Shown here one piece after another: positions 1 to 64,000 of a stretch of DNA of 64,000 nt (position 1 is its first letter; the number at the start of each line of letters is the position of its first letter). The notes under the pieces were generated by a model that saw only the letters and a program-made list of their open reading frames with translations, did no database searches and was not told the DNA's origin. The position numbers were made by a program, and so were the translations under genes. Location of the stretch: the NCBI RefSeq assembly GCF_000830005.1, contig NZ_CP010408.1:222636-286635 (forward strand), read 5' to 3'. This DNA is from Streptomyces vietnamensis (GTDB lineage: Bacteria > Actinomycetota > Actinomycetes > Streptomycetales > Streptomycetaceae).

Positions 1-3
1 GGA

Positions 4-594
4 ATGGCGGCCGGAATGGCCTTCGGGAACAGTGCTGCGGACGCTTCCCCGTACGCCGATGAAGGGCCGTACGGGGCCCTGGTCGTGCACAAGAAGGCCG
101 GTCTGACCCGCCGGGGAAAGGTCGCCATCGCGGTGGCCGGGGTGGCGGTCATCGGCGGCGGAACCATCTGGTTCCAGGTCCATTCGGCGGCCGTCGCGAA
201 GGACGAGAAGGAGGCCGCCGCCCTCCAGATTCAGATGAAGAAGCTGGAACTGGAGGAAATGAGGATCCGGAACGAACAGGCGAGCAGCGACAACAAGGCC
301 GCCGCCGCCTCCGCCGAGAAGATCCAGGCGGCCGTCGACAAGTGCGTGAAGGACTCCTTCGGTCAGACCGACAAGGGGTACGGATCGCCCCCCAGGAGCG
401 CCGTCGTGGCGGACTGCAAGCAGCAGTACGAGACCACCGACGGGTCCGGCATGCAGGCCGCCGGAAACGTCCAGGATGCTGCCGGGAACGCGGGAGGCGA
501 CGGGATCAACTCCCCCGCTCTACTGGGTCTCGTCGCTGGCGGAGGCCTGGCCATCGCGGTGTTCGCACGCAAGGGCAAGAAGGCTGACGCGTAG
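4..594 (+). CDS. Two-TM coiled-coil membrane protein, possibly 5' truncated by the window edge
   Basis: The protein of about 196 residues has a hydrophobic segment near residues 39-58. A charged Lys/Glu/Gln-rich stretch (about 66-110) looks like a coiled coil, and a second hydrophobic segment (about 172-188) is followed by a basic tail. The topology fits a bitopic or hairpin membrane protein. The window starts only three bases before the first ATG, so the true start may lie upstream. It is followed by a hairpin and then the GIY-YIG gene of the transfer operon, so a role at the conjugation pore is possible but only inferred from position. No family was recognised. Confidence 0.6.
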   Translation: MAAGMAFGNSAADASPYADEGPYGALVVHKKAGLTRRGKVAIAVAGVAVIGGGTIWFQVHSAAVAKDEKEAAALQIQMKKLELEEMRIRNEQASSDNKAAAASAEKIQAAVDKCVKDSFGQTDKGYGSPPRSAVVADCKQQYETTDGSGMQAAGNVQDAAGNAGGDGINSPALLGLVAGGGLAIAVFARKGKKADA

Positions 595-611
595 TCACGC
601 AACGTAGTCGA

Positions 612-729
612 GATCGTTACTCCTTACCCACTCCCGATCGCCTGAACAGCGAAAGGGCGCCCATCGGGGCGCTCTGGGTGCTCTTCCGGCCGGGAAGTAG
701 GTAAGGAGTAACCACCCTAAGTAACGATC
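612..729. repeat. Nested inverted repeats around a terminator-like hairpin
   Basis: GTTACTCCTTACC (616-628) reappears inverted as GGTAAGGAGTAAC (700-712). The flanking GATCGTTAC (612-620) reappears inverted at 721-729. Between the arms, 651-681 has a G/C hairpin of the GGGCGCCC/GGGGCGCT type often seen at Streptomyces terminators. The arms sit directly before the ribosome site of the next gene, so they could be operator half-sites for the transfer operon or a transfer or replication site. Confidence 0.55.
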
Positions 730-739
730 GAGGGAGCGC

Positions 740-1297
740 ATGAGGCACGACAGGACCGGCCGGAGCAACGCGCACGGTGTGGTCTACGTGATCGGATCTG
801 CGGCCGACCGACGGGTAAAGATCGGCTCTGCGGGCAACGCGCGCAACCGCCTGGTGGAGCTGCAATCGGGCAACCCGAACCCCCTCCGGATCCTGGCGAC
901 CATCGAGGGCGGGCGCCTCCTGGAGGGGCTGATCCACGAGCACCTGAAGCGATTCCGGGGGATCGGGGAGTGGTTCGACTTCGGGGAGGCGAACCCCATC
1001 CATATGGTCACCGACGCGGTTCAGGCCCTCCGGGACGAAGGGCTATTCCCTTCCGCGGAAGGGCTGGAAGAACTCCGGGAAAGCCAGAAGCGATCCCCAT
1101 CAACACCCACGGTCAAGGAGAAGATCCTGGCCGCTTTGGAGGCCAGCGGCGCCCCGATGACGGTGAATGAGGTAGCCGCGGAAACAGGCGTTTCCGTGCC
1201 CCATCTGGCCGTGAAGCTGTCCCAGCTCAAGAGCGCCAGGCTAGTCAGCAATTCGAAGCGCCAGTGGTCGCTGGTGGTACACGAGAAAGGGGAGTAA
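740..1297 (+). CDS. GIY-YIG (T5orf172/MUG113-like) domain protein with C-terminal winged helix
   Basis: Residues about 13-80 contain a VYVIGS start, a KIG strand with following Arg/Asn, the LRIL strand, a HEHLKRFR helix and a GEWFDF end. This is the pattern of the T5orf172 branch of GIY-YIG nucleases. Residues about 120-180 (VNEVAAETGVSVPHLAVKLS) form a winged helix-turn-helix. Start chosen at ATG 740 after GGGAG. It is 4 bp from the next gene, so it belongs to the same operon as traB. It could be a plasmid-encoded regulator or nuclease acting in transfer. The catalytic Glu was not verified. Confidence 0.7.
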   Translation: MRHDRTGRSNAHGVVYVIGSAADRRVKIGSAGNARNRLVELQSGNPNPLRILATIEGGRLLEGLIHEHLKRFRGIGEWFDFGEANPIHMVTDAVQALRDEGLFPSAEGLEELRESQKRSPSTPTVKEKILAALEASGAPMTVNEVAAETGVSVPHLAVKLSQLKSARLVSNSKRQWSLVVHEKGE

Positions 1298-1300
1298 GAG

Positions 1301-3148
1301 ATGACGACCGATACGGCGCCTCCGGTCCCCGCGGGACCCCCCGATCCGCCCGCTGCGTCGGCCGCCAGCACCGCGCCAGCGCCCGCCGCCGACACCGGCA
1401 TCATGGCCGCCCTGATGGCCGCGGTGGAGCCCGCCCGACCGGTCACCGCGACTGGCGCCGGGGCCAGGCCGGACGGTGACGACCCGGCTGCGAAGGCGGA
1501 CTCTGACGGCGTGGTGGGCCGCTCCTCCCCGGGCGTCACCAGCGAGTCGTTCAAGGCCCCGGAGGACCTGACCGGGGCCGGATCCGACGCGGCCGGTGCC
1601 CGGCACAAGGAGGGTGTGTTCAAAACGCTGATCCGGGCGGGCGCGACCCGCTGGGCGAAGGGCGGCGGGACAGCGAACAAGCGGCTGGATCTGGAGAAAG
1701 CCAAGGCCAGTGCGCACCAGGTGAAAGAGACCCGGAGCACCACGGTCATGAAGTCGCCTGGGCTTCCCACCCGGAACGGCTCCGGAGGGACCGGTGGAGG
1801 GGGCCGAAATCCCGGCGGAAACAGCGGCGGGAATTCGGGCCGTAGTTCCACCGGGAACGGCTCCACGGGAACCGGACGCGGCGGAAGCAGTGGCGCCACC
1901 GGAGGCGGCGGGCGCGGCTCGTCCGGCTCGAATGGGAGCGGCGGATCCGGCGGCGGGCGCGGCATCAGCGGAAACGGTGGCGGAGGTTCATCGAAGGACA
2001 CCAGCTCCAAGGGGGCGAAGGACTCCGGGGGAAAGGGAAAGGACGGCTCCTCGCGGAACGCAGGAGCTGGCGGAAAGGCTGGTAAAGACGGAAAGGACGG
2101 TGCCTCCGGAAGCGGCGGCGGATCGACGTCGGGCGGCTCCTCCGGCGGTAATTCCGGCAGCTCGAAGGACAAGGCCGACAAGGACAAGGGCACGAAGGCC
2201 GACCTGAAGAAGGGCGGCGGCGGCCAGGGTTCGGGCGGCTCTTCCGGGAGCGGCGGCGGCTCCGGCAAGAGCGGTTCCTCCGGGAGCGGCGGCGGCTCCG
2301 GTTCGAGCGGCTCCTCCGGCAAGGACGGCAGCTCCGGCAAGAACGGCGCGGCCGGCGCCAGCTCGAACGGGACCGACAACCGGACCCCGCTCCAGCGTTC
2401 GCGGGAGACGGGGCACGGCGACGGCTCCGCGGTCCGGAACGCGGTCGACCACGTGAAGGCGTACGCGAAGGGCGCGAAGGACGGCTACCAGGACAAGAAG
2501 GAGGAGAACGGCAAGGAGCACGCGCGGCTGGACAAGGCGCACACCGACCACAAGGCGAAGCAGCAGGACCCGAAGAAGGACAACCCGAAGGGGACGACGG
2601 TCACCGGGCCCAGCGGCCAGACGCTCGTCATCGCCCCGCCGGATGAAGGAGACGACGGAGTGAGCACGGACGTGAAGCCCCTCCTGGTCAAGGAGATCGA
2701 CGCGAACACGCTGACCCTGGGCACGGACGGCGCCCGGGGGTCGATCAGCCGCAAGGAGCTGCGCAACTTCAAGCAGTACGAACGCAAGCTGGAGGCCAAG
2801 GAGAACCACCTGATCAAGGTGGCCGACGCGTGCAAGTCGCTCGAGGCCGCGGCGGAGGACGAGGCCAAGGACTGCCAGCAGCTCGCCGAGCAGGCGAAGG
2901 CCGTCGAAGGCGGGGAGAAGCTGGCCGCGAAGCTGACGAAGCTGGCCGACGCGGCGAAGGCCCAGGCGGCGGAGGCCGCCGAACTCCACAAGCGCGCGAA
3001 GCGGGCGGCGGAGATGTGCAAGGTCGTCCTGACCAACATCGGGACCAGGTACGCGCCGCTGTACAAGGCCGTGGTCGACAGCGACGAGACGAAGCCGGCC
3101 GAACTCCGCTTCTACAACGACAAGGGCTCCTACGCGCCCGCCGCGTAG
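1301..3148 (+). CDS. Large low-complexity Gly/Ser/Lys-rich protein of the transfer operon
   Basis: This 615-residue protein has a Pro/Ala-rich N-terminus (1-60) and a region of about 200 residues (about 155-360) made of GSSG, GSGGG, KDGSS and GNSGG blocks. The C-terminal part (about 400-600) is highly charged and helical and rich in Lys, Ala and Glu, suggesting coiled coils. No signal peptide or membrane segment is visible. It starts 3 bp after the preceding gene with GGGGAG before the ATG. The function is unknown. The layout, a disordered Gly/Ser linker plus a helical rod, would suit a scaffold or an export-linked filament. The central repeat may vary in length between relatives. Confidence 0.7.
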   Translation: MTTDTAPPVPAGPPDPPAASAASTAPAPAADTGIMAALMAAVEPARPVTATGAGARPDGDDPAAKADSDGVVGRSSPGVTSESFKAPEDLTGAGSDAAGARHKEGVFKTLIRAGATRWAKGGGTANKRLDLEKAKASAHQVKETRSTTVMKSPGLPTRNGSGGTGGGGRNPGGNSGGNSGRSSTGNGSTGTGRGGSSGATGGGGRGSSGSNGSGGSGGGRGISGNGGGGSSKDTSSKGAKDSGGKGKDGSSRNAGAGGKAGKDGKDGASGSGGGSTSGGSSGGNSGSSKDKADKDKGTKADLKKGGGGQGSGGSSGSGGGSGKSGSSGSGGGSGSSGSSGKDGSSGKNGAAGASSNGTDNRTPLQRSRETGHGDGSAVRNAVDHVKAYAKGAKDGYQDKKEENGKEHARLDKAHTDHKAKQQDPKKDNPKGTTVTGPSGQTLVIAPPDEGDDGVSTDVKPLLVKEIDANTLTLGTDGARGSISRKELRNFKQYERKLEAKENHLIKVADACKSLEAAAEDEAKDCQQLAEQAKAVEGGEKLAAKLTKLADAAKAQAAEAAELHKRAKRAAEMCKVVLTNIGTRYAPLYKAVVDSDETKPAELRFYNDKGSYAPAA

Positions 3149-3169
3149 GAGAAGACGGGAGAGCCGATC

Positions 3170-3550
3170 ATGGCGGAGCTGACGTACAAGGTCCTCGTCC
3201 GGAAGACCGAGGCCAAGGAGAAGGCCCTGGCCCGCAACGCGGAGGGCGTCAAGAAGGCCGCGGAGAACATCAAGGAACTGGCCGACGACACCGCCTCCGA
3301 CGCGGACGCGCTGGGCGCCAAGAGCGTGGACCGCGACTCCCTGGCGGAGTGCCAGGAGCTCGCGAAAATCATCCGCGGGGTGTCGGACGGCGCGATCACC
3401 TACGCGTCGAAGACGGCCGACACCGCGAAGGCCGCGAAGGCGGCGGGCGACCAGGCCCGCACCACCCACGCCGGGTTCCACGAAGCCTTCGACCGCTCCG
3501 ACGTGTCGGGCCTGGAGAAGGTCTCGCGCGACTGGTTCGAACAGGAATAG
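3170..3550 (+). CDS. Small all-helical hypothetical protein next to traB
   Basis: The 126-residue product is almost entirely predicted alpha helix, with heptad-like Ala/Lys/Glu patterns and only one Cys. Its Lys/Ala-rich style resembles the C-terminal part of the preceding 615-residue protein, so the two may pair through coiled coils. It has GGAG before ATG 3170 and lies 21 bp after the previous gene. No WXG motif was found, so a type VII substrate is not supported. The name is left open. Confidence 0.65.
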   Translation: MAELTYKVLVRKTEAKEKALARNAEGVKKAAENIKELADDTASDADALGAKSVDRDSLAECQELAKIIRGVSDGAITYASKTADTAKAAKAAGDQARTTHAGFHEAFDRSDVSGLEKVSRDWFEQE

Positions 3551-3569
3551 CACCGCCCACCACCGGCGC

Positions 3570-3604
3570 GGCCGGTCCCGGGATTTCATCCCTCCGGGCC
3601 GGCC
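3570..3604. terminator. Intercistronic hairpin before traB
   Basis: GGCCGGTCCCGG pairs imperfectly with CCGGGCCGGCC across a short AT-richer loop. There is no T-tract. It may attenuate or process the message between the helical gene and traB. Confidence 0.45.
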
Positions 3605-3649
3605 ACGCCCTTTGCGGATCACCCCCTACCCAGACAGGAGTAGTCCCCG

Positions 3650-5977
3650 ATGTCCACCACCATCAAGACCGTGCCGAACGCGGAGCCGGCGGAGCGCGCC
3701 GCCGCGGCGCTCCAGATCGTCCTCCCCGTCGGGGTGGGCATCCTGGCCCCCTACCTGGACCCGAACGCGGCGGCCTACGCCGGGGCCGGCTTCCTGGCCG
3801 GTGCGACGTTCGCCGGCGCCAACTACATGAACCGCCTGGGCCGCTGGGCGAACCAGCTCCCCGGGATCGACATCGCGCGGGCGCACCGCGACACCATGGG
3901 GATCTCCACGATCACCACCGGTATGGGTCTGGCCCTGGGGCAGCTGGGCGGAGCCGAGGCGTCCGACGCGCTGATGGCCGGCGCCCTGGAGCCGACCACC
4001 ATTCCCGGGATCCTGTCGCTGGGCTGGTGGGCCGCGGTCGTCTTCACCGGCTGGCGCCTTCGCCGCGTATTCGGCCGACGGAAGATCGAGGTGGAGCAGG
4101 CAGCGGCACACCCAGCCCCGGCCAATACCGGCAGCCCGGGCCCGGTGTCCCTGGCCGACAAGATGATCGCGGCCTGGGGGCGCGTGATCAGCGACCCGAA
4201 GAACGGACGGCACAAGAACCAGGTCCTGTCCGACGTCGTGATCTACGCCGACCGCTGGGAGGGCCGGATCACCGCGGCGCTCGGCGACTCCGTCAACGTG
4301 GCGAAGGAGACCGTCTCCTCGCTCTTCGGCCGCCCCACAGCGGACATCGACATGAAGGTGGGCACGCACTCCGGAGAGGTCTTCATCACCGTCTGGTACA
4401 TCCAGCGGGCGGAGCTGGACCCCTCCACGCTCCAGGGCGCCTGGAAGCGAGTGCGGGCGCGGGTCCTGCCGAAGACGCACCTGGAAGAGGTCGGCAAGGA
4501 CGAGAACACCGGCGGCCAGGTGGCGCGCGTCGTGGCCGACGACGACCTGGACGCCCTGCCCCGCGTCGTCAACCTCGGGGAACTGGCTGGCGCGCTGCGC
4601 CGCTCCATCGACCTCGTCTCCTACGAGCCGGGACGGCGCGACCCCAGGCGCGCGATCATCCGCGTCATGGACCACAACCCGCTGGAGGCCGGCCACGACT
4701 TCCAGGGCCTGGACTCGCTGAAGGCCACCCCGGGCGGCTGGGTCAACATCGGCAAGATCGTGAGCGGGTTCCCCGCGAAGATCCAGCTGTTCGACCCGAA
4801 GCTGGGCGCCCTCCACGTCGTGATCGCCGGTACCACCGGCTCCGGCAAGGGAGGCACGGGCCAGATGATCAGCCTGGCGTACCACGCCAACAAGATGGCC
4901 CAGATCTATGGCGACCCCAAGGGCGCCAGCAACCCCGCGATCCCGAAGATGGCCGCCTACAGCGGCCTGACGCAGTACGGCGCCTTGGGCGCCATGCGGC
5001 TGTCCTGGTGGGTCCTCCAGCACCGGATCGAAGAGGCCGCCCGCCTGGAACTGAAGAACTTCGAGCCGTCCGCGATGCGGCCGTACTGCGCCACGATCCT
5101 GGACGAGGCCGCCCAGATGCTGGCCCCGGGCGCACAGAACCGCAAGGAGGCAGTGAAGATCGTCAAGGACGGCGCCTCGCTCACCCGCTCCATGGGCATG
5201 CCCTGGGTCCTGATCAACCAGACCGTGAACCTGGACCAGCTGGGCTCAGAGCAGGCGATCCGCGCCAACCTCCTGGCCGGCGGCACCTGGATCATCCTGC
5301 GCACCGACAGCGACCAGGTGAACCTGGGCGACCTTCCCCCCGGCTTCGAGGGGATCGACCCCTCCCTGATCCCGCCGGTGTGGGTGGAGGAGGACGACGC
5401 GCTGGTGTACGACCCGACCATGGCGGAGTCCGACCCGCGCCGCACCTTCGGCCTGGGCTACGTCGCGGCACCGGGCGGCCGCGCCGGCATGATGCGCATC
5501 GACACCCTCGAGGACGCCACCCCCCACATCCGGCCGGAGAACATCCTCGCGCCGGTCGACGTGCCCTGGTGGGGCGATCAGGCGTACATGGAGGAGCTGG
5601 CCATGACTCCCATCCCCGGCTTCGAGGAGAAGGACGGCGAAGGCGGGACCGGCGAGGCCGGGACCTCGTTCGCCGGCGTCGACCTCCCCAAGGCCAAGGA
5701 GCTCACCTCGGAGGAGAAGGTCCTGGCCGCCCTCCGCGACGAGTCCGACCCCATGTACGTCGACATGCTCGACGAGGGCGACGACATCGACCCCGAGGAC
5801 ATCGACTACGTGGAACGGGGCCAGCTGCAGGCCGCCTGCGGGGTCGCGGAGTCGACCTTCGCGAACGTGCTGAACAAGCTGGAAAAGGCAGGAAAGATCC
5901 ACCGGATCAAGGAAGGGAAGACCTCGAAGGTGGCCCTGGGCGCCCGGCCGGTGGAGACCGGCGAAGAGGCCGCCTGA
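3650..5977 (+). CDS. traB: TraB-type FtsK/SpoIIIE DNA translocase for conjugation
   Basis: In Streptomyces one hexameric FtsK-like ATPase moves double-stranded plasmid DNA between hyphae. This 775-residue protein has hydrophobic N-terminal segments (about 20-60 and 110-130). Walker A is GTTGSGKGG at residues 394-402 with Lys400, and Walker B is ILDE with Asp485-Glu486. A C-terminal winged helix (about 715-765, LQAACGVAESTFANVLNKLE) corresponds to the family domain that reads the 8-bp recognition repeats. The length matches the family. It ends the operon before a strong hairpin at 5991-6022. No cognate repeat set was identified with confidence, although the GGCTTGCCCA clusters are candidates. 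Confidence 0.93.
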   Translation: MSTTIKTVPNAEPAERAAAALQIVLPVGVGILAPYLDPNAAAYAGAGFLAGATFAGANYMNRLGRWANQLPGIDIARAHRDTMGISTITTGMGLALGQLGGAEASDALMAGALEPTTIPGILSLGWWAAVVFTGWRLRRVFGRRKIEVEQAAAHPAPANTGSPGPVSLADKMIAAWGRVISDPKNGRHKNQVLSDVVIYADRWEGRITAALGDSVNVAKETVSSLFGRPTADIDMKVGTHSGEVFITVWYIQRAELDPSTLQGAWKRVRARVLPKTHLEEVGKDENTGGQVARVVADDDLDALPRVVNLGELAGALRRSIDLVSYEPGRRDPRRAIIRVMDHNPLEAGHDFQGLDSLKATPGGWVNIGKIVSGFPAKIQLFDPKLGALHVVIAGTTGSGKGGTGQMISLAYHANKMAQIYGDPKGASNPAIPKMAAYSGLTQYGALGAMRLSWWVLQHRIEEAARLELKNFEPSAMRPYCATILDEAAQMLAPGAQNRKEAVKIVKDGASLTRSMGMPWVLINQTVNLDQLGSEQAIRANLLAGGTWIILRTDSDQVNLGDLPPGFEGIDPSLIPPVWVEEDDALVYDPTMAESDPRRTFGLGYVAAPGGRAGMMRIDTLEDATPHIRPENILAPVDVPWWGDQAYMEELAMTPIPGFEEKDGEGGTGEAGTSFAGVDLPKAKELTSEEKVLAALRDESDPMYVDMLDEGDDIDPEDIDYVERGQLQAACGVAESTFANVLNKLEKAGKIHRIKEGKTSKVALGARPVETGEEAA

Positions 5978-5990
5978 CCGCTGTCACACA

Positions 5991-6022
5991 ACGGCGCGCT
6001 TCCCACACGGGAGGCGCGCCGT
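5991..6022 (+). terminator. Terminator hairpin after traB
   Basis: ACGGCGCGC (5991-5999) pairs perfectly with GCGCGCCGT (6014-6022), 14 bp after the traB stop codon. It has the GC-rich form without a T-run usual in Streptomyces. Confidence 0.65.
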
Positions 6023-6146
6023 TCCCGTCCGCGCTGAACCCCGCCCCAGACCCCCGCGGCACAGCACCGCGCCGGCCTATCGGCTCCAGCGCTGACACGC
6101 ATCCCACCTCGTCCGGTACCACCCACTGAGCACCGAAGGGAATCTG

Positions 6147-6305
6147 ATGAAGCCGCAGCTGGAGGAGACCGACTTCTGAGTCGGCATCTTCCACGGGAGC
6201 CACGACGGCACCACGGCCACGATCACCGCGACCCGTGACGACACCCGCCCCGAGCCGTACGCCTGGACGTGCACGTGCGGCGCGTCCCGCTCCTTCCCAC
6301 CGAGA
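6147..6305 (+). pseudogene. Remnant of a small CxC-containing protein with an internal TGA
   Basis: From ATG 6147 the frame reads MKPQLEETDF, then TGA (6177-6179). It continues in the same frame with high GC3 through VGIFHGSHDGTTATITATR and WTCTCGAS before running into the 3' end of the opposite-strand pentapeptide gene. A single nonsense codon plus loss of the 3' end is the simplest reading. A strong ribosome site (CGAAGGGAATCTG) precedes the ATG. The intact family appears to be a short Cys-containing plasmid protein of unknown role. Confidence 0.5.
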
Positions 6306-6322
6306 AACGGTTGTCCCAGGTC

Positions 6323-7270
6323 TTACGGCATCTCCAGATCGACGATTCGCTCCTGGACTTCCTGGTTGTCCCTTAGGGCACCAGGCAACCGCGTCGTACT
6401 CGACGGGTATGCGGCCACGACCTGCTCCGCCGTCAGCCCTTCGATCCCTTCCAGAAGCGTGCCCCTCAAGAAAGCCTGCTGCGTATTCGCTCCGGTGATC
6501 TCAGCCTCCCGCAGACTGGCTTCCGACAAGTCCGTCCGGAAGAGGTTCGCTCCGCGAAGGTCGGCGCTGAATAGGTTGGCGCTTCTGAGGTCGGCCTCCC
6601 AGAGCTGCGTGTTTGCAAGATTGGCTTCGTTGAAGTCCGCGCCACGAAGGTCGGTCCGGTGAAGGTCGATGTTGAAGGGCTCATGGCGCCGTGGTCTGCG
6701 ACCCAGGACGGTCAGGGCCGCTTGGACCGGCTCGCTGAGGCGTCGGTCCGGGGTGGCACCTGCCTGGCCTCCGGATTGCTCGGGCAGCGGGGCGTGGTGG
6801 CGGACGAAGGCGGCCAGAACCTCTACGACGGTGGGGTGGTCCTTCTCCGAATCCCTCATGATCCGCTCCAAGGAGTAGACGCCGCCAAGCCTCTCGACAT
6901 CGACCTGTGAGGCCAACTGACCGATCGCTTTGGCGAAACGGTCGGTGACCTGTCCCTCGTGGGCAAGATCCAGGGTCCCGCGGGTGAACTCGGCCTGTCG
7001 GTTGTCGTTGGTGCGGGTGTGTTGCAGGGATCGGTGGCTGAGTACGAGGCCGATGCCGGCCACGATGCCCGCTCCGACCGCCACGACTGCCGTGCGGAAG
7101 CCGGTCACAACGGAAGCGACCCCGGTTGTGGTGCCCGCGCCCAACCGGGCACGATCGAGGATCCACGGGCCCTGCCAAAACAGCCACACGAATCCGACTG
7201 CAGCCAAGGTGCTTGCCGTTACACCAAGCCACCACCGGGCATTGGATTTACCTGGGGCTGAATCCGACAT
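6323..7270 (-). CDS. Pentapeptide-repeat membrane protein
   Basis: This is a 315-residue protein. N-terminal hydrophobic segments (about 13-32 and 52-77) are followed by a cytosolic linker (RSLQHTRTNDNRQAEFTRGT) typical of a common Streptomyces family. The C-terminal right-handed beta-helix (about 205-275) has A(D/N)LxxA repeats such as LRGADFNEANLANTQL. In this family the helix is usually a protein-binding surface; enzymatic activity is not known. It stands alone, convergent with the traB operon, and is probably transcribed from its own promoter near 7280-7350. Confidence 0.88.
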   Translation of the reverse strand: MSDSAPGKSNARWWLGVTASTLAAVGFVWLFWQGPWILDRARLGAGTTTGVASVVTGFRTAVVAVGAGIVAGIGLVLSHRSLQHTRTNDNRQAEFTRGTLDLAHEGQVTDRFAKAIGQLASQVDVERLGGVYSLERIMRDSEKDHPTVVEVLAAFVRHHAPLPEQSGGQAGATPDRRLSEPVQAALTVLGRRPRRHEPFNIDLHRTDLRGADFNEANLANTQLWEADLRSANLFSADLRGANLFRTDLSEASLREAEITGANTQQAFLRGTLLEGIEGLTAEQVVAAYPSSTTRLPGALRDNQEVQERIVDLEMP

Positions 7271-8121
7271 GCAGTCATGTCACCAGCACAAGGCGAGCAC
7301 GCCAGGCATCGGCACGGACCAAGCTTCAAACATCACCTGTGGTGCGTAGAACCCAGCGCCGTATGCGCCTGGTGGCACCGTCTCTCCAGGCGTGGCCGAA
7401 TAGCGCAGCTTTGGAACACCGCCCCTTCACCAGTAGACGGCATGTGGCCCACCGCCTGGCGCCACACCCACCCGACCCGCTTCGATCGGCTGCGGTCGTG
7501 GGCCGCCCGCCTGTTCAGCGCCCGCACCGCCCGTTGACCTGACGCCCTAATCCGTAGTTATGAGCGATCCGCAGGAGCAGGGGCTTCTCGGAGCGTTCGA
7601 GTACCAGACCGTGACATCCAGGTGCAGCCGGGCCTCACGGAGGCCTCAACGTAGATCGGTGCGCGGTCTGGTGCGAGTGGTGGCGGTCACGTGGGCGTCG
7701 GGCGGATGCCTTCTAACGCCCAGACCTCGAGGTCTCCAGGCAGAGCGGTGGCGCCCGGCGTCTCCGTGACCGCCACCACGAGCGGTGTTGGCGCCCGTCG
7801 GCGCTGGACGGATGCCCAAAACTCACCCGGCATCGATGCCTATTAAGAGAGCGGCGGCGTCTAGGGCCGTCGCGCGTCAACACCTCTCGACCTGATCACT
7901 CGTTTGCGTTGGTGGTGCGAGCCCATCGCACGGTGACCTCTCGATACGCCCGAGCCACGTGAGCTCCCGCATAGACCGAGGCCCGTGGGGTGCGCTGGTG
8001 TCACGAACGGCTAGTGAGGTGGCGGCCCGGCCGTGATGCGGCCGAGGCCTGGGATTAGGTCGCTGCGTGGCCCGCATGCGCTCGTGACCAGCGTAAACGC
8101 CGAACTCCGGGGAGGGGAACC
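7271..8121. other. Non-coding stretch between pentapeptide gene and IS110 transposase
   Basis: No convincing gene was found. A short high-GC3 fragment at 7442-7537 (MWPTAWRHTHPTRFDRL...) looks like the 3' end of a lost gene. The part nearest the transposase (about 7860-8121) is where IS110 elements keep the left end and the bridge RNA. Confidence 0.5.
7880..8121 (+). ncRNA. Candidate bridge RNA region of the IS110 element
   Basis: IS110 recombinases are guided by a structured RNA made from the long non-coding end next to the transposase start. This interval is the only suitable stretch and contains several GC-rich self-complementary segments. The loops that would match donor and target were not assigned by eye. 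Confidence 0.3.
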
Positions 8122-9360
8122 TTGATCTACTGCGGAATCGACTGGGCGGAACGAACCCACGACGTCGCCCTGGTCGACGACACCGGCCAGCTGCTCGCCA
8201 AACGGCACATCACCGACGACGCGGTCGGCTACAAGATCCTGCTGGAACTGCTCGCCGAGTACGGCGACAGCGAGGAGAACCCGATCCCGGTAGCGATCGA
8301 GACCTCCCGCGGCCTGCTGGTGGCCGTCCTGCGGACCGGCAAGCGCAAGGTGTTCGCGATCAACCCGATGGCCGCCGCCCGCTACCGAGACCGGCACAGC
8401 GTCTCGCGCAAGAAGTCCGACCCCGGCGACGCCCTGGTCCTGGCCAACATCCTCCGCACCGACATGCACGCCCACCGGCCCCTGCCCGACGACTCCGACC
8501 TCGGCCGCGCGATCACCGTCCTCGCCCGAGCCCAGCAGGACTCTCTCTGGAACAGGCAGCAGCTCGCCAACCAACTCCGGTCCCTGCTGCGCGAGTACTA
8601 CCCCGCCGCCCTGGCCGCCTTCACCACCTGGACCAACGGCCTGTGCCGCCCCGAAGCCCGTGAACTCCTCAAGACCGCCCCCACCCCGGCCCGGGCCGCG
8701 CGGCTGACCCGCACCCAGATCCAGGCCGCGCTCAAGCGAGCCGGCCGCCAGCGCGGCATCGAAGCCGAGGCCGACCGCCTCCGCGAAGTCTTCCGCGCCG
8801 AGTGGGCCCACCAGCCCCCGCTGATCGAGGACGCACTCGGCAAGCAGATGCTCGCCCTCCTCATCCAACTGGACGCCGCCTGCACCGCAGCCGACCAGCT
8901 CGCCGAAGCCGTCGAAGAGACCTTCCCCCAGCACCCGGACGCCGAGATCCTGCTGAGCTTCCCCGGACTCGGCATCCAGCTCGCCGCCCGCCTCCTGGCA
9001 GAGATCGGCGACGACCGCACCCGCTTCGCCGACGCCCGCGGCCTGAAGGCCTACGCCGGCTCCTCACCCATCACCCGCGCCTCCGGCAAGAAGTCCGCCA
9101 TCACCAGACGCTGGGTGAAAAACGACCGCCTCAACCACGCCGGCTACCTCTGGGCCTTCGCCTCCCTACGGGCATCCACCGGGGCGAACGCCCACTACCG
9201 GCGCCGCCGCGAACAAGGCGACTGGCACGCGGCCGCCCAGCGCAACCTCTTCAACCGCATGATCGGACAGCTCTACCACTGCCTGAAGCAGGGCACTGCC
9301 TACGACGAGGCGCTCGCCTTCGGGACCCCTCCTGCCGAGGCTGTTGTCGCTGCGGCTTGA
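8122..9360 (+). CDS. IS110-family transposase
   Basis: This 412-residue recombinase starts at TTG 8122 after GGGGAGGGG. The N-terminal RuvC-like DEDD domain shows YCGIDWAERTHDVAL (first Asp), the VAIET segment with the family Glu, and the KSDPGDALVLANIL segment with the last Asp pair. The C-terminal transposase_20 part has FPGLGIQLAARLLAEIGD, then LKAYAGSSPITRASGKK, ending near RNLFNRMIGQLYHCL. The length is normal and the gene looks intact, so the element may be active. Confidence 0.95.
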   Translation: MIYCGIDWAERTHDVALVDDTGQLLAKRHITDDAVGYKILLELLAEYGDSEENPIPVAIETSRGLLVAVLRTGKRKVFAINPMAAARYRDRHSVSRKKSDPGDALVLANILRTDMHAHRPLPDDSDLGRAITVLARAQQDSLWNRQQLANQLRSLLREYYPAALAAFTTWTNGLCRPEARELLKTAPTPARAARLTRTQIQAALKRAGRQRGIEAEADRLREVFRAEWAHQPPLIEDALGKQMLALLIQLDAACTAADQLAEAVEETFPQHPDAEILLSFPGLGIQLAARLLAEIGDDRTRFADARGLKAYAGSSPITRASGKKSAITRRWVKNDRLNHAGYLWAFASLRASTGANAHYRRRREQGDWHAAAQRNLFNRMIGQLYHCLKQGTAYDEALAFGTPPAEAVVAAA

Positions 9361-9365
9361 GCCGG

Positions 9366-10067
9366 TCAGCGGGGAGTGAGGCAGGCCTCGAGGGCGGTTC
9401 GCTGTCGTGGCGGCAGGTGGTCGCCCAGCGGGACCTTGCGCGGACTGTGACTGCCATCACAGATCCAGCTCTGCTCGTCATCGTCGAACCACCACTCCTC
9501 GGCACCCCACATGGGATGCCCCTGAAGCAGCTGTCTGGCCAACGCCTCGCTCGCCTCGGGCGCACCCTGTTCGACCAGAGCCTCGACCACTGCCGAAACG
9601 GCCTCCTCCGGAACCGCCGCTTCGCCGAGGACCGGCAGAAGAAGGAGGAGACGGGCGTGAGGGTCGGTGACGCCTGCCGCACCCGGTGGTGCCTCCAGCA
9701 GGGCTGCGAGCTCGGGCCAGCACAGCCCGGGGCCGATGCGGTCCTGATCGTCGCTGGCCAGGACGAGATCCTGGCTCCAGTCGGGATGCGTGAGGAAGTA
9801 GTCCGTAGTCGTGAACTCCTCGCCGCTGTTGAAGTGCACGACGATCGTGAAGCCGCCGGCCAGCGGCACCGTGAACATGGGCCACGCCGACGGGTTGTGG
9901 AGCGTGTCCAGCATGGCCTCCGCGTCACCCGCGTCTGATCCGAAGGCCTCCGGCCTGAACCCCTCAGCCAGGTCCGCCAAGTACGCCGGCCAGAAGCCCG
10001 GCTCATCCAGGAGCGGGTGCCCGTCCACGACGGGCGACGAGGAGTACCAGTGCCGTGCCATCACCAT
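9366..10067 (-). CDS. Hypothetical acidic cytoplasmic protein
   Basis: The 233-residue product starts at ATG 10067 (MVMARHWYSSSPVVDG). The open frame runs further upstream but codon bias drops there. It is rich in Trp, Asp and Glu with conserved-looking blocks HPLLDEPGFWPAYLADL and GAEEWWFDDDEQ. No domain was recognised. The stop lies 5 bp from the IS110 transposase stop, so its C-terminus could have been changed by that insertion. Confidence 0.65.
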   Translation of the reverse strand: MVMARHWYSSSPVVDGHPLLDEPGFWPAYLADLAEGFRPEAFGSDAGDAEAMLDTLHNPSAWPMFTVPLAGGFTIVVHFNSGEEFTTTDYFLTHPDWSQDLVLASDDQDRIGPGLCWPELAALLEAPPGAAGVTDPHARLLLLLPVLGEAAVPEEAVSAVVEALVEQGAPEASEALARQLLQGHPMWGAEEWWFDDDEQSWICDGSHSPRKVPLGDHLPPRQRTALEACLTPR

Positions 10068-10285
10068 GCCTGGATTCTCTCCAAGCGCGGTCGGAGCTGT
10101 TCGAAGACCCCGGCCCTCACGGCCGACCGGCTTGACGGCATAGCAACGTGAGGTGTCTGCCTGGCTCTCGCCCCGCCCCGGTCGGACGCGTCCGGTGCGG
10201 CGGGAGATCCCCAGCCTCGCCTCCCGGGGCTCCTGGACGGCTCCCACGGCTGGCTCCTTGCTGGTTGTGCCCCCCCCCGGCAGGA

Positions 10286-10822
10286 CTACCCAAGGGCAGC
10301 GGCGGCCGTCTTGTAGTCCGCGGCTTGGGTCGGGGTCAGGTAGTGGCTCACACGAACCAGCATGGTGCCGCTGACGTAGTCGTACTCCAAGAGCATGGGC
10401 ATGCCCTTGGTGACGCTCTGGATGTAGTCCGCGCGAGCCTGGGCGTCGGCCGCGGTCGGGAAGACCTCGATGGCGCCGCCAAGGCCGACGCTGCCCTTCT
10501 CCGTGCCGGCGACGTCCTCGGCCTTGATCCGGGAGTCCGTGAACGTGATCTTGCTGGTGTACTGGTTCGGGCGGCCGAGCAGCTTGTTCGGGTCGTTGTC
10601 CTCGGTGACGACGCCAGAGAGCTTGGCGGTTGCCACCTTGCCCGACAGCTGCTTGAACGCGTCGCTGGCGGTGAGCGCCTTCGTCGGGGCCTTGGTGGGG
10701 GCGGCGCTCGCGGTTCCGGTGTTCTTCGTCTCGTCGTTCTTCTGGTCGCTGCCCGCCCCGCAGGCCGTCAGCGCGCCGAGGGCGATGACGAGGGCGGCGG
10801 CGGACAGGGCGGGCTGACGCAT
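10286..10822 (-). CDS. Secreted lipoprotein
   Basis: Starting at ATG 10822, the 178-residue protein has a type II signal peptide: MRQPALS, a hydrophobic core, then the lipobox LTAC. A Thr/Ala/Lys-rich linker follows, and then a domain of about 125 residues with KITFTDSRIKA and IEVFPTAADAQARADYIQ. The latter resembles the sequence style of several actinobacterial substrate-binding lipoproteins, but no family was assigned. It is probably anchored on the outer face of the membrane. It stands alone on the minus strand. Confidence 0.8.
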   Translation of the reverse strand: MRQPALSAAALVIALGALTACGAGSDQKNDETKNTGTASAAPTKAPTKALTASDAFKQLSGKVATAKLSGVVTEDNDPNKLLGRPNQYTSKITFTDSRIKAEDVAGTEKGSVGLGGAIEVFPTAADAQARADYIQSVTKGMPMLLEYDYVSGTMLVRVSHYLTPTQAADYKTAAAALG

Positions 10823-11495
10823 GGTGGCTCCGGGGGTACGTGGTGTTTCGGTCACAGGACTATCGCACTCTCGCGTTGCCCCGAGAGGGGGTATCGGTAA
10901 GCCGGTGGATGCCGTGCTCATCGGGGGCGGCGGCCGAGCCCCCGGCCCTGCTGGCGGAGCCCGACGAGGGTGACGGCGTCAGGGCACCCATGCGCAGCTC
11001 ATTCGGATCGCCAAGATGGCCACCTCGGCCGACGAGCGCCGCGGCCACTGACCCATCGATAAGACCCCCTGGCAGGTTCCCATGCTTACGAGGAGCGCTT
11101 GCCCACCCTTCAAAGGGGGCTTGCCCACCGGAGAAGTGCCAGCCGCATACGGCTTGCCCGGCCCGTCCGCAGGCCCTCTCATCTGACCGGCAGACCAGAC
11201 GTGGCCTGCGTCTTCGCCCGCCACGTGCCCCAACTGGGTTGTGGGCAAGCCTTTGGGCAAGAGGGCCTGAGGAGAGTTCACGGCATCGGATCCGAGAAAC
11301 GACGCGCCGTACACCGACAACTCCCTTCCCAGAACTCGACTGCGCCCGAGCAAGGCACTGCGGACCGCCGCGGCGCCCTTACCCGAGCTGACGTCTGCCG
11401 GTCCGCCCCGCGTCCTTGACGGCCGCGGGGCGGGCCGGGAGCCGGAACAGCCCCGCTCCGCTTCGTCCCCCTCACCTTTGCGAGGAGACTCACAC
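10823..11495. other. Gene-free stretch holding repeat cluster 1
   Basis: No convincing gene was found. It holds the promoter side of the lipoprotein gene, the GGCTTGCCCA repeats (11097-11263) and the leader of the DnaN-like gene with GAGGAG 12-17 bp before ATG 11496. The position suits an origin or partition site. Confidence 0.55.
11097..11263. repeat. Iteron-like cluster 1 of GGCTTGCCCA
   Basis: GCTTGCCCA occurs at 11097-11105, GGCTTGCCCA at 11118-11127 and GGCTTGCCCG at 11151-11160. The inverted form occurs at 11242-11251 (TGGGCAAGCC) and 11254-11263. Direct copies are spaced 22 and 33 bp apart, multiples of a helical turn. The same motif recurs at 36203-37126. Confidence 0.7.
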
Positions 11496-12587
11496 ATGCC
11501 CGTCGCCATCAACGCCCACCAGCTCGGCCGAATGCTCTCCCGGACGGCCCGCCACATCGGGAGCGAGTTCGTCGAGCCGCTGCACGGCATCCGTCTGGAG
11601 GCCGATGACACGCACCTCTACGCGATCGCCTCCGACCGATACACGATCGCCGTCGCCCGCTACCGTCACCACGGCCTCGACGGCGAGCCCTTCGCCCGCA
11701 CCGTCCCGGCCTCGGCGCTGCGCTCCCTGCGCGAGTGGACCGACGCCCAGCACGGCAGCGACACCATCACCCTCACGACGGCCGAGGGACGCCTGCGGCT
11801 CTCCGCCCCGCACGGCGAGCTCGCCTTCGCCGTCACGGACGACCAGAAGTTCTTCGACTGGCGAGGCGTGCTCCATGACGTGCTGCTGCAAGACCCCGCC
11901 GGCAGCGTCCCCTTCCCCGCCCTCGACACCCGGTTCCTCAGCCGTTTCGCTGACGCCGACGACAAGGTCCGCGTCCGTACCGCCGACGGGCGGGCCACCC
12001 TGATCGTTGGCGAGGACTTCCTCGGCGCCCAGACGCCCCTCCGGTCCCGCAGCGAGGGCTTCGGCGTCCACCTGGCCGAGGACGTCGAGCAGGTCCTCGC
12101 CGACTGGACGCCGACGCTCACCGGGGCCAGGCCGGTGGCCATGCCCGACGGCATCCCCGCCGAACGCCGGCTCCGTTACGAGGTCACCCAGGACCCCGCG
12201 GAGACCGTGGAGATCCTCCTGCGCCAGACCCTGCGCTCGACGTGCGACCTCTTCGAGGAGGACAGCAATTCCGTGGCCGCTGCGGCCTCGCACGCGTCCT
12301 CCGGCGTCATGGCGTGGAGCGCCTACCGGTTCCTCGACGCCCTGCGCACCGCGGACCCGAAGCTCGCCGCCCAGATCGTCGCCGACGTCGCGGAGCAGCT
12401 CGACAGCGGCGAGATCGGCGAGTTCGCCGCGGACGCGGCGTCCCTGGCCGGACACGATCCCGAGAAGTGGCGGGAGGAGGACGAGGCGCGCTGGGCCCAG
12501 CAGCGCGCGGCCGCAGCTCGGAAGGGGGCCACGGCCGACGGCCGGCAGCCGAAGGCGCCGCTCGTGAGGGACGCCGACGGCTCCTGA
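11496..12587 (+). CDS. DnaN-like sliding clamp homologue
   Basis: This 363-residue protein is close to the length of a bacterial beta clamp. The start LGRMLSRTARHIG, followed by LHGIRLEADDTHLYAIASDRYTIAVAR, matches domain 1 of DnaN (LEAxxxxLxLxATDxxxxI), and a similar strand pattern recurs later. The C-terminus (about 330-363) is a charged tail not typical of DnaN. Chosen start is ATG 11496, after GAGGAG. A plasmid-borne clamp could support its own replication or repair polymerase. It lies just after repeat cluster 1. The family call rests on pattern reading, not on an alignment. Confidence 0.6.
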   Translation: MPVAINAHQLGRMLSRTARHIGSEFVEPLHGIRLEADDTHLYAIASDRYTIAVARYRHHGLDGEPFARTVPASALRSLREWTDAQHGSDTITLTTAEGRLRLSAPHGELAFAVTDDQKFFDWRGVLHDVLLQDPAGSVPFPALDTRFLSRFADADDKVRVRTADGRATLIVGEDFLGAQTPLRSRSEGFGVHLAEDVEQVLADWTPTLTGARPVAMPDGIPAERRLRYEVTQDPAETVEILLRQTLRSTCDLFEEDSNSVAAAASHASSGVMAWSAYRFLDALRTADPKLAAQIVADVAEQLDSGEIGEFAADAASLAGHDPEKWREEDEARWAQQRAAAARKGATADGRQPKAPLVRDADGS

Positions 12588-12899
12588 GGTCCCGTGCCCG
12601 AGCACGTTCCGTGTACGCCCGTTGTGCCGGGAGCGGCGCTGACAGACCGGTGATGCGGCGCGGGCCCGGGGGAGGGGACGCGGAAGGACAGGCGAAACTA
12701 CCCCCTTGAAATGCATTCTATAAGTATGCATACTTCCAGTATCGCTTAAGGGTGGTTGTGGTCCCTGAAACCACGCCACCCCACGCCCCGAGGACGAGGA
12801 CCAAGCCCCTCGGAGCGCCACGCCGGCATCCCCGCCGACCTCGACTCGTACATCCCCCAGCCACGCCGATGGCCGCCAGACCAGCACGAGGAGATTCCG
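12588..12899. other. Intergenic region with the ATGCAT promoter
   Basis: No gene was found. The AT-rich promoter at 12706-12734 lies in the middle, followed by a leader of about 165 bp ending in GAGGAG before ATG 12900. Confidence 0.6.
12706..12734 (+). promoter_or_regulatory. Promoter/operator with ATGCAT-N9-ATGCAT, copy 1
   Basis: TTGAAA (12706-12711) is a good -35 box, with CATACT 17 bp downstream as a weak -10. ATGCAT at 12711-12716 and 12726-12731 are separated by 9 bp and overlap the promoter. TTGAAATGCATT and the 9-bp spacing recur at 21796-21824. The interval is strikingly AT-rich for this DNA. Confidence 0.6.
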
Positions 12900-13289
12900 A
12901 TGGGCCTGTTCGGACCCAGCAAGAAGTTCTCTCAGATGCTCACCCCTGAGCAGCAGTACTTCGCCTCCGGCACACACCAGCACACCGAGGAGGACACCCG
13001 CCGGCAGTCCGAGGCACGTACGTCCCGCTACCGCAGGCAGCAGCAGCAGGAGACGGAGCGCGCCGAAACGGAGACCAGGCGCCAGCAGGTGACGCGGGCG
13101 GGCACGCTGCGCCGCCGCGGGCGCACCGTGATCCTCGAGGGCGGCTGGCAGTTCGCCACGGACAAGCTGCCCAAGGGCGACCTGGGCGGGATGAGCTTCC
13201 AGGGCGACCGCCTGGGCGACTTGACCGTCAAGGACCTCCATGCGCTCGCGGAGAACCACGGGCCGAACTGCCGCTGCGGCCTCGGCTGA
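12900..13289 (+). CDS. Small charged hypothetical protein
   Basis: The 129-residue product starts at ATG 12900 (MGLFGPSKKFSQMLTPEQQ) after GAGGAG. A Gln/Arg/Glu-rich helical middle (about 25-65) is followed by a compact C-terminal part with ILEGGWQFATDKLPKGD, LTVKDLHALAENHG and CRCG at the end. No family was recognised. It is the first gene downstream of the ATGCAT promoter and opens a co-oriented run of accessory genes. Confidence 0.7.
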   Translation: MGLFGPSKKFSQMLTPEQQYFASGTHQHTEEDTRRQSEARTSRYRRQQQQETERAETETRRQQVTRAGTLRRRGRTVILEGGWQFATDKLPKGDLGGMSFQGDRLGDLTVKDLHALAENHGPNCRCGLG

Positions 13290-13496
13290 CCCCCGGCGAA
13301 GCCTCTGTCGGCTGCCTCCCCCGTCCGTTCCGGACCGCGTGCCGGCACGGACGGGGCGAGGGGAGCCGGTCAGCACCTCGACCGCCCGAACCGAGAGCCG
13401 CTTCGACAGCGCCCCTTTTCCCTTCCCCGGCCACGTCGACGGCCGCCTGCCGCTCAACGCGGCGACCACACCCAGCACTCCGAAGAAGGAGAACCC

Positions 13497-14068
13497 ATGC
13501 GCACATCCGTACGCCGCGCCGTCCAGGCACTGATCGAAGGCATCGACATGGTGACCCTGCTGGCAGGCGCCACCACCGGTGCCTGGGTCGGATACACCTA
13601 CTACCCGGCCGCCTTCGACACCACCCTGCGGCTGCCCGCCACCGGCACCGTCGCGCTCGGCGCCTCCTTCGTCTTCAGCACGGTCGTCGACATGGTGTTC
13701 GCCCCAGTCCGCCGCCGTCTCGCCCAGGCCGACATCACCGAGGCACGTCAGGCCGCGGAAGCGCGCGGCGCCCTCGTGCCGGACAGCCTGAGCGAGGCGC
13801 TCGACCAGGTCACCGTGGCCACCGAGGAGGACGCCGCCCGCCGCGCGGCTACACCACCGGCGAGGCCGTCTACTACCTCGCTCCCGCCATGGTCCTGCAC
13901 TACTGCAGCGACGAGGACGAGCACGGCATCCCCCGGCACCGCTTCACCCTGCTCACCGGTGACGACCCGACCCCGGTGCCCATCACCAACGTCGGGCAGA
14001 TCCACGAGGACCTCGCCCGGCGCGCGGTGGCCCTGACGGCCGGCACTGAGGTGCCGAGCGCGGTCTGA
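13497..14068 (+). CDS. Hypothetical membrane protein with an apparent frameshift
   Basis: From ATG 13497 (after AAGGAG) the first 116 codons encode a protein with hydrophobic stretches (about 18-38 and 45-66), then a charged helix. Near 13845 coding bias switches frame and continues as GYTTGEAVYYLAPAMVLHYC, ending TEVPSAV with TGA at 14066-14068. Both halves have normal GC3, so this is one gene with a 1-2 base indel or a sequencing error. The part after the shift is cytosolic and acidic. No family was recognised. Confidence 0.6.
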
Positions 14069-14114
14069 CGACCCCCTGTGCCGCCCTGCCCCCCTCTTGG
14101 AGGGCTGGGGCGGT

Positions 14115-14132
14115 GCGGAGGACCGGACAGCC
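14115..14132 (+). promoter_or_regulatory. Leader repeat GCGGAGGACCGGACAGCC, copy 1
   Basis: It lies 34 bp before GTG 14166, just after an imperfect GC hairpin (about 14078-14114). The same 18-mer recurs at 14968-14985, and with one change at 22431-22448, always shortly before a start codon. This looks like a conserved 5'-leader element of the left-hand gene run. Confidence 0.55.
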
Positions 14133-14165
14133 CGGCCCCGATCCATCGCCCGGAAGGACCCGCCC

Positions 14166-14918
14166 GTGAGCAAGCCCCGCGTCTACTACATGGCGACCCT
14201 GCCCGACGGCACCATCAAGGACAGCGCCACTGCCGGCACCCCGGTCAACCTCGCCGACCACATCGGCCAGGCCATCGACCACCCCAACCCCTGCCAGAAC
14301 AAGTGGTACGACGAGAGCCCGTTCTCCTACTTCCGCACCTACCACCGCCTCGGGGAGGTCCTGCAGGACTTCTGGCAGTGGCCCGCCCGCCTGTTCGTCG
14401 TCGAACCGCTCGGTGAGACCGGCAACTGGTCGCCCCGCCACTACCGCTACCGGCTCCTGACGCACCAGATCCGGGTCGTGGAGGAGATCGACGCCTGGCA
14501 GGCCCTCGGCCCCACCGGCCGTGACGTCGCCAAGCTCCTGGCCGAGGACCTGCCCGGCCACGCCTCCCAATGGGCCCGCGACTACGACGCCGACCCCAAG
14601 AGCATGGAGCACCGGATCCGGTTCTGGCGTCTGACCGGCGCCGAAGAGTGCAACAGCGGCATGAACGCCGAGATGTGGGTCGGCCCGTTCGCCCGGGACG
14701 CCCGCTGCTCCGCCGCACTGCAGACCGTCCGGCGCCGGGCCATCGACACCGCCCTCGACCGGACGCGCGCCGAGGGCGCCAGCCACGGCGCCCAGCACTA
14801 CGCCGTGCGCCGCGCCGAGAACCTCGTCAGCGCCGTGCTGATCGGCGACCGGATGGGCGAGTACAACCTCCGGCCCCTGCGCGGCACCGACCTCGACCCG
14901 GCCCCCGCCACCGTCTGA
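14166..14918 (+). CDS. Hypothetical protein
   Basis: The 250-residue product starts at GTG 14166 after GGAAGGA. It is mixed alpha/beta with many Trp and Tyr (YMATLPDGTIKDSATAGT, WYDESPFSYFRTYHRL, NAEMWVGPFARDARCS). No signal peptide, membrane segment or known motif was seen. It lies between two copies of the GCGGAGGACCGGACAGCC leader. Confidence 0.7.
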   Translation: MSKPRVYYMATLPDGTIKDSATAGTPVNLADHIGQAIDHPNPCQNKWYDESPFSYFRTYHRLGEVLQDFWQWPARLFVVEPLGETGNWSPRHYRYRLLTHQIRVVEEIDAWQALGPTGRDVAKLLAEDLPGHASQWARDYDADPKSMEHRIRFWRLTGAEECNSGMNAEMWVGPFARDARCSAALQTVRRRAIDTALDRTRAEGASHGAQHYAVRRAENLVSAVLIGDRMGEYNLRPLRGTDLDPAPATV

Positions 14919-14967
14919 CGGCTCCCTGCGCCGCCCCAGCCCCGACCGCGTACAGGGCTGGGGCGGC

Positions 14968-14985
14968 GCGGAGGACCGGACAGCC
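14968..14985 (+). promoter_or_regulatory. Leader repeat GCGGAGGACCGGACAGCC, copy 2, with perfect hairpin
   Basis: It is preceded by a perfect 12-bp stem, CCGCCCCAGCCC with GGGCTGGGGCGG (about 14931-14966). It lies 39 bp before GTG 15025. The hairpin could end the previous message or be part of the leader structure. Confidence 0.55.
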
Positions 14986-15024
14986 GCCCGGCCCCGCCAC
15001 CACCTCACCGACCAGGAGTCCTTC

Positions 15025-15615
15025 GTGACCGCCTTACCGCTTCGCGCCGCTGACCGCCTCGCCCTCTTCGGCACCCTCCTCAGCGTCTTCGACGCCGTCC
15101 ACCCGCTGTGCGACCACTGGGTCCAGCCCAGCGACGACGCCCGCCTCAAGGGCCTGCACGGCGACCACTACGTCTACGCCGACGGCACCCCCCTCCCCGA
15201 CGGCGCCGACCCGGCCGACTCCGACGTCCCGGTGTACCGGGCGAGCGTCCTGGGCCGGGCCGCCGTCTGCCGGCACGTCCGCTCCTACACGACCGTCCAG
15301 CTCGCCACCGCCCTCACCATCACCCGCGTCCTCGGGCACCGCGTCCCGCTCCGGGCGCTCCTCGCCGGCGCCGCCGTCAACGCGGCGACGCACCTGCTGA
15401 TCGACCGGCGCGAGCCGCTCCTCAAGCTCGCCGACCGGTTCGGCAAGCGCGGCTACATCGACCACTGCACCGCCACCCGCGTCGGCCAGGACGGCAAGGT
15501 CACGACCGAACTGTTCGGGCCGGGCACTGCACTGATGGAGCTCGACGTTCTCTGCACCAAGTCGGTGCTGAGCACGCCGTTGCGATCGGGACACTCAAAC
15601 GCAACAGCCGAGTAG
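15025..15615 (+). pseudogene. 5' part of a gene interrupted by a Tn554-like transposon (DUF3307-like membrane protein)
   Basis: It starts at GTG 15025. The N-terminal part has FDAVHPLCDHWVQPSD, a hydrophobic helix with LLAGAAVNAATHLLIDRREPL, and YIDHCTATRV, ending GPGTALMELD at about 15546. The last 22 codons (VLCTKSVLST...) come from the transposon end. The missing C-terminus (QALHRAIGIGAAALTTWLATR) is at 20058-20141 in the right frame. Rejoining at the shared GAC gives one gene whose TGA overlaps the next ATG, as in an operon. The DUF3307 resemblance is tentative. Confidence 0.7.
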
Positions 15616-15618
15616 AGG

Positions 15619-15651
15619 GCAAGCGGCCCGAGATATCAGCGGGCCGCTTGC
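15619..15651. terminator. Bidirectional terminator inside the transposon end
   Basis: GCAAGCGGCCCG (15619-15630) pairs with CGGGCCGCTTGC (15640-15651), followed by TTATATT. It lies between the truncated 15025 gene and the convergent passenger gene. Confidence 0.75.
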
Positions 15652-15684
15652 TTATATTGGGTCAGTCAGTAGTGATATTGGCTG

Positions 15685-15879
15685 TTACTCGTGAATGCCC
15701 GGAAGTTCCGGGCCGGGCTCTTCGAGGTAGGCGTTTATCTCTGACTGGTGTTCGTACTGCAGATTGTGCCATTCTTGGGCGAGGCGGCCGTTCCTGTTGG
15801 CTGCCTCCTCCATCATGGCTTCCATATCGGAGAGCCGTGCAGCCTGCTCCCGAAGCTGTTCGTATTCGTAGTCACTCAC
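15685..15879 (-). CDS. Small coiled-coil passenger protein of the Tn554-like element
   Basis: The 64-residue product starts at GTG 15879 after GGAGG. It is acidic and helical (YEYEQLREQAARLSDMEAMM) with Met/Glu-rich heptads. No family was recognised. It lies 13 bp after the 46-residue gene and probably shares its message. Codon use is less GC-biased than the host genes, suggesting it travelled with the element. The position downstream of tnpB is where Tn554 relatives carry tnpC or cargo, but it does not read as TnpC. Confidence 0.65.
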   Translation of the reverse strand: MSDYEYEQLREQAARLSDMEAMMEEAANRNGRLAQEWHNLQYEHQSEINAYLEEPGPELPGIHE

Positions 15880-15892
15880 GGGTGCGCCTCCG

Positions 15893-16033
15893 TTACTTTT
15901 CCTTCCGGTCCTTCCGGGGGGAGTCCGGAATCACGCCGCGCGGCGGGTTCTTCGGCCACCGGGGCTGCGGCGGCTGACCGTACGGACTGGCGAAGGGATT
16001 CTGCTGGCCGCCACCCTTGGGAGGTCGAGGCAT
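15893..16033 (-). CDS. 46-residue Pro/Lys-rich passenger peptide
   Basis: ATG 16033 follows GAAGGAG at good spacing. The sequence is MPRPPKGGGQQNPFASPYGQ, then a Pro/Arg/Lys tail. It is probably disordered and very basic. It lies upstream of the 64-residue gene in the same orientation, so the two may form a small pair, with TA-like or defence-accessory roles possible but not shown. Confidence 0.55.
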   Translation of the reverse strand: MPRPPKGGGQQNPFASPYGQPPQPRWPKNPPRGVIPDSPRKDRKEK

Positions 16034-16357
16034 CTTGGTCGACTCCTTCGGTTGATCTCCAGCGACAAGGTTCCCCTTGATCGCTAATTGCCGAGTTTCC
16101 GGCAAGTGAGATCTAGGACACACTGTCGATTGCGTGAATGTCAAGGAGAGTCTTTTCGTGCTTGGCCACGGAAGGGCATAAGGGGCAGCGAAAATATATG
16201 CAGAGGTGGCGGGTTTCTCTCGGCTGACACCCCTGCGAAAATTTCCACCCTTGCGCCTATCTCGGTCGAATTTGCGCTGAGAGTTAGTCAGATTCCAAGT
16301 GTTGCGGAAAACTGATTCTCCACCACATCGCTCTACTGGCATCCGCCCTGCAGATAA
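16034..16357. other. AT-richer intergenic region inside the transposon
   Basis: No gene was found. On the minus strand TTGACA (about 16134-16139) is a strong -35 for the passenger pair; the matching -10 is weak. The first bases after tnpB read TTATCTGCAG, close to the element end motif. Confidence 0.45.
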
Positions 16358-18766
16358 TTATGGCGAGAGCGAGCGACGAGGATGAGGAAGTCCCAAGTCC
16401 ACAGCCCCTACTCGCTGGAAGCGGCTGGTCTGCGCACGTTTGCTCCGCAGGAAGTTGAGCGTCAAATCGATCCCTTCGATCTCGCCTTGCCATTCCTCCG
16501 CCACGGCCCGCTTGCGGCGGGCCAGGAGGTCCTCCTCGATCTCGTCGAGGCGGGGCAGCATCTTGGGATTGACGCTGAGCATCGGGCAACGGATGCAGGC
16601 GTGCTCGTGCGCGCAGGGGGTTCCGTAGGGTCGGCCGCAGGAGCCGAGTTCGATGCGGCGCTTGTCGAAGTGTTCCTGGAAGTCAGTCCACTCCTCCGGG
16701 GTGGGGTCGCGGTATTCCTCCTTCGGCCGTTCGGCTCGGCGTCGGGCGAGGAACTGGTGGTAGCTGCTGATCACGTCCTCGTCGAAGACCGCGACGTAAC
16801 CGCGGGTGGTTCGGATATCGAGATGTCCGAGCAGAGCGGCACCGATGTGGATCGGCAGGCCGTTGTTGACCAGTTCGGTGGCGAACAGCCTGCGGAAGTC
16901 GTGCGGTGTGAATCTGACGCCTTTGAACTGGGGATGTGTCAGCGCGAGTTCGTCGCAGGCCCTGCCGATCAGGCGCCAGACGGTATTGCCGGACATGCCG
17001 CGCTGAGTGCCGCCGTGGAAGCTCTGGAACAGGTAGGGCATGGGCTCGCTCCAGACCCTCTCGTGGCTGTCGTAACGGACACAGACCGGGACGGTGCCGT
17101 GCTCGTTTCGGTGCCGGCGGATGACCTGAGCGATGACGTGGAAGAGCTCGGTGGACATGGGGATGATCCGTTCGCGGTCGCTTTTCGACGGGGTCACGAC
17201 GAGCAGAGCCACGACCTCGCCGTTGGGCCGCTGATACTGCCGGACGCTCAGATGGGTCAGCTCGGCCAGTTCCTCGGCCCGCAGGCCCGCCAGCCGCAGG
17301 GTCTCCACGATGGCCCACCGCCAGAAGGCATAGCCCTCGTCCCTGGAGAGGTGCACGAGCTCACCGGTGGCGCGGTTGACCGCGCGGACCGGCGGGCGGT
17401 TGTGCCGCTGGTCCTTGGTCGAGACGCGGAGCCAGGTAACGCCCTCGGCGGTGAACTCCTCGCCGTTCTCGACCTCCAGGGCCGCGTCCAGCAGGGTCCG
17501 CAGACGATGCCAGCGGTCATTGACGTATTGGGTGAGGATCGGCAGGAGGGGCTGGCGGTCGCGGGTGCGGTTGGCCATGCGTTCTTGCAGCCGGCGCCGG
17601 CGGACCTGGAACCACCGCAGGTCAGCGTCCCGGATCGGGCAGGGAGCGACCCACTTCGCCCAGCGTTCCGGCTCGGCGGCCGCCCAGCTTTGCAGGTCGA
17701 GGTAGAGCGCGCGGACGGCCATCAGCGGCCCGTCGACGTCAAGCCGGGGCTTGCCGTCGGGTAGAACCATCAGCCACTCCTTCCACTGCGTGAACGTCTC
17801 CTCCGACAGCTTCAGGTCCTTCTGACCGGGGTTGATCTTCTCGATCTGCTTCCAGAAGGTCCTGACCAGGAGATTCGTCAGCTGCCGCAGGGTCGAGTAG
17901 TCCAGACCCGCCGAGCGGCGGCGGATGTACTCGACCAGCAGGTCTCTGACCTCACCGTTGTGGAGTTCGTGCCGGTCGACGGCCTCCTCGACAGAGACCT
18001 GCCCGCGGGTGACGGCGCCGCGCAGGCTGCGGGGAGCCGACGCGGGGAAGTGGCCCATCTCGTGCAGGATTGGCCAGGCCAGGGTGCCGGCGAAGCTGGT
18101 CTTCTCCCCGGCCAGCTCATGCCTGCGGGACTCGACGGCGTAGTGCAGCAGGGCCTCGGGGGTCAGGTCCTTCAGGTCGATGCCGAAGATGGTCAACGCG
18201 CAGCAGACATCGAACTTGGCCCGGGTCCGGCGGGCCTGGCTCATCGGCAGAAGGTCGGCCCGCCGGCAGAACTCCTCCAGCAAGGGGTCCTGGGCGACGC
18301 CACGGAACCAGGGCGAGTAGTGGAAGAAACGGTTGCAGCGGAAGCCCAGCAGGGTGGGACGTACCACCCGCAGGGCGAACGCCTGACCGGCGGCGCAGTT
18401 CAGCTTCATGCGAAGGATCCTGCTGTCCCCAGCGGCGTCCCCGACCGGCCGCCCCTCGTCATGGCCGGAGGCTTCCCACCGCTCCTGCCATGTGTCTCCG
18501 GGGAAGGTGGCGAGGTGGCCGAGGAAGGCCCGCATGGAGCCGCGTTGCTTCCATTTCAGGGCCTCGGACTGGGAGAAGTGATCCGCCGTGACGTTGACGA
18601 TGTCCTCCGCCGGTGCCGTGCTGAAGTCGCCCAGCGAGCGTGGCGGCCGGGACGGTGGCGGAGGCGGAGCCGGGAGGATCGCGGTCGGCGTGTAGATGCC
18701 GTCCAGGACAGGCGCCTCGGCGTCGTGGCGGCGGACCCGGTTCGTCGTCGGGCCCTTGAGCCGCAT
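16358..18766 (-). CDS. tnpB: Tyrosine recombinase TnpB of the Tn554-like element
   Basis: Starting at ATG 18766, 802 residues. It is a large tyrosine recombinase with its catalytic block in the last third: RAEELAELTH (Arg), TPHDFRRLFATELV (HxxR), GHLDIRTTRGY (His and Tyr). A Cys/His cluster follows (CGRPYGTPCAHEHACIRCPM), as in TnpB relatives, with a helical tail. It acts with TnpA, whose 3' end is 13 bp upstream, to cut and join element ends by a DNA-Tyr intermediate. A decayed homologue lies at 47528-49571. It looks intact. Confidence 0.88.
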   Translation of the reverse strand: MRLKGPTTNRVRRHDAEAPVLDGIYTPTAILPAPPPPPSRPPRSLGDFSTAPAEDIVNVTADHFSQSEALKWKQRGSMRAFLGHLATFPGDTWQERWEASGHDEGRPVGDAAGDSRILRMKLNCAAGQAFALRVVRPTLLGFRCNRFFHYSPWFRGVAQDPLLEEFCRRADLLPMSQARRTRAKFDVCCALTIFGIDLKDLTPEALLHYAVESRRHELAGEKTSFAGTLAWPILHEMGHFPASAPRSLRGAVTRGQVSVEEAVDRHELHNGEVRDLLVEYIRRRSAGLDYSTLRQLTNLLVRTFWKQIEKINPGQKDLKLSEETFTQWKEWLMVLPDGKPRLDVDGPLMAVRALYLDLQSWAAAEPERWAKWVAPCPIRDADLRWFQVRRRRLQERMANRTRDRQPLLPILTQYVNDRWHRLRTLLDAALEVENGEEFTAEGVTWLRVSTKDQRHNRPPVRAVNRATGELVHLSRDEGYAFWRWAIVETLRLAGLRAEELAELTHLSVRQYQRPNGEVVALLVVTPSKSDRERIIPMSTELFHVIAQVIRRHRNEHGTVPVCVRYDSHERVWSEPMPYLFQSFHGGTQRGMSGNTVWRLIGRACDELALTHPQFKGVRFTPHDFRRLFATELVNNGLPIHIGAALLGHLDIRTTRGYVAVFDEDVISSYHQFLARRRAERPKEEYRDPTPEEWTDFQEHFDKRRIELGSCGRPYGTPCAHEHACIRCPMLSVNPKMLPRLDEIEEDLLARRKRAVAEEWQGEIEGIDLTLNFLRSKRAQTSRFQRVGAVDLGLPHPRRSLSP

Positions 18767-18779
18767 GCTGTTTCCGACC

Positions 18780-20015
18780 TTACTGCCCGGCACCGAACAC
18801 CGCCTCGATGTCGTCCGCGGCGTACTGGGTCGGCCACGACACCGGCTGAACCGGCCGGGTGTAGTAGGCCCCGAGCTTGTCCAGCAGGTCGTCCAGGCCG
18901 ACGGCCGTGTAGAGCTCGGTGGTGCTGATATGCGCGTGCCGCAAGATCGTCTGTACTTCATGCAGCTTCAGCCCAGGATCGCGGGCCATCCGCTTCGCGG
19001 CCGTGTGCCGCAGGTCGTGCAGGGTCCAGTTCGCCCCGAGGGCCTCGCAGGCCCGCTGGAAGATGCGACGGGCCGCCCAGTAGGTCAGTGGGCGGGGCTT
19101 GCCCCGGCGGGCCCGCCAGACCGGCATCCCCTCGGGCGGCAGGCCGTCCTCCTCCAGGTAGGCGGCCAGGTAGGCCAAGCCCTCCGGGGAGGTCGGGACG
19201 GGCTGCCGGGCCCGGGTGCCCTTGGAGATCACCCAGAGCTGGCCTTTGGTCCAGTCGATGTCTCCGAGGCCGACTCCCAGCAGCTCGGATGCCCGGGAGG
19301 CGGAGGCGAGGTAGTTCGACAGCAGGGCCTTGTCCCGGACGCATCTCATCTGTGCGAACAGCTCGGCCCACTGGTCATCGGGGATGGACCGCGGGTGCCG
19401 GACGGGAACCTTCGGCCTCAGCCGGGCCCGCCGGTGCTGCTGGCGGACTTCCAGCGGCGACCGGTGGGCCAGTGCCGCGCGGCGGGCCGCACTTTCCGGG
19501 ACCGGGTTGACCAGCGGTCCGCGGCCGAAGGGCTGGTGGAAGGCGTAGAAGCCGTGGATCACGGTCAGGTTGTGGGCGATTGTCGACGGCGCGTATCCGG
19601 CCCGCAGGGTGGGCTTGCCCGTCTTCGGGTTCACGGATCCGGCCGGGTGACTGCCGGGGCGTTGCCGTTGACGCTGGGGGTTGCGGGCATGCCGCAGCCA
19701 GCCGACCAGGGCGGCGGTCTCGGCCTCGGTGACCTGTTCCCATCCCACGTCCAGGGCCCAGAGCACGCGGTGCCAGCGCAGCAGGTCGTAGCCGTAGCTC
19801 CGGCAGGTCGCCGTACTGGCGTCGCCGAGCATCCGGTCCCGCAGGTAGACGCTGACCGGCTCGATCTCACGGCCGGCGGCGTCCACCACCCGCCACGGCA
19901 GCGACGGCGTCGTACCCGCGACCACGGCCCCGACCCGGGGCAGCCGTACCCGCCCGTCAATCAGATCTCGATGAAGCGAAGGAGTCTCATGCACGATCAC
20001 ATGATCAGAACTCAC
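18780..20015 (-). CDS. tnpA: Tyrosine recombinase TnpA of the Tn554-like element
   Basis: 411 residues, starting at ATG 20015. The N-terminal SAM-like core-binding domain covers about residues 60-170. The catalytic domain has SRASELLGVGLGDID (Arg), WTLHDLRHTAAKRMA (HxxR), and ILRHAHISTTELYTAV (His and Tyr). It ends 13 bp before tnpB, so the two are translated together. Its 5' end lies only about 40 bp from the element terminus. The homologue at 46246-47442 is interrupted by a stop codon. It looks intact. Confidence 0.9.
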   Translation of the reverse strand: MSSDHVIVHETPSLHRDLIDGRVRLPRVGAVVAGTTPSLPWRVVDAAGREIEPVSVYLRDRMLGDASTATCRSYGYDLLRWHRVLWALDVGWEQVTEAETAALVGWLRHARNPQRQRQRPGSHPAGSVNPKTGKPTLRAGYAPSTIAHNLTVIHGFYAFHQPFGRGPLVNPVPESAARRAALAHRSPLEVRQQHRRARLRPKVPVRHPRSIPDDQWAELFAQMRCVRDKALLSNYLASASRASELLGVGLGDIDWTKGQLWVISKGTRARQPVPTSPEGLAYLAAYLEEDGLPPEGMPVWRARRGKPRPLTYWAARRIFQRACEALGANWTLHDLRHTAAKRMARDPGLKLHEVQTILRHAHISTTELYTAVGLDDLLDKLGAYYTRPVQPVSWPTQYAADDIEAVFGAGQ

Positions 20016-20057
20016 GGCCCCCGGGCCGAACGAATCAGGGAGTTGGTGCAGTTAACA

Positions 20058-20141
20058 GACCAGGCGCTCCACCGGGCGATCGGTATCGGCGCGGCAGCGC
20101 TGACGACCTGGCTCGCCACCCGTAACGGCGGCCGCCGATGA
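20058..20141 (+). pseudogene. 3' fragment of the gene interrupted by the transposon
   Basis: It reads QALHRAIGIGAAALTTWLATR and ends NGGRR with TGA overlapping the next ATG (20138). Joined to 15025-15546 it restores a normal C-terminus. Upstream ATG 19989 inside the element opens the same frame (50 codons), so a short fusion peptide could still be made and keep downstream translation coupled. Confidence 0.7.
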
Positions 20142-20482
20142 ACGCCACCGCCCTTACCCGACTGGAGCGCGTCCGGGTCTCCGCCGGAATCGCCCAGCTC
20201 GCCCTCCAGCAGACCGAGGACGAACCCGCCGGCCTGCCCGACCCGGTGTTCCGCGCCAGGGTGTTGCGTGAGCTCTTCGAGGAGGCCGACCCCAAGGGCG
20301 GCCTCCTCGGCTCGCTCCAGCAGCTGCTCACCGTTGCCTCCCAGGCTGCCGTGCTCGGCCGCGACGACGCCGAAGCCGCAGCCTGCGCGCTCGAAGAAGC
20401 TGCCGTCTTCGCCGCCAGCTCCCCCGGAATGCTCCTGCACCAGGCGACCTCCACCCTCCACCCGCAGGGAGAACGACCGTGA
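20138..20482 (+). CDS. Helical hypothetical protein
   Basis: The 114-residue, Ala/Leu/Glu-rich, all-helical protein (LERVRVSAGIAQLALQQTED, LLGSLQQLLTVASQAAVLG) starts at ATG 20138 overlapping the previous stop, and its own stop overlaps GTG 20479. This marks an operon that the Tn554-like insertion has cut off from its original promoter. No family was recognised. Confidence 0.7.
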   Translation: MNATALTRLERVRVSAGIAQLALQQTEDEPAGLPDPVFRARVLRELFEEADPKGGLLGSLQQLLTVASQAAVLGRDDAEAAACALEEAAVFAASSPGMLLHQATSTLHPQGERP

Positions 20483-21054
20483 CCTGCCACTCTTCCCCGC
20501 ACCCGACGCGGCCGTCCGTACCCGCAGGCTGGAACCAGCGCATTGCCGAGATCACCGCCCGACGCAGCGCTCTGCCCGACGCCGTTTGGCGTCAGCGGGA
20601 CCACGACGCCGGAATCGTCGATGACGATGCCGGCCGCCCCATCGCCGTACTCGGCACAAGCGGAGAAGCCCGCGTACCCGCAGCCGAGTTCATCGCCCGG
20701 GCCCCCGCGGACATCGAATGGCTCCTCAGCGCCCTCACCCGGCTCATGGACCGCGTATCAGCCCCTGCCGACGCGGTCGCCGACAGGGAATCCCCGAGCA
20801 GACCAGACAGCTCCTCCGGGTGGGATCAGGCGGCCTTCCGCTGCGGCCGCTGCTTCGCGGTCCGCGCGGCAGCCACCGAGGACGCCTACCTCCACAGCGT
20901 CGGCCTTCACCAAGACGCGCACGCCGCCGTCGACCTTTTCGCCCCGGCCGACCGAGACGTCGTCATCCACCTGTTCCGCCTCCTCCACAGCGCGCCTGAT
21001 CTGGTAGCCGAGGTGCTGGCTCTCCTGGACCAGCCCGGCGGCGGCGGACGGTAA
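20479..21054 (+). CDS. Hypothetical protein with a CGRC motif
   Basis: 191 residues from GTG 20479, translationally coupled to the gene before. The middle has FIARAPADIEWLLSALTRLM, a form common in short Streptomyces proteins. A CGRCF pair near residue 123 may bind metal or form a disulfide. No family was assigned. Confidence 0.65.
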   Translation: MTCHSSPHPTRPSVPAGWNQRIAEITARRSALPDAVWRQRDHDAGIVDDDAGRPIAVLGTSGEARVPAAEFIARAPADIEWLLSALTRLMDRVSAPADAVADRESPSRPDSSSGWDQAAFRCGRCFAVRAAATEDAYLHSVGLHQDAHAAVDLFAPADRDVVIHLFRLLHSAPDLVAEVLALLDQPGGGGR

Positions 21055-21172
21055 ACGCGCCCGTCCGACCCGGAACGACCGCCCCCGTGCCGCCCGGCCC
21101 GTCCCGAGGCTGAGGCGGCGCGCCGGCCGGGCAGAGTCCCCGGCCCGTATTTTGACTGGAGTCAGAACCCGC

Positions 21173-21730
21173 ATGACCATCCACACCGCGGACGCCCGGC
21201 ACGACCGTGCCCCCGACACGGCGCCGACGCCGATCGCCACTCTCCATCAGGCCGTTGCCGACTTCGATCCCTGCTCCCGACGACGCGATACCGGCAGCGC
21301 CGACGCCTTCAAGGCGGTCCTCACTGCGGACGCCGTCGTGGTCGGCTCCTTCCCCAGCACCCTGGACGCCGCGATCGCCCCACGGAGCTGGACCGGCTAC
21401 CCGCCGGCGGACCACCACCGCTACTGCTACTCCTACGCGGCCTGCGCGGTGACCCGCCTGGGGTCCGCCGACGGTATCCGCAGCTGGTGGCTGCACTACA
21501 CCCAGCGCACCGATCAGCTCGGCGAGCACCGGCACATCCTGACCCTGATCGCCCCCTGCGCCTGCGGAACCTACTTCCACGTGGAGATCCCCGACGAGGA
21601 CGCGCTCATCGCCATGCTCGACGAGCTCGACACCGCACCCGGAGCTCCCGTCGACTGCAACCACCGGCTGCGGATCCGCTCCGACAGCAACGCCGACCAG
21701 ACCCACGACAGCTATGAGCCGCCCTTCTGA
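21173..21730 (+). CDS. Hypothetical protein with a CACG motif
   Basis: 185 residues from ATG 21173, after GGAGTC. It is rich in His, Tyr and Cys (HHRYCYSYAACAVTRLGSA, LIAPCACGTYFHVEIPDED). The small alpha/beta fold ends with a long Glu/Asp stretch. A TTG seven codons upstream is an alternative start. The leader contains a GC hairpin with GCCGGGCAGAGTCC, a distant relative of the GGACCGGACAGCC leader box. Confidence 0.65.
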   Translation: MTIHTADARHDRAPDTAPTPIATLHQAVADFDPCSRRRDTGSADAFKAVLTADAVVVGSFPSTLDAAIAPRSWTGYPPADHHRYCYSYAACAVTRLGSADGIRSWWLHYTQRTDQLGEHRHILTLIAPCACGTYFHVEIPDEDALIAMLDELDTAPGAPVDCNHRLRIRSDSNADQTHDSYEPPF

Positions 21731-21795
21731 GCAGGCCAGGGGGAATGGAGGGGCCCCTGCCCCGCAGGCGGAGGCCACTTATTTTACGCATTCTC

Positions 21796-21824
21796 TTGAA
21801 ATGCATTTCTCGATAATGCATCAT
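21796..21824 (+). promoter_or_regulatory. Promoter/operator with ATGCAT-N9-ATGCAT, copy 2
   Basis: TTGAAA (21796-21801) leads into ATGCAT (21801-21806) and, after 9 bp, ATGCAT (21816-21821). TTGAAATGCATT is identical to copy 1 at 12706. CATCAT lies 17 bp after the -35. It drives the gene at 21949 through a leader of about 125 bp. Confidence 0.6.
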
Positions 21825-21948
21825 GGGTGTGCAGTACCCGGGACGGCCGCCAGGTCGCCAAACTCCGCCAGCCGCCCCGGGCCTCCCGTCCGCTCCAAGC
21901 GAAGCCGAGGGCCAGCGACATCGTCCCCCACCGCGCAAGGAGCACAAA

Positions 21949-22200
21949 GTGACCCCCCGATCCGAAGAAGCAGACCAGGCACGAGAGGACCTCAGAAAAA
22001 CCCTCGCCACCGCGAAGGAAGCCAGAGACAAGGCGCTCGAAAACCTCGAGAAGCAGAAGGAAGCCGTCGAGTCCGAGTACTGGCGCACCGTCCACGCGGC
22101 CCTCGACGGGGCCTACCACGGAGCCCAAAAGGACGCCACCGAAGTCCTCGGAGTCACCCGCGACCACATCCTCAAGCGCACCAAGAAGTACGCCCCGTAA
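21949..22200 (+). CDS. Small coiled-coil protein with HTH-like C-terminus
   Basis: 83 residues from GTG 21949 after AAGGAG. The N-terminal two thirds is a charged coiled coil (ARDKALENLEKQKEAVESEY). The end, GAQKDATEVLGVTRDHILKR, resembles the recognition-helix style of small Streptomyces regulators. It may be a dimeric DNA-binding protein, and since it follows an ATGCAT operator it could be self-regulating (inference). Confidence 0.65.
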   Translation: MTPRSEEADQAREDLRKTLATAKEARDKALENLEKQKEAVESEYWRTVHAALDGAYHGAQKDATEVLGVTRDHILKRTKKYAP

Positions 22201-22430
22201 CACCCCGCACCACTGCCCGGGCCGGCCGACACCCCACACATCAGCCGGCCGCCCGGGCCCCGCGCCCACCGCCCAGGCCCCCTCCTCCGCCTGAGCCGCG
22301 CCCCGCGCCGTCGCCACCAACGTGCGCGCCCATCCCACCGCCGTCGCCACAACGGCCCGCACCACCCCCGTTCACGACGCTGCCCTCCCGGCCGTGCCAC
22401 CCGGCTCGAACTCCCGACGAACCGGGCGGC

Positions 22431-22448
22431 GCGGGGGACCGGACAGCC
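22431..22448 (+). promoter_or_regulatory. Leader repeat GCGGGGGACCGGACAGCC, copy 3
   Basis: It differs from the 14-kb copies at one base and lies 29 bp before ATG 22478. It is preceded by a short inverted repeat (ACCCGGC / ACCGGGC). This supports a leader element shared across the left-hand gene run. Confidence 0.5.
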
Positions 22449-22477
22449 CGGTCACACCCACCAGAACGGAAACCGTG

Positions 22478-22924
22478 ATGCGCCACACCATCCCCCCGTC
22501 CTTGCCGCCCCGCGCCGCCGAGCACCACTGCCCCGGCGGCATCCCGGACGCCGCCACCCTCCAGGCCGAAGTCCGCGCCCTCCGACAGCGCCTGGCCGTG
22601 GCCGAGGCCGCCTTGCCCGGCATCACCCAGCTCACCGACGGGACGCCGGCGGAACTGACCGTCTACCGCGCCGGTTTCAACGCCATCCCGTACGGCACCT
22701 ACACCACCCGCGAAGCCGCCCGCGCCTGCTGCGAGGACTCCCTGGAGCAGCACCGTCCCATCCCCGAAGGCGCGTCCACCTTCTGGGTGCCGCAGTCCGG
22801 CGACGAGGACGCCTCCGAGGAGCTCGTGCTCTTCGGCCCCGGCCCGGACGACGAGGACAGCACGGGGATGCTCGTCCACCCGCAGGCCATCAGCGTCCTG
22901 TACACCCCGGACGCCGAGGGATGA
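22478..22924 (+). CDS. Hypothetical protein
   Basis: 148 residues from ATG 22478 (GTG 22475 is equally possible). A coiled coil (LQAEVRALRQRLAVAEAAL) is followed by a compact domain with YRAGFNAIPYGTYTTREAAR and a WVP-Asp/Glu-rich end. The acidic C-terminal half reads like a small phage or plasmid domain. The stop overlaps the next ATG. Confidence 0.7.
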   Translation: MRHTIPPSLPPRAAEHHCPGGIPDAATLQAEVRALRQRLAVAEAALPGITQLTDGTPAELTVYRAGFNAIPYGTYTTREAARACCEDSLEQHRPIPEGASTFWVPQSGDEDASEELVLFGPGPDDEDSTGMLVHPQAISVLYTPDAEG

Positions 22925-23193
22925 CGATGCCCCAGTTCATGTGGGAGGTCGACGTCCCGATAGAGCGTGCCGGCACCGGCGAGCGCGGCGTGCACGTCTT
23001 CACCGGCCTCGCCGAGAACGGCCGCGAAGCCCGCCAGGCCGCACAGCGTGTCTGGGAGACCGCCCTTCTGCACACCATGGCCAACCAGGACATCCCCACT
23101 GCCGCCAGCTGCACGGACTGGTCCGCTCGCGGACTGCGTGCCGGATGGGTCCTGCTCTGGGACCAGGCCACGCACAAGGACATCTGCCGATAG
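22921..23193 (+). CDS. Small hypothetical protein
   Basis: 90 residues. ATG 22921 overlaps the previous stop (ATGA), so it is translationally coupled. It reads MWEVDVPIERAGTGERGVHV, then a helix with REARQAAQRVWE, then WVLLWDQATHKDICR. No family was recognised. Confidence 0.7.
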   Translation: MTMPQFMWEVDVPIERAGTGERGVHVFTGLAENGREARQAAQRVWETALLHTMANQDIPTAASCTDWSARGLRAGWVLLWDQATHKDICR

Positions 23194-23280
23194 ATCCGCC
23201 CCGGGGCGGCCGCCAAGGCCTGAGAAACCGCCGACCGCCCCGGGCCCCTCACCCGCAAACACGAGAGAGAGGCCACCATC

Positions 23281-23559
23281 ATGCACGCCACCCGCCGCAA
23301 GCAGCACACCCCGCCCACCACCCGCGCACACGGCACCGCCGCCAGATTCCTGAAGTCCCTGGCCAAGGCCAACCCGCTGCTCGCCGACCGCGAGTTCGTC
23401 TGCAACCGCTGCGACGCCGCCTGGGCGGGCGCCGAGGCCGACTGCTGGCACTGCGGCCTGCCCGCCACCTTCTCCTCCCACCGCTACGGCTCCGCGCTCC
23501 AGCGTCTCTTCGCCGCCACGACCTCCGCCGCCCTCGTCCCGAAGGGAGCGGCGTCGTGA
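23281..23559 (+). CDS. Zinc-ribbon miniprotein
   Basis: 92 residues from ATG 23281 after GAGAGAGG. It contains one four-Cys zinc ribbon, CNRC (about 41-44) and CWHC (about 58-61), between basic segments. This fits nucleic-acid or protein binding. The leader holds a GC hairpin (CCCGGGGCGG / CCGCCCCGGG, about 23200-23250). The stop overlaps GTG 23556. Confidence 0.75.
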   Translation: MHATRRKQHTPPTTRAHGTAARFLKSLAKANPLLADREFVCNRCDAAWAGAEADCWHCGLPATFSSHRYGSALQRLFAATTSAALVPKGAAS

Positions 23560-24026
23560 CCGGCCTGATCTCCCTGACCTGGCTGATCGGCGCCCAGGCC
23601 CTCAGCGGCCACATCGTGGCCCGCGTCAACGAGCTCGTCGGCCAGGGCGCCGAGTACACGCAGGCCTGCGCCACCGTCACCGAAGCCGCCGACGCCGGCG
23701 AGACGTGGGCCATCGCCGCCACCCGCCAGACCTGGACCCGTCGCCCCGACACCGACGGGGACGACGCCCCGATCCGGCGCCTGCACGTCCTCGAACGCGT
23801 CGGCGACACCGTCGTGGTGGCCGACCTCGACATCGACGAGGACCCCGCTGCCCACTCCCGTTCCGGTCTGCGGCCCCGGCACGAGGAACTCGGAAACGAG
23901 GACGAGGGCGCCGTGATCGATGTCGAGCTGCTGAACCTGTACGACCTCACGGCGTGGGACCCCTTCGAGCACCTGCTGCCCACCGTCGCCGTCCCGGCCG
24001 CTCGCACCACGGGGGTGGGGGAGTGA
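23556..24026 (+). CDS. Hypothetical protein
   Basis: 156 residues from GTG 23556, overlapping the zinc-ribbon stop. The N-terminus is mildly hydrophobic (VTGLISLTWLIGAQALSGHI), followed by an acidic alpha/beta domain with VVVADLDIDEDP and an Asp/Glu-rich end. The stop overlaps GTG 24023 of the WhiB-like gene, so the three genes form one translational unit. Confidence 0.7.
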   Translation: MTGLISLTWLIGAQALSGHIVARVNELVGQGAEYTQACATVTEAADAGETWAIAATRQTWTRRPDTDGDDAPIRRLHVLERVGDTVVVADLDIDEDPAAHSRSGLRPRHEELGNEDEGAVIDVELLNLYDLTAWDPFEHLLPTVAVPAARTTGVGE

Positions 24027-24298
24027 CCACCACCGACCTCGCCCCGTGGCCGCGGCTGACCGGCAGCGAACCGTGCCAGGCGCCCGGCGCTGACCCCAAG
24101 GCTTGGACCGGCGCCCCCAAGCAGCGTGAGGAAGGCCAGCTGGCCTGCCTCCTTGAATGCCCCGAAACCACCCGCACGCAGTGTCTGGCCTGGGCGCTCG
24201 ACCACCCGACCCACGCCGGATCCGCCATCTGGGCAGGCACCACCTGCAGCGACCGCCGCCGACTGCGCGCCGAGCGCAGCACCGCTGCCACGGCATAG
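24023..24298 (+). CDS. WhiB-like Fe-S regulator
   Basis: 91 residues from GTG 24023. The order matches WhiB-family (Wbl) proteins: first Cys in EPCQAPGADPKAW, CxxxC in ACLLEC, last Cys in TTRTQC, then the turn AIWAGTT, then a basic SDRRRLRAER tail that reads AT-rich DNA in known members. The four Cys would bind a 4Fe-4S cluster sensing redox or NO. The spacing between the third and fourth Cys (7) is longer than the usual 5, so cluster binding should be tested. Confidence 0.8.
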   Translation: MTTTDLAPWPRLTGSEPCQAPGADPKAWTGAPKQREEGQLACLLECPETTRTQCLAWALDHPTHAGSAIWAGTTCSDRRRLRAERSTAATA

Positions 24299-24429
24299 CG
24301 GCCAGCACGCCGCTCACCCGTCCGCCCGGGCCTGCTCTCGTACCGGGCGGACGGCCCCGACGGCGCCTGCGCAATCAGGCGCATCCGGCTGCGGCCGGCG
24401 GTCCGCCTGCTTGTCCGAAGGGAGTACCG

Positions 24430-24495
24430 ATGGCCCGCATCACCGGCATCGGGTGTCCCGGTACCGAACCCGCCCGGCAGACATGGCCGCGTTGA
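24430..24495 (+). CDS. Possible 21-residue peptide
   Basis: ATG 24430 follows a strong GAAGGGAG site and encodes MARITGIGCPGTEPARQTWPR. It may be a leader peptide or a gene cut short. It is kept only because the ribosome site is good. Confidence 0.35.
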   Translation: MARITGIGCPGTEPARQTWPR

Positions 24496-24530
24496 TTTGG
24501 CCGTCGCTCATCCAGAATCAGCCGACGAAC

Positions 24531-24561
24531 CGTAAAGCCCCTTCCATGTAAAGCTCTTTAC
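24531..24561 (+). promoter_or_regulatory. GTAAAG operator-like repeats
   Basis: GTAAAG occurs at about 24531 and 24548 and inverted as CTTTAC at 24556-24561, giving GTAAAGCTCTTTAC just 15 bp before GTG 24576. The gene that follows encodes a helix-turn-helix, so autoregulation by this site is likely. Confidence 0.55.
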
Positions 24562-24575
24562 GCCAGGTTCGTGAT

Positions 24576-25370
24576 GTGACGGCGAATCAGGAACCCATAG
24601 CAGCACTGCGCGAATGGTCGGCAGCACTCAACCAGCTGTCGACCCCCGGACTCCGCCCGCGCCTGGTCGCGGCGGCATGGCTCGCTGGGGAGACCCGCGT
24701 GTCCGCGCTTGCCGAGGCCGCCCGCACCTCCCGACCCACCATCTACGCCGACCTACGGTCCCAGGGCATCGACCCCGACGACCGCTCCAAGGAGGACCCC
24801 ATGACCATGACTCCCCTCGCCATCGACGGCATCACCGGCCTGAACGACGAGACCGACGCCCGCGCCATTCACGAGGCCGAGCGCCGCTACCTTGCCGAGC
24901 ACCCCGACGGCGACGGCATCGGCCTCGCCGTGTCCGAGCTGCTCGAACTTCAGCTCGTCCTCCGCTTCTACAACAACTTGCGCCCGCTGCTCGCCGCCGA
25001 ACTGGCAGCCCGCCGCGACCGCGACCGCGCCCTCCACCTCGTCGAGGTCCGCTGGGAAGCCCTGACCACGGCCACCGCCTGGCACGCCGCCCACCACGCC
25101 TACGTCGTCGCGGTCGACGCCGCCTACACCGCCATCACCACCTGGGCCACCGCCGCCCGCGAGGCTTCCACCAGCTGGTTCCCCGTTCGGCGCGCCGAGG
25201 AGTTCTACGAGCAGCGGATCCTCGCCGCCGGCCACCCGCCCGTCGAGCGCCTGGCCGTGGACGCCGACGCGGAGTCCCGGTGCCTGGCCGAGGAGCTCAC
25301 CACCCTGCACGATCGGCGCATCGTGCTCGCCGCCCAGACCCTCAACGCCGCCCCCACGTCCTCGCACTGA
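24576..25370 (+). CDS. Helix-turn-helix protein with a possible internal second start
   Basis: 264 residues from GTG 24576. Residues about 28-65 (LVAAAWLAGETRVSALAEAA, then RTSRPTIYADLRSQG) form a helix-turn-helix. The rest is an Ala-rich helical domain of about 190 residues. At 24801 the in-frame ATG has a perfect AAGGAGG upstream, so a shorter product lacking the DNA-binding part is likely also made. Two fused genes are an alternative. No family was named for the C-terminal domain. Confidence 0.7.
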   Translation: MTANQEPIAALREWSAALNQLSTPGLRPRLVAAAWLAGETRVSALAEAARTSRPTIYADLRSQGIDPDDRSKEDPMTMTPLAIDGITGLNDETDARAIHEAERRYLAEHPDGDGIGLAVSELLELQLVLRFYNNLRPLLAAELAARRDRDRALHLVEVRWEALTTATAWHAAHHAYVVAVDAAYTAITTWATAAREASTSWFPVRRAEEFYEQRILAAGHPPVERLAVDADAESRCLAEELTTLHDRRIVLAAQTLNAAPTSSH

Positions 25371-25389
25371 CCACAGACAGGACCCCGAG

Positions 25390-26121
25390 ATGACCAGGCA
25401 CACCGTCAGCGACACGAACCCCACCTACGTGACCGGCGCCGACCGCTACCGCATCCCCTTCACTGGCTTCCTCACCCCCGACAACCCGCAGTTCACGGTG
25501 ATGGAGGAGTACATCCAGCCGGAACACCGTCGCTCCGACGGGTACGGACTGGCCTTCCTGGAGTCCGAGGAGCACCACGTCCTCTACATCGGATCCGTCC
25601 GGCAGCTCCAGGAGTACCGCACCGCCAACACCGACGGCACCGCCGTCCTCGACCCCGCCCAGGGCGTCATGTACGCGTTCTGGCCGCACGGCAAGGGCTG
25701 GGACGACTACATCCCGAACAACGCGTGGAACCCTGGTGGCGAGGGCATCGTCACCGAGTTCGACCACCCCCTCGGCGGCAAGGTCACCGTCTACGAGTAC
25801 CTCTACGACAACCGCGACGGCGAGAAGGTCCCGATGGTCGGCTTCCACTGCGACCGCTGCCACCCCGACCCGAAGATCGACCACGAGGCCAGCATGCCCA
25901 ACCGCGGACCCCAGGACCGCCGCTGGAGCGCCCGCAACGCCCGCGTGCACATCCGCAGCCACGCCGACCGGTGCCGGCCCGTCGACCCGCGCATCGCCGA
26001 AGTCGTGCAGCAGGTCGCCAACGAGAAGTACGGCGTCAGTAACCCCACGGTCACCTGGGAATCGCGCTGCGCCACCACCGGCCCGTGCGCCCGGATCCGG
26101 CACCTGCGCGCCCGCTCCTGA
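25390..26121 (+). CDS. Hypothetical Cys/His-containing protein
   Basis: 243 residues from ATG 25390. It is a beta-rich N-terminal domain (YRIPFTGFLTPDNPQFTVME, VMYAFWPHGKGWDDYIPN) followed by HCDRCHPDP and a basic helix with a further His/Cys pair. It may bind zinc. It is the last gene of the left-hand run and is followed by a strong terminator. Confidence 0.7.
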   Translation: MTRHTVSDTNPTYVTGADRYRIPFTGFLTPDNPQFTVMEEYIQPEHRRSDGYGLAFLESEEHHVLYIGSVRQLQEYRTANTDGTAVLDPAQGVMYAFWPHGKGWDDYIPNNAWNPGGEGIVTEFDHPLGGKVTVYEYLYDNRDGEKVPMVGFHCDRCHPDPKIDHEASMPNRGPQDRRWSARNARVHIRSHADRCRPVDPRIAEVVQQVANEKYGVSNPTVTWESRCATTGPCARIRHLRARS

Positions 26122-26142
26122 CCCTGATGGTCCATGCCGAAG

Positions 26143-26181
26143 GCGGCGCCCGGAGTCAGGGAAAGTGACTCCGGGCGCCGC
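26143..26181. terminator. Strong hairpin terminator
   Basis: A perfect 16-bp stem (GCGGCGCCCGGAGTCA with its complement at 26166-26181) around a 7-base loop, 21 bp after the stop at 26121. Confidence 0.8.
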
Positions 26182-26258
26182 GTTGATCGTACGAGACCGC
26201 CGATTTTTGCGGTGGCCCAGGCTCTGCAGACCTTGCTCGGTGTGCCGGAGCGCGATGT

Positions 26259-26344
26259 TTGTCACCGCCGACGTGGCGTGACCTGGTCTTCTCCGTTTCC
26301 GTGAGCACAGTTGTTGTCACCGTTTCGCCAGGGCACTTGTCACC
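26259..26344 (+). repeat. Three direct copies of TTGTCACC
   Basis: TTGTCACC lies at 26259-26266, 26314-26321 and 26337-26344, just before the secreted-peptide gene. Such repeats occur at IS21-type element ends and as operators; no transposase is left nearby. Confidence 0.45.
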
Positions 26345-26390
26345 AGCGTGAAGGCGTGTCCCGTCCTGCGCGAGGCGCGTTGATCACGAC

Positions 26391-26609
26391 ATGAAGACGA
26401 CACGCGCTCTCCTCGGCGCCACCATGCTTGCCGCCGGCCTGCCCCTGCTCATGGCTGGTCCGGCCCACGCAGATGTCCTCGGCGGCCTCGGGGACGCCGC
26501 CAGCGCGGCGAACAACGTCAACGCGCTCGGCGCCATGCTCAACAGCGATCTGGCCAACTACGCGAAGCAGGACAACGCCAACGAGCACAGCACTGCCACC
26601 CCACACTGA
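26391..26609 (+). CDS. Small secreted protein
   Basis: 72 residues from ATG 26391. A classical signal peptide (MKTTRALLGATMLAAGLPLL, then MAGPAHA) with cleavage after AHA leaves a mature peptide of about 45 residues, VLGGLGDAASAANNVNALGA and a short polar tail. It is probably released outside the cell. No Cys, so no disulfides. Function unknown. Similar Gly/Ala/Asn-rich secreted peptides occur in Streptomyces. Confidence 0.7.
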   Translation: MKTTRALLGATMLAAGLPLLMAGPAHADVLGGLGDAASAANNVNALGAMLNSDLANYAKQDNANEHSTATPH

Positions 26610-26862
26610 CCCAGCTCCGCGGCGATCGGGTGGTCTGACCTCCGGCCCGGACCGCCTGATCGCCGTTCCTGTCCTGTCGCATCGAGCTTGTCTGTGGATC
26701 TTGCGACGAGCTATGGGGATTGCCATGTCGAGTGAGAACGCTCGGCTCGGGATTCTCAGGGCAGCTGGCTTCTGCGGAATCCGGGGGAGGCGAGCCGAGC
26801 CCTCACAGCACTGCCAGGAAGGCCCTCTGGCTTGGTCGTGGATCAACGTACGATCACGGACT

Positions 26863-27393
26863 GTGAGCCAACTGGGTGAGGTCGGGAAGACGCGCTATCT
26901 GGTCCTTCATGACTATGGCATGGGATGGCTGCAGTGGTGGGTGTGGGCGGACTCTGCCGAGGAGATCGTCAGTGCCTGCGCCGAAATTGAGGTGATCACG
27001 AACCCGGACGCTGTGAGACGTGCCGAGACGTGGGACCTAGAGGAGGTCCACCTGGACGATCCTGATCCGAATCCGCTGTCCGGCTTCCGCGCGCAGAGGG
27101 ATGCCCAGCGTGGACAGCCGGGATTCGCCGCCTTGGTGGGACGGGACCGTGTCTACCTGCGCTGGCCGGAGTTCGAGGACGGAGCGGTCTTCTTGATGGA
27201 GCTCGGGCCGGACGGACGGCGGTTGCGGCAGGTTGAGATCGGTCCCGGCGGCGGTGCAGTCAAGACGAGCGTCGAGGACTGGCCGTTCAACGCGCCGTTC
27301 GATCTTCACGATCCGCAGTATGTGGCCATGGAGATCGGCCGTGATGACTTCGAGGCGGCATGGCATCGAGCCCACCGAAAGCCCAAAGGTTGA
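26863..27393 (+). CDS. Hypothetical protein
   Basis: 176 residues from GTG 26863. The open frame extends further upstream but coding bias begins here. The start TRYLVLHDYGMGWLQWWVWA and an acidic middle (WDLEEVHLDDPDPNPLSGF) are followed by a beta-rich part with VFLMELGPDGRRLRQVEIGP. There is no visible Shine-Dalgarno site, so the message may be leaderless. No family was recognised. Confidence 0.65.
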   Translation: MSQLGEVGKTRYLVLHDYGMGWLQWWVWADSAEEIVSACAEIEVITNPDAVRRAETWDLEEVHLDDPDPNPLSGFRAQRDAQRGQPGFAALVGRDRVYLRWPEFEDGAVFLMELGPDGRRLRQVEIGPGGGAVKTSVEDWPFNAPFDLHDPQYVAMEIGRDDFEAAWHRAHRKPKG

Positions 27394-27542
27394 TCAGTCG
27401 GGCGCCTCGGCTGCGCGAGGACGGCTCGCCCCCGGCTCCACGTACCTGCCGAAAACGACCGTGACAGGTACAGCGAGAACCGGACCAGAGAAATAAGATC
27501 AAACCCCGCGGACTGGGCAAACAGCATGCTCAGCGCGCGGCA

Positions 27543-27587
27543 CAGTGAGAATCCGACAGCGCGAACGAGAAGCAGTGAGAATCCGAC
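27543..27587 (+). repeat. CAGTGAGAATCCGAC direct repeat, 30-bp period
   Basis: The 15-mer occurs at 27543-27557 and 27573-27587, exactly 30 bp apart. It could be binding sites for one protein or a trace of a tandem duplication. Confidence 0.55.
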
Positions 27588-27746
27588 GGCTTCAGTGCGA
27601 CAGGACAGTTCCACTGCCTGGATCGTTGTGCCCGGATGGGCCTCGGTGACAGCCATCGCGCTCAGGTGATACCTATCGCACCTCGTCACACTCGGGCGAC
27701 ATCGTGTCCGGTCGGTGAGGGCTGCCTGTCGCAGCCCTCGCCCATC

Positions 27747-27764
27747 TGCTACCACCCTGCTACC
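27747..27764 (+). promoter_or_regulatory. Operator/promoter of the toxin-antitoxin pair
   Basis: TGCTACC is repeated at 27747 and 27758, 11 bp apart, one helical turn. TACCTT sits about 8 bp before GTG 27773, which fits a -10 box of a leaderless message. Ribbon-helix-helix antitoxins usually bind such repeats. Confidence 0.55.
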
Positions 27765-27772
27765 TTGAGTGT

Positions 27773-28030
27773 GTGAGCAGAAAGCAGACGCAGCTTCGGC
27801 TGACCCCCGACGTCCTTGAAGCGGGCAAGGAGGCGGCTGCCGCCAGAGGCCTCGACTTCAACAGATACGTCGAGCGGCTCATCGCCGAGGACACCACCGG
27901 CGCCCGTGCGGCCGGCATGGCCGCGGCCCAGCGGCTGATCGACTCCCACGGCAGCTTCCTCGACGAGCTGGAAGCAGAGCTCGACACGCAACACGCTCCG
28001 GCTCCCCGGAACCGGGATGCCGCTGCGTGA
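27773..28030 (+). CDS. Ribbon-helix-helix antitoxin
   Basis: 85 residues from GTG 27773. RKQTQLRLTPDVLEAGKEAA supplies the beta strand and first helix, LDFNRYVERLIAEDT the second helix of an Arc/MetJ-like fold. The C-terminal acidic tail (SFLDELEAELDTQ) would wrap the toxin. Its stop overlaps the toxin start, the usual order of antitoxin first. It would repress its own promoter. Confidence 0.8.
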   Translation: MSRKQTQLRLTPDVLEAGKEAAAARGLDFNRYVERLIAEDTTGARAAGMAAAQRLIDSHGSFLDELEAELDTQHAPAPRNRDAAA

Positions 28031-28404
28031 GCATGTCTCTCCACGTCGACCTTTCCTGGATCCTGGAAGTCGCCGAGCGCACCGGTCTCCATGATCCGGC
28101 GGTCGACGACCTCGGCGTGCCTCTCGCTGCCGTTGCCCGGCACCGCGCGGAACTCCTCGAGCAGTCCGTGTACGGCAGCCCCTACGCCAGAGCGGCAGCC
28201 CTCGCCCATACCCTTGGCCGCTGCCGCTGGCTGGAACGCTCCAACCTCACTGTCGCCTGCGCCGTCGCCGTGATGTACCTCAACGCAAGCGGCATTCCCG
28301 CCAACCCCACCCGCGAACATCTCGCCGCCCTGGCGGCTGATCTTTACGATCCCCGCTGCACGGCGGAACGCATCACCAGGCAGCTCCGCTCCTGGCCGAC
28401 CTGA
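28027..28404 (+). CDS. Fic/Doc-like toxin
   Basis: 125 residues from GTG 28027, overlapping the antitoxin stop. The pattern LHVDLSWILEVAERTGLHDP, ARAAALAHTLGRCRWLERSN and VAVMYLNASGIPANPT matches the Streptomyces fic-family toxin component. In Doc the catalytic loop is HxFxxxNKR. Here the corresponding segment reads RCRWLERSN with no His, so transfer of phosphate or AMP by the usual mechanism is doubtful and the toxin may be inactive or work differently. Confidence 0.7.
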   Translation: MSMSLHVDLSWILEVAERTGLHDPAVDDLGVPLAAVARHRAELLEQSVYGSPYARAAALAHTLGRCRWLERSNLTVACAVAVMYLNASGIPANPTREHLAALAADLYDPRCTAERITRQLRSWPT

Positions 28405-28521
28405 CCCGATGCCACCCCGGCCATCCATGTCGGGCTGGAGGGCGACTCGTGCCTCCCGCGGAATCTCCGCGGCTAGGCCGTGTGTCGAAAGTGGATCTTG
28501 AGCTGTGAATGATCACGGGTC

Positions 28522-29397
28522 ATGGGTCGGGGAGATCTCACGGACGAGCAGTGGGCGGTGCTGGAGCCGTTGCTGCCGAGGGGCACGAGGACGGGGCGGC
28601 CGCCGGTCTGGCCTCGGCGGCGGCTGATCGACGGCATACGGTTCCGGGTTCGGACCGGTGTGCCGTGGCGGGACGTGCCCGTCGAGTACGGACCGTGGAG
28701 CCGGGTCTACGACCTGTTCCGCCGATGGCAGCGCAGCGGCACCTGGCACCGGATCCTCACCCGGCTCCAGTCCCTGGCCGACGCGGAAGGTGCGATTACG
28801 TGGGACCTGAGCGTCGACTCCACCGTGTGCCGCGCTCATCAGCATGCGGCCGGGGCCCGCAAGCAGGGCGACCTGCAGAAGGAGCCGCCGGGTGGCGTGT
28901 TCGCCGAGCCTGGTGATCACGGGCTGGGGCGCTCGCGCGGCGGGTTCACCACCAAGCTGCACCTGGCCGTCGAGCAGGGGCAGAAGCCCATGTCGATCGT
29001 GGTCACGGCCGGGCAGCGCGGCGACTCGCCGCAGTTCGAACCCGTGCTGGAGAAGGTCCGAGTGCCCCGCATCGGGCCGGGCCGGCCACGCGTCCGCCCC
29101 AATCGGGTGCGGGCCGGCAAGGCGTACGCCTCCCGGAAGAATCGCGCCTACCTGCGTCGCCGCGGGATCCGCTGCACCATCCCGGACAAGGCTGACCAGG
29201 CGCGTAACCGGCAGAAGCTCGGCTCCCGCGGCGGCCGGCCGCCACATTTCGACCCGGTCGACTACCGCCAGCGCCATGCGGTCGAGTGCGGGATCAACCG
29301 CCTCAAGAGACATCGCGCTGTCGCCACCCGGTACGACAAGCTCGCCGTCCGGTACGAGGCGACCGTGCTGGTCGCGGCCCTTAACGAGTGGCTGTGA
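28522..29397 (+). CDS. IS5-family transposase
   Basis: A 291-residue DDE transposase. It has an N-terminal [16 protein letters not shown] domain and [19 protein letters not shown] with the first Asp. The second Asp is probably in [17 protein letters not shown], and the final Glu in [20 protein letters not shown] (YREK-like block). Length and ends are complete. The start at ATG 28522 is the first in the element. Confidence 0.9.
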
Positions 29398-29424
29398 GAG
29401 GCGCCCTACTGGGACCATGCGTCG

Positions 29425-29706
29425 GTGAACTCAGGACTCCCGGCCGGATGGACGATCGAGCGCGTGCGCGCTCTTTCCGGAGACTCAAGCGCCGTCCCGC
29501 TCTCCCTCGATCGGCTCGTAGTCGTCGAAGCGGCCGGTCAGGGCGACTACGAGCCGCTCCGGCCCGATGTGATTCTTGCGTTCCACGAGTTGTGCCTCGT
29601 GCGGGACGACGGTGAGTGGTTCATGGGGCAGCTTGACGATGACGGCTCGGTGATCTGCTGGGCCTCCTATGGATCCGACCTGGTCGAGGCCATCCGCAGT
29701 CTTTGA
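29425..29706 (+). CDS. Passenger hypothetical protein inside the IS5-like element
   Basis: 93 residues from GTG 29425, 27 bp after the transposase stop and before the right inverted repeat. It is acidic, a single domain with VPLSLDRLVVVEAAGQGDYE and WFMGQLDDDGSVICWASYGS, like small Streptomyces proteins of unknown role. It is either a true passenger or host DNA captured when the right end moved. Confidence 0.65.
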   Translation: MNSGLPAGWTIERVRALSGDSSAVPLSLDRLVVVEAAGQGDYEPLRPDVILAFHELCLVRDDGEWFMGQLDDDGSVICWASYGSDLVEAIRSL

Positions 29707-29743
29707 ACGAACCCTGCATCTTCAGTCACTTTCGTAACAGGCC

Positions 29744-30406
29744 CTAGGGCCTGTCCGGCCGATCTTGAAACTCCAGAAGAGCGGACGCCGGCCCCGCCGC
29801 CACAGCAGCCCGGTAGCTCTCATCCACCAGGCGAACGAACACACGGTCACGGCGATCACCCGCCCCCATGGTGCGACGCCACCCCGGCCCTTCACGTTCC
29901 CACTGCTCCCGCGCGATCTCCCCGCGGAAATGCCCGTCGAGTTTCACCGCGAGCTTCTCGACGGACAGATGGCCGATGCGGAAGCGCTGCAACAGCTCTC
30001 CGAGAACGAGAGACGTGATCAGATGCTGCCGATGCCGCTTCAAGGTCACCGGTGCAACGGGCGGTGACCACGCCTGGAGCAGACTCGGGTCGCTCAGCGC
30101 GAGCGTCGCAAGCTGGAGATGACTGTCCCTGATGGCCTGCTCGTTGCTCGTGCGCGCCTGCCGGACCTGGTAGAGCAGCGAGAGAGCCACACCGGCCAGA
30201 GCGATAGCCGAGAGTACGACGGACACAGCCCCGTACGTCTGGCTGATGTCACTGAGCTTCCCCCAGTCCGTGCTCGCCGGAGCCACAGCGGCCAGTACGA
30301 ACGGGGTGGAAACGATCAGCCCCAACAGTCCGAGCCCGAGCAGGCCGTACACCAAGGCCATCCGTACCCATGTCGTGCGCTGCGCCGTGCCGTTACCAGT
30401 TGTCAC
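29744..30406 (-). CDS. DUF6082-like membrane protein
   Basis: 220 residues from GTG 30406 after GGGAGGA. Two hydrophobic segments (about 17-40 and 58-80) are followed by a cytosolic helical domain: QVRQARTSNEQAIRDSHLQL, LALSDPSLLQAWSPP, REQWEREGPGWRRTM. This order is that of the Streptomyces DUF6082 family (named from memory). The stop TAG is made by the flanking CTAG, so insertion supplied the end of the reading frame. Function unknown. Confidence 0.75.
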   Translation of the reverse strand: MTTGNGTAQRTTWVRMALVYGLLGLGLLGLIVSTPFVLAAVAPASTDWGKLSDISQTYGAVSVVLSAIALAGVALSLLYQVRQARTSNEQAIRDSHLQLATLALSDPSLLQAWSPPVAPVTLKRHRQHLITSLVLGELLQRFRIGHLSVEKLAVKLDGHFRGEIAREQWEREGPGWRRTMGAGDRRDRVFVRLVDESYRAAVAAGPASALLEFQDRPDRP

Positions 30407-30515
30407 ACGTTCCTCCCGAAACACTGACTGCCGGTTCGCTGACCAGAATGAAGCCGGCGTTGACGCCCGGCAAGAGGCACTCAATCCGGCCCCCACATGA
30501 TCAGCCGGACAGGCC
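29748..30515. mobile_element. Transposase-free cassette flanked by CTAG
   Basis: The ends are 17-bp inverted repeats, GGCCTGTCCGGCCGATC (29748-29764) and its complement with one change (30499-30515). CTAG lies immediately outside each end (29744-29747, 30516-30519). The only gene inside encodes a DUF6082-like membrane protein. This fits a mobile insertion cassette moved by a transposase in trans. Confidence 0.7.
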
Positions 30516-31607
30516 CTAGTGTCCTGAGTCGGAGATTCGTCGGCAGTAAGCGGCGACTTTGTCGAGGATGTCGTCGGCGGTCTTCGTCCAGACGAAGGGC
30601 CGGGGGTGTTCGTTCCAGTCGGCGAGCCAGGCCCGGATGTCGCGTTCGAGGGCCTGGACGGAGCGGTGGACGCCCCGGCGGAGCTTCTTCGTGGTGAGTT
30701 CGGCGAACCACCGCTCGACCAGGTTCAGCCAGGAGGAGCCGGTCGGGGTGAAGTGCAGGTGGAAGCGTGGATGCGCCAGCAGCCAGGTCTTCACGGCCGG
30801 GACCTTGTGGGTGACGTAGTTGTCCAGGATCAAATGGACCTCGAGGTCCGCGGGGACTTCCTTGTCGAGCTTGACCAGGAACTTCTTGAACTCCACCGTG
30901 CGGTGGCGGCGGTGGAGCGAGCCGATGACCTTGCCGGTCGCGGTGTCGAGTGCGGCGAACAGGGTGGTGGTGCCCGCGCGCACGTAGTCGTGGCTGCGGC
31001 GTTCGGGCACCCCGGGCATCATCGGCAGGACCGGCTGGGACCGGTCCAGGGCCTGGATCTGGGACTTCTCGTCCACACACAGCACCAGGGCCCGCTCCGG
31101 CGGGTCGAGATACAGCCCGACCACGTCACGGACCTTGTCGATGAACAGCGGGTCTTTGGAGAGCTTGAACGTCTCGGCCCGGTGGGGCTGGAGGGCGAAG
31201 GCCCGCCAGATCCGGGAGATCGCCGACTGCGACATTCCGGTCGCCGCGGCCATCGACCGGGTCGACCAGTGCGTGGCGTCTTTCGGTGTCTCCTCGAGCG
31301 TCTTGACGATGACGCGTTCGACGTCGGTGTCGGTGATCTTCCGGGGGACACCGGGGCGTGGTTCGTCGCACAGGCCGTCGAGCCGGCGTTCCAGGAAGCG
31401 TCGCCGCCAGGCCCGGACGGTGTCCGTGGTGATGCCCAGCCGCCGGGCGACCTCGGCGATCGCGTGTCCGTCCGCGCTCTCCAGGACGATCCGCGACCGC
31501 AAGGCCAGCGACTGGGCACTCGAACGACGGCGCACCCACGACTGCAACATCGCCCGCTCGGCATCGGACAACACCACCGGCGGGATCTTCGGTCCAGGAC
31601 GACTCAC
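30516..31607 (-). CDS. IS630-family transposase
   Basis: 363 residues from ATG 31607. An N-terminal HTH (RRLGITTDTVRAWRRRFLER), then the integrase-like DDE core: LVLCVDEKSQIQAL (first Asp), LILDNYVTHK (second Asp), WLNLVERWFAELT (Glu). Normal length for a single-frame member. The TAG stop is completed by the target-site TA, so expression ends exactly at the element edge. Confidence 0.95.
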   Translation of the reverse strand: MSRPGPKIPPVVLSDAERAMLQSWVRRRSSAQSLALRSRIVLESADGHAIAEVARRLGITTDTVRAWRRRFLERRLDGLCDEPRPGVPRKITDTDVERVIVKTLEETPKDATHWSTRSMAAATGMSQSAISRIWRAFALQPHRAETFKLSKDPLFIDKVRDVVGLYLDPPERALVLCVDEKSQIQALDRSQPVLPMMPGVPERRSHDYVRAGTTTLFAALDTATGKVIGSLHRRHRTVEFKKFLVKLDKEVPADLEVHLILDNYVTHKVPAVKTWLLAHPRFHLHFTPTGSSWLNLVERWFAELTTKKLRRGVHRSVQALERDIRAWLADWNEHPRPFVWTKTADDILDKVAAYCRRISDSGH

Positions 31608-31641
31608 ACCAGACCAACGACAAATCTCCGACTCAGGACAC
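30519..31641 (-). mobile_element. IS630-family insertion sequence
   Basis: Inverted ends read GTGTCCTGAGTCGGAGATT then Y then GTC, 22 of 23 identical, at 30519-30541 and 31619-31641. TA flanks both sides (30517-30518, 31642-31643) within CTAG, the preferred IS630 target. The element is complete. Confidence 0.88.
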
Positions 31642-31644
31642 TAG

Positions 31645-33025
31645 TAGTGCTTTGTTAGGTGGTGTCGTAGGGCTGCCATGGGACGGGTTGTCGGCAGGTG
31701 GGGCAGGTGCCGGTCCAGGTGGCGAGTAGGTGTTGGAGGAGGTCCAGGGCCTGGTAGAGGGTCAGGCCCTGGCAGGGGCTTTTGGGGAGTTCCGCTGCTC
31801 GGTGAGGAACAGGTGGGCGGCGGTGACGAGGGTGACGTGCCGGTGCCAGCCGGTGAATGAGCGGCCCTCGAAGTGGTCCAGGCCCAGGCCGGTCTTCAGC
31901 TCGCGGTAGTCGTGCTCGATCCGCCAGCGGGACTTCGCGAGCCGGACCAGGTCCTTGGCGGGGATGGTGGCAGGCAGGTTGGAGACCCAGTACTTCACCG
32001 GCTCCGACTCGCCCTCAGGCCACTGCGCGATCAGCCAGACGAGAGGGATCGTGCCGTCGTCGGCGGGTTTGGGCCGTCGGCCCGCGAGGCGGACACGCAG
32101 GAACACGAAGTGCGAACTCATCGCGGCTTTGGAGCCCTTGCGCCAGACCAGTGTCCGGCCCGCACCGCGGCCGACGGCCATCATGTGGTCGCGTAAGGAC
32201 ACCGGGCGGATGCGGTAACGCGGCAACGGGCGGGGACCGAGTCCGCCATAGTCGGGCTGGTGCGGTTCGGCGTCCTCGCCGTAGGCGGTCATCTCCCCTC
32301 TGGCCTGCAGTACGTATGCCAGGCCGCGGTCCTCCAGACCGTGCCGGAAGTCGGCGTTCGCGCCGTAGCCGGTGTCCGCGACCAGCACGGCGGGCCGCAG
32401 ACCCGTCCCGGCCAGTTCGTCGAGCATGTCCAGGGCGAGCCGCCACTTCGGGCGGTGGTGTTCGGTGGCGGGGATGCGGCAGAGCTTCCTGCAGTTGTCG
32501 GCGTCCGGGCCGTCCCAGCTCGCGGGCAGGAACAGCCGCCAGGACAGCGGACACGAGGCGGTGTCGGACGCGGCATGGACGCTGACGCCGATCTGGCAGT
32601 TGCCGACCTTGCCCAGGGTGCCCGAGTACTGGCGGGCCACCCCGGGCGAGGCGGTCCCGGCCTTGGGGAAACCGGTGTCGTCCACCACCCACACCTGCGG
32701 GCGGACCGTCCTCACGGCCCGCCATGCCAACGTGGCCCGTACCTCTTGAACGGGCCAGGTCGAGGACGTCATGAACTGCTGCAACTGCTGGTGATCGACA
32801 CCGAGGCGTTCGGCCATCGGCTGCATCGACTTCCGCCGGCCGTCCAGCAGCAGCCCCCGCACATACAACAAGCCCTTGGCCCGCTGATCCCGCCGGATCA
32901 GCGGGGCGAACACCTCAGAGGCGAACTCCTCCAACCGGACCCGGACCGCAGCAAGTTCCCCAGCCCTCATACGACCAGCGAACCGCCGAACACAAGCCGT
33001 GACAAGACCACTTAACAAAGCACTA
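31645..33025 (-). mobile_element. IS701-family insertion sequence
   Basis: The ends TAGTGCTTTGTTAGGTGGT (31645) and TAGTGCTTTGTTAAGTGGT (read inward from 33025) match at 18 of 19. CTAG flanks both sides (31641-31644 and 33026-33029), the 4-bp target duplication usual for IS701. The element is complete. Confidence 0.88.
31762..32970 (-). CDS. IS701-family transposase
   Basis: About 402 residues from ATG 32970 (MRAGELAAVRVRLEEFASEV). DDE features: VWVVDDTGFPKAGTASPGVA (first Asp), VLVADTGYGANADFRHGL (second Asp), KSRWRIEHDYRELKTGLGLD (Glu). The frame extends upstream past the element edge, but the chosen start lies inside it. It looks intact. Confidence 0.95.
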   Translation of the reverse strand: MRAGELAAVRVRLEEFASEVFAPLIRRDQRAKGLLYVRGLLLDGRRKSMQPMAERLGVDHQQLQQFMTSSTWPVQEVRATLAWRAVRTVRPQVWVVDDTGFPKAGTASPGVARQYSGTLGKVGNCQIGVSVHAASDTASCPLSWRLFLPASWDGPDADNCRKLCRIPATEHHRPKWRLALDMLDELAGTGLRPAVLVADTGYGANADFRHGLEDRGLAYVLQARGEMTAYGEDAEPHQPDYGGLGPRPLPRYRIRPVSLRDHMMAVGRGAGRTLVWRKGSKAAMSSHFVFLRVRLAGRRPKPADDGTIPLVWLIAQWPEGESEPVKYWVSNLPATIPAKDLVRLAKSRWRIEHDYRELKTGLGLDHFEGRSFTGWHRHVTLVTAAHLFLTEQRNSPKAPARA

Positions 33026-33320
33026 CTAGCCGAGGTCGAGGATCTCCCTCGCGGCAAGCCCTCCAGGCACCGGCTTGAGCGGGAGGAACGCAAACGGCCG
33101 GCGCCCACTTCCGCCGAGGCGGGTGGCAAGGGCGCCGGCCAACCGAAAACACACACTCCGGGAGACCCGAGAGGCGTATCTCGCTTCCGAGTGTATCCGT
33201 ACGACGCGCGGTCGCGGTCTCACCCCGCTTGCTGTCGGTGATGTAAGCTTGGTAATGTTTTTTTGTCGATGGGTCGTGGCAGCCCGTCGACACCGAACAC
33301 ACCAACCCCTTGGAGGCTCC
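33026..33320. other. Gene-free stretch with a divergent and a canonical leader module
   Basis: After the last CTAG (33026-33029) comes an 11-bp stem, GGCCGGCGCCC (33096-33106) with GGGCGCCGGCC (33130-33140). Its loop includes GTGGCA and it is followed by ACCGAAAACACACAC, the same downstream box as in the leader modules. It has no gene behind it and looks like a stranded leader. The canonical module follows at 33238. Confidence 0.5.
33238..33300 (+). promoter_or_regulatory. Leader module 1 (promoter + GTGGCA hairpin)
   Basis: GTGATG 33238-33243, then 9 bp, then the -10 TAATGT 33253-33258. The stem TCGATGGG / CCCGTCGA (33266-33273, 33283-33290; one G-U pair) has GTGGCA in its loop. ACCGAACAC follows and the gene starts 30 bp after the hairpin at 33321. 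Confidence 0.8.
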
Positions 33321-33728
33321 ATGTCCTTCGCCACCGGCGCCCCTGCCGACAGCCCGTCCCAGGCCGCGGCTCCCACACCCGTGTGGCCGGCCACCGCGGA
33401 GGCCGCCGAGGCCGAACTCGGCCGGCTCGCCGAGCTCCTGACCGAGGCCGACACCGCCGTCATCCCCGCCGCCGGCGTCCTCGCCATTCCCGACCTCGCC
33501 TACGGCCCGGGCGACACCACCGGCATCCGGGTGCGCACCACCAGCCACCCTCCGCACGCCCTGTACGTCATCGCCGCCGGCGAACTCACCCCGCACACCA
33601 GCGCGGACAGCGTCTTCGCCCACCTCCGCCCGCTCCTCGAGGCCGCGGCCCGCTCCTGCGACGGATGCGGCGCCGAGGCCGGCGTGCCGTGCAACCCGAA
33701 CTGCCAGTCCGACCCCTCGACCACCTGA
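33321..33728 (+). CDS. Hypothetical protein with C-terminal Cys cluster
   Basis: 135 residues from ATG 33321 after TTGGAGG. Pro/Ala-rich start, a helix (AEAELGRLAELLTEADTAVI), a beta part with GIRVRTTSHPPHALYVIAAG, then CDGCGAEAGVPCNPNC, a compact four-Cys cluster probably binding zinc. It is controlled by leader module 1. Confidence 0.75.
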   Translation: MSFATGAPADSPSQAAAPTPVWPATAEAAEAELGRLAELLTEADTAVIPAAGVLAIPDLAYGPGDTTGIRVRTTSHPPHALYVIAAGELTPHTSADSVFAHLRPLLEAAARSCDGCGAEAGVPCNPNCQSDPSTT

Positions 33729-33787
33729 CACACCCCGCCGGCGGGGCGCCGCAAGCGCCCCGCCACCCTGTGATGGAGGAAAAGAAA

Positions 33788-34840
33788 ATGATCCGCGCCG
33801 GACGCCTCGAGTACGTCCAGACCATGGCCGACCTGGCCGACACCCTCGGCAAGAAGCTCACCACCGTCCGCAACCAGAAGCCGTACGCCGCGGAAGGCCA
33901 CCCGGCACCGATCAGCTCGCCCAACTCCCGCGCCCAGCTCTGGGACGCGGAGCAGACCAAGGCCTACTACGCCGGCCAGCCCATCCCCGAGCTGCCCCAG
34001 GTCGACGACAACGAGGACCTCCTGGACCGCCACGAGGCCGCCGAGCTGCTCGGCATCAGCCCCGTGACCTGGAACGGCTACAAGAACGACCCGGACCTGG
34101 TCGACGGTATGGTCCTCGTGCCGGCAGGCCCCAAGGGCACTGAGCACTGGCCCCGCCGCCTGGTCCTCGCGTACAAGAACAAGCGTCCCGGCAGGGCAGC
34201 CGGAGGCGGCCGCCCCGCGGGCAGCGGCGATATGATCCCCCGCGACCAGATCCTGCCGCGGATCGCCGAGCTCCTGGACGCCGACCCCGCCATCACCCTG
34301 GAGACCGTCGCCGAGACTCTGGGCATCGCCAAGTTCCCCACCGCCCAGTCCGGTCTGGCCACCCTGCGCGGCCGGCGCATCGCCGACCTGGTCGAGGCCC
34401 AGCCCGGTCTGGACCCGAAGGCCGCCGCCCTCCAGCTGGGCTACCCCACCATCACCCACCGCGGCGCCATCACGATCGCCGAGCGGGAACTGCACGCCCG
34501 CAGCGCCAAGCCGTACCTGCAGCACACCGCGGACTTCCTGGCTGCGGCCGGCATCGCCCAGCAGGCCCAGGTGGAGATGCGCCAGCCCGACGGAGAGCAC
34601 CTCGCCGCCGCCGTGCCGCTCGAGACCCACCAGCCGGCGCCGGCCCTCGTGTGGGACGAGCGCTTCGGATGGCGGACCGCGACCAGCCGCCGGCACCCCA
34701 TCGGCAAGCCCACCGACACCCCGCCCGAGGGTGAGGGAATCCGCTACCTGGGCACCGGTCTCCGGCCCGATCCCGAAGAGCTCCTCGCCGCCCTGCGCGA
34801 CGGCCGCAAGGGAACCAAGCGTCCCCACACCACGCCCTGA
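33788..34840 (+). CDS. DNA-binding protein with several HTH-like segments (DUF6292-like end)
   Basis: 350 residues from ATG 33788 after GGAGGAAAAG. Several helix-turn-helix-like units are visible: MADLADTLGKKLTTVRNQKP, HEAAELLGISPVTWNGYKND, ITLETVAETLGIAKFPTAQS and PKAAALQLGYPTITHRGAIT. The C-terminus (LVWDERFGWRTATSRRHPIG) resembles DUF6292 proteins. Tandem HTHs reading repeats would suit a plasmid replication or partition protein, or a regulator of the leader modules (inference only). Confidence 0.65.
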   Translation: MIRAGRLEYVQTMADLADTLGKKLTTVRNQKPYAAEGHPAPISSPNSRAQLWDAEQTKAYYAGQPIPELPQVDDNEDLLDRHEAAELLGISPVTWNGYKNDPDLVDGMVLVPAGPKGTEHWPRRLVLAYKNKRPGRAAGGGRPAGSGDMIPRDQILPRIAELLDADPAITLETVAETLGIAKFPTAQSGLATLRGRRIADLVEAQPGLDPKAAALQLGYPTITHRGAITIAERELHARSAKPYLQHTADFLAAAGIAQQAQVEMRQPDGEHLAAAVPLETHQPAPALVWDERFGWRTATSRRHPIGKPTDTPPEGEGIRYLGTGLRPDPEELLAALRDGRKGTKRPHTTP

Positions 34841-34934
34841 ACCGCGCTCCGGTCACCGAGAGGCGGGCGCCGACGCCCGTACGCAATCCGGATCAGACCG
34901 TCAACCACACCCACGCAGCCAAGGAAGGCACAGC

Positions 34935-35744
34935 GTGATCACCAAGCAGCACGACGCCGACGCGTACGGCCAGGAGCTGGCCCGCATCAGCCACCACCAG
35001 CACGAGGCCACGAGCGCGCGGTTCACCGTCTTCCAGGCCCTGGCCGCCGCCGGGATCGGACACGAGCAGGCCGACGACATCGTGTCGAAGCTGGAGGCCG
35101 CGGCGGTGGCCGGCGCCCACACCTGGATCTCCAAGAGCAGCGCCCCGCACGGTTCCGACCCGCGGTTCGAGGACGGCTGGCACGAAGGGGTCCGCGAAGT
35201 CGCCAGCTACCTGCTGCGCATCGCCGACACCACCGCCACCACCGGGCACGGGCGCGCCGCCTCCAGCGCCATGCTGCTCGCCCACGTTCAGCAGCCGGTC
35301 TCCCCCGCCCCGGAGGAAGCGCCGACGGACGAACAGGCCCCGGCGCCACCGCTGGAGGCGAAGGACGTCCTGGCGGCGGCGGAACGCTTCCCGTGGGCCC
35401 TGGCCGCGCCGGACGAGCGCCACTGGCCGGACGGGGAGTTCCTGGACGTCGCCCTGAGCGCGGTGCGCGCCAAGGAACGCGAGGGATACATCGAGCGCCT
35501 GGAGGCGTTCGTGAAGCAGCGCCGCGCCCGCCTGGAGGAGCTGCTGCGCGTGTACGGGCCGGGCAGCATGCCCGCCTCGCAGGGCCGATACGCCCTGATC
35601 GGGCAGCCCGCAACCCTGGTCATCCTGGAGCGGATGGAGACCCACCCGTTCGGTCTGCGCGCCCGGTGGGAGAAGGAACTGGAGACCGTCCTGCTGGACG
35701 ACCTTGAGTTTGCGTGGGGGCCGCGCACCCGCCTCAGCCGGTGA
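34935..35744 (+). CDS. Hypothetical protein with a helical second half
   Basis: 269 residues from GTG 34935. The first half is helical (HHQHEATSARFTVFQALAAA, EQADDIVSKLEAAAVAGAHT). A Pro/Ala linker is followed by a helix pair (AKEREGYIERLEAFVKQRRA) and LVILERMETHPFGLRARWEK. No catalytic motif. It follows the multi-HTH gene in the same direction. Confidence 0.65.
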   Translation: MITKQHDADAYGQELARISHHQHEATSARFTVFQALAAAGIGHEQADDIVSKLEAAAVAGAHTWISKSSAPHGSDPRFEDGWHEGVREVASYLLRIADTTATTGHGRAASSAMLLAHVQQPVSPAPEEAPTDEQAPAPPLEAKDVLAAAERFPWALAAPDERHWPDGEFLDVALSAVRAKEREGYIERLEAFVKQRRARLEELLRVYGPGSMPASQGRYALIGQPATLVILERMETHPFGLRARWEKELETVLLDDLEFAWGPRTRLSR

Positions 35745-35824
35745 GCCGCGTCCTGATCCCTGCAGACCAGGCCGCAGGAGTCCCCTCGTCATCCCGTACC
35801 ACCCAGCCAGAAGGAGAACGCGAC

Positions 35825-36121
35825 ATGGACAAGCTGTTGAGCTTCACCGCAGGGCGCCCGTCCACAGGCAAGAAACCGCTCCCGGACGACGCCAGCACCG
35901 AGGAGTGGACGGGGCAGTTGCGTCGCACCGTGCGGGAGATCGAGATGCGCGAGCAGGACCCCGAGCTGGTCGCCCGCGCGCGGTACAGGCTCTACGCCGA
36001 CCCGCAGCTGCTGCGCTGCCGGCACGCCGACAGCCCGGGCCTCCTCCAGCTTCTGGAGATCGTGGAGAGCCGCGGACCCGCGGTCGACGTCGTGCTGCGT
36101 CAGCCCCTCGACGCCAGCTGA
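35825..36121 (+). CDS. Small helical hypothetical protein
   Basis: 98 residues from ATG 35825 after AGAAGGAG. Helical, acidic and basic mixed (WTGQLRRTVREIEMREQDPE), ending VDVVLRQPLDAS. It ends about 80 bp before repeat cluster 2. Confidence 0.65.
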   Translation: MDKLLSFTAGRPSTGKKPLPDDASTEEWTGQLRRTVREIEMREQDPELVARARYRLYADPQLLRCRHADSPGLLQLLEIVESRGPAVDVVLRQPLDAS

Positions 36122-36182
36122 GGACCTGGCGGACACCGGGCTGTGGCGGCCGCGCCCGCGCCTCCGCCTCAGAGCCGATCGG

Positions 36183-36734
36183 TTACCCAGCTCGCTGAAC
36201 CCGGCTTGCCCACGGCGCCCACAGGCTTGCCCAGACCGGTACACCCAGGGCTTGCCCAAAGAACGGCCAGGCTTGCCCAGCCGCAGCCCGGGGGCGGCAG
36301 GGCAGGCAGACGCTGTGCGGATCGTGCAGGATCGTCGCCCAGCCGACGATGTGCGGCGGCACGCCGAACCCTATGTCGACGTTGCTGAGGAGCCTCGTGG
36401 ACACGCGCATCTTGTACTGGTCGGCGAGCACGTTGCCGACCCGCACTGGCACGTCAGGCTCCGCGACGCCCTCCTGGACGGGGGCGAAGCCGGTGGCGAT
36501 GTCGCCGGGCAGAGGCTCCAGGAACGGCACGATCTTGGCCTGGGCGTCGAAGTCGCCGGCGGCTGCGGCCGCGCGGACCCAGGTGTCGGAGACCGGAATC
36601 GGGGTGCCGCGGTTGCCGCGCCCGGGGCCGCGGCCCTCAGGCCGGCGAATCCGTGGGCCTCCGGCCGGTTCCATCTGCTGGAGGACGCCCGCGCGCAGCC
36701 TGTGGTTCAGTTGGGCTGCGGACCTCCCGTCCAT
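36183..36734 (-). CDS. Hypothetical protein whose 3' end runs through repeat cluster 2
   Basis: 183 residues from ATG 36734. The middle is clearly coding by GC3 (VSDTWVRAAAAAGDFDAQAK, VRVGNVLADQYKMRVSTRLL, VGWATILHDPHSVCLPC). The last 35 codons are made by the GGCTTGCCCA repeats (GQAW, GQALG, WASLW, WASRV) and are probably not native. Either the gene was cut when the repeat region arose or it overlaps it by chance. No family was recognised. Confidence 0.55.
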   Translation of the reverse strand: MDGRSAAQLNHRLRAGVLQQMEPAGGPRIRRPEGRGPGRGNRGTPIPVSDTWVRAAAAAGDFDAQAKIVPFLEPLPGDIATGFAPVQEGVAEPDVPVRVGNVLADQYKMRVSTRLLSNVDIGFGVPPHIVGWATILHDPHSVCLPCRPRAAAGQAWPFFGQALGVPVWASLWAPWASRVQRAG

Positions 36735-37126
36735 CCCCAGCGCCAAGACCTCCGTGCCATTGCCGGCAACCTGTCCCACTCCGACGTCGAGCACTGCGGG
36801 AACTGCGAGACGGCCGTTGTGATCGGGGGCTAGGTGATCGTCTCGCTCGGGCTGTCCTGCCTCGACTGTTACAACGTGATGTCCGGCGAGCCCGGCCGCC
36901 ACGACCTTCGGCACCACTGGCAGGGGTAGCCAGGCGCCGGCCGTCCGGTGCGCTGCGGAGGTGGGCAAGCTCATGTGGACGGGGCCCCGTGACAGTTGCA
37001 CCGGAAGGGGGCTGGAGGGTTGCACGTAGAGGTGCACTAGGAGTTGCACCGGAGGTGTGACCGGGAGTGGGACCCTCCCTTTTTCGATCTTGAGTCTCGT
37101 GCCTGGTCAGGCCCGGTGGGCAAGCC
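36203..37126. repeat. Iteron-like cluster 2 of GGCTTGCCCA
   Basis: Exact GGCTTGCCCA occurs at 36203-36212, 36224-36233, 36249-36258 and 36270-36279, with starts 21, 25 and 21 bp apart (about two helical turns). Inverted copies lie at 36962-36971 (one mismatch) and 37117-37126. The same motif makes cluster 1 at 11097-11263. A plasmid origin, partition or TraB-recognition site are the leading options. Confidence 0.75.
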
Positions 37127-37411
37127 TGATCGCCACGACGACACCTCTTCCTCCGCGATAGCCGGAGGAAGAGGCCTGCTTCTTTTCAGGGCCGGGCCGG
37201 CCTTCACCACTACGGGCCAGCCCAGTTCAGCTCAGACCAATACGGACCGGCCCCAACGGCTCGGTCCGCTCCCCGATCGCTGCCCCAAGTCCGGCGCCGC
37301 CCTGCTGAGCGGCCTGGCCCGGAACGCCGTGTGCGCTCCCGCGCGAAGGCCGTGCCCGGACGTGCCGAAGCGGCCCCGCCGGAAGGCGAGGCCGCTTCGT
37401 GTGGAGCTGGC
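36735..37411. other. Poorly coding stretch with zinc-ribbon gene debris
   Basis: On the plus strand HCGNCETAVVIGG (ending TAG at 36831-36833) is followed in frame by GTG ATC GTC and SCLDCYNVMSGEPGRHDL. The two CxxC pairs would make a zinc ribbon if the TAG were sense, suggesting a decayed gene at about 36750-36930. The rest holds two inverted GGCTTGCCCA copies and no clear gene. Confidence 0.4.
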
Positions 37412-37615
37412 TCAGTGCTGGTCCCAGTCGACGCGACGGCGCTGGGGGAGCGGCGGCTCGATGCCGACGCGCAGCGCCAGCCGGACCGCCGCGCGGTCCC
37501 GCTTGTGCGCCGCCCGCTGGAGCCAAGTCCTGCTGCCGTCCTTCAAGAAGGGGGTCAGCCAGGGCCGCTCCTGGTACTGCAGGTGTGCGGGGCAGTCGTG
37601 GAAGGTACGGGCCAT
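37412..37615 (-). CDS. 67-residue basic hypothetical protein
   Basis: ATG 37615 follows GAGGAG on the minus strand. It reads MARTFHDCPAHLQYQERPWL and a basic helical end (LQRAAHKRDRAAVRLALRVG). Leader module 2, the only minus-strand copy, lies upstream, which supports that this is a real gene. Confidence 0.7.
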   Translation of the reverse strand: MARTFHDCPAHLQYQERPWLTPFLKDGSRTWLQRAAHKRDRAAVRLALRVGIEPPLPQRRRVDWDQH

Positions 37616-37644
37616 CTCGGGGCTCCTCGCTGTGGATTTGTCGT

Positions 37645-37717
37645 AGTGCGTGTTTCGCGGTCGCTGACCGGCTGCCACCGCCGATCAACTGAGACAACTA
37701 TAACCATCACTCATCAC
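37645..37717 (-). promoter_or_regulatory. Leader module 2 (minus strand)
   Basis: Read on the minus strand: GTGATG (37717-37712), 9 bp, TATAGT (37702-37697), then the stem GATCGGC / GCCGGTC (37686-37666, one G-U pair) with loop GGTGGCA, then ACCGCGAAACACGCAC. It drives the 67-residue gene. Together with module 3 it makes a divergent pair about 110 bp apart. Confidence 0.8.
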
Positions 37718-37824
37718 TTTGGTCAAGTGGGGGTGGCGTGACGCCGCCGTCCGGCGCGATGCGGGCGACCGAATGGGTGAACGCGAAATCGGGGCGAGGA
37801 AAAGGCCGTTCCGGCTTCCCGAAA

Positions 37825-37895
37825 GTGATGTGTGTGAGTTATAGTTGTCTTGTTGGTCGGGAGTGGCACCCGGCCAACACCCCCACCGAACTCAC
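37825..37895 (+). promoter_or_regulatory. Leader module 3
   Basis: GTGATG 37825-37830; TATAGT 37840-37845; stem GGTCGGG / CCCGGCC (37855-37861, 37869-37875; one G-U pair) with loop AGTGGCA; then CACCGAACTCACACG. The gene starts at GTG 37915. Confidence 0.85.
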
Positions 37896-37914
37896 ACGCT
37901 CCAGGGAGAAACCC

Positions 37915-38313
37915 GTGTCGAACTCCATGAAGATCACCGCCGGTCAGACCACCACCCGCACCCTGATCGACCTGATCCGCGCCATGGACGGCGAGCGCGC
38001 CACGACCATCACCTACGTCGACAGCAAGGGCGAGGAGTCGGTCCGCACCATCGAGATTCACAACATCCTCACCACCAGCAAGGGCGGCATCATCGTCCGC
38101 GCGATGTGCCGCACCCGGGGCGAGATGCGCACCTTCACCCTGGAGCAGATCAAGGCGTACACCGTCCACCGCATCCGCTTCGTGCTCACCGTCCCGGAGG
38201 AGAAGGCGGGGGAGGCCTTCCCTGTCGCGCACTTCGTGTCCAGCATCGAGCGGATGATCGACCTGGAGCTGGAGCGCGACTACCCGCTCCCCAAGGTGAT
38301 GCTCGCCGCGTAG
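37915..38313 (+). CDS. Stand-alone WYL-like domain protein
   Basis: 132 residues from GTG 37915. The order ATTITYVDSKGEESVRTIEI, then IVRAMCRTRGEMRTFTLEQI follows the WYL fold (I-Y-x-D-x-x-G strand, x-A-x-C-R strand, R-x-F-x-x-x-x-I end). WYL domains bind nucleic acids or nucleotides and regulate CRISPR, phage-defence and stress genes, usually fused to an HTH. Here there is no HTH. It could be the effector-binding half of a regulator acting on the leader modules (inference). Confidence 0.6.
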   Translation: MSNSMKITAGQTTTRTLIDLIRAMDGERATTITYVDSKGEESVRTIEIHNILTTSKGGIIVRAMCRTRGEMRTFTLEQIKAYTVHRIRFVLTVPEEKAGEAFPVAHFVSSIERMIDLELERDYPLPKVMLAA

Positions 38314-38319
38314 GCGAGC

Positions 38320-38347
38320 GGGGGCCCGCCCTGCCGGGCGGGCCCCC
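38320..38347. terminator. Hairpin terminator after the WYL-like gene
   Basis: GGGGGCCCGCCC pairs perfectly with GGGCGGGCCCCC across TGCC, 7 bp after the stop codon. Confidence 0.75.
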
Positions 38348-38415
38348 ACCGCCGTGCCCCTCCACCGGGGGCCGAACCCCGGCCCCCGGTCACCCACTCG
38401 CAAAAGGAACCGAGG

Positions 38416-38562
38416 ATGACCCAGCGCGACGCGCAGCACGAGACGACCGTCTGCCCCGGATGGGGCGAGCCGTGCGGCAACGAGACCGCCGAGAACGCCG
38501 ATCTCTGCCCCGACTGCTTCATGGCGCGACTGGACGTGCAGTCCCCCAGGATCCCCCTCTAG
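38416..38562 (+). CDS. 48-residue Cys-rich miniprotein
   Basis: ATG 38416 follows AAAAGGAACCGAGG. The sequence MTQRDAQHETTVCPGWGEPC, then CPDCFMARLDV, gives four Cys in a zinc-ribbon pattern. It was too short for routine gene calling. It lies between the WYL-like gene and the next Cys-containing gene in the same direction. Confidence 0.6.
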   Translation: MTQRDAQHETTVCPGWGEPCGNETAENADLCPDCFMARLDVQSPRIPL

Positions 38563-38697
38563 ACCCTCGTCCGCGCCGGGCGGACGGCGCCCCCCGCCCG
38601 CCCGGCCCCGACACCTCTCCCGCTGCGCCCCTTGCCACGCCCGGCCCACCCCGCCCCCGCCCGGGGCGATCCACCCTCTTCCGACCCTGGAGGCCCC

Positions 38698-39255
38698 ATG
38701 CCCGCTGCCGACTCGTACGAATGGCGAACCGCCCCTTGCCCCGAGTGCGCGGATCCCGCCGCCCGCCTCGTGCCCGGTGACAGCGACCGCGCCGACATCC
38801 TGCTGTGCGCCCGCTGCCCCGCACACGGGCGCCTTCCGTACCGCGACCCTGCCGACATCCGCGCGCGCCTCCCGCTCGGCGTCGTGCTCGCCATGCGCGG
38901 CGGGGCGCTGCGCATCGGCGCCCCGGCCGCGCCGCACAGCCTCAACGCCTACACGCGTTCGGTCGTGACGCTGGCCACGGAACACGGGCTCCTTCCCGTG
39001 TGGCGCCCCTCCGCCCGGCGCCACTACGTGACCCTGGCCGCGCCCGGCCCCGAGGGTGCATGGGGGTGGATGGAGGTGGGCGCCCGCTCTGGGAAGATCC
39101 TGCGCGCCACCGTCCACCCGCACGGGCGCAGTGCGCCCGGGGTCCGTGCCGCCGGGCCGCGCGCCGTCCGTCAGCTGGTGGCCAGCCTCTCCGTCCCGGG
39201 CTCGGCGGCCGGTTGCGGAGCGGTTGCTCCGGGCGCTGCGGAGGCTTCTCGCTGA
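38698..39255 (+). CDS. Hypothetical protein with N-terminal zinc ribbon
   Basis: 185 residues from ATG 38698 after CTGGAGG. Near the start CPEC (about 14-17) and CARC (about 37-40) make a zinc ribbon. A domain with GVVLAMRGGALRIGAPAAPH and an Arg/Ala-rich end follow. No family was recognised. It ends before leader module 4. Confidence 0.65.
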   Translation: MPAADSYEWRTAPCPECADPAARLVPGDSDRADILLCARCPAHGRLPYRDPADIRARLPLGVVLAMRGGALRIGAPAAPHSLNAYTRSVVTLATEHGLLPVWRPSARRHYVTLAAPGPEGAWGWMEVGARSGKILRATVHPHGRSAPGVRAAGPRAVRQLVASLSVPGSAAGCGAVAPGAAEASR

Positions 39256-39372
39256 CCCCTCCGGGCAACGCCGGCCCTCGCGGCCGGCGGGGTCCCGGCG
39301 GGTGGTGGCCGGCGGCCGTTCCCGACACGGAAATCTGACGGGCAATCAGATGGAGGGGATGGGGTTGTGAGG

Positions 39373-39445
39373 GTGATGAAAGATGGGTATAGTTTTCTCA
39401 TCGGGATGGGGTCCCGATGCGGCAGTGGCAGCCGCACACCGAAAA
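39373..39445 (+). promoter_or_regulatory. Leader module 4 (double hairpin)
   Basis: GTGATG 39373-39378; TATAGT 39388-39393. An extra hairpin (CATCGGGA / TCCCGATG) is inserted before the usual one, TGCGGC / GCCGCA (39418-39423, 39431-39436) with loop AGTGGCA. CACCGAAAACGCACC follows. The gene starts at GTG 39468. Confidence 0.8.
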
Positions 39446-39467
39446 CGCACCACCCAAGGAGAGCCTC

Positions 39468-40040
39468 GTGAACACTTCCCGCGCCGCGTACGCCGTCATC
39501 GACACCGCCCGCCGCCTGTGCCCCGGGGCTACGACCGTGGACGTCTACAACTACGGCGGAACCACGCGCCTGGACGTCTTCAAGGCAGACGCCGAGTACG
39601 ACCGGACGCTCCCGGGCTTCACCGTCGGCTCTGTCCGTGCGGCCCTGGACGGCGCCGCCGAGGCGTACGCGACTCGGGCCTTCGGCCCCCGCTCCGCCTG
39701 GCCCAAGCACTTCACCATTACCCACACCGGGCCCCTCGACGTCGCCGACGCCGACCGCACCGTCGGGGACCATGTCTTCAACGGCCGCGTCTGGACCGGC
39801 GTCGGCGAGCAGGCTGTCCAGGCAGCACACGATGTGCTCGACTACCGCCGCGAGATGGGCCGATCCGAGCTCATGCGCGTGGTCTTCGGATTCCAGTACG
39901 ACATGGCGGCCCGGAATCTGGAGCTGGCCACCGGCGCCCCGAAGGGGTACCGCCTCTTCGCCCTTGCCCGCTCCATCGTCAAGCACAACCCGGTGAGCCC
40001 CCGCTCCGCCTGGGTCGCGGCTGGCGCTGTCACCCGATAG
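39468..40040 (+). CDS. Hypothetical protein
   Basis: 190 residues from GTG 39468 after AAGGAGAG. AYAVIDTARRLCPGATTVDV and a beta part (FTITHTGPLDVADADRTVGD) are followed by helices. The ITHTG strand recurs in the 42705 protein (WTITHTGLPEGRWFLRVEAP), so the two may share a small domain. Function unknown. Confidence 0.7.
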   Translation: MNTSRAAYAVIDTARRLCPGATTVDVYNYGGTTRLDVFKADAEYDRTLPGFTVGSVRAALDGAAEAYATRAFGPRSAWPKHFTITHTGPLDVADADRTVGDHVFNGRVWTGVGEQAVQAAHDVLDYRREMGRSELMRVVFGFQYDMAARNLELATGAPKGYRLFALARSIVKHNPVSPRSAWVAAGAVTR

Positions 40041-40203
40041 CCGCTCCTCTCCGGCCCGGGCCGCTGATCCACGCGCGCCCGGGCCCTCCAGGGGGGCGGC
40101 CCCCAGAGCGGGGGCCTTCGGCATCGCCGCCCCCGCCCGCCCGTCCACCAGCGCCCCGGCCCTGCAGCACGTCCACCCGGGCTCGGGCGCGCCTCAGCGC
40201 CTC

Positions 40204-40235
40204 GCGGCAGTGGCAGCCGCACCACCGAACACGCA
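40204..40235 (+). promoter_or_regulatory. Leader module 5 (hairpin only, no promoter)
   Basis: Stem GCGGC / GCCGC with loop AGTGGCA at 40204-40220, followed by CACCGAACACGCACC. There is no TATAGT promoter. It lies 163 bp after the previous gene and 30 bp before GTG 40251, so it acts inside a transcript. Confidence 0.75.
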
Positions 40236-40250
40236 CCCCGGAAAGGGGCC

Positions 40251-40584
40251 GTGTTGCACCCTCCCGCGCATCACCTGTACCTCCCCGCCCCGTCGCGTGG
40301 CTCCGGCTCCCGGCGCAGGACGGTCCTTGATCCGGCGCGCCCACTGCCTGGACGACCCCGAAGGCCTGCCGCACGTCGAGGCGTTCGTCGTGGCCGTACC
40401 TGCGGGCGTCGCGGACAAACAGCGGCCGGGGTTCGAGGAGCGCTGGAAGGAGCACACCGAGGAGGGGTCGGTCTTCCGGCCGCTGCGCGGGCTGCCCGAG
40501 CCGGCCCCGCGCAAGAGGTCGGCCGGCGGTCCGGCGCCGCTGCACCGGGCCAGGGGCGTCGGGGGCGTACTTCTGGGCGCGTGA
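40251..40584 (+). CDS. Small hypothetical protein with a probable frameshift
   Basis: GTG 40251 has GGAAAGGGG upstream and the expected distance from module 5. It reads MLHPPAHHLYLPAPSRGSGS with good GC3 to about 40320. Coding bias then moves to the frame LIRRAHCLDDPEGLPHVEAF and ends RGVGGVLLGA at 40584. A one-base indel near 40325 is likely. Translation could otherwise begin at TTG 40327. Function unknown. Confidence 0.5.
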
Positions 40585-40600
40585 CTCACCTCCTTGTGTG

Positions 40601-40661
40601 GTGATGAATAGCATGTATAGTTGTCTTGATGGTCGGCGGTGGCAGCCGACCACCCGGAAAC
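40601..40661 (+). promoter_or_regulatory. Leader module 6 (closest to consensus)
   Basis: GTGATGAAT at 40601; TATAGT 40616-40621; stem GGTCGGC / GCCGACC (40631-40637, 40645-40651), loop GGTGGCA; then ACCCGGAAACGC. The gene starts at ATG 40682. Confidence 0.88.
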
Positions 40662-40681
40662 GCTCAACTCGGAGGCATCTC

Positions 40682-41395
40682 ATGAGCATTCACACCCTCG
40701 GCACGTCCCGACTCGATGCCGTCGTGATGGAGGGGACCGGTCACGGCTTCGCCCGGATCCGCCTCGCCGACGGCCACGCGGTCACCCTCAAGACGCGGCC
40801 CGGCGCCGATGTCGCGGAAGAGGTCTTCCTCTCCCCGGGCCTGACCGCTCCCGACACCGAGGCCTGGGAGAACGAGGACTCCTGGGAGGACTGGCTGACC
40901 GGCGGGACCCTCGGCAACGAAAGCGGGATGTTCCTGGACGTGCCCGCCGAGGCGCTCCGCGACCTGATCATCCAGCACGGCGGTGAGCACGACGACCAGG
41001 AGGGCGAGGACCCCGCGCCGAACGCCGAGAGCACGACCGCCGAGGAGACGGCCCAGGACCTGCTGGCCGAGCTGGCCGACCTGCACGGCGCGTTCGAGCA
41101 CGGCTACGGCGCCGACGACATCCGGCGCGCCTTCGGGCGCATCAGCGACGCGGGCGGCCCCTACCTGATCTGCGTCTGGGACGTCGCGGACGACTACGGG
41201 TTCGGCGGCAACGCAGAGTTCTACGCCGAGGACGAGAACGGCCTCTTCGAGCTCCGGCCGGACGTCTATGACTGGCTCGCCGGCCAACAGGACATCCCCG
41301 GCCCCGTCGAGACCTGGGTGGGCGCGCACCTCCCCGAGCTGGTCGAGTTCGCCGCCACCGACGACCGCCACAACTACGCCCGGACTGAGCGCTGA
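40682..41395 (+). CDS. Acidic hypothetical protein
   Basis: 237 residues from ATG 40682. The first part (LDAVVMEGTGHGFARIRLAD) is a beta-rich fold. The middle is very Glu/Asp/Thr-rich (about 105-125). The last part has WDVADDYGFGGNAEFYAEDE and ends in a helix. The strongly negative charge could mimic DNA, as in some phage inhibitors, but this is only a thought. A perfect hairpin (41406-41441) follows. Confidence 0.7.
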   Translation: MSIHTLGTSRLDAVVMEGTGHGFARIRLADGHAVTLKTRPGADVAEEVFLSPGLTAPDTEAWENEDSWEDWLTGGTLGNESGMFLDVPAEALRDLIIQHGGEHDDQEGEDPAPNAESTTAEETAQDLLAELADLHGAFEHGYGADDIRRAFGRISDAGGPYLICVWDVADDYGFGGNAEFYAEDENGLFELRPDVYDWLAGQQDIPGPVETWVGAHLPELVEFAATDDRHNYARTER

Positions 41396-41405
41396 CCCTG
41401 GCCGT

Positions 41406-41441
41406 GCACGGCGGGGGCGAAGTCTCCGCCCCCGCCGTGTG
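41406..41441. terminator. Hairpin after the 40682 gene
   Basis: CACGGCGGGGGCG pairs with CGCCCCCGCCGTG. The next gene starts 44 bp downstream without a leader promoter, so it may be an attenuator rather than a full stop. Confidence 0.6.
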
Positions 41442-41484
41442 CGAGCCCGAAGCTGCCGAACCCCTCAGCATCGAAGGGAACCGC

Positions 41485-42102
41485 ATGAACGAGACCCGAA
41501 GCGCTGCTGGTCGGCGGCCCGCGGCGCGGCTCCTCGCCGGCCCGGTCATCCGCCGCCCGCAGCGCACCCTCACGCCCGAGGAACGCGAAATCGTACGGGG
41601 GATCTCCACCCTGAACTTCCAGGGCGCCCTGATCATGGGCATCGTGGACCCGGTCCCCAACCCCTCGCCGATGGACGAGGACGAGGGCGCCTGGGTGCGC
41701 GAGCAGGTGTGGTCCGCCTACCTCCAGAAGATCGAGCGCAAGTACCCGTTCGGCTTCGCCCGATGGGCCATGTGCGAGCGGGGCACCTGCTGGAACTGCC
41801 TGGCCGGCCGCTGCGACCTGTGCGTCCACCGGCAGGAAGGCGGCCCGCACGCGGACGACAACACCGACTGGGTTCTAGACATCCGGGGCCGGTGCGTCGC
41901 CAAGTTCATCCTGCGGCCCGGCGGCGAGCCGTGCGTGTGGTGGTGCCGGTGTGCGTGCCCCAAGAGCGATCCGACTCCGGAGACAGCCGCGGCTCCGGCC
42001 GAGGGTGAAGTCGCACCGGGGAAGGCCGCTGGGCGGCCGGGTGGGGCCGTGCGTCGGGGGCAAGGCTCTGCGGTCGACGCCGCGCAATACGCCCTGTTCT
42101 GA
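41485..42102 (+). CDS. Cys-rich protein (DUF6248-like)
   Basis: 205 residues from ATG 41485 after GAAGGGA. The core has GALIMGIVDPVPNPSPMDED, then FARWAMCERGTCWNCLAGRC, then DLCVHRQEGG and CVWWCRCACP. The nine or so Cys would bind one or two metal ions. The whole pattern is that of a family common in Streptomyces that I recall as DUF6248. Function unknown. The C-terminal 40 residues are disordered. Confidence 0.7.
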   Translation: MNETRSAAGRRPAARLLAGPVIRRPQRTLTPEEREIVRGISTLNFQGALIMGIVDPVPNPSPMDEDEGAWVREQVWSAYLQKIERKYPFGFARWAMCERGTCWNCLAGRCDLCVHRQEGGPHADDNTDWVLDIRGRCVAKFILRPGGEPCVWWCRCACPKSDPTPETAAAPAEGEVAPGKAAGRPGGAVRRGQGSAVDAAQYALF

Positions 42103-42181
42103 CGGTGCGCGACCGGACTTCCGGGCAACGGTGATTGCCCGGAGCCGTCCTGGGTGCGCTGGAGGGGACACCCTTGCGGAA

Positions 42182-42242
42182 GTGATGAAAGGTGATTATA
42201 GTTATCTTGTCGATCGGCGGTGGCAGCCGACGACACCGGACA
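42182..42242 (+). promoter_or_regulatory. Leader module 7
   Basis: GTGATG 42182-42187; TATAGT 42197-42202; stem TCGGC / GCCGA (42214-42218, 42226-42230) extended by GTC / GAC; loop GGTGGCA; then CACCGGACACACAC. The gene starts at ATG 42266. Confidence 0.83.
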
Positions 42243-42265
42243 CACACAGATCCAGGAGACCGCAC

Positions 42266-42559
42266 ATGTTCTTCAACAGCCTCGCCCAGCTTCCCGCCTC
42301 CCGCGTCGACGTGGACGCGCTGCGCCAGGACGAGGCGCTGTGGCAGCACGGTCCGGACGGTCGGGGGTACGTCCCGCTGTGCAACCTCGTCCGGGGCTGC
42401 GGTGCGCCCGCCGAGTGGGTCATCGAGCACCCCTCCACGGGGACCCGCCGCTTCGTGTGCAAGGACTTTCACCCCGTCGAGGTGGTCACCGACGCGGTGG
42501 CCTGGTGGGTGACCGAAGCGATTGACATCGCTGAGTACCTGGCGAGCAAGCACGACTAG
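42266..42559 (+). CDS. Small hypothetical protein
   Basis: 97 residues from ATG 42266 after CCAGGAG. MFFNSLAQLPASRVDVDALR, LCNLVRGCGAPAEWVIEHPS and an acidic helical end. Three Cys may bind a metal. It is followed by a 10-bp hairpin and the promoterless module 8. Confidence 0.7.
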   Translation: MFFNSLAQLPASRVDVDALRQDEALWQHGPDGRGYVPLCNLVRGCGAPAEWVIEHPSTGTRRFVCKDFHPVEVVTDAVAWWVTEAIDIAEYLASKHD

Positions 42560-42571
42560 CTGACCCCGGCG

Positions 42572-42599
42572 GGGCGGGCGGCCGACCGACCGCCCGCCC
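42572..42599. terminator. GC hairpin before module 8
   Basis: GGGCGGGCGG pairs with CCGCCCGCCC (10 bp). There is no T-run. The next gene has only a promoterless leader, so read-through is probably needed. Confidence 0.55.
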
Positions 42600-42650
42600 G
42601 GAGAGCCCCCGCGATATCAGCGGCATCACCCCGTTGAGCAGCACATCCCC

Positions 42651-42682
42651 GAGCGGCAGTGGCAGCCGCTCGGCACCGGAGA
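42651..42682 (+). promoter_or_regulatory. Leader module 8 (hairpin only)
   Basis: Stem GAGCGGC / GCCGCTC (42651-42657, 42665-42671), loop AGTGGCA, then GGCACCGGAGAACCAC. No promoter. ATG 42705 lies 33 bp after the hairpin. Confidence 0.8.
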
Positions 42683-42704
42683 ACCACATCAGGGAGAACC
42701 CCCC

Positions 42705-44088
42705 ATGACACGCACGACTTTCGTTGCCTCCACCGGCTGTACCCGTATCAGCGAAACCCGCCACTACACCCACGCGGTCATCGCCGACCGCCGCGACGGC
42801 GAGGGCCGCATCGCGCACACCTGGTCCATGTCCGCGGCCAACGTCGCCCGGGCCGCCCGGGCCGCCGAGCGCGCGGGCTGGAAGAACGTCACGGTCGAGG
42901 AGGTGCACGTCCAGGAGAAGCCGGCCCGCACTCGCAGGGCGACCCCGAAGCAGGCGCCCGCCGCTGCCCAGCCGGCCCCGGCCGCCGAGCGCGAGCCGCT
43001 CGTCCTCTACGCCGTCCGCCCGGCTGCGGGCGGAGGTTTCGACGTCGTCAACACCTCGGGCCTGGTCGTCTCGGGCGACTGGCAGACCGAGGTCGGCGCC
43101 CAGGAGCGCGCCGACTACCTGAATGCCCAGGAGAACCGCAAGCGCGCCGAGGACGCCCTGACCGAACCGCAGCGGCGGGTGTACGCCGTCGTCAAGCGCG
43201 ACGGCGCGATCGGCGCCGGATACGGGCACAACCTCACCGCCGTCCGGAGCCTGCACGCCGCCGGCCTCGTCAAGCTCACCGAGTACGGCCCGGGCTCCTG
43301 GAACGCCGTCCACGTTCCGCCGCCCGCCGTCGGCCCGGCCGAGGCCGCCCCGGCGGCCGGTACGGGCGTACTGCCCCAGGACGCCGAACACCCGGCGGCC
43401 GCCCTGTCCGGGCAGCCGCTCGCCGACGTCACCGGCCCCCACGACCTCGGCGAGGTGGCCGGCTACTGGGTCCGGGCGGATGGCACCAGCGGCCGCCTGA
43501 CGGTCGGCTGGGTCGAGGACAGCAGGCTGAACCACCAGCGCCGACGGGCGGCCGCCCCTGGCCCGGCTGAGCGTCGCGAAGGAGCTGTTCGAGCGCACCG
43601 AAGGCTGGATCGTCGAGCCCGGCGACCAACCGTCCCTGATCCTCTGGCACGTGCCGACCCTGGATACCGCGGCCAAGCAGGGTGCCGCCGCCGAGCAGGC
43701 CCGGGGCGCGATCACCGACACCTGGACCATCACCCACACCGGCCTGCCCGAGGGCCGCTGGTTCCTGCGGGTCGAGGCTCCCGATTCCGACGCCGCCTTC
43801 GCGGCCGCCCTGGCCACCCGCGCGGGTCGCCTGGTCCAGCAGGCGGGGCATCGGCTCGGCGCGCGGCGTCTGCGGGAAGCGGACCTGGTCCGCACTGTCG
43901 GCGAGCGGGTCCGGCACGTGGCCAGCGGCCAGACCGGCACCGTCGAGGCAGTGGACGTACGGATGACCGGTGCCCACGCGTACCGGGACGGCGTGACCGT
44001 CGCCGTTGACAGCCGCTCCCGCAAGACCGCGCGCGCCCTGGAGTGGGAGCCCCTGCCGGCGGCCGAGGACCCCGAGGCTGCCTGCTGA
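42705..44088 (+). CDS. Two-part hypothetical protein with a one-base frameshift
   Basis: From ATG 42705 the frame reads to WVEDSRLNHQR. An extra C at 43541-43542 then shifts it. The natural continuation is DGRPPLARLSVAKELFERTE in the next frame, ending EWEPLPAAEDPEAAC at 44088. Rejoined it is about 460 residues: an N-terminal domain (CTRISETRHYTHAVIADRRD), a repeated ADYLNAQENRKRAEDALTEP helix, and a C-terminal domain with WTITHTGLPEGRWFLRVEAP. A sequencing error, a pseudogene or programmed shifting are all possible. Confidence 0.65.
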
Positions 44089-44095
44089 CGGCCCC

Positions 44096-44116
44096 GCCCG
44101 GCCCTACGGGCCGGGC
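44096..44116. terminator. Hairpin terminator
   Basis: GCCCGGCCC / GGGCCGGGC with a three-base loop, 7 bp after the stop codon at 44088. Confidence 0.7.
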
Positions 44117-44250
44117 GGCTCTCCTTCCCCTCCGCCGCCATCGCCGGAGTCCGGAGTGCCGCGTCCAGGCCGCGCGCGGCCAAGGGCCGCCCGCAGCACC
44201 AACGGTGCCGTTCGCGGATTTCTGCCGAGGGAACCAGGGCGGAGCCTTGC

Positions 44251-44315
44251 GTGATGATGAATAGTGAGTATAGTTGTCTTGCGGTCGGCGGTGGCAGTCG
44301 ACCACACCGGACACG
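44251..44315 (+). promoter_or_regulatory. Leader module 9
   Basis: GTGATGATGAAT at 44251; the in-phase hexamer is ATGATG at 44254, 15 bp before TATAGT 44269-44274. Stem GGTCGGC / GTCGACC (44283-44289, 44297-44303; one G-U pair), loop GGTGGCA; then ACACCGGACACGC. The gene starts at ATG 44339. Confidence 0.83.
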
Positions 44316-44338
44316 CATCCTCAGACCTTCGGAGAGTC

Positions 44339-44899
44339 ATGATCATCCGCACGCCGCTCCCCAACGCCCTGCACGCAGCCGCCCGGGCCCGCGCCATCGC
44401 CGGTATCGCCCGACGGAGGAGCGTGCTCAACCACCCGGCCGAGGAAGCGCTGACCACGGTCGCCGAGCTCCTCGACGACGTCGCGCTGACCTTCGAGACC
44501 GACCTCCCCCCGGTCCTGGACGGTGTCGTCATCACCAACACGATCCCCTTCGACGCCTCCCTGCTCCTCGCCATCGCCGAAGACGTCATCGCCCAGAACA
44601 CGGCGACCGGGCTCCCCGCCTGCCTCGGCCAGTACGTCACCAGCGCCGTGTTCGGCACCCTCGAACTGCCCCGGCTCCTGCACCCCGTCAGCGCCCAGCT
44701 CGCCTCCCAGGAGACCAGCCTGCGCGCTGCTCTCCAGCTGCTGCACGAGCGCCACCTGACGGGAGCCGGTGAGCGGCCGGAGACGGCGGGGCTCTACCTG
44801 GAAGCCGCATTCAAGCTCCACCTGAGCTGGGGGCGCCTCGCCGCCGCCGTCGCCGTGGACAACGCCCGCCCCTGCAACCGGCCGACCGTCGCCCAGTAG
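44339..44899 (+). CDS. Helical hypothetical protein
   Basis: 186 residues from ATG 44339 after GGAGAG. Mostly helix (ALHAAARARAIAGIARRRSV, LAIAEDVIAQNTATGLPACL, LHPVSAQLASQETSLRAALQ). No motif was recognised. It is followed after 138 bp by another small gene. Confidence 0.7.
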   Translation: MIIRTPLPNALHAAARARAIAGIARRRSVLNHPAEEALTTVAELLDDVALTFETDLPPVLDGVVITNTIPFDASLLLAIAEDVIAQNTATGLPACLGQYVTSAVFGTLELPRLLHPVSAQLASQETSLRAALQLLHERHLTGAGERPETAGLYLEAAFKLHLSWGRLAAAVAVDNARPCNRPTVAQ

Positions 44900-45037
44900 G
44901 ACCTCGCGCGGCGTACAGCGCCCCGCGCCCCGGCTCCCGGCCCCACCTCGGGCCGGGCGCCGGGGTCCGGCACCCCCTGCGCACGACACCGACCCGCACG
45001 GCAAGACGCCCCCGCCCGCTCGACGCGAAGGAGCGAG

Positions 45038-45439
45038 ATGACCAACCGGATGGAACCCACCGAAGGCGACCTGCTGCTCGCCGAACTGGCCGCCCTGGGC
45101 CGCCACGCCTTCCCCGGAGAGGAGGGCGGCATGACCTTCCTGATCATGGCCGCCGACCCGGGCGCCCCGGACGACGAGGACGCCGCCTACGGCGTCTTGC
45201 ACGTCCTGATGCACGCCGGCGAGCGTGCCGACCGGCCCGCGGCCGACCACCGCGAACCCTGGTCCGCGTATCTGCACGCCGCCGACGGCACCTACCTCAC
45301 CACCCTCGTCAACGGCTCCCCCACGCCGCTCGACGCGGTCGCCGACGCCGCCCGGTGTGCCCGCGAGGTGACCGAGCGGCTCAGCCGGCGCCGCCGCGGC
45401 AACTTCCCGCCGGTCGCACGCCGGTTCTGCACCTTCTGA
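45038..45439 (+). CDS. Small hypothetical protein
   Basis: 133 residues from ATG 45038 after AAGGAG. LLLAELAALGRHAFPGEEGG, then FLIMAADPGAPDDEDAAYGV and an Arg-rich end (LSRRRRGNFPPVARRF). No family was recognised. It is followed 12 bp later by the promoterless module 10. Confidence 0.68.
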   Translation: MTNRMEPTEGDLLLAELAALGRHAFPGEEGGMTFLIMAADPGAPDDEDAAYGVLHVLMHAGERADRPAADHREPWSAYLHAADGTYLTTLVNGSPTPLDAVADAARCAREVTERLSRRRRGNFPPVARRFCTF

Positions 45440-45450
45440 TCCACCCCCGG

Positions 45451-45485
45451 CCGGGCGGCAGTGGCAGCCGCCCGGCGCCGAACTC
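45451..45485 (+). promoter_or_regulatory. Leader module 10 (hairpin only, 9-bp stem)
   Basis: CCGGGCGGC / GCCGCCCGG (45451-45459, 45467-45475) with loop AGTGGCA, then CGCCGAACTCACC. No promoter. The PAPS-reductase-like gene starts 35 bp on at ATG 45511. Confidence 0.83.
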
Positions 45486-45510
45486 ACCACCCCGCACCCA
45501 GAGGAGCTCC

Positions 45511-46206
45511 ATGGACATGCCCACCCGCCGCCGGCTGCTGGAGGGGATCCGGCGCGCCCACCAGGCCGACGCCGCGTACACCGCCGCCGGCCGCGCCCGC
45601 ACCCGGGCCGCCAAGGCCACCGCCGCACACGCCCGCATCACCCGCGATCCGCAACTGCAGGGCGCCTCTGACGAGCTGGAGGCTGCGCAGGCCGTCCACG
45701 CTGGTCTCGTCCGCCGTGAGCAGGAGGCCCGGGCCAAGGTCCACCGGACCTTCACCGCGGCCCGCGCGGCCAACCGCGTCCTCGCGGCGCTCTACACCCC
45801 GCACGCTCCGGGCCGCGGAACCGGCGGCGGGAGCCGGTCCGACGTCGCGGCCGCCCTCCTCGGCGAGCTCGCCGCGATGCCCCGCGAGCTCGTCCTGGCC
45901 GCGGACAAAATCCTCGTCTCCACGAGCGGTGGCAAGGACTCGCTCGTCTGCGGGCATCGCGTGGTCACCCTGGCGGCCGAGGCCGGCTGCCTGGACAAGG
46001 TGGTCATGGTCCACGCGGATCTGGGGGAGGAGTCCGAATGGCCGGGGGTGCGTGAGCTCGCGCAGCGCCAGGCCGAGCGGTGGGGCGTCGAGTTCATCGT
46101 GGTCCAGGCCGACCGCGGCCTGCTCGGCCTCGTCGAGAAGCGCGGCATGTGGCCCGACGCGGCCCGCCGGCTGTGCACAGTTATCTGCACCAACTCCTCT
46201 CGTTGA
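45511..46206 (+). pseudogene. 5' part of a PAPS-reductase-like gene interrupted by a transposon
   Basis: It starts at ATG 45511 after CAGAGGAG. A long charged coiled coil (about 1-105) precedes an ATP-pyrophosphatase fold: LVSTSGGKDSLVCGHRV (PP-loop SGGKDS), VVMVHADLGEESEWPGV, and GMWPDAARRLCT, where the transposon enters at about 46178. The rest is at 52214-52500. The intact type adenylates or reduces a sulfur or nucleotide substrate. Many plasmid and phage copies are linked to DNA phosphorothioation or defence, which is only a possibility here. Confidence 0.8.
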
Positions 46207-46245
46207 TCGACGTGATGGTCAGTGCGATCGACGAGGAGGAACACC

Positions 46246-47442
46246 TTGGAACTGCGACAGGAACTGATCGAGGGGCGGGCGGAGCTGCCCCGGGTGGGGG
46301 CCGTTGTCCCCGCTCGGGGCGTCCACCCGCCGTACATCGTCGTGAACGCGTACGACGACGAGATCGAGGCGGCTACCGCCTACCTGCGGGATCTGGCACT
46401 GAACGACTGCAGTCCGCTGACGGTACGCAGCTACGGGTACGGCCTGCTGCGGTGGTTCCGGCTGCTGTGGCTGCTGGGGGTGGCGTGGGAGAAGGCGACC
46501 GAGGCTGAGGTCGCGGTGCTGGCGGGGTGGCTGCGGACGGCCTCGAATCCGCAGCGACGGCGGACTCAACCGGGCGGACACGTGCCCGGGTCGGTGAACC
46601 TCAGGACCGGCAAGCCGACGCTCCGTGCCGGATACGCGCCCAGAACGATCAACCATGCGTTGTCGGTGGTCAGCGGCTTCTACGGGTTCCACGCCTATCA
46701 GGGCAACGGGCCGGTGGTCAACCCTGTCCCCATCTCGCCGCAGCGCCGACATGCCCTTGCGCACCGGAGTCCGCTGGAGCCGCGGGCGGTTGTGGGGCGG
46801 GCCCGGCTGCGGCAGAAGGTCTCCGACCGGCCGCCCCGTTCGATTCCCGACCGGCTGTGGGACGAGCTGTTCGATCGCATGGGCTGTGAGCGTGACCGAG
46901 CACTGCTGGAGTGTTATGTCTCCAGCGGCGCCCGCGCGGTCGAACTGCTCGGGGTGGGGGTGAACGACATCGACTGGGCCGGCCAGCGGATCTACGTGAT
47001 CTCCAAGGGCACCCGGGAGAGGGAAGCGGTGCCGGCCTCGCCGCAGGCGTTCGTCCGTCTGGCCCGGTATCTCGACGAGGCGGGCACGCCGTCACGGGGC
47101 GAGTCGGTCTGGTGAACCCGTCGCGGGAGCGATCGTCCCCTGTCCTACTGGGCGATGCGCCGGATCATGCAGCGGGCGAACGAGCTGCTGGGCACGAACT
47201 GGACCCTGCACGACCTTCGGCACACGGCGGCGTCCCGGATGGCCAACGGCGGGAAGCTCACCCCTGTCGAGGTCCAAGCGATCATGCGGCACGCCAACAT
47301 CCAGACCACTAGCCGCTACCTGACGGCGCGGGTGGAGGAGATGTTCGACAAGCTCGCGGAGCACTACAGCACGCCGCGGCCGGCGATGAGCTACCCCACT
47401 GGGTACTCCGCGGATGACATCAAGGCGGTGTTCGGTGGCTAG
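46246..47442 (+). pseudogene. tnpA: tnpA homologue with one nonsense codon
   Basis: TTG 46246 follows GAGGAGG. The frame matches copy 1 TnpA throughout (LPRVGAVVPARGVHPPYIVV, LHDLRHTAASRMANGGKLTP, IMRHANIQTTSRYLTARVEE) but reads GESVW then TGA at 47113-47115, where copy 1 has VWRARRG. A single C-to-T change in a CGA codon explains it. All catalytic residues lie after the stop, so the product is dead. Confidence 0.85.
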
Positions 47443-47527
47443 GTCCAGCGCGACCACCGGTGTCAGCAGTCGGCACGGGCCCATCTTGGAGGGGCGCACT
47501 TTTCCCAGCAGGTTCGTGGGCGGTCCG

Positions 47528-48823
47528 ATGAAGCCGCAGCCTGCGGTCTCGGAGCCGCCGCCGCGACCGCACGGAGAACTGTCTGCAGCGTCGATCAACT
47601 ACATCTCCAAGCTGGCCTTCGACGTCTGGGAGGACGCTTCCACCGTTACCCGGCACCAGCGCGCTCAGGCCACCCGCGGCATCCTTCAGTATCTGTCCAC
47701 CCACCCGGGCCAGACCTGGCAGGAGCGGTGGGACGCCAGCCCTCTGGGCAAGGGGATGATCAAGGCGAACAGTCTCGGTGCCCGCAGGACGACCGGCCTC
47801 GCGGTCACCCCCGGGGTCCGCACGCTGTTCTGTCTCCGCGTCGTCCAGCCCACGATGCTCGCCTTCCGGCAGAACCAGCTGAACAACTTCACTCCCCTGT
47901 TCATCTCCGCGCAGAACGACCCGCTGCTGGTCGCCTTCGAGGAGCACATTGCCGCACAGGAGCTGCGGCTCAAGCACCAGCGGGAGGCCGTGCTCGACAT
48001 GTGCACGCTCCTGACCTACCAGGGCGTCGCGCTGGCCGACGTCACGCCGGAGTCGATCCTCCAATACGCGCACGACAACCGGCTGGCCCGCTGCCGCCTC
48101 CAGCCCGGACAACCGGCCTCAAACCTCCTGTTCGGGCACGGCATGTGGACGGCCCTGATCACGATGGGGCGGTTCCCGGCCTCCACGCCAACGACCATGC
48201 GGGCAGCGATGATGCGCGGCCAGCGGACCATCGAGGAGCTCGTCGATCAGTACGGGATCCGCGACCAGGCCGTCCGCGGCCTGCTGATCGACTACTTCGG
48301 CCGACGCCGAGCGGATCTCGACTACTCCAGCCTGAAGCAGCTCGCGCTCCTGCTGGTCAAGCACTTCTGGGTGAAGATCGAGCAGCTCAACCCCGATCAG
48401 CAGGGCCTTCGGATCGCACCGGACCTCTACACGCGCTGGCGCGAGACAATCCGTCTCAAGGACGACGGCACCCACCGGCGTGGCCAGGACGACATCGTCA
48501 TCTCGGTCCGCAGCTTCTACTACGACCTGCACACCTGGGCTGCTGCTGAGCCCGAACGCTGGGCGGCCTGGGTCGCGCCGTGTCCCGTCCCGCCTGGTGA
48601 ATTCCACGGTCTGGGCGTCCGCCGGCGGAAGGGGACCGAACGCTCCGCGGACCGCACCCGGCAGCGCCAGCCGCTCTTGCCCGTCCTGGTTGAGCACGTC
48701 GAGTCCCGCTACGACCATGCCCGGCTCCTGCTCGAACGCGCCGACCAGGCCGCCGACGGGGAGGAGTTCACACACGCTGGCACACCGGGCAGATCCGCGA
48801 GCTGCGGCGACACAAGAACCTGA
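47528..48823 (+). pseudogene. tnpB: 5' part of a tnpB homologue, core deleted
   Basis: From ATG 47528 it matches copy 1 TnpB from the N-terminus to GEEFTHAG (about 420 codons: HPGQTWQERWDASPLGKGMI, FRQNQLNNFTPLFISAQNDP, WAAAEPERWAAWVAPCP). At about 48780 it is joined to foreign sequence that encodes HTGQIRELRRHKNLTAHLES in another frame. The whole catalytic block is missing; the tail is at 49326. Confidence 0.8.
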
Positions 48824-48988
48824 CGGCCCATCTGGAAAGCCTGGTCGGCTACCTGGCACCCGGCCCGGTGCGGGAACGACTCGTGACCTGGACCGCAACC
48901 CGACCGCTCCTGCCCTGACCAGCCCTCCAGCAATCAGATCGCTCCAACTGAGTTCCCAAGGCGAGGTTTCAGCAGAGGCGGTCGAAGA

Positions 48989-49264
48989 TCAGAACGGAAC
49001 CGACAGGCCGGAGTCGCGCAGGCGGGCCAGAGCAACGGACATGCACTGCTGAACAGTCCTCCCATCGGCTCGCATCCCATGCGCCAACGGGCCACCGCTG
49101 GCAGCGAACGTCCACGCCGGCGCGTTGTCAGCCAGTCTCTCGGCGTCCATCCTGATCATGGCATTCACACCCTGCTCGCCCAGCCACTCCAAGATCAGAA
49201 GCGTCACGTCCTCGACGCCGCGTTCCTCATCGATCTTCGGCCAACGGCCTCGGTTCCCAGTCAT
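48989..49264 (-). CDS. 91-residue hypothetical protein lodged within the tnpB remnant
   Basis: ATG 49264 follows CGGAGTG on the minus strand. MTGNRGRWPKIDEERGVEDV, LLILEWLGEQGVNAMIRMDA and a C-terminal GRTVQQCMSVALARLRDSGL. It looks like a complete small acidic protein with its own coding bias. It sits where the tnpB catalytic region should be. Confidence 0.65.
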   Translation of the reverse strand: MTGNRGRWPKIDEERGVEDVTLLILEWLGEQGVNAMIRMDAERLADNAPAWTFAASGGPLAHGMRADGRTVQQCMSVALARLRDSGLSVPF

Positions 49265-49325
49265 CACTCCGACTCTATCGAGGCCCCGGAGGTGGTCCAG
49301 GGGTCCAACCACCAAGTTCAGAGAA

Positions 49326-49571
49326 GCCTGCATCCGCTGCCCGATGCTCCGCGCCAACCCCAAGATGCTCGCCCGGCTTACCGAGCTGGAAGCCGACCTT
49401 CTACAACGCCGGACACAAGCCGAAGCCGAGGGTTGGATCGGTGAGATCGAGGGCATCGACCTCACCCTCACCTTCCTCCGCGCCAAGCGCGACGAGACCC
49501 ACCGTCGAGCCCAGCGACCAACTCTGCACCTCGGCATCCCCGCCCGCCGTCGGCCGAAGGAGTCCGAATGA
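49326..49571 (+). pseudogene. tnpB: 3' fragment of the tnpB homologue
   Basis: CIRCPMLRANPKMLARLTEL through IEGIDLTLTFLRAKRDE matches the C-terminal Cys motif and helical tail of copy 1 TnpB (CIRCPMLSVNPKMLPRLDEI). It ends RRPKESE with TGA at 49569-49571. Confidence 0.85.
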
Positions 49572-49589
49572 CGTTCCGCAGACCGATGC

Positions 49590-49650
49590 CTGATCCAGAA
49601 CCTCCAACGCCTCGGCGCCCCCCGGAATATGATCGAACGGAACTCCCCGT
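49590..49650 (+). repeat. Diverged repeat A around the cargo gene (with 50928-50982)
   Basis: About 55 bp here and at 50928-50982 are roughly 75-80% alike and encode LIQNLQRLGAPRNMIER and LIQYLERLGVPWHAIER-H. Both seem to be 3' ends of one gene family, now truncated. They bracket the 49798 gene. Confidence 0.6.
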
Positions 49651-49797
49651 CCATGCTCGGCTCGCGGGCCCTCGGCCGGTAGGGCCTCGACCTGCTCCCG
49701 TGGCCGGACAACCCCACCTATTCGCATGCGAGGCGCCGCCGCAACAAACGCATTCTCTTTCGCGAAATCGATAGCAAGAGTCATGCAGGGAGAAATC

Positions 49798-50784
49798 ATG
49801 CCTACCCTTCTCTATTACCCACTGGCTAAGCCTCCAGTGAATGTGGTCCACGAAGCGTTGCTGTACTGGGACGGCATCGCTTCGATGGTATCGGATAGAC
49901 AAGAAACGTATGAACGCACACTTATGGGCACGCTGCAAGATCTCAAGGACCGGGGATTTTACCACCCCATTAACCTCAAGAGTCATTACAGCCTGCTAGC
50001 CGACAGGGAAATCGATGACTTTCCTGGGATGGTAGATCGGCTCCATGCAATCGGCCCTCACAGGGGGCGCCCCGTCTACCTCGACCATGGGGGAAAGGTG
50101 GGATTCCGTCTCGAAGAGGGACTCATCGCACTTGGAGTGGCCCGGCATAATCGATTCCTGGAGCGTCCCAACCTTGGATCTCTTGTAATTCCCGAGAAGG
50201 CGCTACTAATTCTGGCCAGCACCATGGCTCAGGAGGTGGCCCGCTCGACAACGAGTATCTCCTACACGCCCTATACTGACCAGTCCACGGCTGAGGAACT
50301 TTCGCTGCGGTCGCATTCACGGTCCGCTGTATCGGCTTGGCGCGTGGAACTTGGCCGCATGCTGCCCATGCCGGCACCAGGAACCCCAACCTCCGAGGTT
50401 CTGGCCTTCCGTGAAAAATACGCCGCTGAGCGAGAGCGTTTGGTCAAGGCAACTCAGGCCATGCTCAGTGAGCTCAACCGGCACTGGGAGCACCCGGCCG
50501 ATGTTCTTCAACGCATGCGCAGCGAACTGACCCAGGCACGCGAGGATTATCAGGGAGCTGTAAAGAGCAGTCGCATGGCGTGGATTACCAGGTCCATCTC
50601 CGCCACGGTGGCCGTAAGCACCGCGGTAGTCGGAGCCCTGGCCGTCCCAGATCTAGCGTGGGCGGCCGGTATCGCCGGAAGCATCGGGTTCAATATTGCC
50701 ACTCGCGAGGTTCGTCCCGTGATGCAGAAAAAACAAGAGCATCCGTTCAGCTACCTCCGGCTCGTCGAGAAAGAGCTGTCGTAG
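49798..50784 (+). CDS. Cargo membrane protein, DUF6236-like, with low GC3
   Basis: 328 residues from ATG 49798 after GCAGGGAG. The start TLLYYPLAKPPVNVVHEALL, then YWDGIASMV, then LKDRGFYHPINL resembles DUF6236 proteins (from memory). Residues about 220-255 form a coiled coil. Two hydrophobic segments (about 265-300: TVAVSTAVVGALAVPDLAWA, AAGIAGSIGFNIAT) anchor it in the membrane. Third-position GC is near 50%, far below its neighbours, a clear sign of transfer. It lies in the cargo part of a transposon, so accessory or defence functions are plausible but unproven. Confidence 0.72.
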   Translation: MPTLLYYPLAKPPVNVVHEALLYWDGIASMVSDRQETYERTLMGTLQDLKDRGFYHPINLKSHYSLLADREIDDFPGMVDRLHAIGPHRGRPVYLDHGGKVGFRLEEGLIALGVARHNRFLERPNLGSLVIPEKALLILASTMAQEVARSTTSISYTPYTDQSTAEELSLRSHSRSAVSAWRVELGRMLPMPAPGTPTSEVLAFREKYAAERERLVKATQAMLSELNRHWEHPADVLQRMRSELTQAREDYQGAVKSSRMAWITRSISATVAVSTAVVGALAVPDLAWAAGIAGSIGFNIATREVRPVMQKKQEHPFSYLRLVEKELS

Positions 50785-51236
50785 CAGCGGCTTCGTGGCC
50801 GAGTTGCTGGAGGGCGGGGTGTTGCTGAGCTTCTGGGCGGACCGGAGATCTGTGTCTCGCGCGGACTGCGGCGTCGTGCCCTGCGGCGCCGCTGCCTCGG
50901 TGCACCGGGCACTCCATGCGGCGCGGTCTGATCCAGTACCTCGAACGCCTTGGCGTCCCCTGGCATGCAATCGAACGGCACTGAGCCTTTTTCGATCTGA
51001 CTTGTGCAGGCCGTGTGTTGGACGGATCGGTGGAACGACGCAGCTCATGGTAGACGGGTTCTCGACCAAGATCGCCCGCAGTCACCGAGCAAAGGCCGAC
51101 GAGAAGAGCTGCCCGTTACTGGACCACGGAGGAAGCCGGCGCCACCTCACGGTCCGGCCGGGGAAGACCGCTGAGCAGCACGCGTCAGGCAATCGCATCC
51201 CTGAGCAGGCAGCTTCGCGGCGAGGGCATCGGCGGC
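50785..51236. other. Gene debris after the cargo gene
   Basis: No intact gene was found. It holds repeat B (50928-50982) encoding RRGLIQYLERLGVPWHAIER before TGA, preceded by a short Cys-containing stretch. The rest has no clear coding bias. Confidence 0.5.
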
Positions 51237-52058
51237 CTACCGGAGGCTGACGCTCACGCCTCGTTCCTCGAAGATCTCCAGGAGCAGGTCGAACAGCGCA
51301 ATCTGGCGATCGCCGCCAGCGGGCACGCCCTCTACCAACCGTGCCCTGGCCTCGGCCGAGGAACCCCAGTACAAGGTGAACGGAGTGGTGGCGCCCCAGC
51401 CGCCTCTCAGACAGTCTTCAAGAGCATCGAGGTTCCAGCCGAAGTATCCGCCGGGCCCGTTGATGGCTTCACCGATCGCGCAGTAGAAGGTGTCCCTGTC
51501 AACGATGTGCCGGCCGTCCAAGGTGAACACCTGGCCTGCAGGAGAGTCGGGCCTTCCCTGGCGGTGGTACTCCTGAGACCACAACGCCACCGACAGCCAC
51601 GCTCGTCTGCCCTCAGGGGAGAGTTCGTGCCACATGCCGGTGCGGCTCAGCTGACCCGTGCTGATCAGGTCCCACACCTGTTTCGCTCCCGCCAGGGCGT
51701 TCTCGCACCACAACGTCACTGTGAGGTCTACGAGGCCAGCGCCGCGGGCAGAGGGCTGGACGTCAATGACGGTGACCTCGTTGACGAAGTAGGACCCCAT
51801 GGTGGCACCGTCACCGTCGAGGAGCTCGAACCAGGCGTTCCCCGCCACGGCACGACGACTGCCGACGTGGTCAACGCACCTCAGTAGGCCGCCCTGCGGG
51901 AGACAACCCGCGAGGTGAACTCGGCGCGCTCCTTCTTCATCCGACAGGGGCGTGAACAACCCCTCGGCTTCGTGAGCGAAGCCCCAGAAGTCGCTGTCGT
52001 CCTCGTCCGAGGTCAGCGCGTACTTCTGCCCCTCGCCGCCCCGCCCTGATGTTCGCAT
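51237..52058 (-). CDS. Barstar-domain protein
   Basis: 273 residues from ATG 52058 (MRTSGRGGEGQKYALTSDED). The C-terminal third, QVFTLDGRHIVDRDTFYCAI then GEAINGPGGYFGWNLDALED and TLYWGSSAEARARL, matches the barstar fold that blocks barnase-type RNases. The N-terminal part (about 1-165) has beta strands (WFELLDGDGATMGSYFVNEV) of unknown type. No barnase partner is visible nearby, so it may be an orphan immunity gene carried by the transposon. Confidence 0.8.
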   Translation of the reverse strand: MRTSGRGGEGQKYALTSDEDDSDFWGFAHEAEGLFTPLSDEEGARRVHLAGCLPQGGLLRCVDHVGSRRAVAGNAWFELLDGDGATMGSYFVNEVTVIDVQPSARGAGLVDLTVTLWCENALAGAKQVWDLISTGQLSRTGMWHELSPEGRRAWLSVALWSQEYHRQGRPDSPAGQVFTLDGRHIVDRDTFYCAIGEAINGPGGYFGWNLDALEDCLRGGWGATTPFTLYWGSSAEARARLVEGVPAGGDRQIALFDLLLEIFEERGVSVSLR

Positions 52059-52213
52059 CGCACCCCCATTGAGAGCGCTGATCTTACCGACGCGTGGGGA
52101 TCTGCCCTGCGGTCGCCGGCGCCGCCGCCACCCTTGACCCCATCCCATCCATCTCGGAGGTCTTTTGACGAGTCACATACCCGCCTTCACCCATGCGAGT
52201 GAAGTGCAGAGAA

Positions 52214-52500
52214 GCACCGCGACCCTGAAGCGGGACAAGATCGCGCCGCTGTTCAGGCAGATCACCGACGCCCTCGGCCTGGACGAGCAGGCCCTGATCC
52301 TCTCCGTCCTCGGAATCCGGGCGGCCGAATCCCCCGCCCGGGCCCGGAAGCTGCCGCTCGCCATCGACATGCGCGCGAGCACCGGGCGGCGCATGGTCCT
52401 GACCTGGCACCCGATCCTGGAGCTCTCCGAGACCGACGTCTGGCAGCAGATCGCCGACGCCGCCCTGGAGTACCACCCCGCACCCAGAGGAGTCCCATGA
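52214..52500 (+). pseudogene. 3' part of the PAPS-reductase-like gene with a replaced end
   Basis: From GCA 52214 the frame reads TATLKRDKIAPLFRQITDAL, LSVLGIRAAESPARARKLPL and WHPILELSETDVWQQIADAA, the second half of the PAPS-reductase fold. After EYHPA the natural zinc-binding end is absent. Bases 52472-52492 are instead a copy of the leader before ATG 45511, giving EYHPAPRGVP and a stop. So the gene was damaged at two places. Confidence 0.75.
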
Positions 52501-52603
52501 GCCTCCACCAACTTGAAGTCGCAGGTCAAAGGGCTGGTGTGGCCGATCCTCAGGGCACTCATGCTGGTCGTGGGCGGGAGCCCACGGCGAAGATCATCTG
52601 TCA
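52497..52603 (+). other. Start of a truncated gene after a copied leader
   Basis: ATG 52497 has the same CAGAGGAG leader as 45511 and begins MSLHQLEV, then loses coding bias. It seems to be the first codons of a further gene cut by the IS5 remnant. Confidence 0.4.
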
Positions 52604-52722
52604 GCGGTTGACTTCGAGGTTCGTCAGAACAAGCAGGGCTCGCAGGAGCTGGGTGGCGCGGGCGGGGTCGGTGCGGAGTTTGGTGAGGATCCGCCAGTTC
52701 TTGAGGTGGGCGAAGCCGGCAC
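52604..52722 (-). pseudogene. 3' remnant of an IS5-family transposase
   Basis: On the minus strand GFAHLKNWRILTKLRTDPAR, then LLRALLVLTNLEVNR and TGA, the usual C-terminus of IS5-family DDE transposases (HLKNWRVLTKLR). Only about 39 codons are left. Confidence 0.75.
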
Positions 52723-52771
52723 TCTGCTCCCCGCCCTGCCCCTGTCAGACCAGCCCGATAGTGTGACCGCC

Positions 52772-53437
52772 ATGAGCGACGGCATCGCGTGGATAGGCGC
52801 ACAGCAGACCACCCCCACCCCGCCCGGTACCCGTGGCATGTACGCCGGGATCTCCCTCACCCTCGCCCGGGGTGTCGATCAGGACGAGTTCCTCATCAAC
52901 CTCGGCGCTGATCTCGATGAGCTGAGCGAGCGCGTTCCCCTGTTCGAGCTGCGCACCCGGCCCCTCCCCGACGCGCCGCCCACCGCACAGTTCAGCTACG
53001 CCATGTACGGCACGTGCGGGGATTGGACGTACGTGCTGGAGAACGGCCACATGGCCACCTGGGCAGGCGGCTACCAAGGCAAGGTCAAGTCCATGACCCC
53101 CTGCCCGGATGAAGAGATCCTGTGCCTGACCGTCAACCGGTACAGCCCGCCCGCCGCGCTCATTCACGCCCCCGGTGACGGGCGCACCTACTGGGCCGAG
53201 TTCGGCACCGCCACCGGCCGGGGCGGCTTCCTCGACCTGGCGCTGACCGCCGAGGGCGCCGTGTTCCCCTCGATCCCCGATGTCAGTGAGGCCGAGGTGG
53301 TGGCCTACCACGAGGAGCACGGGCCGCGCCTGCCGGAGCTGGTGTTCACCGCCGTCGGCAAGTACACCGACGTCGTCATTGACCAGGCCGCTGTGATGGC
53401 CGGTGACCTCCCCGCCGTCCACCTCCTGATGCCCTGA
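52772..53437 (+). CDS. Hypothetical protein (DUF6461-like)
   Basis: 221 residues from ATG 52772. The frame extends upstream into transposase debris. ISLTLARGVDQDEFLINLGA, then WTYVLENGHMATWAGGY, then LTVNRYSPPAALIHAPGDGR follows the order of Streptomyces DUF6461 proteins (from memory). Globular, cytoplasmic, no catalytic motif. It is convergent with the nuclease gene, and a shared terminator lies between. Confidence 0.7.
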   Translation: MSDGIAWIGAQQTTPTPPGTRGMYAGISLTLARGVDQDEFLINLGADLDELSERVPLFELRTRPLPDAPPTAQFSYAMYGTCGDWTYVLENGHMATWAGGYQGKVKSMTPCPDEEILCLTVNRYSPPAALIHAPGDGRTYWAEFGTATGRGGFLDLALTAEGAVFPSIPDVSEAEVVAYHEEHGPRLPELVFTAVGKYTDVVIDQAAVMAGDLPAVHLLMP

Positions 53438-53452
53438 CCCCGCGCGCACAGA

Positions 53453-53487
53453 AGCGGCCCCCACCCAGAACCCGGGTGGGGGCCGCT
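53453..53487. terminator. Bidirectional hairpin terminator
   Basis: AGCGGCCCCCACCC pairs with GGGTGGGGGCCGCT (14 bp) between convergent genes. Confidence 0.8.
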
Positions 53488-53504
53488 CGCTGTCGTGCCG
53501 GGTG

Positions 53505-55526
53505 TTACTGCGCAGCGAGCTGGCAGATCACGGGCTGACCGCCGCCGACACCGTAACGACAGGTGCCGCCGTCATCCATGCGCGTATCCAGCCAGTACGC
53601 ATCCTTGTCCTTGATGCGCATCTGCTTCATGAAGTTCGCGAAGTGGCCGCCCATGGATTCCTGGTTGTGCATGCCCGAGATCGCCGCCCGGCCGCACACC
53701 TCGTTGAACGTGGGGTCAGCCCCGTTCTGCGAGAACAGGTGGATCATGCTGCCGTGCTTCTTCGCGTACATCGAAATGCACGCATCCCCGCTGGGGGTGG
53801 TCTTCCCCGGCGGGATCGCCGGGTTGATGCCGCCCTCGGTGGACGACATGCCGCCGCTGTTGTACGACGAGGCAAACGCGAACTCGTCACAGTTCAGGGT
53901 GTCGCTCGCGTCGACCAGGGCGGAGGCGTCACCGTTGTTCGCGGCCCACCCGGTGGGGCAGATCCGCCCACGGGAACGGGTGTTCTGCGCCTCGTCGCCC
54001 ATGTAGTACAGGGGCTTTTGATCCGTCATCGAACCCGGGTGCTTCGGCGTGGCCTTCTGGATCAGCCACGCGTGCGCGGCGGCCTGCGGGAATGCCTTCG
54101 CGTTGAACGTGTACGTCGGAGCGACATTCACGAACACGCAGCCCGGAACGGATCCGGCCGGAGCGTCTGCGGCAGGGGTGTCGCAGCGGATACGGTCGAG
54201 ATCCTCGGTGCCGCCGTCGTAGTCAAGCGACCACTGGTAGCCGGTCTTGAACGGGCGGATCTTCCCGTCGGCGGGAAGAATGTTCGCGTCGATCTGAATG
54301 TCAGGCTTGAACCGGTAGTCCGTACCGGCCAGCGACGTATCCCACTTGTACGGCGTCGTCAGCGTCGCCGAGTGCATCTCACCCGGCACCCACCACGGCT
54401 TGCCATTCCACGCCGTCACCGGCTGCTCCTGCGGAGTACAGAAGTTCTCACACAGGTGGTTCCAGCCCACAAAGTTGATCTCACGGAACGCGGGCGGGAT
54501 CTGCTGCGCGGGCTCGATTGTCAGGTGTTCGGTGAACGTGTTCTGTCCGTCAAGCTCGATCATCCGCAGGAACATGAACTTCGCCACAGCCTGCGGCACA
54601 CCGTCCATGCTGATGATCACCGGCACCGACCGCACATCGCACTCAATGAACCGCGTCGCGAGGATCGATTCAAAGTCGGTGTTGCACCACTGCACCCCGG
54701 CCGTCGCCGCAGCCACACCCGCCTTCGCGGACGCGTGGGGCGCCTTGCCCTTGGGCGCGGGGGTCGACTTCCCGAAGCACACCTGACGGCCGGTCTCATC
54801 CGGCTCACTGCACTGCTCCACCGCATCCTTCGCCGCGGCCGTGGCCCGCGCCGACAGCGGCGTACCCGGCTGACCGAGAGGCTTGGTCTGGTAGTAGTGC
54901 GGCTGCTGCGCGTCGAAGTGGTTCGGGTTGGGGCTCGCGTAGTTCGGTGTCGGCAGGGTGAGATCCACCGGTAGCTCCACCCGGAACTTTGCCCACGGAG
55001 ACCACACCGTCTCGTACAGCGAGCCGTCGTAGGCGTTGGTGCGGAACACATAGTTCGTGTTCAGTGCCAGCTTGCCCGCCGGAACGTCAACCTTCGCCGT
55101 ACCCCCTGAAGCCACATAGGGGGAGACGATGACGCCATAGGTGGAGTCGTTCAGCTTGACCTTGGTGACCGGGTTCCCGGCCGCGTCTGCGGTCCACACC
55201 TCGAACGTCAGGTTGGCCTGATCCCCATCGGGGTCGGTCACCGTGTTCGTAAGCTGCACCTTTTGCGAGTTCACCCGCTGGAACCCGCCAGGCGCCGCGT
55301 TCCTCGACAACGGCGCAGCCTTGGGCGTCTTACCTGACGCCGGGCGGGCGCCCGCCGCCGCGGCGAACGTGGTCTTCTCCGGACCGTGCACCTTCGGTGG
55401 TGCCGCATTGGGGTCGGGCTTTACGGCTGGAGCCGCGCCCGCCACTCCGCCGGCACTTAACAGCATCAGTGCTGCGGTGCCCACCGCAAGAGCGGTTTTC
55501 CTTCTGGTTCTCGACGTGCCGAACAA
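53505..55526 (-). CDS. Secreted protein with NucA/NucB-type nuclease domain
   Basis: 673 residues from TTG 55526 after GAGGGG. The signal peptide is RRKTALAVGTAALMLLSAGG, then VAGAAPA. Residues about 90-190 are a Fn3-like or Ig-like domain (TDPDGDQANLTFEVWTADAA). A Cys-rich middle follows. The C-terminal domain has LNCDEFAFASSYNSGG, then SQNGADPTFNEVC, then YWLDTR, like the DEFPFAS block of NucA/NucB DNases. It is probably exported and could degrade environmental or donor DNA. It has no leader module. Confidence 0.75.
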   Translation of the reverse strand: MFGTSRTRRKTALAVGTAALMLLSAGGVAGAAPAVKPDPNAAPPKVHGPEKTTFAAAAGARPASGKTPKAAPLSRNAAPGGFQRVNSQKVQLTNTVTDPDGDQANLTFEVWTADAAGNPVTKVKLNDSTYGVIVSPYVASGGTAKVDVPAGKLALNTNYVFRTNAYDGSLYETVWSPWAKFRVELPVDLTLPTPNYASPNPNHFDAQQPHYYQTKPLGQPGTPLSARATAAAKDAVEQCSEPDETGRQVCFGKSTPAPKGKAPHASAKAGVAAATAGVQWCNTDFESILATRFIECDVRSVPVIISMDGVPQAVAKFMFLRMIELDGQNTFTEHLTIEPAQQIPPAFREINFVGWNHLCENFCTPQEQPVTAWNGKPWWVPGEMHSATLTTPYKWDTSLAGTDYRFKPDIQIDANILPADGKIRPFKTGYQWSLDYDGGTEDLDRIRCDTPAADAPAGSVPGCVFVNVAPTYTFNAKAFPQAAAHAWLIQKATPKHPGSMTDQKPLYYMGDEAQNTRSRGRICPTGWAANNGDASALVDASDTLNCDEFAFASSYNSGGMSSTEGGINPAIPPGKTTPSGDACISMYAKKHGSMIHLFSQNGADPTFNEVCGRAAISGMHNQESMGGHFANFMKQMRIKDKDAYWLDTRMDDGGTCRYGVGGGQPVICQLAAQ

Positions 55527-55742
55527 GACATGTCCCCTCTGGCCCCACCGCCCTTCAACCCGGCGGCAGGACACTGCTGGTGTGTGTCGCGCCGCCCTCT
55601 TTCCTATGCGGGTAGACGGTCCATCAGCAACGCGCCCAACCTGGGCAGTTCGTCTTTATCCGCCGCTAACGGACGTGATCCACAACACGGTTGTACGCGC
55701 ACGCGTAAGAACCCTGCGGGGGAGTTGTGGAAAGCTGCGACC

Positions 55743-56042
55743 GTGGACCCCTTCGTCACCTACCCCGACCACCCCGCGTGCGGCATCTGCCCCTCACGCC
55801 GCCTGCGCCGTGAGGGCCTGGATGCTGCCGCCGGCACCCACCTCATCCGGGCAGACATTGCCGAGGAGCTCGGCTACCCCGAACCCCGGGAGGAGGACGG
55901 CCTCTACGGCATCGGCGGCTGGGAGTGGACGTGGTCCATCTCCACCTGGGACTGCGCGTGCAGCAGCTGGTACTACCACGAGACCGACCCCTGCCCGAAC
56001 TGCGGCGGCGAACGCCCCAACGGCTTCGAGCTGGCTGCCTGA
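55743..56042 (+). CDS. Zinc-ribbon protein
   Basis: 99 residues from GTG 55743. Four CxxC-like pairs are visible: ACGICPSRR near the start, WDCACSSWYYHETDPCPNCG near the end. RADIAEELGYPEPREEDGLY lies between. It probably binds zinc. GTG 56046 of the next gene follows 3 bp after its stop, so the two are co-translated. Confidence 0.7.
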   Translation: MDPFVTYPDHPACGICPSRRLRREGLDAAAGTHLIRADIAEELGYPEPREEDGLYGIGGWEWTWSISTWDCACSSWYYHETDPCPNCGGERPNGFELAA

Positions 56043-56045
56043 GCC

Positions 56046-56420
56046 GTGGCCATCAACACCACGCCCCAGCCGTCCACCTGCCTGGTCCTCGACCCGGACG
56101 GCCGTGGCGCCGTCCTCCAGGTCACCTCCGTGTACAACCTCGACGGCGAGACCCTCGCCGAGCGCCTCTACGAGGCCTACGCCATGACCACCGAGAACAA
56201 CACGGAACTCCCCGACGAGATCACCACCGAGACCCTCATGGCCGCGCTCGGCGAGCAGATCGCCAACTGCGCGGAGGGCTGGCACACCTGGGCCAACGAG
56301 CCGACACAGCAGGCCTGGGACACCGTCCGGCCCTGGGCCGAACGGCAGGTCCGCCGCCTCTTTCCGACCCTGACTTGGCGCGTCGAGCCGGACCGGCAGT
56401 TCCTGCCGCCCAACAGCTGA
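56046..56420 (+). CDS. Hypothetical protein
   Basis: 124 residues from GTG 56046. TCLVLDPDGRGAVLQVTSVY, ALGEQIANCAEGWHTWANEP and a basic WAERQVRRLFPTLTWRVE. No family was recognised. It forms an operon with the zinc-ribbon gene before it. Confidence 0.7.
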   Translation: MAINTTPQPSTCLVLDPDGRGAVLQVTSVYNLDGETLAERLYEAYAMTTENNTELPDEITTETLMAALGEQIANCAEGWHTWANEPTQQAWDTVRPWAERQVRRLFPTLTWRVEPDRQFLPPNS

Positions 56421-56679
56421 ACCACCCCACCGGCGGGGCGGCGGACCCCCAGCGGCCGCCGCCCCGCCTCGGCGCCCCCTGCTGCACCGGCCCCGAAGCG
56501 CCACCGCGCGCCCGATGCGCTACGTCGTCGCTGCCCACCCCGGGCGGACCTCCACCCTCCCGCTGAACCCGAACCGGAGATCACCGCCCATCTCCAGCTT
56601 CACCGGACCAGCCGTCCGACTGATCAATATCGTTCTGAGTAGCCGTCCGGGGACACCGGACGGGAACAGGGAGGGACAC

Positions 56680-57036
56680 GTGGATCGACACGAGAAGAAG
56701 CGGCTCCGCGACTACATCGGCGAGCATCTGAACATCTTCGGCACGCGGCTGACGGATGACGAGGCGATGTTCCTGGGCAACTTCCTCGACGAGTACGACA
56801 AGACCTACAGGGGACGCGTTGTCAGGCCCCGCCCCAGGACCCGTAACGGCTGGGGCTCCGACGGGAAATACACATATCGCGAGACGTTCACCTACACGTT
56901 CACCGACGACGTCGGCATCCGCGAGGACTACGAATACCAGGACGACGACGGGCTGAGGAGGACGTCAACGAAGGTGATCAAGGACGCCCGAGGGATCCTG
57001 AACTGGTTCAGAGAGCACCACGAGGCCAGGACCTAG
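56680..57036 (+). CDS. Charged hypothetical protein
   Basis: 118 residues from GTG 56680 after AGGGAGGG. Helical start (EKKRLRDYIGEHLNIFGTRL), then an Arg-rich and Tyr-rich beta part (TYRETFTYTFTDDVGIREDY). Slightly lower GC3 than neighbours. No family was recognised. Confidence 0.68.
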   Translation: MDRHEKKRLRDYIGEHLNIFGTRLTDDEAMFLGNFLDEYDKTYRGRVVRPRPRTRNGWGSDGKYTYRETFTYTFTDDVGIREDYEYQDDDGLRRTSTKVIKDARGILNWFREHHEART

Positions 57037-57082
57037 CGGCCCCAACGCCGGGCGATGGCGCCAGGAACCCGCTCCCCGCAAC

Positions 57083-57598
57083 GGCGAACTAGCGCGCGGG
57101 TTCCGGCTTCGGCGCGCTCAGGAATCTGCGAACTGGCGCGCTTCACCCCGTAGCGGCGCCAAGGCGCCCAGCAGGAAAGCCCTGTCGGCCCGCGACCTCT
57201 ACACAGGCAGCTATCACCTCCTGTGTCGGCAGGCGGCCGAGCGCCTTGCCGGCGCCACCGGAGACGTCGTCCTCTCCGCGCAGCACGGCTTCGTCACCCT
57301 CGACGAGCCGCTCTTCCCGTACGACCTGCGTAAGGGCCAGCCCGGCTCCACCACCGCCGAGCTGCTCGCCGGCCAGGCGGCCCAGCTCGGCATCCTGCCC
57401 GGCCCGCGGCCGGTTGTCGTGCTCGGCGGCCGCGCCTACGTCCAGGCCGTCACGCAGCTGCGCCCGGACACCCTGCAGCCGCTCGCCGGCTGCCGAGGCA
57501 TCGGGGAGCAGCGCGCCCGCCTTGCCCGGCTGGCGCGAGCCGAGCAGCCGCTCGAAGTGCTCCGCCAGCTGACCACCACGGCCGCGCCGACGGCCTGA
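57083..57598 (+). pseudogene. DUF6884-like gene without a start
   Basis: An open frame with no usable start reads SGAKAPSRKALSARDLYTGS, VVLSAQHGFVTLDEPLFPYD, VVVLGGRAYVQAVTQL and CRGIGEQRARLARLA. This is the order of DUF6884 proteins, which normally begin with a Cys-Gly-x-x-K segment. Here that segment survives only as SGAK and the true N-terminus is lost. It ends TAAPTA with TGA at 57596. Confidence 0.65.
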
Positions 57599-57611
57599 AA
57601 GCCGACAGCCG

Positions 57612-57643
57612 ACTGGCCCCGCCCGTTTACGGGCGGGGCCAGT
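57612..57643. terminator. Hairpin terminator
   Basis: ACTGGCCCCGCCCG pairs perfectly with its complement (14 bp) around TTTA, followed by TCTG. Confidence 0.8.
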
Positions 57644-57710
57644 TCTGCGTAGCGGGAGCGGCGAACGCGCAGGTCTGAGCAGCGAAAACAGGCTCGAAGA
57701 CCCCCCGATA

Positions 57711-57773
57711 GTGATGAATAAATGCTATAGTTGTCTTGTGGTCGACGGTGGCAGTCGACCGAAACCGGAAACC
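57711..57773 (+). promoter_or_regulatory. Leader module 11
   Basis: GTGATGAAT at 57711; TATAGT 57726-57731; perfect stem GGTCGAC / GTCGACC (57740-57746, 57754-57760), loop GGTGGCA; then AAACCGGAAACCCGC. The gene starts at ATG 57794. Here both stem sides changed together relative to module 6. Confidence 0.88.
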
Positions 57774-57793
57774 CGCACACCCTGGAGAACCGC

Positions 57794-58447
57794 ATGCCCC
57801 TGGACTTCACCCACCCGCACGAATTCAGCTGCTTCGGCACGCTCCACCCCGACCGCCTCGTTGCGTGGTCCTTCGGGGACCCCTACGTCGAGTGGGAGCT
57901 CACCGGCCTCTTCTCCGGCCCCGGTACCTACACCACCGTCCCGCTCGACGCCGAAACGGACATGCACTACCACCCCGGCGACCAGGGCGCCCCCAACACC
58001 GTGGCTCAGCGCCTCGCCGCCCGCTACGGCTTCGACGGCCTCGACGTCCGGGGCCCCGTCCACTTCACCGGCCCGAGCGGTGAGACCGACCGCGCCCTGG
58101 GCATCGCCCCGGACGCCTTCGACGTCCTCTACGCGCGGGTCAAGGACATCTGCGCCGACCTCGGCGTCCGTACCTGGTGCAAGCTCCACCCCGGCGACAC
58201 CGTCAGCGTCCGCTGCACCGACCTGGAACGCGGCGACACCTACTGGTTCCTGAACACCCCCCACCGCTTCCAGGGCTTCAGGGATTTTCCCGCTGACAGC
58301 AAGACGCTGGAGTTCATCCCCGGCGCCCGCATCCTGGTCTGCGACGACGAGTTCACGGTGACCGCCTACGGCACCTACGAGTGCCGCGCGGACCGCGCCC
58401 CCGCCGGGTACTGGCAGCGCACCGGCAACCAGCTGCTCCCCGCCTGA
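57794..58447 (+). CDS. Hypothetical protein
   Basis: 217 residues from ATG 57794 after CTGGAG. MPLDFTHPHEFSCFGTLHPD, then DPYVEWELTGLFSGPGTYTT, then VSVRCTDLERGDTYWFLNTP. Beta-rich and aromatic. No family was recognised. A 13-bp hairpin follows. Confidence 0.7.
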   Translation: MPLDFTHPHEFSCFGTLHPDRLVAWSFGDPYVEWELTGLFSGPGTYTTVPLDAETDMHYHPGDQGAPNTVAQRLAARYGFDGLDVRGPVHFTGPSGETDRALGIAPDAFDVLYARVKDICADLGVRTWCKLHPGDTVSVRCTDLERGDTYWFLNTPHRFQGFRDFPADSKTLEFIPGARILVCDDEFTVTAYGTYECRADRAPAGYWQRTGNQLLPA

Positions 58448-58452
58448 CCCGC

Positions 58453-58483
58453 CCCCTTCCCCGGCCCGGCGCCGGGGAAGGGG
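58453..58483. terminator. Hairpin after the 57794 gene
   Basis: CCCCTTCCCCGGC pairs with GCCGGGGAAGGGG (13 bp) with a 5-base loop. Confidence 0.7.
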
Positions 58484-58539
58484 TTCCCAGCCGACGGCCG
58501 GCCCGTACCGCCGGCCCTCCAAACACCCGAGGAGGAACG

Positions 58540-59196
58540 ATGCACACCACCCTTCAGCAGTGCCAGGACGCACTCGAAGCCGCCCAGGACCAGGCGCAGG
58601 GTCTGGCCCGCACCCTCGCCGCCACCCTCGCCCACATGTATCCGCACGCCGCCTATTTGGTGCTGCGCCGCGACCCCCACTCCGGCGACCTCCACCTCGA
58701 CAGCCTCCGGACGGCCGGCGGCGCGCAGGGCGTCTGCGGCGACCTGGACATGCTCCCCGAGCTCACCGACCCCGAACTGCGCACGGCCTGGGGCGGGACC
58801 GATCCGCGCGATCCCCAGGCCCTGCTCCAGGTCCTCCGCGACCTCGACCATCTCGGCGCCCCGTTCGGCCGGCTCCCCGACTCGGCGCAGGTGTATGCCG
58901 ACCCGTATGAGGACACGGCGGCCCTACTGTGCTTCGTGGTCAACGCCGACGCGCCCGAGCCCGAGGGCCACGACCGGGAAGTGACCGCGCACCTCGCCCT
59001 GACCGTGAGTGAGGAGGTCACCTACGAGTTCACCGTCGAGGTCCAGCTCCCCGCGTACATCGTCAACAACCCGAACGCCCTGCGCGACTACCTCGCCGAC
59101 AACGAGGACATCTGGCTCGACGAACTCGACCCCCTGAGCGGCGTCACCATCAACGAGCGCAGCCTGGACGACGTCGAACTCACCCTCGCCGCCTAG
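58540..59196 (+). CDS. Hypothetical acidic protein
   Basis: 218 residues from ATG 58540 after GAGGAACG. Coiled start (LQQCQDALEAAQDQAQGLAR), a beta strand (AAYLVLRRDPHSGDLHLDSL) and a C-terminal part with VTYEFTVEVQLPAYIVNNPN and WLDELDPLSGVTINER. The last 60 residues have the style of small phage proteins. It lies downstream of module 11 in the same operon. Confidence 0.7.
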   Translation: MHTTLQQCQDALEAAQDQAQGLARTLAATLAHMYPHAAYLVLRRDPHSGDLHLDSLRTAGGAQGVCGDLDMLPELTDPELRTAWGGTDPRDPQALLQVLRDLDHLGAPFGRLPDSAQVYADPYEDTAALLCFVVNADAPEPEGHDREVTAHLALTVSEEVTYEFTVEVQLPAYIVNNPNALRDYLADNEDIWLDELDPLSGVTINERSLDDVELTLAA

Positions 59197-59249
59197 ACCT
59201 CCTACGACCGCACACGGGCGCTGAGGGCGCCCAGGAAGGCACGAAGCAC

Positions 59250-59459
59250 ATGCCGGAGTACAGCATCAGCTGGAACGTTGAGATCGACGCCGACACGCCC
59301 GTACATGCCGCCTTCGCGGCGCTGGCTCTCCAGCGCGATCCCACGTCCTGGGCCACGGTCTTCACCGTCCACACGGACGACGGTGACGTGGTTGTCGACC
59401 TCAACCCTCACCAGCCGGGCCCGCCGCGACTGAGCGGCCCCTGGACCCTGACCGCATAG
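59250..59459 (+). CDS. 69-residue hypothetical protein
   Basis: ATG 59250; MPEYSISWNVEIDADTPVHA, then ALQRDPTSWATVFTVHTDDG and DVVVDLNP. Looks like a small beta-alpha-beta domain (the ISWNVEIDADTP pattern recurs in many short Streptomyces plasmid proteins). Last gene of the module 11 operon. Confidence 0.68.
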   Translation: MPEYSISWNVEIDADTPVHAAFAALALQRDPTSWATVFTVHTDDGDVVVDLNPHQPGPPRLSGPWTLTA

Positions 59460-59849
59460 CCCCGCACCTCCTCGCGCCCCGGCACGGCTCACCAGCCGCG
59501 CCGGGGCGCAGTCATGCCCGGCCACCCAGGTGCATCCGGCCGGCGGTGGGCGGCCGGGCGTTCCCTCCAGCCCGGGACGCGGCCGACGCGCCCTCGGCCG
59601 GCCGGGGAGCCTCCACCGCGGCCGCCGCCGGCCCGCGCGGCCGGCGCTTGAACGCCGGCGCCCTGGAGTAGAGGACGGGCCGGCGGCACGTGCGCGGGCT
59701 CCGCCGGCGCCCCTCGGGCATGCCGCTGAACAGGGGAAATAGCGGCCTGCGCCGTTCACAAAGTGATGAGTGGCAGGTATAGTTGTGTTGTGGGTCGGTG
59801 GTGGCAGCCGACCCGCACCGAAAACCAACTCCCAGGAAAGGGGACCCCT
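59460..59849. other. Gene-free stretch with hairpins and module 12
   Basis: A 10-bp hairpin (GCGCCCCGGC / GCCGGGGCGC, 59474-59509) probably ends the previous operon. A very GC-rich stretch without coding bias follows, then leader module 12. Confidence 0.55.
59763..59826 (+). promoter_or_regulatory. Leader module 12
   Basis: GTGATG 59763-59768; TATAGT 59778-59783; stem GGGTCGG / CCGACCC (59792-59798, 59808-59814) extended by a G-U pair, loop GGTGGCA; then GCACCGAAAACC. The gene starts at ATG 59850. Confidence 0.85.
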
Positions 59850-60221
59850 ATGCCCACCCTCCTCCAGAACGGCTACGCCCTGCGGGTCGAGCCCACAGGC
59901 GGCTTCCGCCTGCTCGACTGGGACGCCGACACCTGCCCGCAGGACGCGCTCGGCGCCGACCAGGTCCGATCCGTCGACCTGACCACCCAGCTGATCATGT
60001 GGACCGACGAGCTGGCCGTCCCGCTCGGCCTCCCCGCCAACGCCCCCGCGCGCCAGCTCCTCCACGCCTACCAGGCCAACCCCACCCCCGTCTGCGGCGT
60101 GGCCGTCTTCACCGGGTCCACGCGCGCTGGAGCGCTGCTCGGCCTCACCGAGGACCAGGCACTCATGCTCGTCGACCGCTACTTCAACCGTCACCGCGAC
60201 GTCCCCCGACCGCGCCGCTAA
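59850..60221 (+). CDS. DUF3846-like protein
   Basis: 123 residues from ATG 59850 after AGGAAAGGGG. VRSVDLTTQLIMWTDELAVP, then LGLPANAPARQLLHA, then CGVAVFTGSTRAGALLGL fits DUF3846 (WxDExG, GLPxN, GxAVxTG). The family is common on plasmids and phages. Its role is unknown. Confidence 0.65.
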   Translation: MPTLLQNGYALRVEPTGGFRLLDWDADTCPQDALGADQVRSVDLTTQLIMWTDELAVPLGLPANAPARQLLHAYQANPTPVCGVAVFTGSTRAGALLGLTEDQALMLVDRYFNRHRDVPRPRR

Positions 60222-60236
60222 ACGCAGGTCACCCCC

Positions 60237-60263
60237 GGGCCCCGGAGCCGAATTCCGGGGCCC
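60237..60263. terminator. Short hairpin between operon genes
   Basis: GGGCCCCGGA pairs with TCCGGGGCCC. The next start codon is only 25 bp away, so it may regulate rather than stop transcription. Confidence 0.5.
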
Positions 60264-60287
60264 TCGAATTCGACGAAAGGAAAACCC

Positions 60288-60554
60288 GTGAAATACACCA
60301 TCATCGGAGACTGGTACGAAGTCTGGGATCTCGCCGATTCGTTTGCGGTCGTCGCCGAGGGAGCGGATTACGAGGAGGCCAAGGCGAACGCGGCCGCCGC
60401 GGTGCTGGAGGCCTTCCCGTGGCGCGCCGAGGAGGACGGCGAGACCCCCGAGACCCTCTGGGGAGGAGACAACGGCGCCTACGTCGTCGCCGCCTTCCTC
60501 GGAGACCTCGGCGCCCAGACGGTCGACGCCGCGAGCTTCCGGCTGATCGCATGA
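60288..60554 (+). CDS. Small acidic hypothetical protein
   Basis: 88 residues from GTG 60288 after AAAGGAAAACC. YTIIGDWYEVWDLADSFAVV, then AKANAAAAVLEAFPWRAEED. The stop overlaps ATG 60551, so it is co-translated with the next gene. Confidence 0.7.
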   Translation: MKYTIIGDWYEVWDLADSFAVVAEGADYEEAKANAAAAVLEAFPWRAEEDGETPETLWGGDNGAYVVAAFLGDLGAQTVDAASFRLIA

Positions 60555-61099
60555 CGGCCACCGCGACGCAGACGTACACCGTCATCGGCCTGACCCTCGA
60601 CGTCGACAGCACCGAGCTGCTCATCGCGGCCGTCCTCGCAGGCCCCGTCGCGGACCAGGTCGAGCTGCTGGCCACCAGCGAGGACGACTTCACGCGGTGG
60701 GCCGAGGAGTTCAACGCGCCCGACCCGGACACCGCCGCGACCATGGCCTACGCCTACTGCCGCGACTTCGGCTACGCCGAGGAGAGGACCGCCGGGGAGT
60801 ACCTCCAGCGGGTTCTGGCCGACGAGGGCATCGGATCCACCGGAGGTGGGCACCCGGGCTCCGGCCGCTCCTGGATCTCCGTCGCCACCCCTGACGGGGG
60901 CGAGATCCTGTTCACCGGCCAGGACAGGCACGAGGCCGAGGCGGACTACCCGCTGACCGATCACGCCGGTTGGCTCGCCTGCGGCTACGACGGGGGCGGA
61001 GTGGAATTCACCGTCCTGTACGACTCCCATGACCCCGACCTGGCCGCCGACACTGCCGCCGCCATAGCGGCCGTGCGCGCCAGCCTCGCCACCGGCTAA
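60551..61099 (+). CDS. Hypothetical protein
   Basis: 182 residues from ATG 60551 (ATGA overlap). TYTVIGLTLDVDSTELLIAA, then FTRWAEEFNAPDPDTAATMA, then WISVATPDGGEILFTGQDRH. The first 20 residues resemble the start of the previous gene product (both begin with a YT(I/V)IG strand), suggesting related domains. An 18-bp hairpin follows. Confidence 0.7.
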   Translation: MTATATQTYTVIGLTLDVDSTELLIAAVLAGPVADQVELLATSEDDFTRWAEEFNAPDPDTAATMAYAYCRDFGYAEERTAGEYLQRVLADEGIGSTGGGHPGSGRSWISVATPDGGEILFTGQDRHEAEADYPLTDHAGWLACGYDGGGVEFTVLYDSHDPDLAADTAAAIAAVRASLATG

Positions 61100-61111
61100 A
61101 CGCCTATCCGC

Positions 61112-61154
61112 GCTGCGCCCCCACCGTGCCGATTCCGCACGGTGGGGGCGCAGC
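61112..61154. terminator. Strong hairpin terminator
   Basis: GCTGCGCCCCCACCGTGC pairs perfectly with its complement (18 bp) around GATTCC, 12 bp after the stop. Confidence 0.85.
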
Positions 61155-61323
61155 CGCGCTCGGCCGACAGGGCGCAGGGCTGAACCTCCTTCCGAGCAGC
61201 GGGACCTTCTGACGACTCCACTCCGCGCCGGCCGCGGGGGCGGTGCCGGCGGTACAGGCGCGGCCGGCGGAGGACGGCCGGGCAACAGTTCACCCAGGTG
61301 GGCGGGTAATGAGGGCACCGAAA

Positions 61324-61386
61324 GTGATTCATGTGTGTTATAGTTGTCTTGTTGGTCGGCGGTGGCAGCCGATCACAAACCGAATC
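61324..61386 (+). promoter_or_regulatory. Leader module 13
   Basis: GTGATT 61324-61329 (one change); TATAGT 61339-61344; stem GGTCGGC / GCCGATC (61354-61360, 61368-61374; one G-U pair), loop GGTGGCA; then AAACCGAATCCACGC. The gene starts at ATG 61412. Confidence 0.85.
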
Positions 61387-61411
61387 CACGCACAGCCGTG
61401 AGGAGACACCC

Positions 61412-61666
61412 ATGTCCGACACCCTGTTCCGCACCCTCGACCTCATCGAGCCCGGCGACCTGGTCCTCTACCACGGCAGCATTCCCGAGCACCACGGGCT
61501 CTACCTGGCCCAGCCGTGCGACTGCTTCTACTGCGGGCGGGCGGACCACCTCGGGAGCGACGACACCCGCTACCGCCTGACGGACCCGTTCGCCGAGGAC
61601 CCGGACGCCTGCACGGTGCACCACGTGCGCCGCCGCTCCATCACCCGGTCGGCCGCCAACGCCTGA
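61412..61666 (+). CDS. Small Cys-containing hypothetical protein
   Basis: 84 residues from ATG 61412 after GTGAGGAG. LFRTLDLIEPGDLVLYHGSI, then YLAQPCDCFYCGRADHLGSD. CDCFYC plus His could bind zinc. The LIEPGDLVLYHGSI part looks like a small beta barrel. Confidence 0.7.
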   Translation: MSDTLFRTLDLIEPGDLVLYHGSIPEHHGLYLAQPCDCFYCGRADHLGSDDTRYRLTDPFAEDPDACTVHHVRRRSITRSAANA

Positions 61667-61675
61667 CCCTCCCTC

Positions 61676-61701
61676 GGGGCGCAGCCGTCCGGCTGCGCCC
61701 C
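61676..61701. terminator. Hairpin before module 14
   Basis: GGGGCGCAGCC / GGCTGCGCCCC, 11 bp, loop GTCC, 10 bp after the stop. Confidence 0.65.
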
Positions 61702-61707
61702 GCACCG

Positions 61708-61745
61708 GGCGGCGGGGAGTGGCACCCCGCCGCCGCCGAGGACAC
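61708..61745 (+). promoter_or_regulatory. Leader module 14 (hairpin only, 10-bp stem)
   Basis: GGCGGCGGGG / CCCCGCCGCC (61708-61717, 61725-61734), loop AGTGGCA, then GCCGAGGACACCAC. No promoter. ATG 61766 is 31 bp on. The stem shares almost no bases with module 6 yet keeps the loop. Confidence 0.83.
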
Positions 61746-61765
61746 CACTCACGAAAGGGCAGACC

Positions 61766-62263
61766 ATGACCGACAAGACCCTCATCGACGGCACCGCCAA
61801 CCCGGACAACCTGGGCCCCGACGCCATGCGCTGGACCCCCGAGCCGGAGCAGCCGGCCGTTTCCCTGGCCGACCTCTTCGGAGCGGTCATCCACAGGTAC
61901 AGCCGAGCCCAGGCCCTCGCCGACGGGGCCTTGGTCGCCGTCGGCGCTGACATCGCCCGAGAGGCCAGGTTCGGGGTTCCGGTGGCGCTCACCGCGGCCG
62001 CGTGGGCTGACTGCGTCGCCTGGACCGACGAGGACAACCGGCAGACCTATCAAGACGAGTCGGGCCGCCTCTGGGACGTGCTCTGGATGACCCACCACGC
62101 CATCCGACGGTCCAACGGAGGGAGGTCTTGCACTGTAGAGCTCTACCGGGTCCCGCGCGACGGAGAGAGCCACGAGAGCGAGCAGACGTGGCTGCTCGCC
62201 ACGTGCGGGCCCGGCGATGACGGGGAGCCTGTGATCACGATCTCTCTTCCGGGCGAGGACTGA
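61766..62263 (+). CDS. Hypothetical protein
   Basis: 165 residues from ATG 61766 after GAAAGGG. ADLFGAVIHRYSRAQALADG, then LVAVGADIAREARFGVPVAL, then WADCVAWTDEDNRQTYQDES. This order, a helix followed by ADG-x-LV and FP-like VALT, is shared by a widespread family of small plasmid and phage proteins (named DUF6573 as I recall). Function unknown. Confidence 0.65.
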   Translation: MTDKTLIDGTANPDNLGPDAMRWTPEPEQPAVSLADLFGAVIHRYSRAQALADGALVAVGADIAREARFGVPVALTAAAWADCVAWTDEDNRQTYQDESGRLWDVLWMTHHAIRRSNGGRSCTVELYRVPRDGESHESEQTWLLATCGPGDDGEPVITISLPGED

Positions 62264-62275
62264 CAGTCGGAAGCC

Positions 62276-62309
62276 GCGCCCCACCTCTTTCCGGCGAGGG
62301 GTGGGGCGC
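62276..62309. terminator. Hairpin terminator
   Basis: GCGCCCCACC / GGTGGGGCGC, 10 bp, 13 bp after the stop at 62263. Confidence 0.7.
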
Positions 62310-62376
62310 AGTGCGCTTCGCGGCCCTTCCCGCATGCGGAAATCCCCCCGAGAAAGATCCGCGCGACCCCCCAGGA

Positions 62377-62437
62377 GTGGTGTATATGAGTTATAGTTGT
62401 CTCGTTGGTCGGTGGTGGCAACCGGCCAGGAAACCGG
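62377..62437 (+). promoter_or_regulatory. Leader module 15
   Basis: GTGGTG 62377-62382 (one change); TATAGT 62392-62397; stem GGTCGGT / ACCGGCC (62407-62413, 62421-62427; one G-U pair), loop GGTGGCA; then AAACCGGAAGC. The closing pair is T-A instead of C-G. The gene starts at ATG 62460. Confidence 0.83.
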
Positions 62438-62459
62438 AAGCAGACCGAGAGGAATCGGC

Positions 62460-62891
62460 ATGGCAATCACGTCGCACGAGCGGACCCCGTATGAGGTTGA
62501 GCGCGCCGCTGCGCTGTTGATGGGCTTCTTCAACGCGGTGGGGGACGGCTGCCACGTTCTCGTCGTCGCGGCATCGGCGAACGGCGACACCCTCTCGATT
62601 CCCGTTCCGTTCCACAACGACGGCGAGACGACGGACTTGGACCCGGATGACGCTCTTGAGGCGATGATGCTCCTCACCCTCGCCGCCATCGTGGGCGGTG
62701 GCGCGGTGATCCGCACGAACTTCGCCAACCAGACCTCCGAGGTGAGGGGGTGGAAGCTGGTGGAGTTCTACGCCAAGCCGCTCAGTGCTTCGGAGATCTT
62801 CAGCGTCTACTGCACGGATGCGGAGACGGGGGAGTTGATCGCGCCGGAGTGGGGTGTGGAGTACTTGGCTGCGCCCCGTCTGACGGTCTGA
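62460..62891 (+). CDS. Hypothetical protein
   Basis: 143 residues from ATG 62460 after GAGAGGAA. YEVERAAALLMGFFNAVGDG, then LSIPVPFHNDGETTDLDPDD, a hydrophobic stretch (ALEAMMLLTLAAIVGGGAVI) and an end with LIAPEWGVEYLAAPRL. The hydrophobic stretch is possibly a membrane segment or a buried helix. GC3 is slightly lower than neighbours. Confidence 0.68.
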   Translation: MAITSHERTPYEVERAAALLMGFFNAVGDGCHVLVVAASANGDTLSIPVPFHNDGETTDLDPDDALEAMMLLTLAAIVGGGAVIRTNFANQTSEVRGWKLVEFYAKPLSASEIFSVYCTDAETGELIAPEWGVEYLAAPRLTV

Positions 62892-63108
62892 CGCGGGGGC
62901 TCCGGGGTGCGGGTGCTCTGCCCGCGCCCCGGAGCTTCCCCGGTCCGCCAGGGCTGCTGGACGGCGGCGCCCGCCTCGGCCTCCGGCCCCGTGCTGCCCC
63001 CGTTTTCTGGTCGCTTTCGGGCCTTGGCTCTTCGGACCCCGCCCGGCCCGGTTGCGGCCGTGTCGCGGCCGGTTGCCGGCCGCAGGACGCCCTCGCAGGG
63101 TTTCCAAA

Positions 63109-63172
63109 GTGATGAATGTGCGTTAAGGTTGTCTCGTTGGTCGATCGTGGCAGTCGGCCTTCCCCGAGTCCG
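63109..63172 (+). promoter_or_regulatory. Leader module 16
   Basis: GTGATGAATG at 63109; -10 is TAAGGT 63124-63129; stem GGTCGAT / GTCGGCC (63139-63145, 63153-63159; two G-U pairs), loop CGTGGCA; then CCCCGAGTCCG. The gene starts at GTG 63197. This is the most diverged promoter-bearing copy. Confidence 0.75.
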
Positions 63173-63196
63173 TATCTCGCTCCTAGGAGACACCCT

Positions 63197-63496
63197 GTGA
63201 AGAAGCCCGTTCTTTGCTGCGCTACCCACGTGTGGGCTGGCGATGTGGATAAGGCCACCGAGCACTACGCCACTTATCAGGAGACCAGCGCGGCGCAGCT
63301 CGACGAGATCGCCGACCGGCTCGAAGCCCGCGACGCGGTTGGGGATTCGCAGGAGGCGAAGGAGCTGCGCGAGAACGCCGCCTACAACCGCGAGGCCGCC
63401 GCACGGGCCCGCAGCGCCGATGGCCGCGAACACCTCCGCCGCACCGGCCTGTGGCTCACTCCCTCGTGCGTCCGCAGGACCCGCGCCGAAGCCTGA
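63197..63496 (+). CDS. Small helical hypothetical protein
   Basis: 99 residues from GTG 63197 after TAGGAG. Starts KKPVLCCATHVWAGDVDKAT, then a long charged helix (LDEIADRLEARDAVGDSQEA, then KELRENAAYNREAAARAR). The helical part may dimerise. Last gene of the window. Confidence 0.68.
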   Translation: MKKPVLCCATHVWAGDVDKATEHYATYQETSAAQLDEIADRLEARDAVGDSQEAKELRENAAYNREAAARARSADGREHLRRTGLWLTPSCVRRTRAEA

Positions 63497-64000
63497 CTGC
63501 AGGCGTTCTGCCCGTGCCCGGGGCCGCCGGACAGCCGTGCCGGAAGTGGCCCTGGGACGGGGTGTTTTGACGGCGTGACAGCTGTGTGAGGGAGGCCCGA
63601 AAGGGCCTCTTTTTCTTTTCCGGAATGGTTCCCTATTCGATTTCCGAGCGGCACTATCTCGCGCACACATTACGTGACAGGCCATCAGATCGGGAAGTCT
63701 CGGGGGGACAGCTCTCGACGCACCCGGAACATGTCGGGGCGGATCATCGGCCGATGGAGAGCGCCGAATTGCTAAGTCCTGCAATCCGGCCGTAAGGCCG
63801 CCCGGGAATTTACGCCCGCACTCGGCCCCGTGATTCCGGACGCCCGCGAGGGCGACCCACCCCATCCACGGCGCCCGAAAGGGCGCTGAAACCCCCTCAG
63901 CAAAACACACTGTCACCCCCACCCCCGAACACCCCCACCCCACCCCCCGACACCCACGCACCCCCTCCCACCCCCACAGGCCCCGACAGGGGCCCACACC
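63497..64000. other. Gene-free right end with a G-rich/C-rich strand bias
   Basis: After the terminator (63592-63619) no gene is convincing. From about 63893 to the end the plus strand is a C-rich tract with almost no G and many CCCC runs, so the minus strand has many G-runs able to form quadruplexes. It could be a leader or a structural region of the next unit. Confidence 0.5.
63592..63619 (+). terminator. Classic intrinsic terminator
   Basis: GAGGCCC GAAA GGGCCTC followed by TTTTTCTTTT, a textbook hairpin plus T-tract, rare in this DNA. Confidence 0.9.

Follow-up and report, generated by a model that had tools for sequence, protein, structure and literature searches.

Which signal is carried by a hairpin that recurs before many genes at the end of a linear plasmid, with a nearly constant loop and a stem that changes from copy to copy? 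The window analysed here, a stretch of 64,000 nucleotides, belongs to a linear Streptomyces plasmid of 286,635 bp and forms its right end; the plasmid context assumed in the original prediction is right. That prediction had listed sixteen hairpins with a loop ending in GTGGCA, and all of them are present. Every GTGGCA on both strands of the whole window was scanned for a stem of five or more consecutive pairs (G·U counted as a pair) closing a 7-nt loop. Such a stem encloses an NGTGGCA loop at 16 of the 36 hexamers, against a background of 1.07% over all window positions, and the runner-up hexamer by count reaches 10 of 292. A covariance model built from the 16 copies finds them again with E values of 2.3e-7 or below, as is expected for the model's own input, while its best further match in the window has an E value of 0.0023. 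The features are collected in Table 1.

Table 1. Leader copies and selected genes in the window; positions are those of the whole stretch.
Feature	Position	Strand	Evidence
Promoter-like box copy 1, GTGATG-N9-TAATGT variant	33238..33263	+	box scan, logo
Hairpin 1, 11 bp, loop CGTGGCA, before ORF 33321-33728	33264..33292	+	stem scan, fold
Promoter-like box copy 2	37692..37717	-	box scan
Hairpin 2, 10 bp, loop GGTGGCA, before 67-aa ORF 37412-37615	37663..37689	-	stem scan
67-aa protein gene, divergent from WYL gene	37412..37615	-	
Promoter-like box copy 3	37825..37850	+	box scan
Hairpin 3, 11 bp, loop AGTGGCA, before WYL gene	37851..37879	+	stem scan
Stand-alone WYL-domain protein, 132 aa, no HTH detected	37915..38313	+	
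Promoter-like box copy 4; second hairpin between box and element (copy at 39425)	39373..39398	+	box scan, fold
Hairpin 4, 6 bp, loop AGTGGCA, before ORF 39468-40040	39418..39436	+	stem scan
Hairpin 5, 5 bp, loop AGTGGCA, no adjacent promoter-like box; single-sequence fold no better than shuffles (copy 40210)	40204..40220	+	
Promoter-like box copy 6	40601..40626	+	box scan
Hairpin 6, 8 bp, loop GGTGGCA, before ORF 40682-41395	40630..40652	+	stem scan
Promoter-like box copy 7	42182..42207	+	box scan
Hairpin 7, 5+5 bp with one-base bulge, loop GGTGGCA, before ORF 42266-42559	42208..42235	+	
Hairpin 8, 9 bp, loop AGTGGCA, no adjacent box, before ORF 42705-44009	42649..42673	+	
Promoter-like box copy 9	44254..44279	+	box scan
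Hairpin 9, 7 bp, loop GGTGGCA, before ORF 44339-44899; single-sequence minimum-energy fold is another structure (copy 44291)	44283..44303	+	
Hairpin 10, 10 bp, loop AGTGGCA, no adjacent box, before PAPS-reductase-like ORF 45511-46206	45450..45476	+	
Promoter-like box copy 11	57711..57736	+	box scan
Hairpin 11, 8 bp, loop GGTGGCA, before ORF 57794-58447	57739..57761	+	stem scan
Promoter-like box copy 12	59763..59788	+	box scan
Hairpin 12, 11 bp, loop GGTGGCA, before DUF3846 gene	59789..59817	+	stem scan
DUF3846 protein (PF12957) gene	59850..60221	+	
Promoter-like box copy 13	61324..61349	+	box scan
Hairpin 13, 8 bp, loop GGTGGCA, before ORF 61412-61666	61353..61375	+	stem scan
Hairpin 14, 10 bp, loop AGTGGCA, no adjacent box, directly 3' of a large GC hairpin, before ORF 61766-62263 (relatives annotated DUF6573)	61708..61734	+	
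Promoter-like box copy 15	62377..62402	+	box scan
Hairpin 15, 9 bp, loop GGTGGCA, before ORF 62460-62891	62405..62429	+	stem scan
Promoter-like box copy 16, TAAGGT variant	63109..63134	+	box scan
Hairpin 16, 7 bp, loop CGTGGCA, before ORF 63197-63496; single-sequence fold no better than shuffles (copy 63147)	63139..63159	+	

Some details had to be corrected. The uninterrupted stems in the window measure 5-11 bp, which confirms the lower end of the predicted range of 5-10 bp and raises the upper one, and the distance to the gene, put at 30-50 bp before, is 35-57 nt when counted from the loop end to the start codon. Twelve of the sixteen positions originally given are starts of an upstream promoter-like box and not of the hairpin (44251 lies 3 nt before its box and 33238 marks a variant box). 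Only 40204, 42651, 45451 and 61708 mark the hairpin itself, deviating by at most 2 nt from the first base of the stem, and these are promoterless copies. Single-sequence folding yields strong stems of free sequence in most window copies.

Selection on the pairing of the stem is supported within the window and outside of it. In the window copies double changes occur in seven of nine pairs, and their covariation score was reached by none of 500 shuffles. The covariation is kept in a larger alignment of 138 distinct outside sequences, which was fitted to the covariance model (double changes in 8/8 pairs; score 0.502 versus 0.234 shuffled). The sense strand is the strand that folds, because G·U exceeds C·A by 48 to 8 cells at 55 distinct leader sites that were not chosen by pairing; in the model-selected set the numbers are 169 and 19. 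The idea that selection acts on RNA pairing and not on the DNA sequence is thus supported. It had also been claimed that every non-Watson-Crick pair is G-U, which is not strictly true: standard pairs make up 88.2% of the cells over nine pairs in the 16 window copies, and among the 112 cells of the innermost seven pairs five are non-standard, namely two A·C and one each of C·A, U·C and G·G. The R1 and R2 hits and A4 were fitted to the hairpin structure and lean toward it. Many of the compared loci are related plasmids, and counts across loci are therefore not independent.

Read from 5' to 3', the leader comprises a promoter-like box or none, the stem-loop, an ACCGAAnAC box, the Shine-Dalgarno sequence and the start codon; the conserved stretch amounts to a box of about 26 nt and a leader of about 70 nt. 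The promoter-like box has the form GTGATG-N9-TATAGTTGTCT or is a lineage variant of it. Its logo shows the conserved block GTGATG at about -27 to -22, numbered from the presumed start, and no conserved -35. The box is found 21-23 nt from the loop in 119 of 122 copies. Over all copies the stem has 5-13 bp of free sequence and the start codon usually follows 34-46 nt after the loop. About a quarter of the copies, 46 distinct ones, are devoid of an adjacent promoter-like box, and eight of these have a TATAGTT-like string further upstream, within 80 nt. In 44 of the 46 a start codon still follows at a distance of 34-46 nt, which assigns the element to the mRNA leader.

The hairpin is followed by a second conserved part, the ACCGAAnACaCac box, which had been missed originally. 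It lies in an A/C-rich stretch with the ACCGAAnAC box between hairpin and Shine-Dalgarno sequence, and CCG[AG] is found there in 147 of 164 distinct copies. Two spurious sites, L166:41160 and L225:17707, are still included in this count and in the box-to-loop count (119/122), and were dropped from the counts of start distance, box absence, orientation and distinct hairpins.

The loop has 7 nt and mostly reads RGUGGCA in the distinct copies. The counts of start distance, orientation and first loop base were restricted to GTGGCA matches whose stem reaches 5 bp or more; they therefore cannot show loop invariance. GTGGCA forms the loop in 146 of 150 covariance-model matches, a model which itself leans to GTGGCA, and in 22 of 24 leaders of DUF3846 genes, which were picked by gene and not by loop. 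It is also the commonest upstream 6-mer of 238 annotated CDS from 20 plasmid loci, a set without any selection on pairing. In this set 83 GTGGCA sites lie 25-75 nt before annotated starts, and 74 of them have a stem, versus 5 of 113 GTGGCA sites elsewhere.

Beyond the window, the same leader occurs on numerous further linear plasmids of Streptomyces. One of them is SLP2 of S. lividans, where two copies lie at about 1,450-1,550 and 3,550-3,650. On nine replicons 116 of 126 copies face the nearer replicon end. The chromosome contains nothing above 26.7 bits, compared to at least 35.3 bits for 19 plasmid copies. Orthologous genes tend to keep the hairpin across related plasmids.

The most widespread partner gene among the loci examined encodes a DUF3846 protein. 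The leader, with GTGGCA or GTAGCA, precedes 23 of the 24 DUF3846 genes found on Streptomyces plasmids; among 22 DUF3846 loci inspected by script the hairpin was found in 6, four more looked variant-like by eye and 12 were without it. A predicted structural model of DUF3846 gave no convincing structural neighbour. A close orthologue of the WYL protein and the 67-aa protein are present together in all 11 replicon sets with at least 7 copies. Among 392 genomes, the two occur only in the three with 15-16 scored copies, a number capped by the 16 candidates scored per genome. Both are absent from the examined stretches of W07, W08, G151 and G154, and G176 has six leader copies and no match to either; for this reason neither protein looks like one that reads the loop in general. 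As loop-binding factors, DUF3846 and WYL proteins count as candidates only.

The hairpin, its covariation, the preference for the sense strand, the anchoring to start codons and the distribution come out of the computations themselves, and a near-invariant loop on a changing stem points to an undescribed RNA control signal. We favour, with moderate confidence, that this structured mRNA leader marks a regulon on Streptomyces linear plasmids and that a shared RNA-binding factor reads loop and box. In the promoter-coupled copies the message would begin at or beside the hairpin base, as judged from the predicted start. One putative factor, coded by plasmid or host, may then read the near-invariant loop and the ACCGAAnAC box and set translation or decay of the leader-bearing genes together. 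Position and gene content are the basis on which the regulon may have a role in entry or establishment, and expression would probably be timed to the period after the plasmid has entered the cell. Which factor this is, and whether it raises or lowers expression, is guesswork. The best-placed guess is DUF3846, since the leader stands before the DUF3846 gene itself in 23 of 24 plasmid records. A plasmid RNA-binding protein of this kind might read the GUGGCA loop on up to about twenty messages per plasmid, its own included, which would allow an entry burst of the end-facing genes and then shut them down at the RNA level; we put this forward as a tentative and rather unlikely version.

Not every explanation needs a reader of the loop. 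A terminal stem could passively shield the message from decay that depends on the 5' end, as is suggested by the promoter logo, which places the likely start at the hairpin base, by the strong, freely varying stems of most copies and by some plasmid-terminal genes in which a GC hairpin lacking the GTGGCA loop occupies this position. However, shielding needs neither a near-invariant GUGGCA loop nor a conserved ACCGAAnAC box, and the loop is kept in copies without adjacent box, so that we consider passive stabilisation unlikely. The nascent hairpin might instead modify RNA polymerase by antitermination or pausing, like put or nut sites, for read-through of long operons. The fixed distance between hairpin and promoter-like box would fit, as would some promoterless copies which directly follow large GC hairpins, possible terminators; yet a site 3' of a terminator is on the wrong side, and an antiterminator does not need the constant start distance of 44 of the 46 box-less copies, which makes such a signal decidedly unlikely.

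Readings at the DNA level fare worse. The orientation toward the nearer replicon end and the existence of G·T wobble in DNA are compatible with a single-stranded signal for transfer or end replication, a Frpo-like promoter or priming site. It is nevertheless improbable, given that the promoter-like box is upstream of the hairpin instead of folded inside and that the element is anchored to start codons. That a protein binds the inverted repeat as a double-stranded operator is very improbable: the repeat does overlap the predicted +1 in promoter-coupled copies, but its arms vary freely while pairing stays, sense-strand G·U is tolerated more than C·A, and the 46 box-less copies have no adjacent promoter-like box. 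We give hardly any credit to a kissing contact with the anticodon loop of tRNA-Gly(GCC). UGGCA is complementary to UGCCA, but in the copies examined from this genome the tRNA loop is UUGCCAA, which leaves the first conserved G of GUGGCA without partner.

The end regions of linear plasmids are full of genes without named function, and by the shared leader as many as about twenty of them on a plasmid can be assigned to a single putative regulon. It can serve as a handle in the search for further regulon genes, and its near-invariant loop as a small RNA target for fishing out the binding protein. Because SLP2 of S. lividans carries copies, this is testable in a standard laboratory species.

The original view that no named RNA family has this form agrees with Rfam 15 (T-box, riboswitches etc.), which has no match at gathering score over the window; a lax search with one leader returned two snoRNA families far below their gathering scores. 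Sites of CsrA/RsmA have GGA in the loop of the leader hairpin, and GGA is absent from the 16 NGTGGCA loops of the window. The letters of the promoter-like box presumably differ from the PafBC motif. PafBC, according to the part of PMC11804915 used here, is an HTH-WYL activator of promoters with a -26 motif, which the position of the GTGATG block and the missing -35 recall; the plasmid protein shows only a WYL domain, with no HTH detected, and we regard this as a resemblance only.

The start-associated sequences (SAS) of some mycobacteriophages had been named as a loose parallel. In the part of PMC3203893 used here, on Cluster K phages, they are 13-bp sequences at the ribosome-binding site, typically 3-7 bp from the start, and the ESAS are inverted repeats whose 17-bp arms are conserved while the spacer varies. 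Like the leader they are conserved on orthologous genes. In contrast, the leader hairpin usually lies 34-46 nt from the start and has varying arms and a fixed loop, the reverse of ESAS. The 13-bp SAS GGGATAGGAGCCC has no site with up to two mismatches on either strand within the window. For these reasons, SAS absence and reversed ESAS arms and spacer, the parallel is only formal.

Plasmid establishment offers further comparisons, described in the part of PMC8708921 used here. Frpo/ssi promoters of single-stranded DNA form their hexamers inside the folded strand; the box described here ends before the hairpin. EGeRS1 of the pLS20 family of Bacillus plasmids is a conserved structured region that precedes the RBS, measures 400-600 bp and contains many inverted repeats, for which no promoter was found and whose mechanism the authors left open. 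Both elements are conserved structures before several genes or operons, in EGeRS1 the establishment operons of a conjugative plasmid. The leader hairpin differs in its size of about 30 nt, its usual position behind a promoter-like box, the host phylum and the replicon type; with a conserved stretch of box plus leader instead of 400-600 bp it is not a member of EGeRS1. EGeRS2/Reg(p576), the DNA operator of a predicted ribbon-helix-helix repressor, is likewise one signal common to several plasmid promoters; its regulon is expressed after entry until the repressor builds up, and that part of the paper describes no RNA reader. If the entry and establishment reading is true, the leader would be an actinobacterial RNA-level counterpart of the repressor- and ssDNA-based timing of establishment genes in other bacteria.

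The element is a real structured mRNA leader that is common on Streptomyces linear plasmids and, as far as our searches reach, undescribed. GTGGCA occurs 36 times in the window on both strands, and at least five uninterrupted pairs enclose a 7-nt NGTGGCA loop in 16 cases; a stem of the same kind is found at 1.07% of all positions. These 16 are the hairpin sites of the original prediction, which had claimed a structured leader RNA in 16 copies. The loop opens with G, A or C, and the uninterrupted stems have 5-11 bp. Changes on both sides are seen in seven of the nine stem pairs. The covariation score of 0.541 (0.205 for shuffled copies) was reached by 0 of 500 shuffles, and the covariation is lost when the partner is slid by 1-3 columns. 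Single-sequence folds are convincing for some of these copies, not for all. Shuffled sequences fold as well as 40210 and 63147 do, and for 44291 the hairpin is not the structure of minimum energy.

A covariance model built from the window copies (R1) found 19 copies on the plasmid contig C2, each of at least 35.3 bits, and nothing on the chromosome of the same genome (8.87 Mb) that exceeds 26.7 bits. It also gave 176 matches (E up to 0.01) in 33 loci elsewhere, which total 648,075 bases and were picked for carrying hits or belonging to related plasmids. Of the best 150 matches 138 are distinct rows, in which 96.9% of cells pair, with double changes in 8 of 8 pairs and a score of 0.502 versus 0.234 shuffled, although this alignment was fitted to R1 and so leans towards the model. 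The same leaning applies to the GTGGCA in 146 of the 150 best rows, which were chosen by the model. Independent of pairing is a set of 238 annotated CDS from 20 plasmid loci, many of them interrelated, in which GTGGCA is the commonest leader 6-mer. GTGGCA lies 25-75 nt ahead of an annotated start at 83 sites, 74 of which have a stem of 5 bp or more, compared to 5 of 113 GTGGCA sites elsewhere in the same DNA. The innermost seven pairs of the 55 distinct sites among the 83 comprise 385 cells, of which 307 are Watson-Crick, 48 G·U, 8 C·A and 22 of other kinds; the R1-selected set agrees (169 G·U versus 19 C·A). Because antisense folding would make G·U and C·A trade places, the sense strand is the folding strand.

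Many copies are promoter-coupled, that is, they follow an adjacent promoter-like box. In 122 distinct copies of this kind the box reads gTGATg at -15 to -10 relative to the first T of TATAGTTGTCT, no conserved -35 was found, and 119 of them have 21-23 nt from TATA to loop. With TATAGT as the -10 hexamer, transcription would start on a purine at the hairpin base. Comparison of box-search and R1-match coordinates on C2 places an element copy at or shortly 3' of the box end at 14 of 14 box sites (at most three mismatches); in copy 4 an additional hairpin lies between both. For the two chromosomal box sites, each with three mismatches, no copy is listed. Other plasmid lineages carry different blocks in the GTGATG place, yet a similar TTNTCTTGTTGG downstream.

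An A/C-rich stretch follows the hairpin and contains CCG[AG] in 147 of 164 distinct copies; a start codon accompanied by a Shine-Dalgarno-like string could be assigned to 161 of the 164. The distance to the start is 34-46 nt in 91 of the 114 promoter-coupled copies with a start found, and in 44 of the 46 distinct copies without adjacent box, eight of which have a TATAGTT-like string further upstream within 80 nt. Mainly because start-codon anchoring persists without an adjacent promoter, we assign the function to the mRNA leader. Promoter-coupled copies mostly begin the loop with G (100 of 116), the others with A (39 of 46), a contrast for which common descent inflates any p-value. The loci L354, L367, L371, L376 and L385 have variant leaders, in which stem and loop differ (TGTGGCAA, GCGGCA, GCAGCA) and the CCGAAGA box is similar.

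Features and their positions
Feature	Replicon or locus	Position	Observation
Window	G000:C2	222636-286635	right end of 286,635-bp contig
Transposase-like DNA	window	~30500-33030	beside leader cluster; resembles transposase genes of IS630 and IS701 type on other plasmids
WYL and 67-aa protein genes	window	37412-38313	divergent pair, each with leader
PAPS-reductase-like gene	window	45511-47115	shorter ORF, 231 aa versus 1,242-nt CDS of L161 relative; frame may be interrupted
Box (example)	window	57711-57736	GTGATG block at about -27 to -22, no conserved -35
DUF3846 gene	window	59850-60221	
Leader	SLP2	3,570-3,611	precedes gene for DUF3846 protein
Gene with second copy	SLP2	662-1,450	copy upstream, interrupted stem
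Hairpin-like GTGGCA site	G415:C343 (L325)	28480-28520, minus	another actinomycete family, 34.5 bits
GTAGCA-loop leaders	G352:C1	6260; 8209791	apparently near both ends of ~8.2 Mb single-contig genome, both outward-facing
GC-rich hairpins	L378; L382; L383; L387	4948; 4483; 4428; 4445	genes adjoining DUF3846, same pre-start place, no GTGGCA loop

We take C2 to be a linear plasmid, since its two ends are imperfect inverted repeats of each other (82% over 297 alignment columns). Streptomyces accounts for 133 of the 142 plasmid records resembling window positions 30000-54000, and for 35 of the 39 matched by a 54-nt leader query. SLP2 of S. lividans, a species for which a DUF3846 protein of 130 aa is listed, is among the latter. 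Of 126 copies on the nine replicons with known coordinates, 116 are directed to the nearer end; since copies on W02 and W05 lie a median of about 50 kb from the end, the terminal location is a tendency and no rule. Under strict filters 19 of 392 Streptomyces genomes have a match at E<=1e-4: three with at least 15-16 copies (scoring covered 16 candidates per genome), one with 6, the others with 1-2, some of which are not leader-like. Single matches in ten genomes of other genera were not recognised as leaders; one of them, L325, contains the hexamer. On four annotated plasmids the hairpin precedes 15/41, 12/34, 11/26 and 13/33 CDS (uninterrupted stem within 110 nt required) and tends to be retained before orthologous genes.

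The widest partner is DUF3846 (PF12957). Relatives of the window gene were found on 25 plasmid records, one of the set being marked circular. The 24 Streptomyces genes are all oriented towards the nearer end of their record, from which 23 are at most about 7 kb away; that of W02 is 37 kb in. GTGGCA (22) or GTAGCA (1) stands upstream of 23 of the 24, at 38-66 nt from the start, or from the match where the start is unannotated; 18 of the 23 have a stem of 5 bp or more without interruption, and in the one other leader GCGGCA replaces the hexamer. Upstream of the Cnuibacter plasmid gene no GTGGCA-type hexamer was found. A search of 256 Streptomyces genomes gave 22 DUF3846 matches; the hairpin was detected by script in 6, another 4 resemble variants on inspection by eye, and 12 lack it, so other DUF3846 genes are often without leader.

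We lean slightly towards a shared post-transcriptional control signal as the function of the leader; the timing at entry or establishment and the identity of the reader are the weakest steps of this reading. WYL domains are able to bind single-stranded nucleic acid, according to PMC11804915. The WYL and 67-aa pair is present in 11 of 11 replicon sets with at least seven copies, and close orthologues of both occur only in three high-copy genomes among the 392 searched. Neither protein was seen on several low-copy replicons examined, so the pair may be a trait of the high-copy lineage and not of the element. For the predicted DUF3846 fold a structural-neighbour search gave no informative neighbour.

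Further partners include a plasmid DNA polymerase III beta subunit, DUF6573, DUF3560, DUF932, a cytosine methyltransferase, a PAPS-reductase-family protein and a stand-alone WYL protein, the last also on pRVR1. The text of PMC11541004 does not name DUF932, DUF3560 or DUF3846. By its composition, this gene content would recall the anti-restriction and establishment regions of other plasmids.
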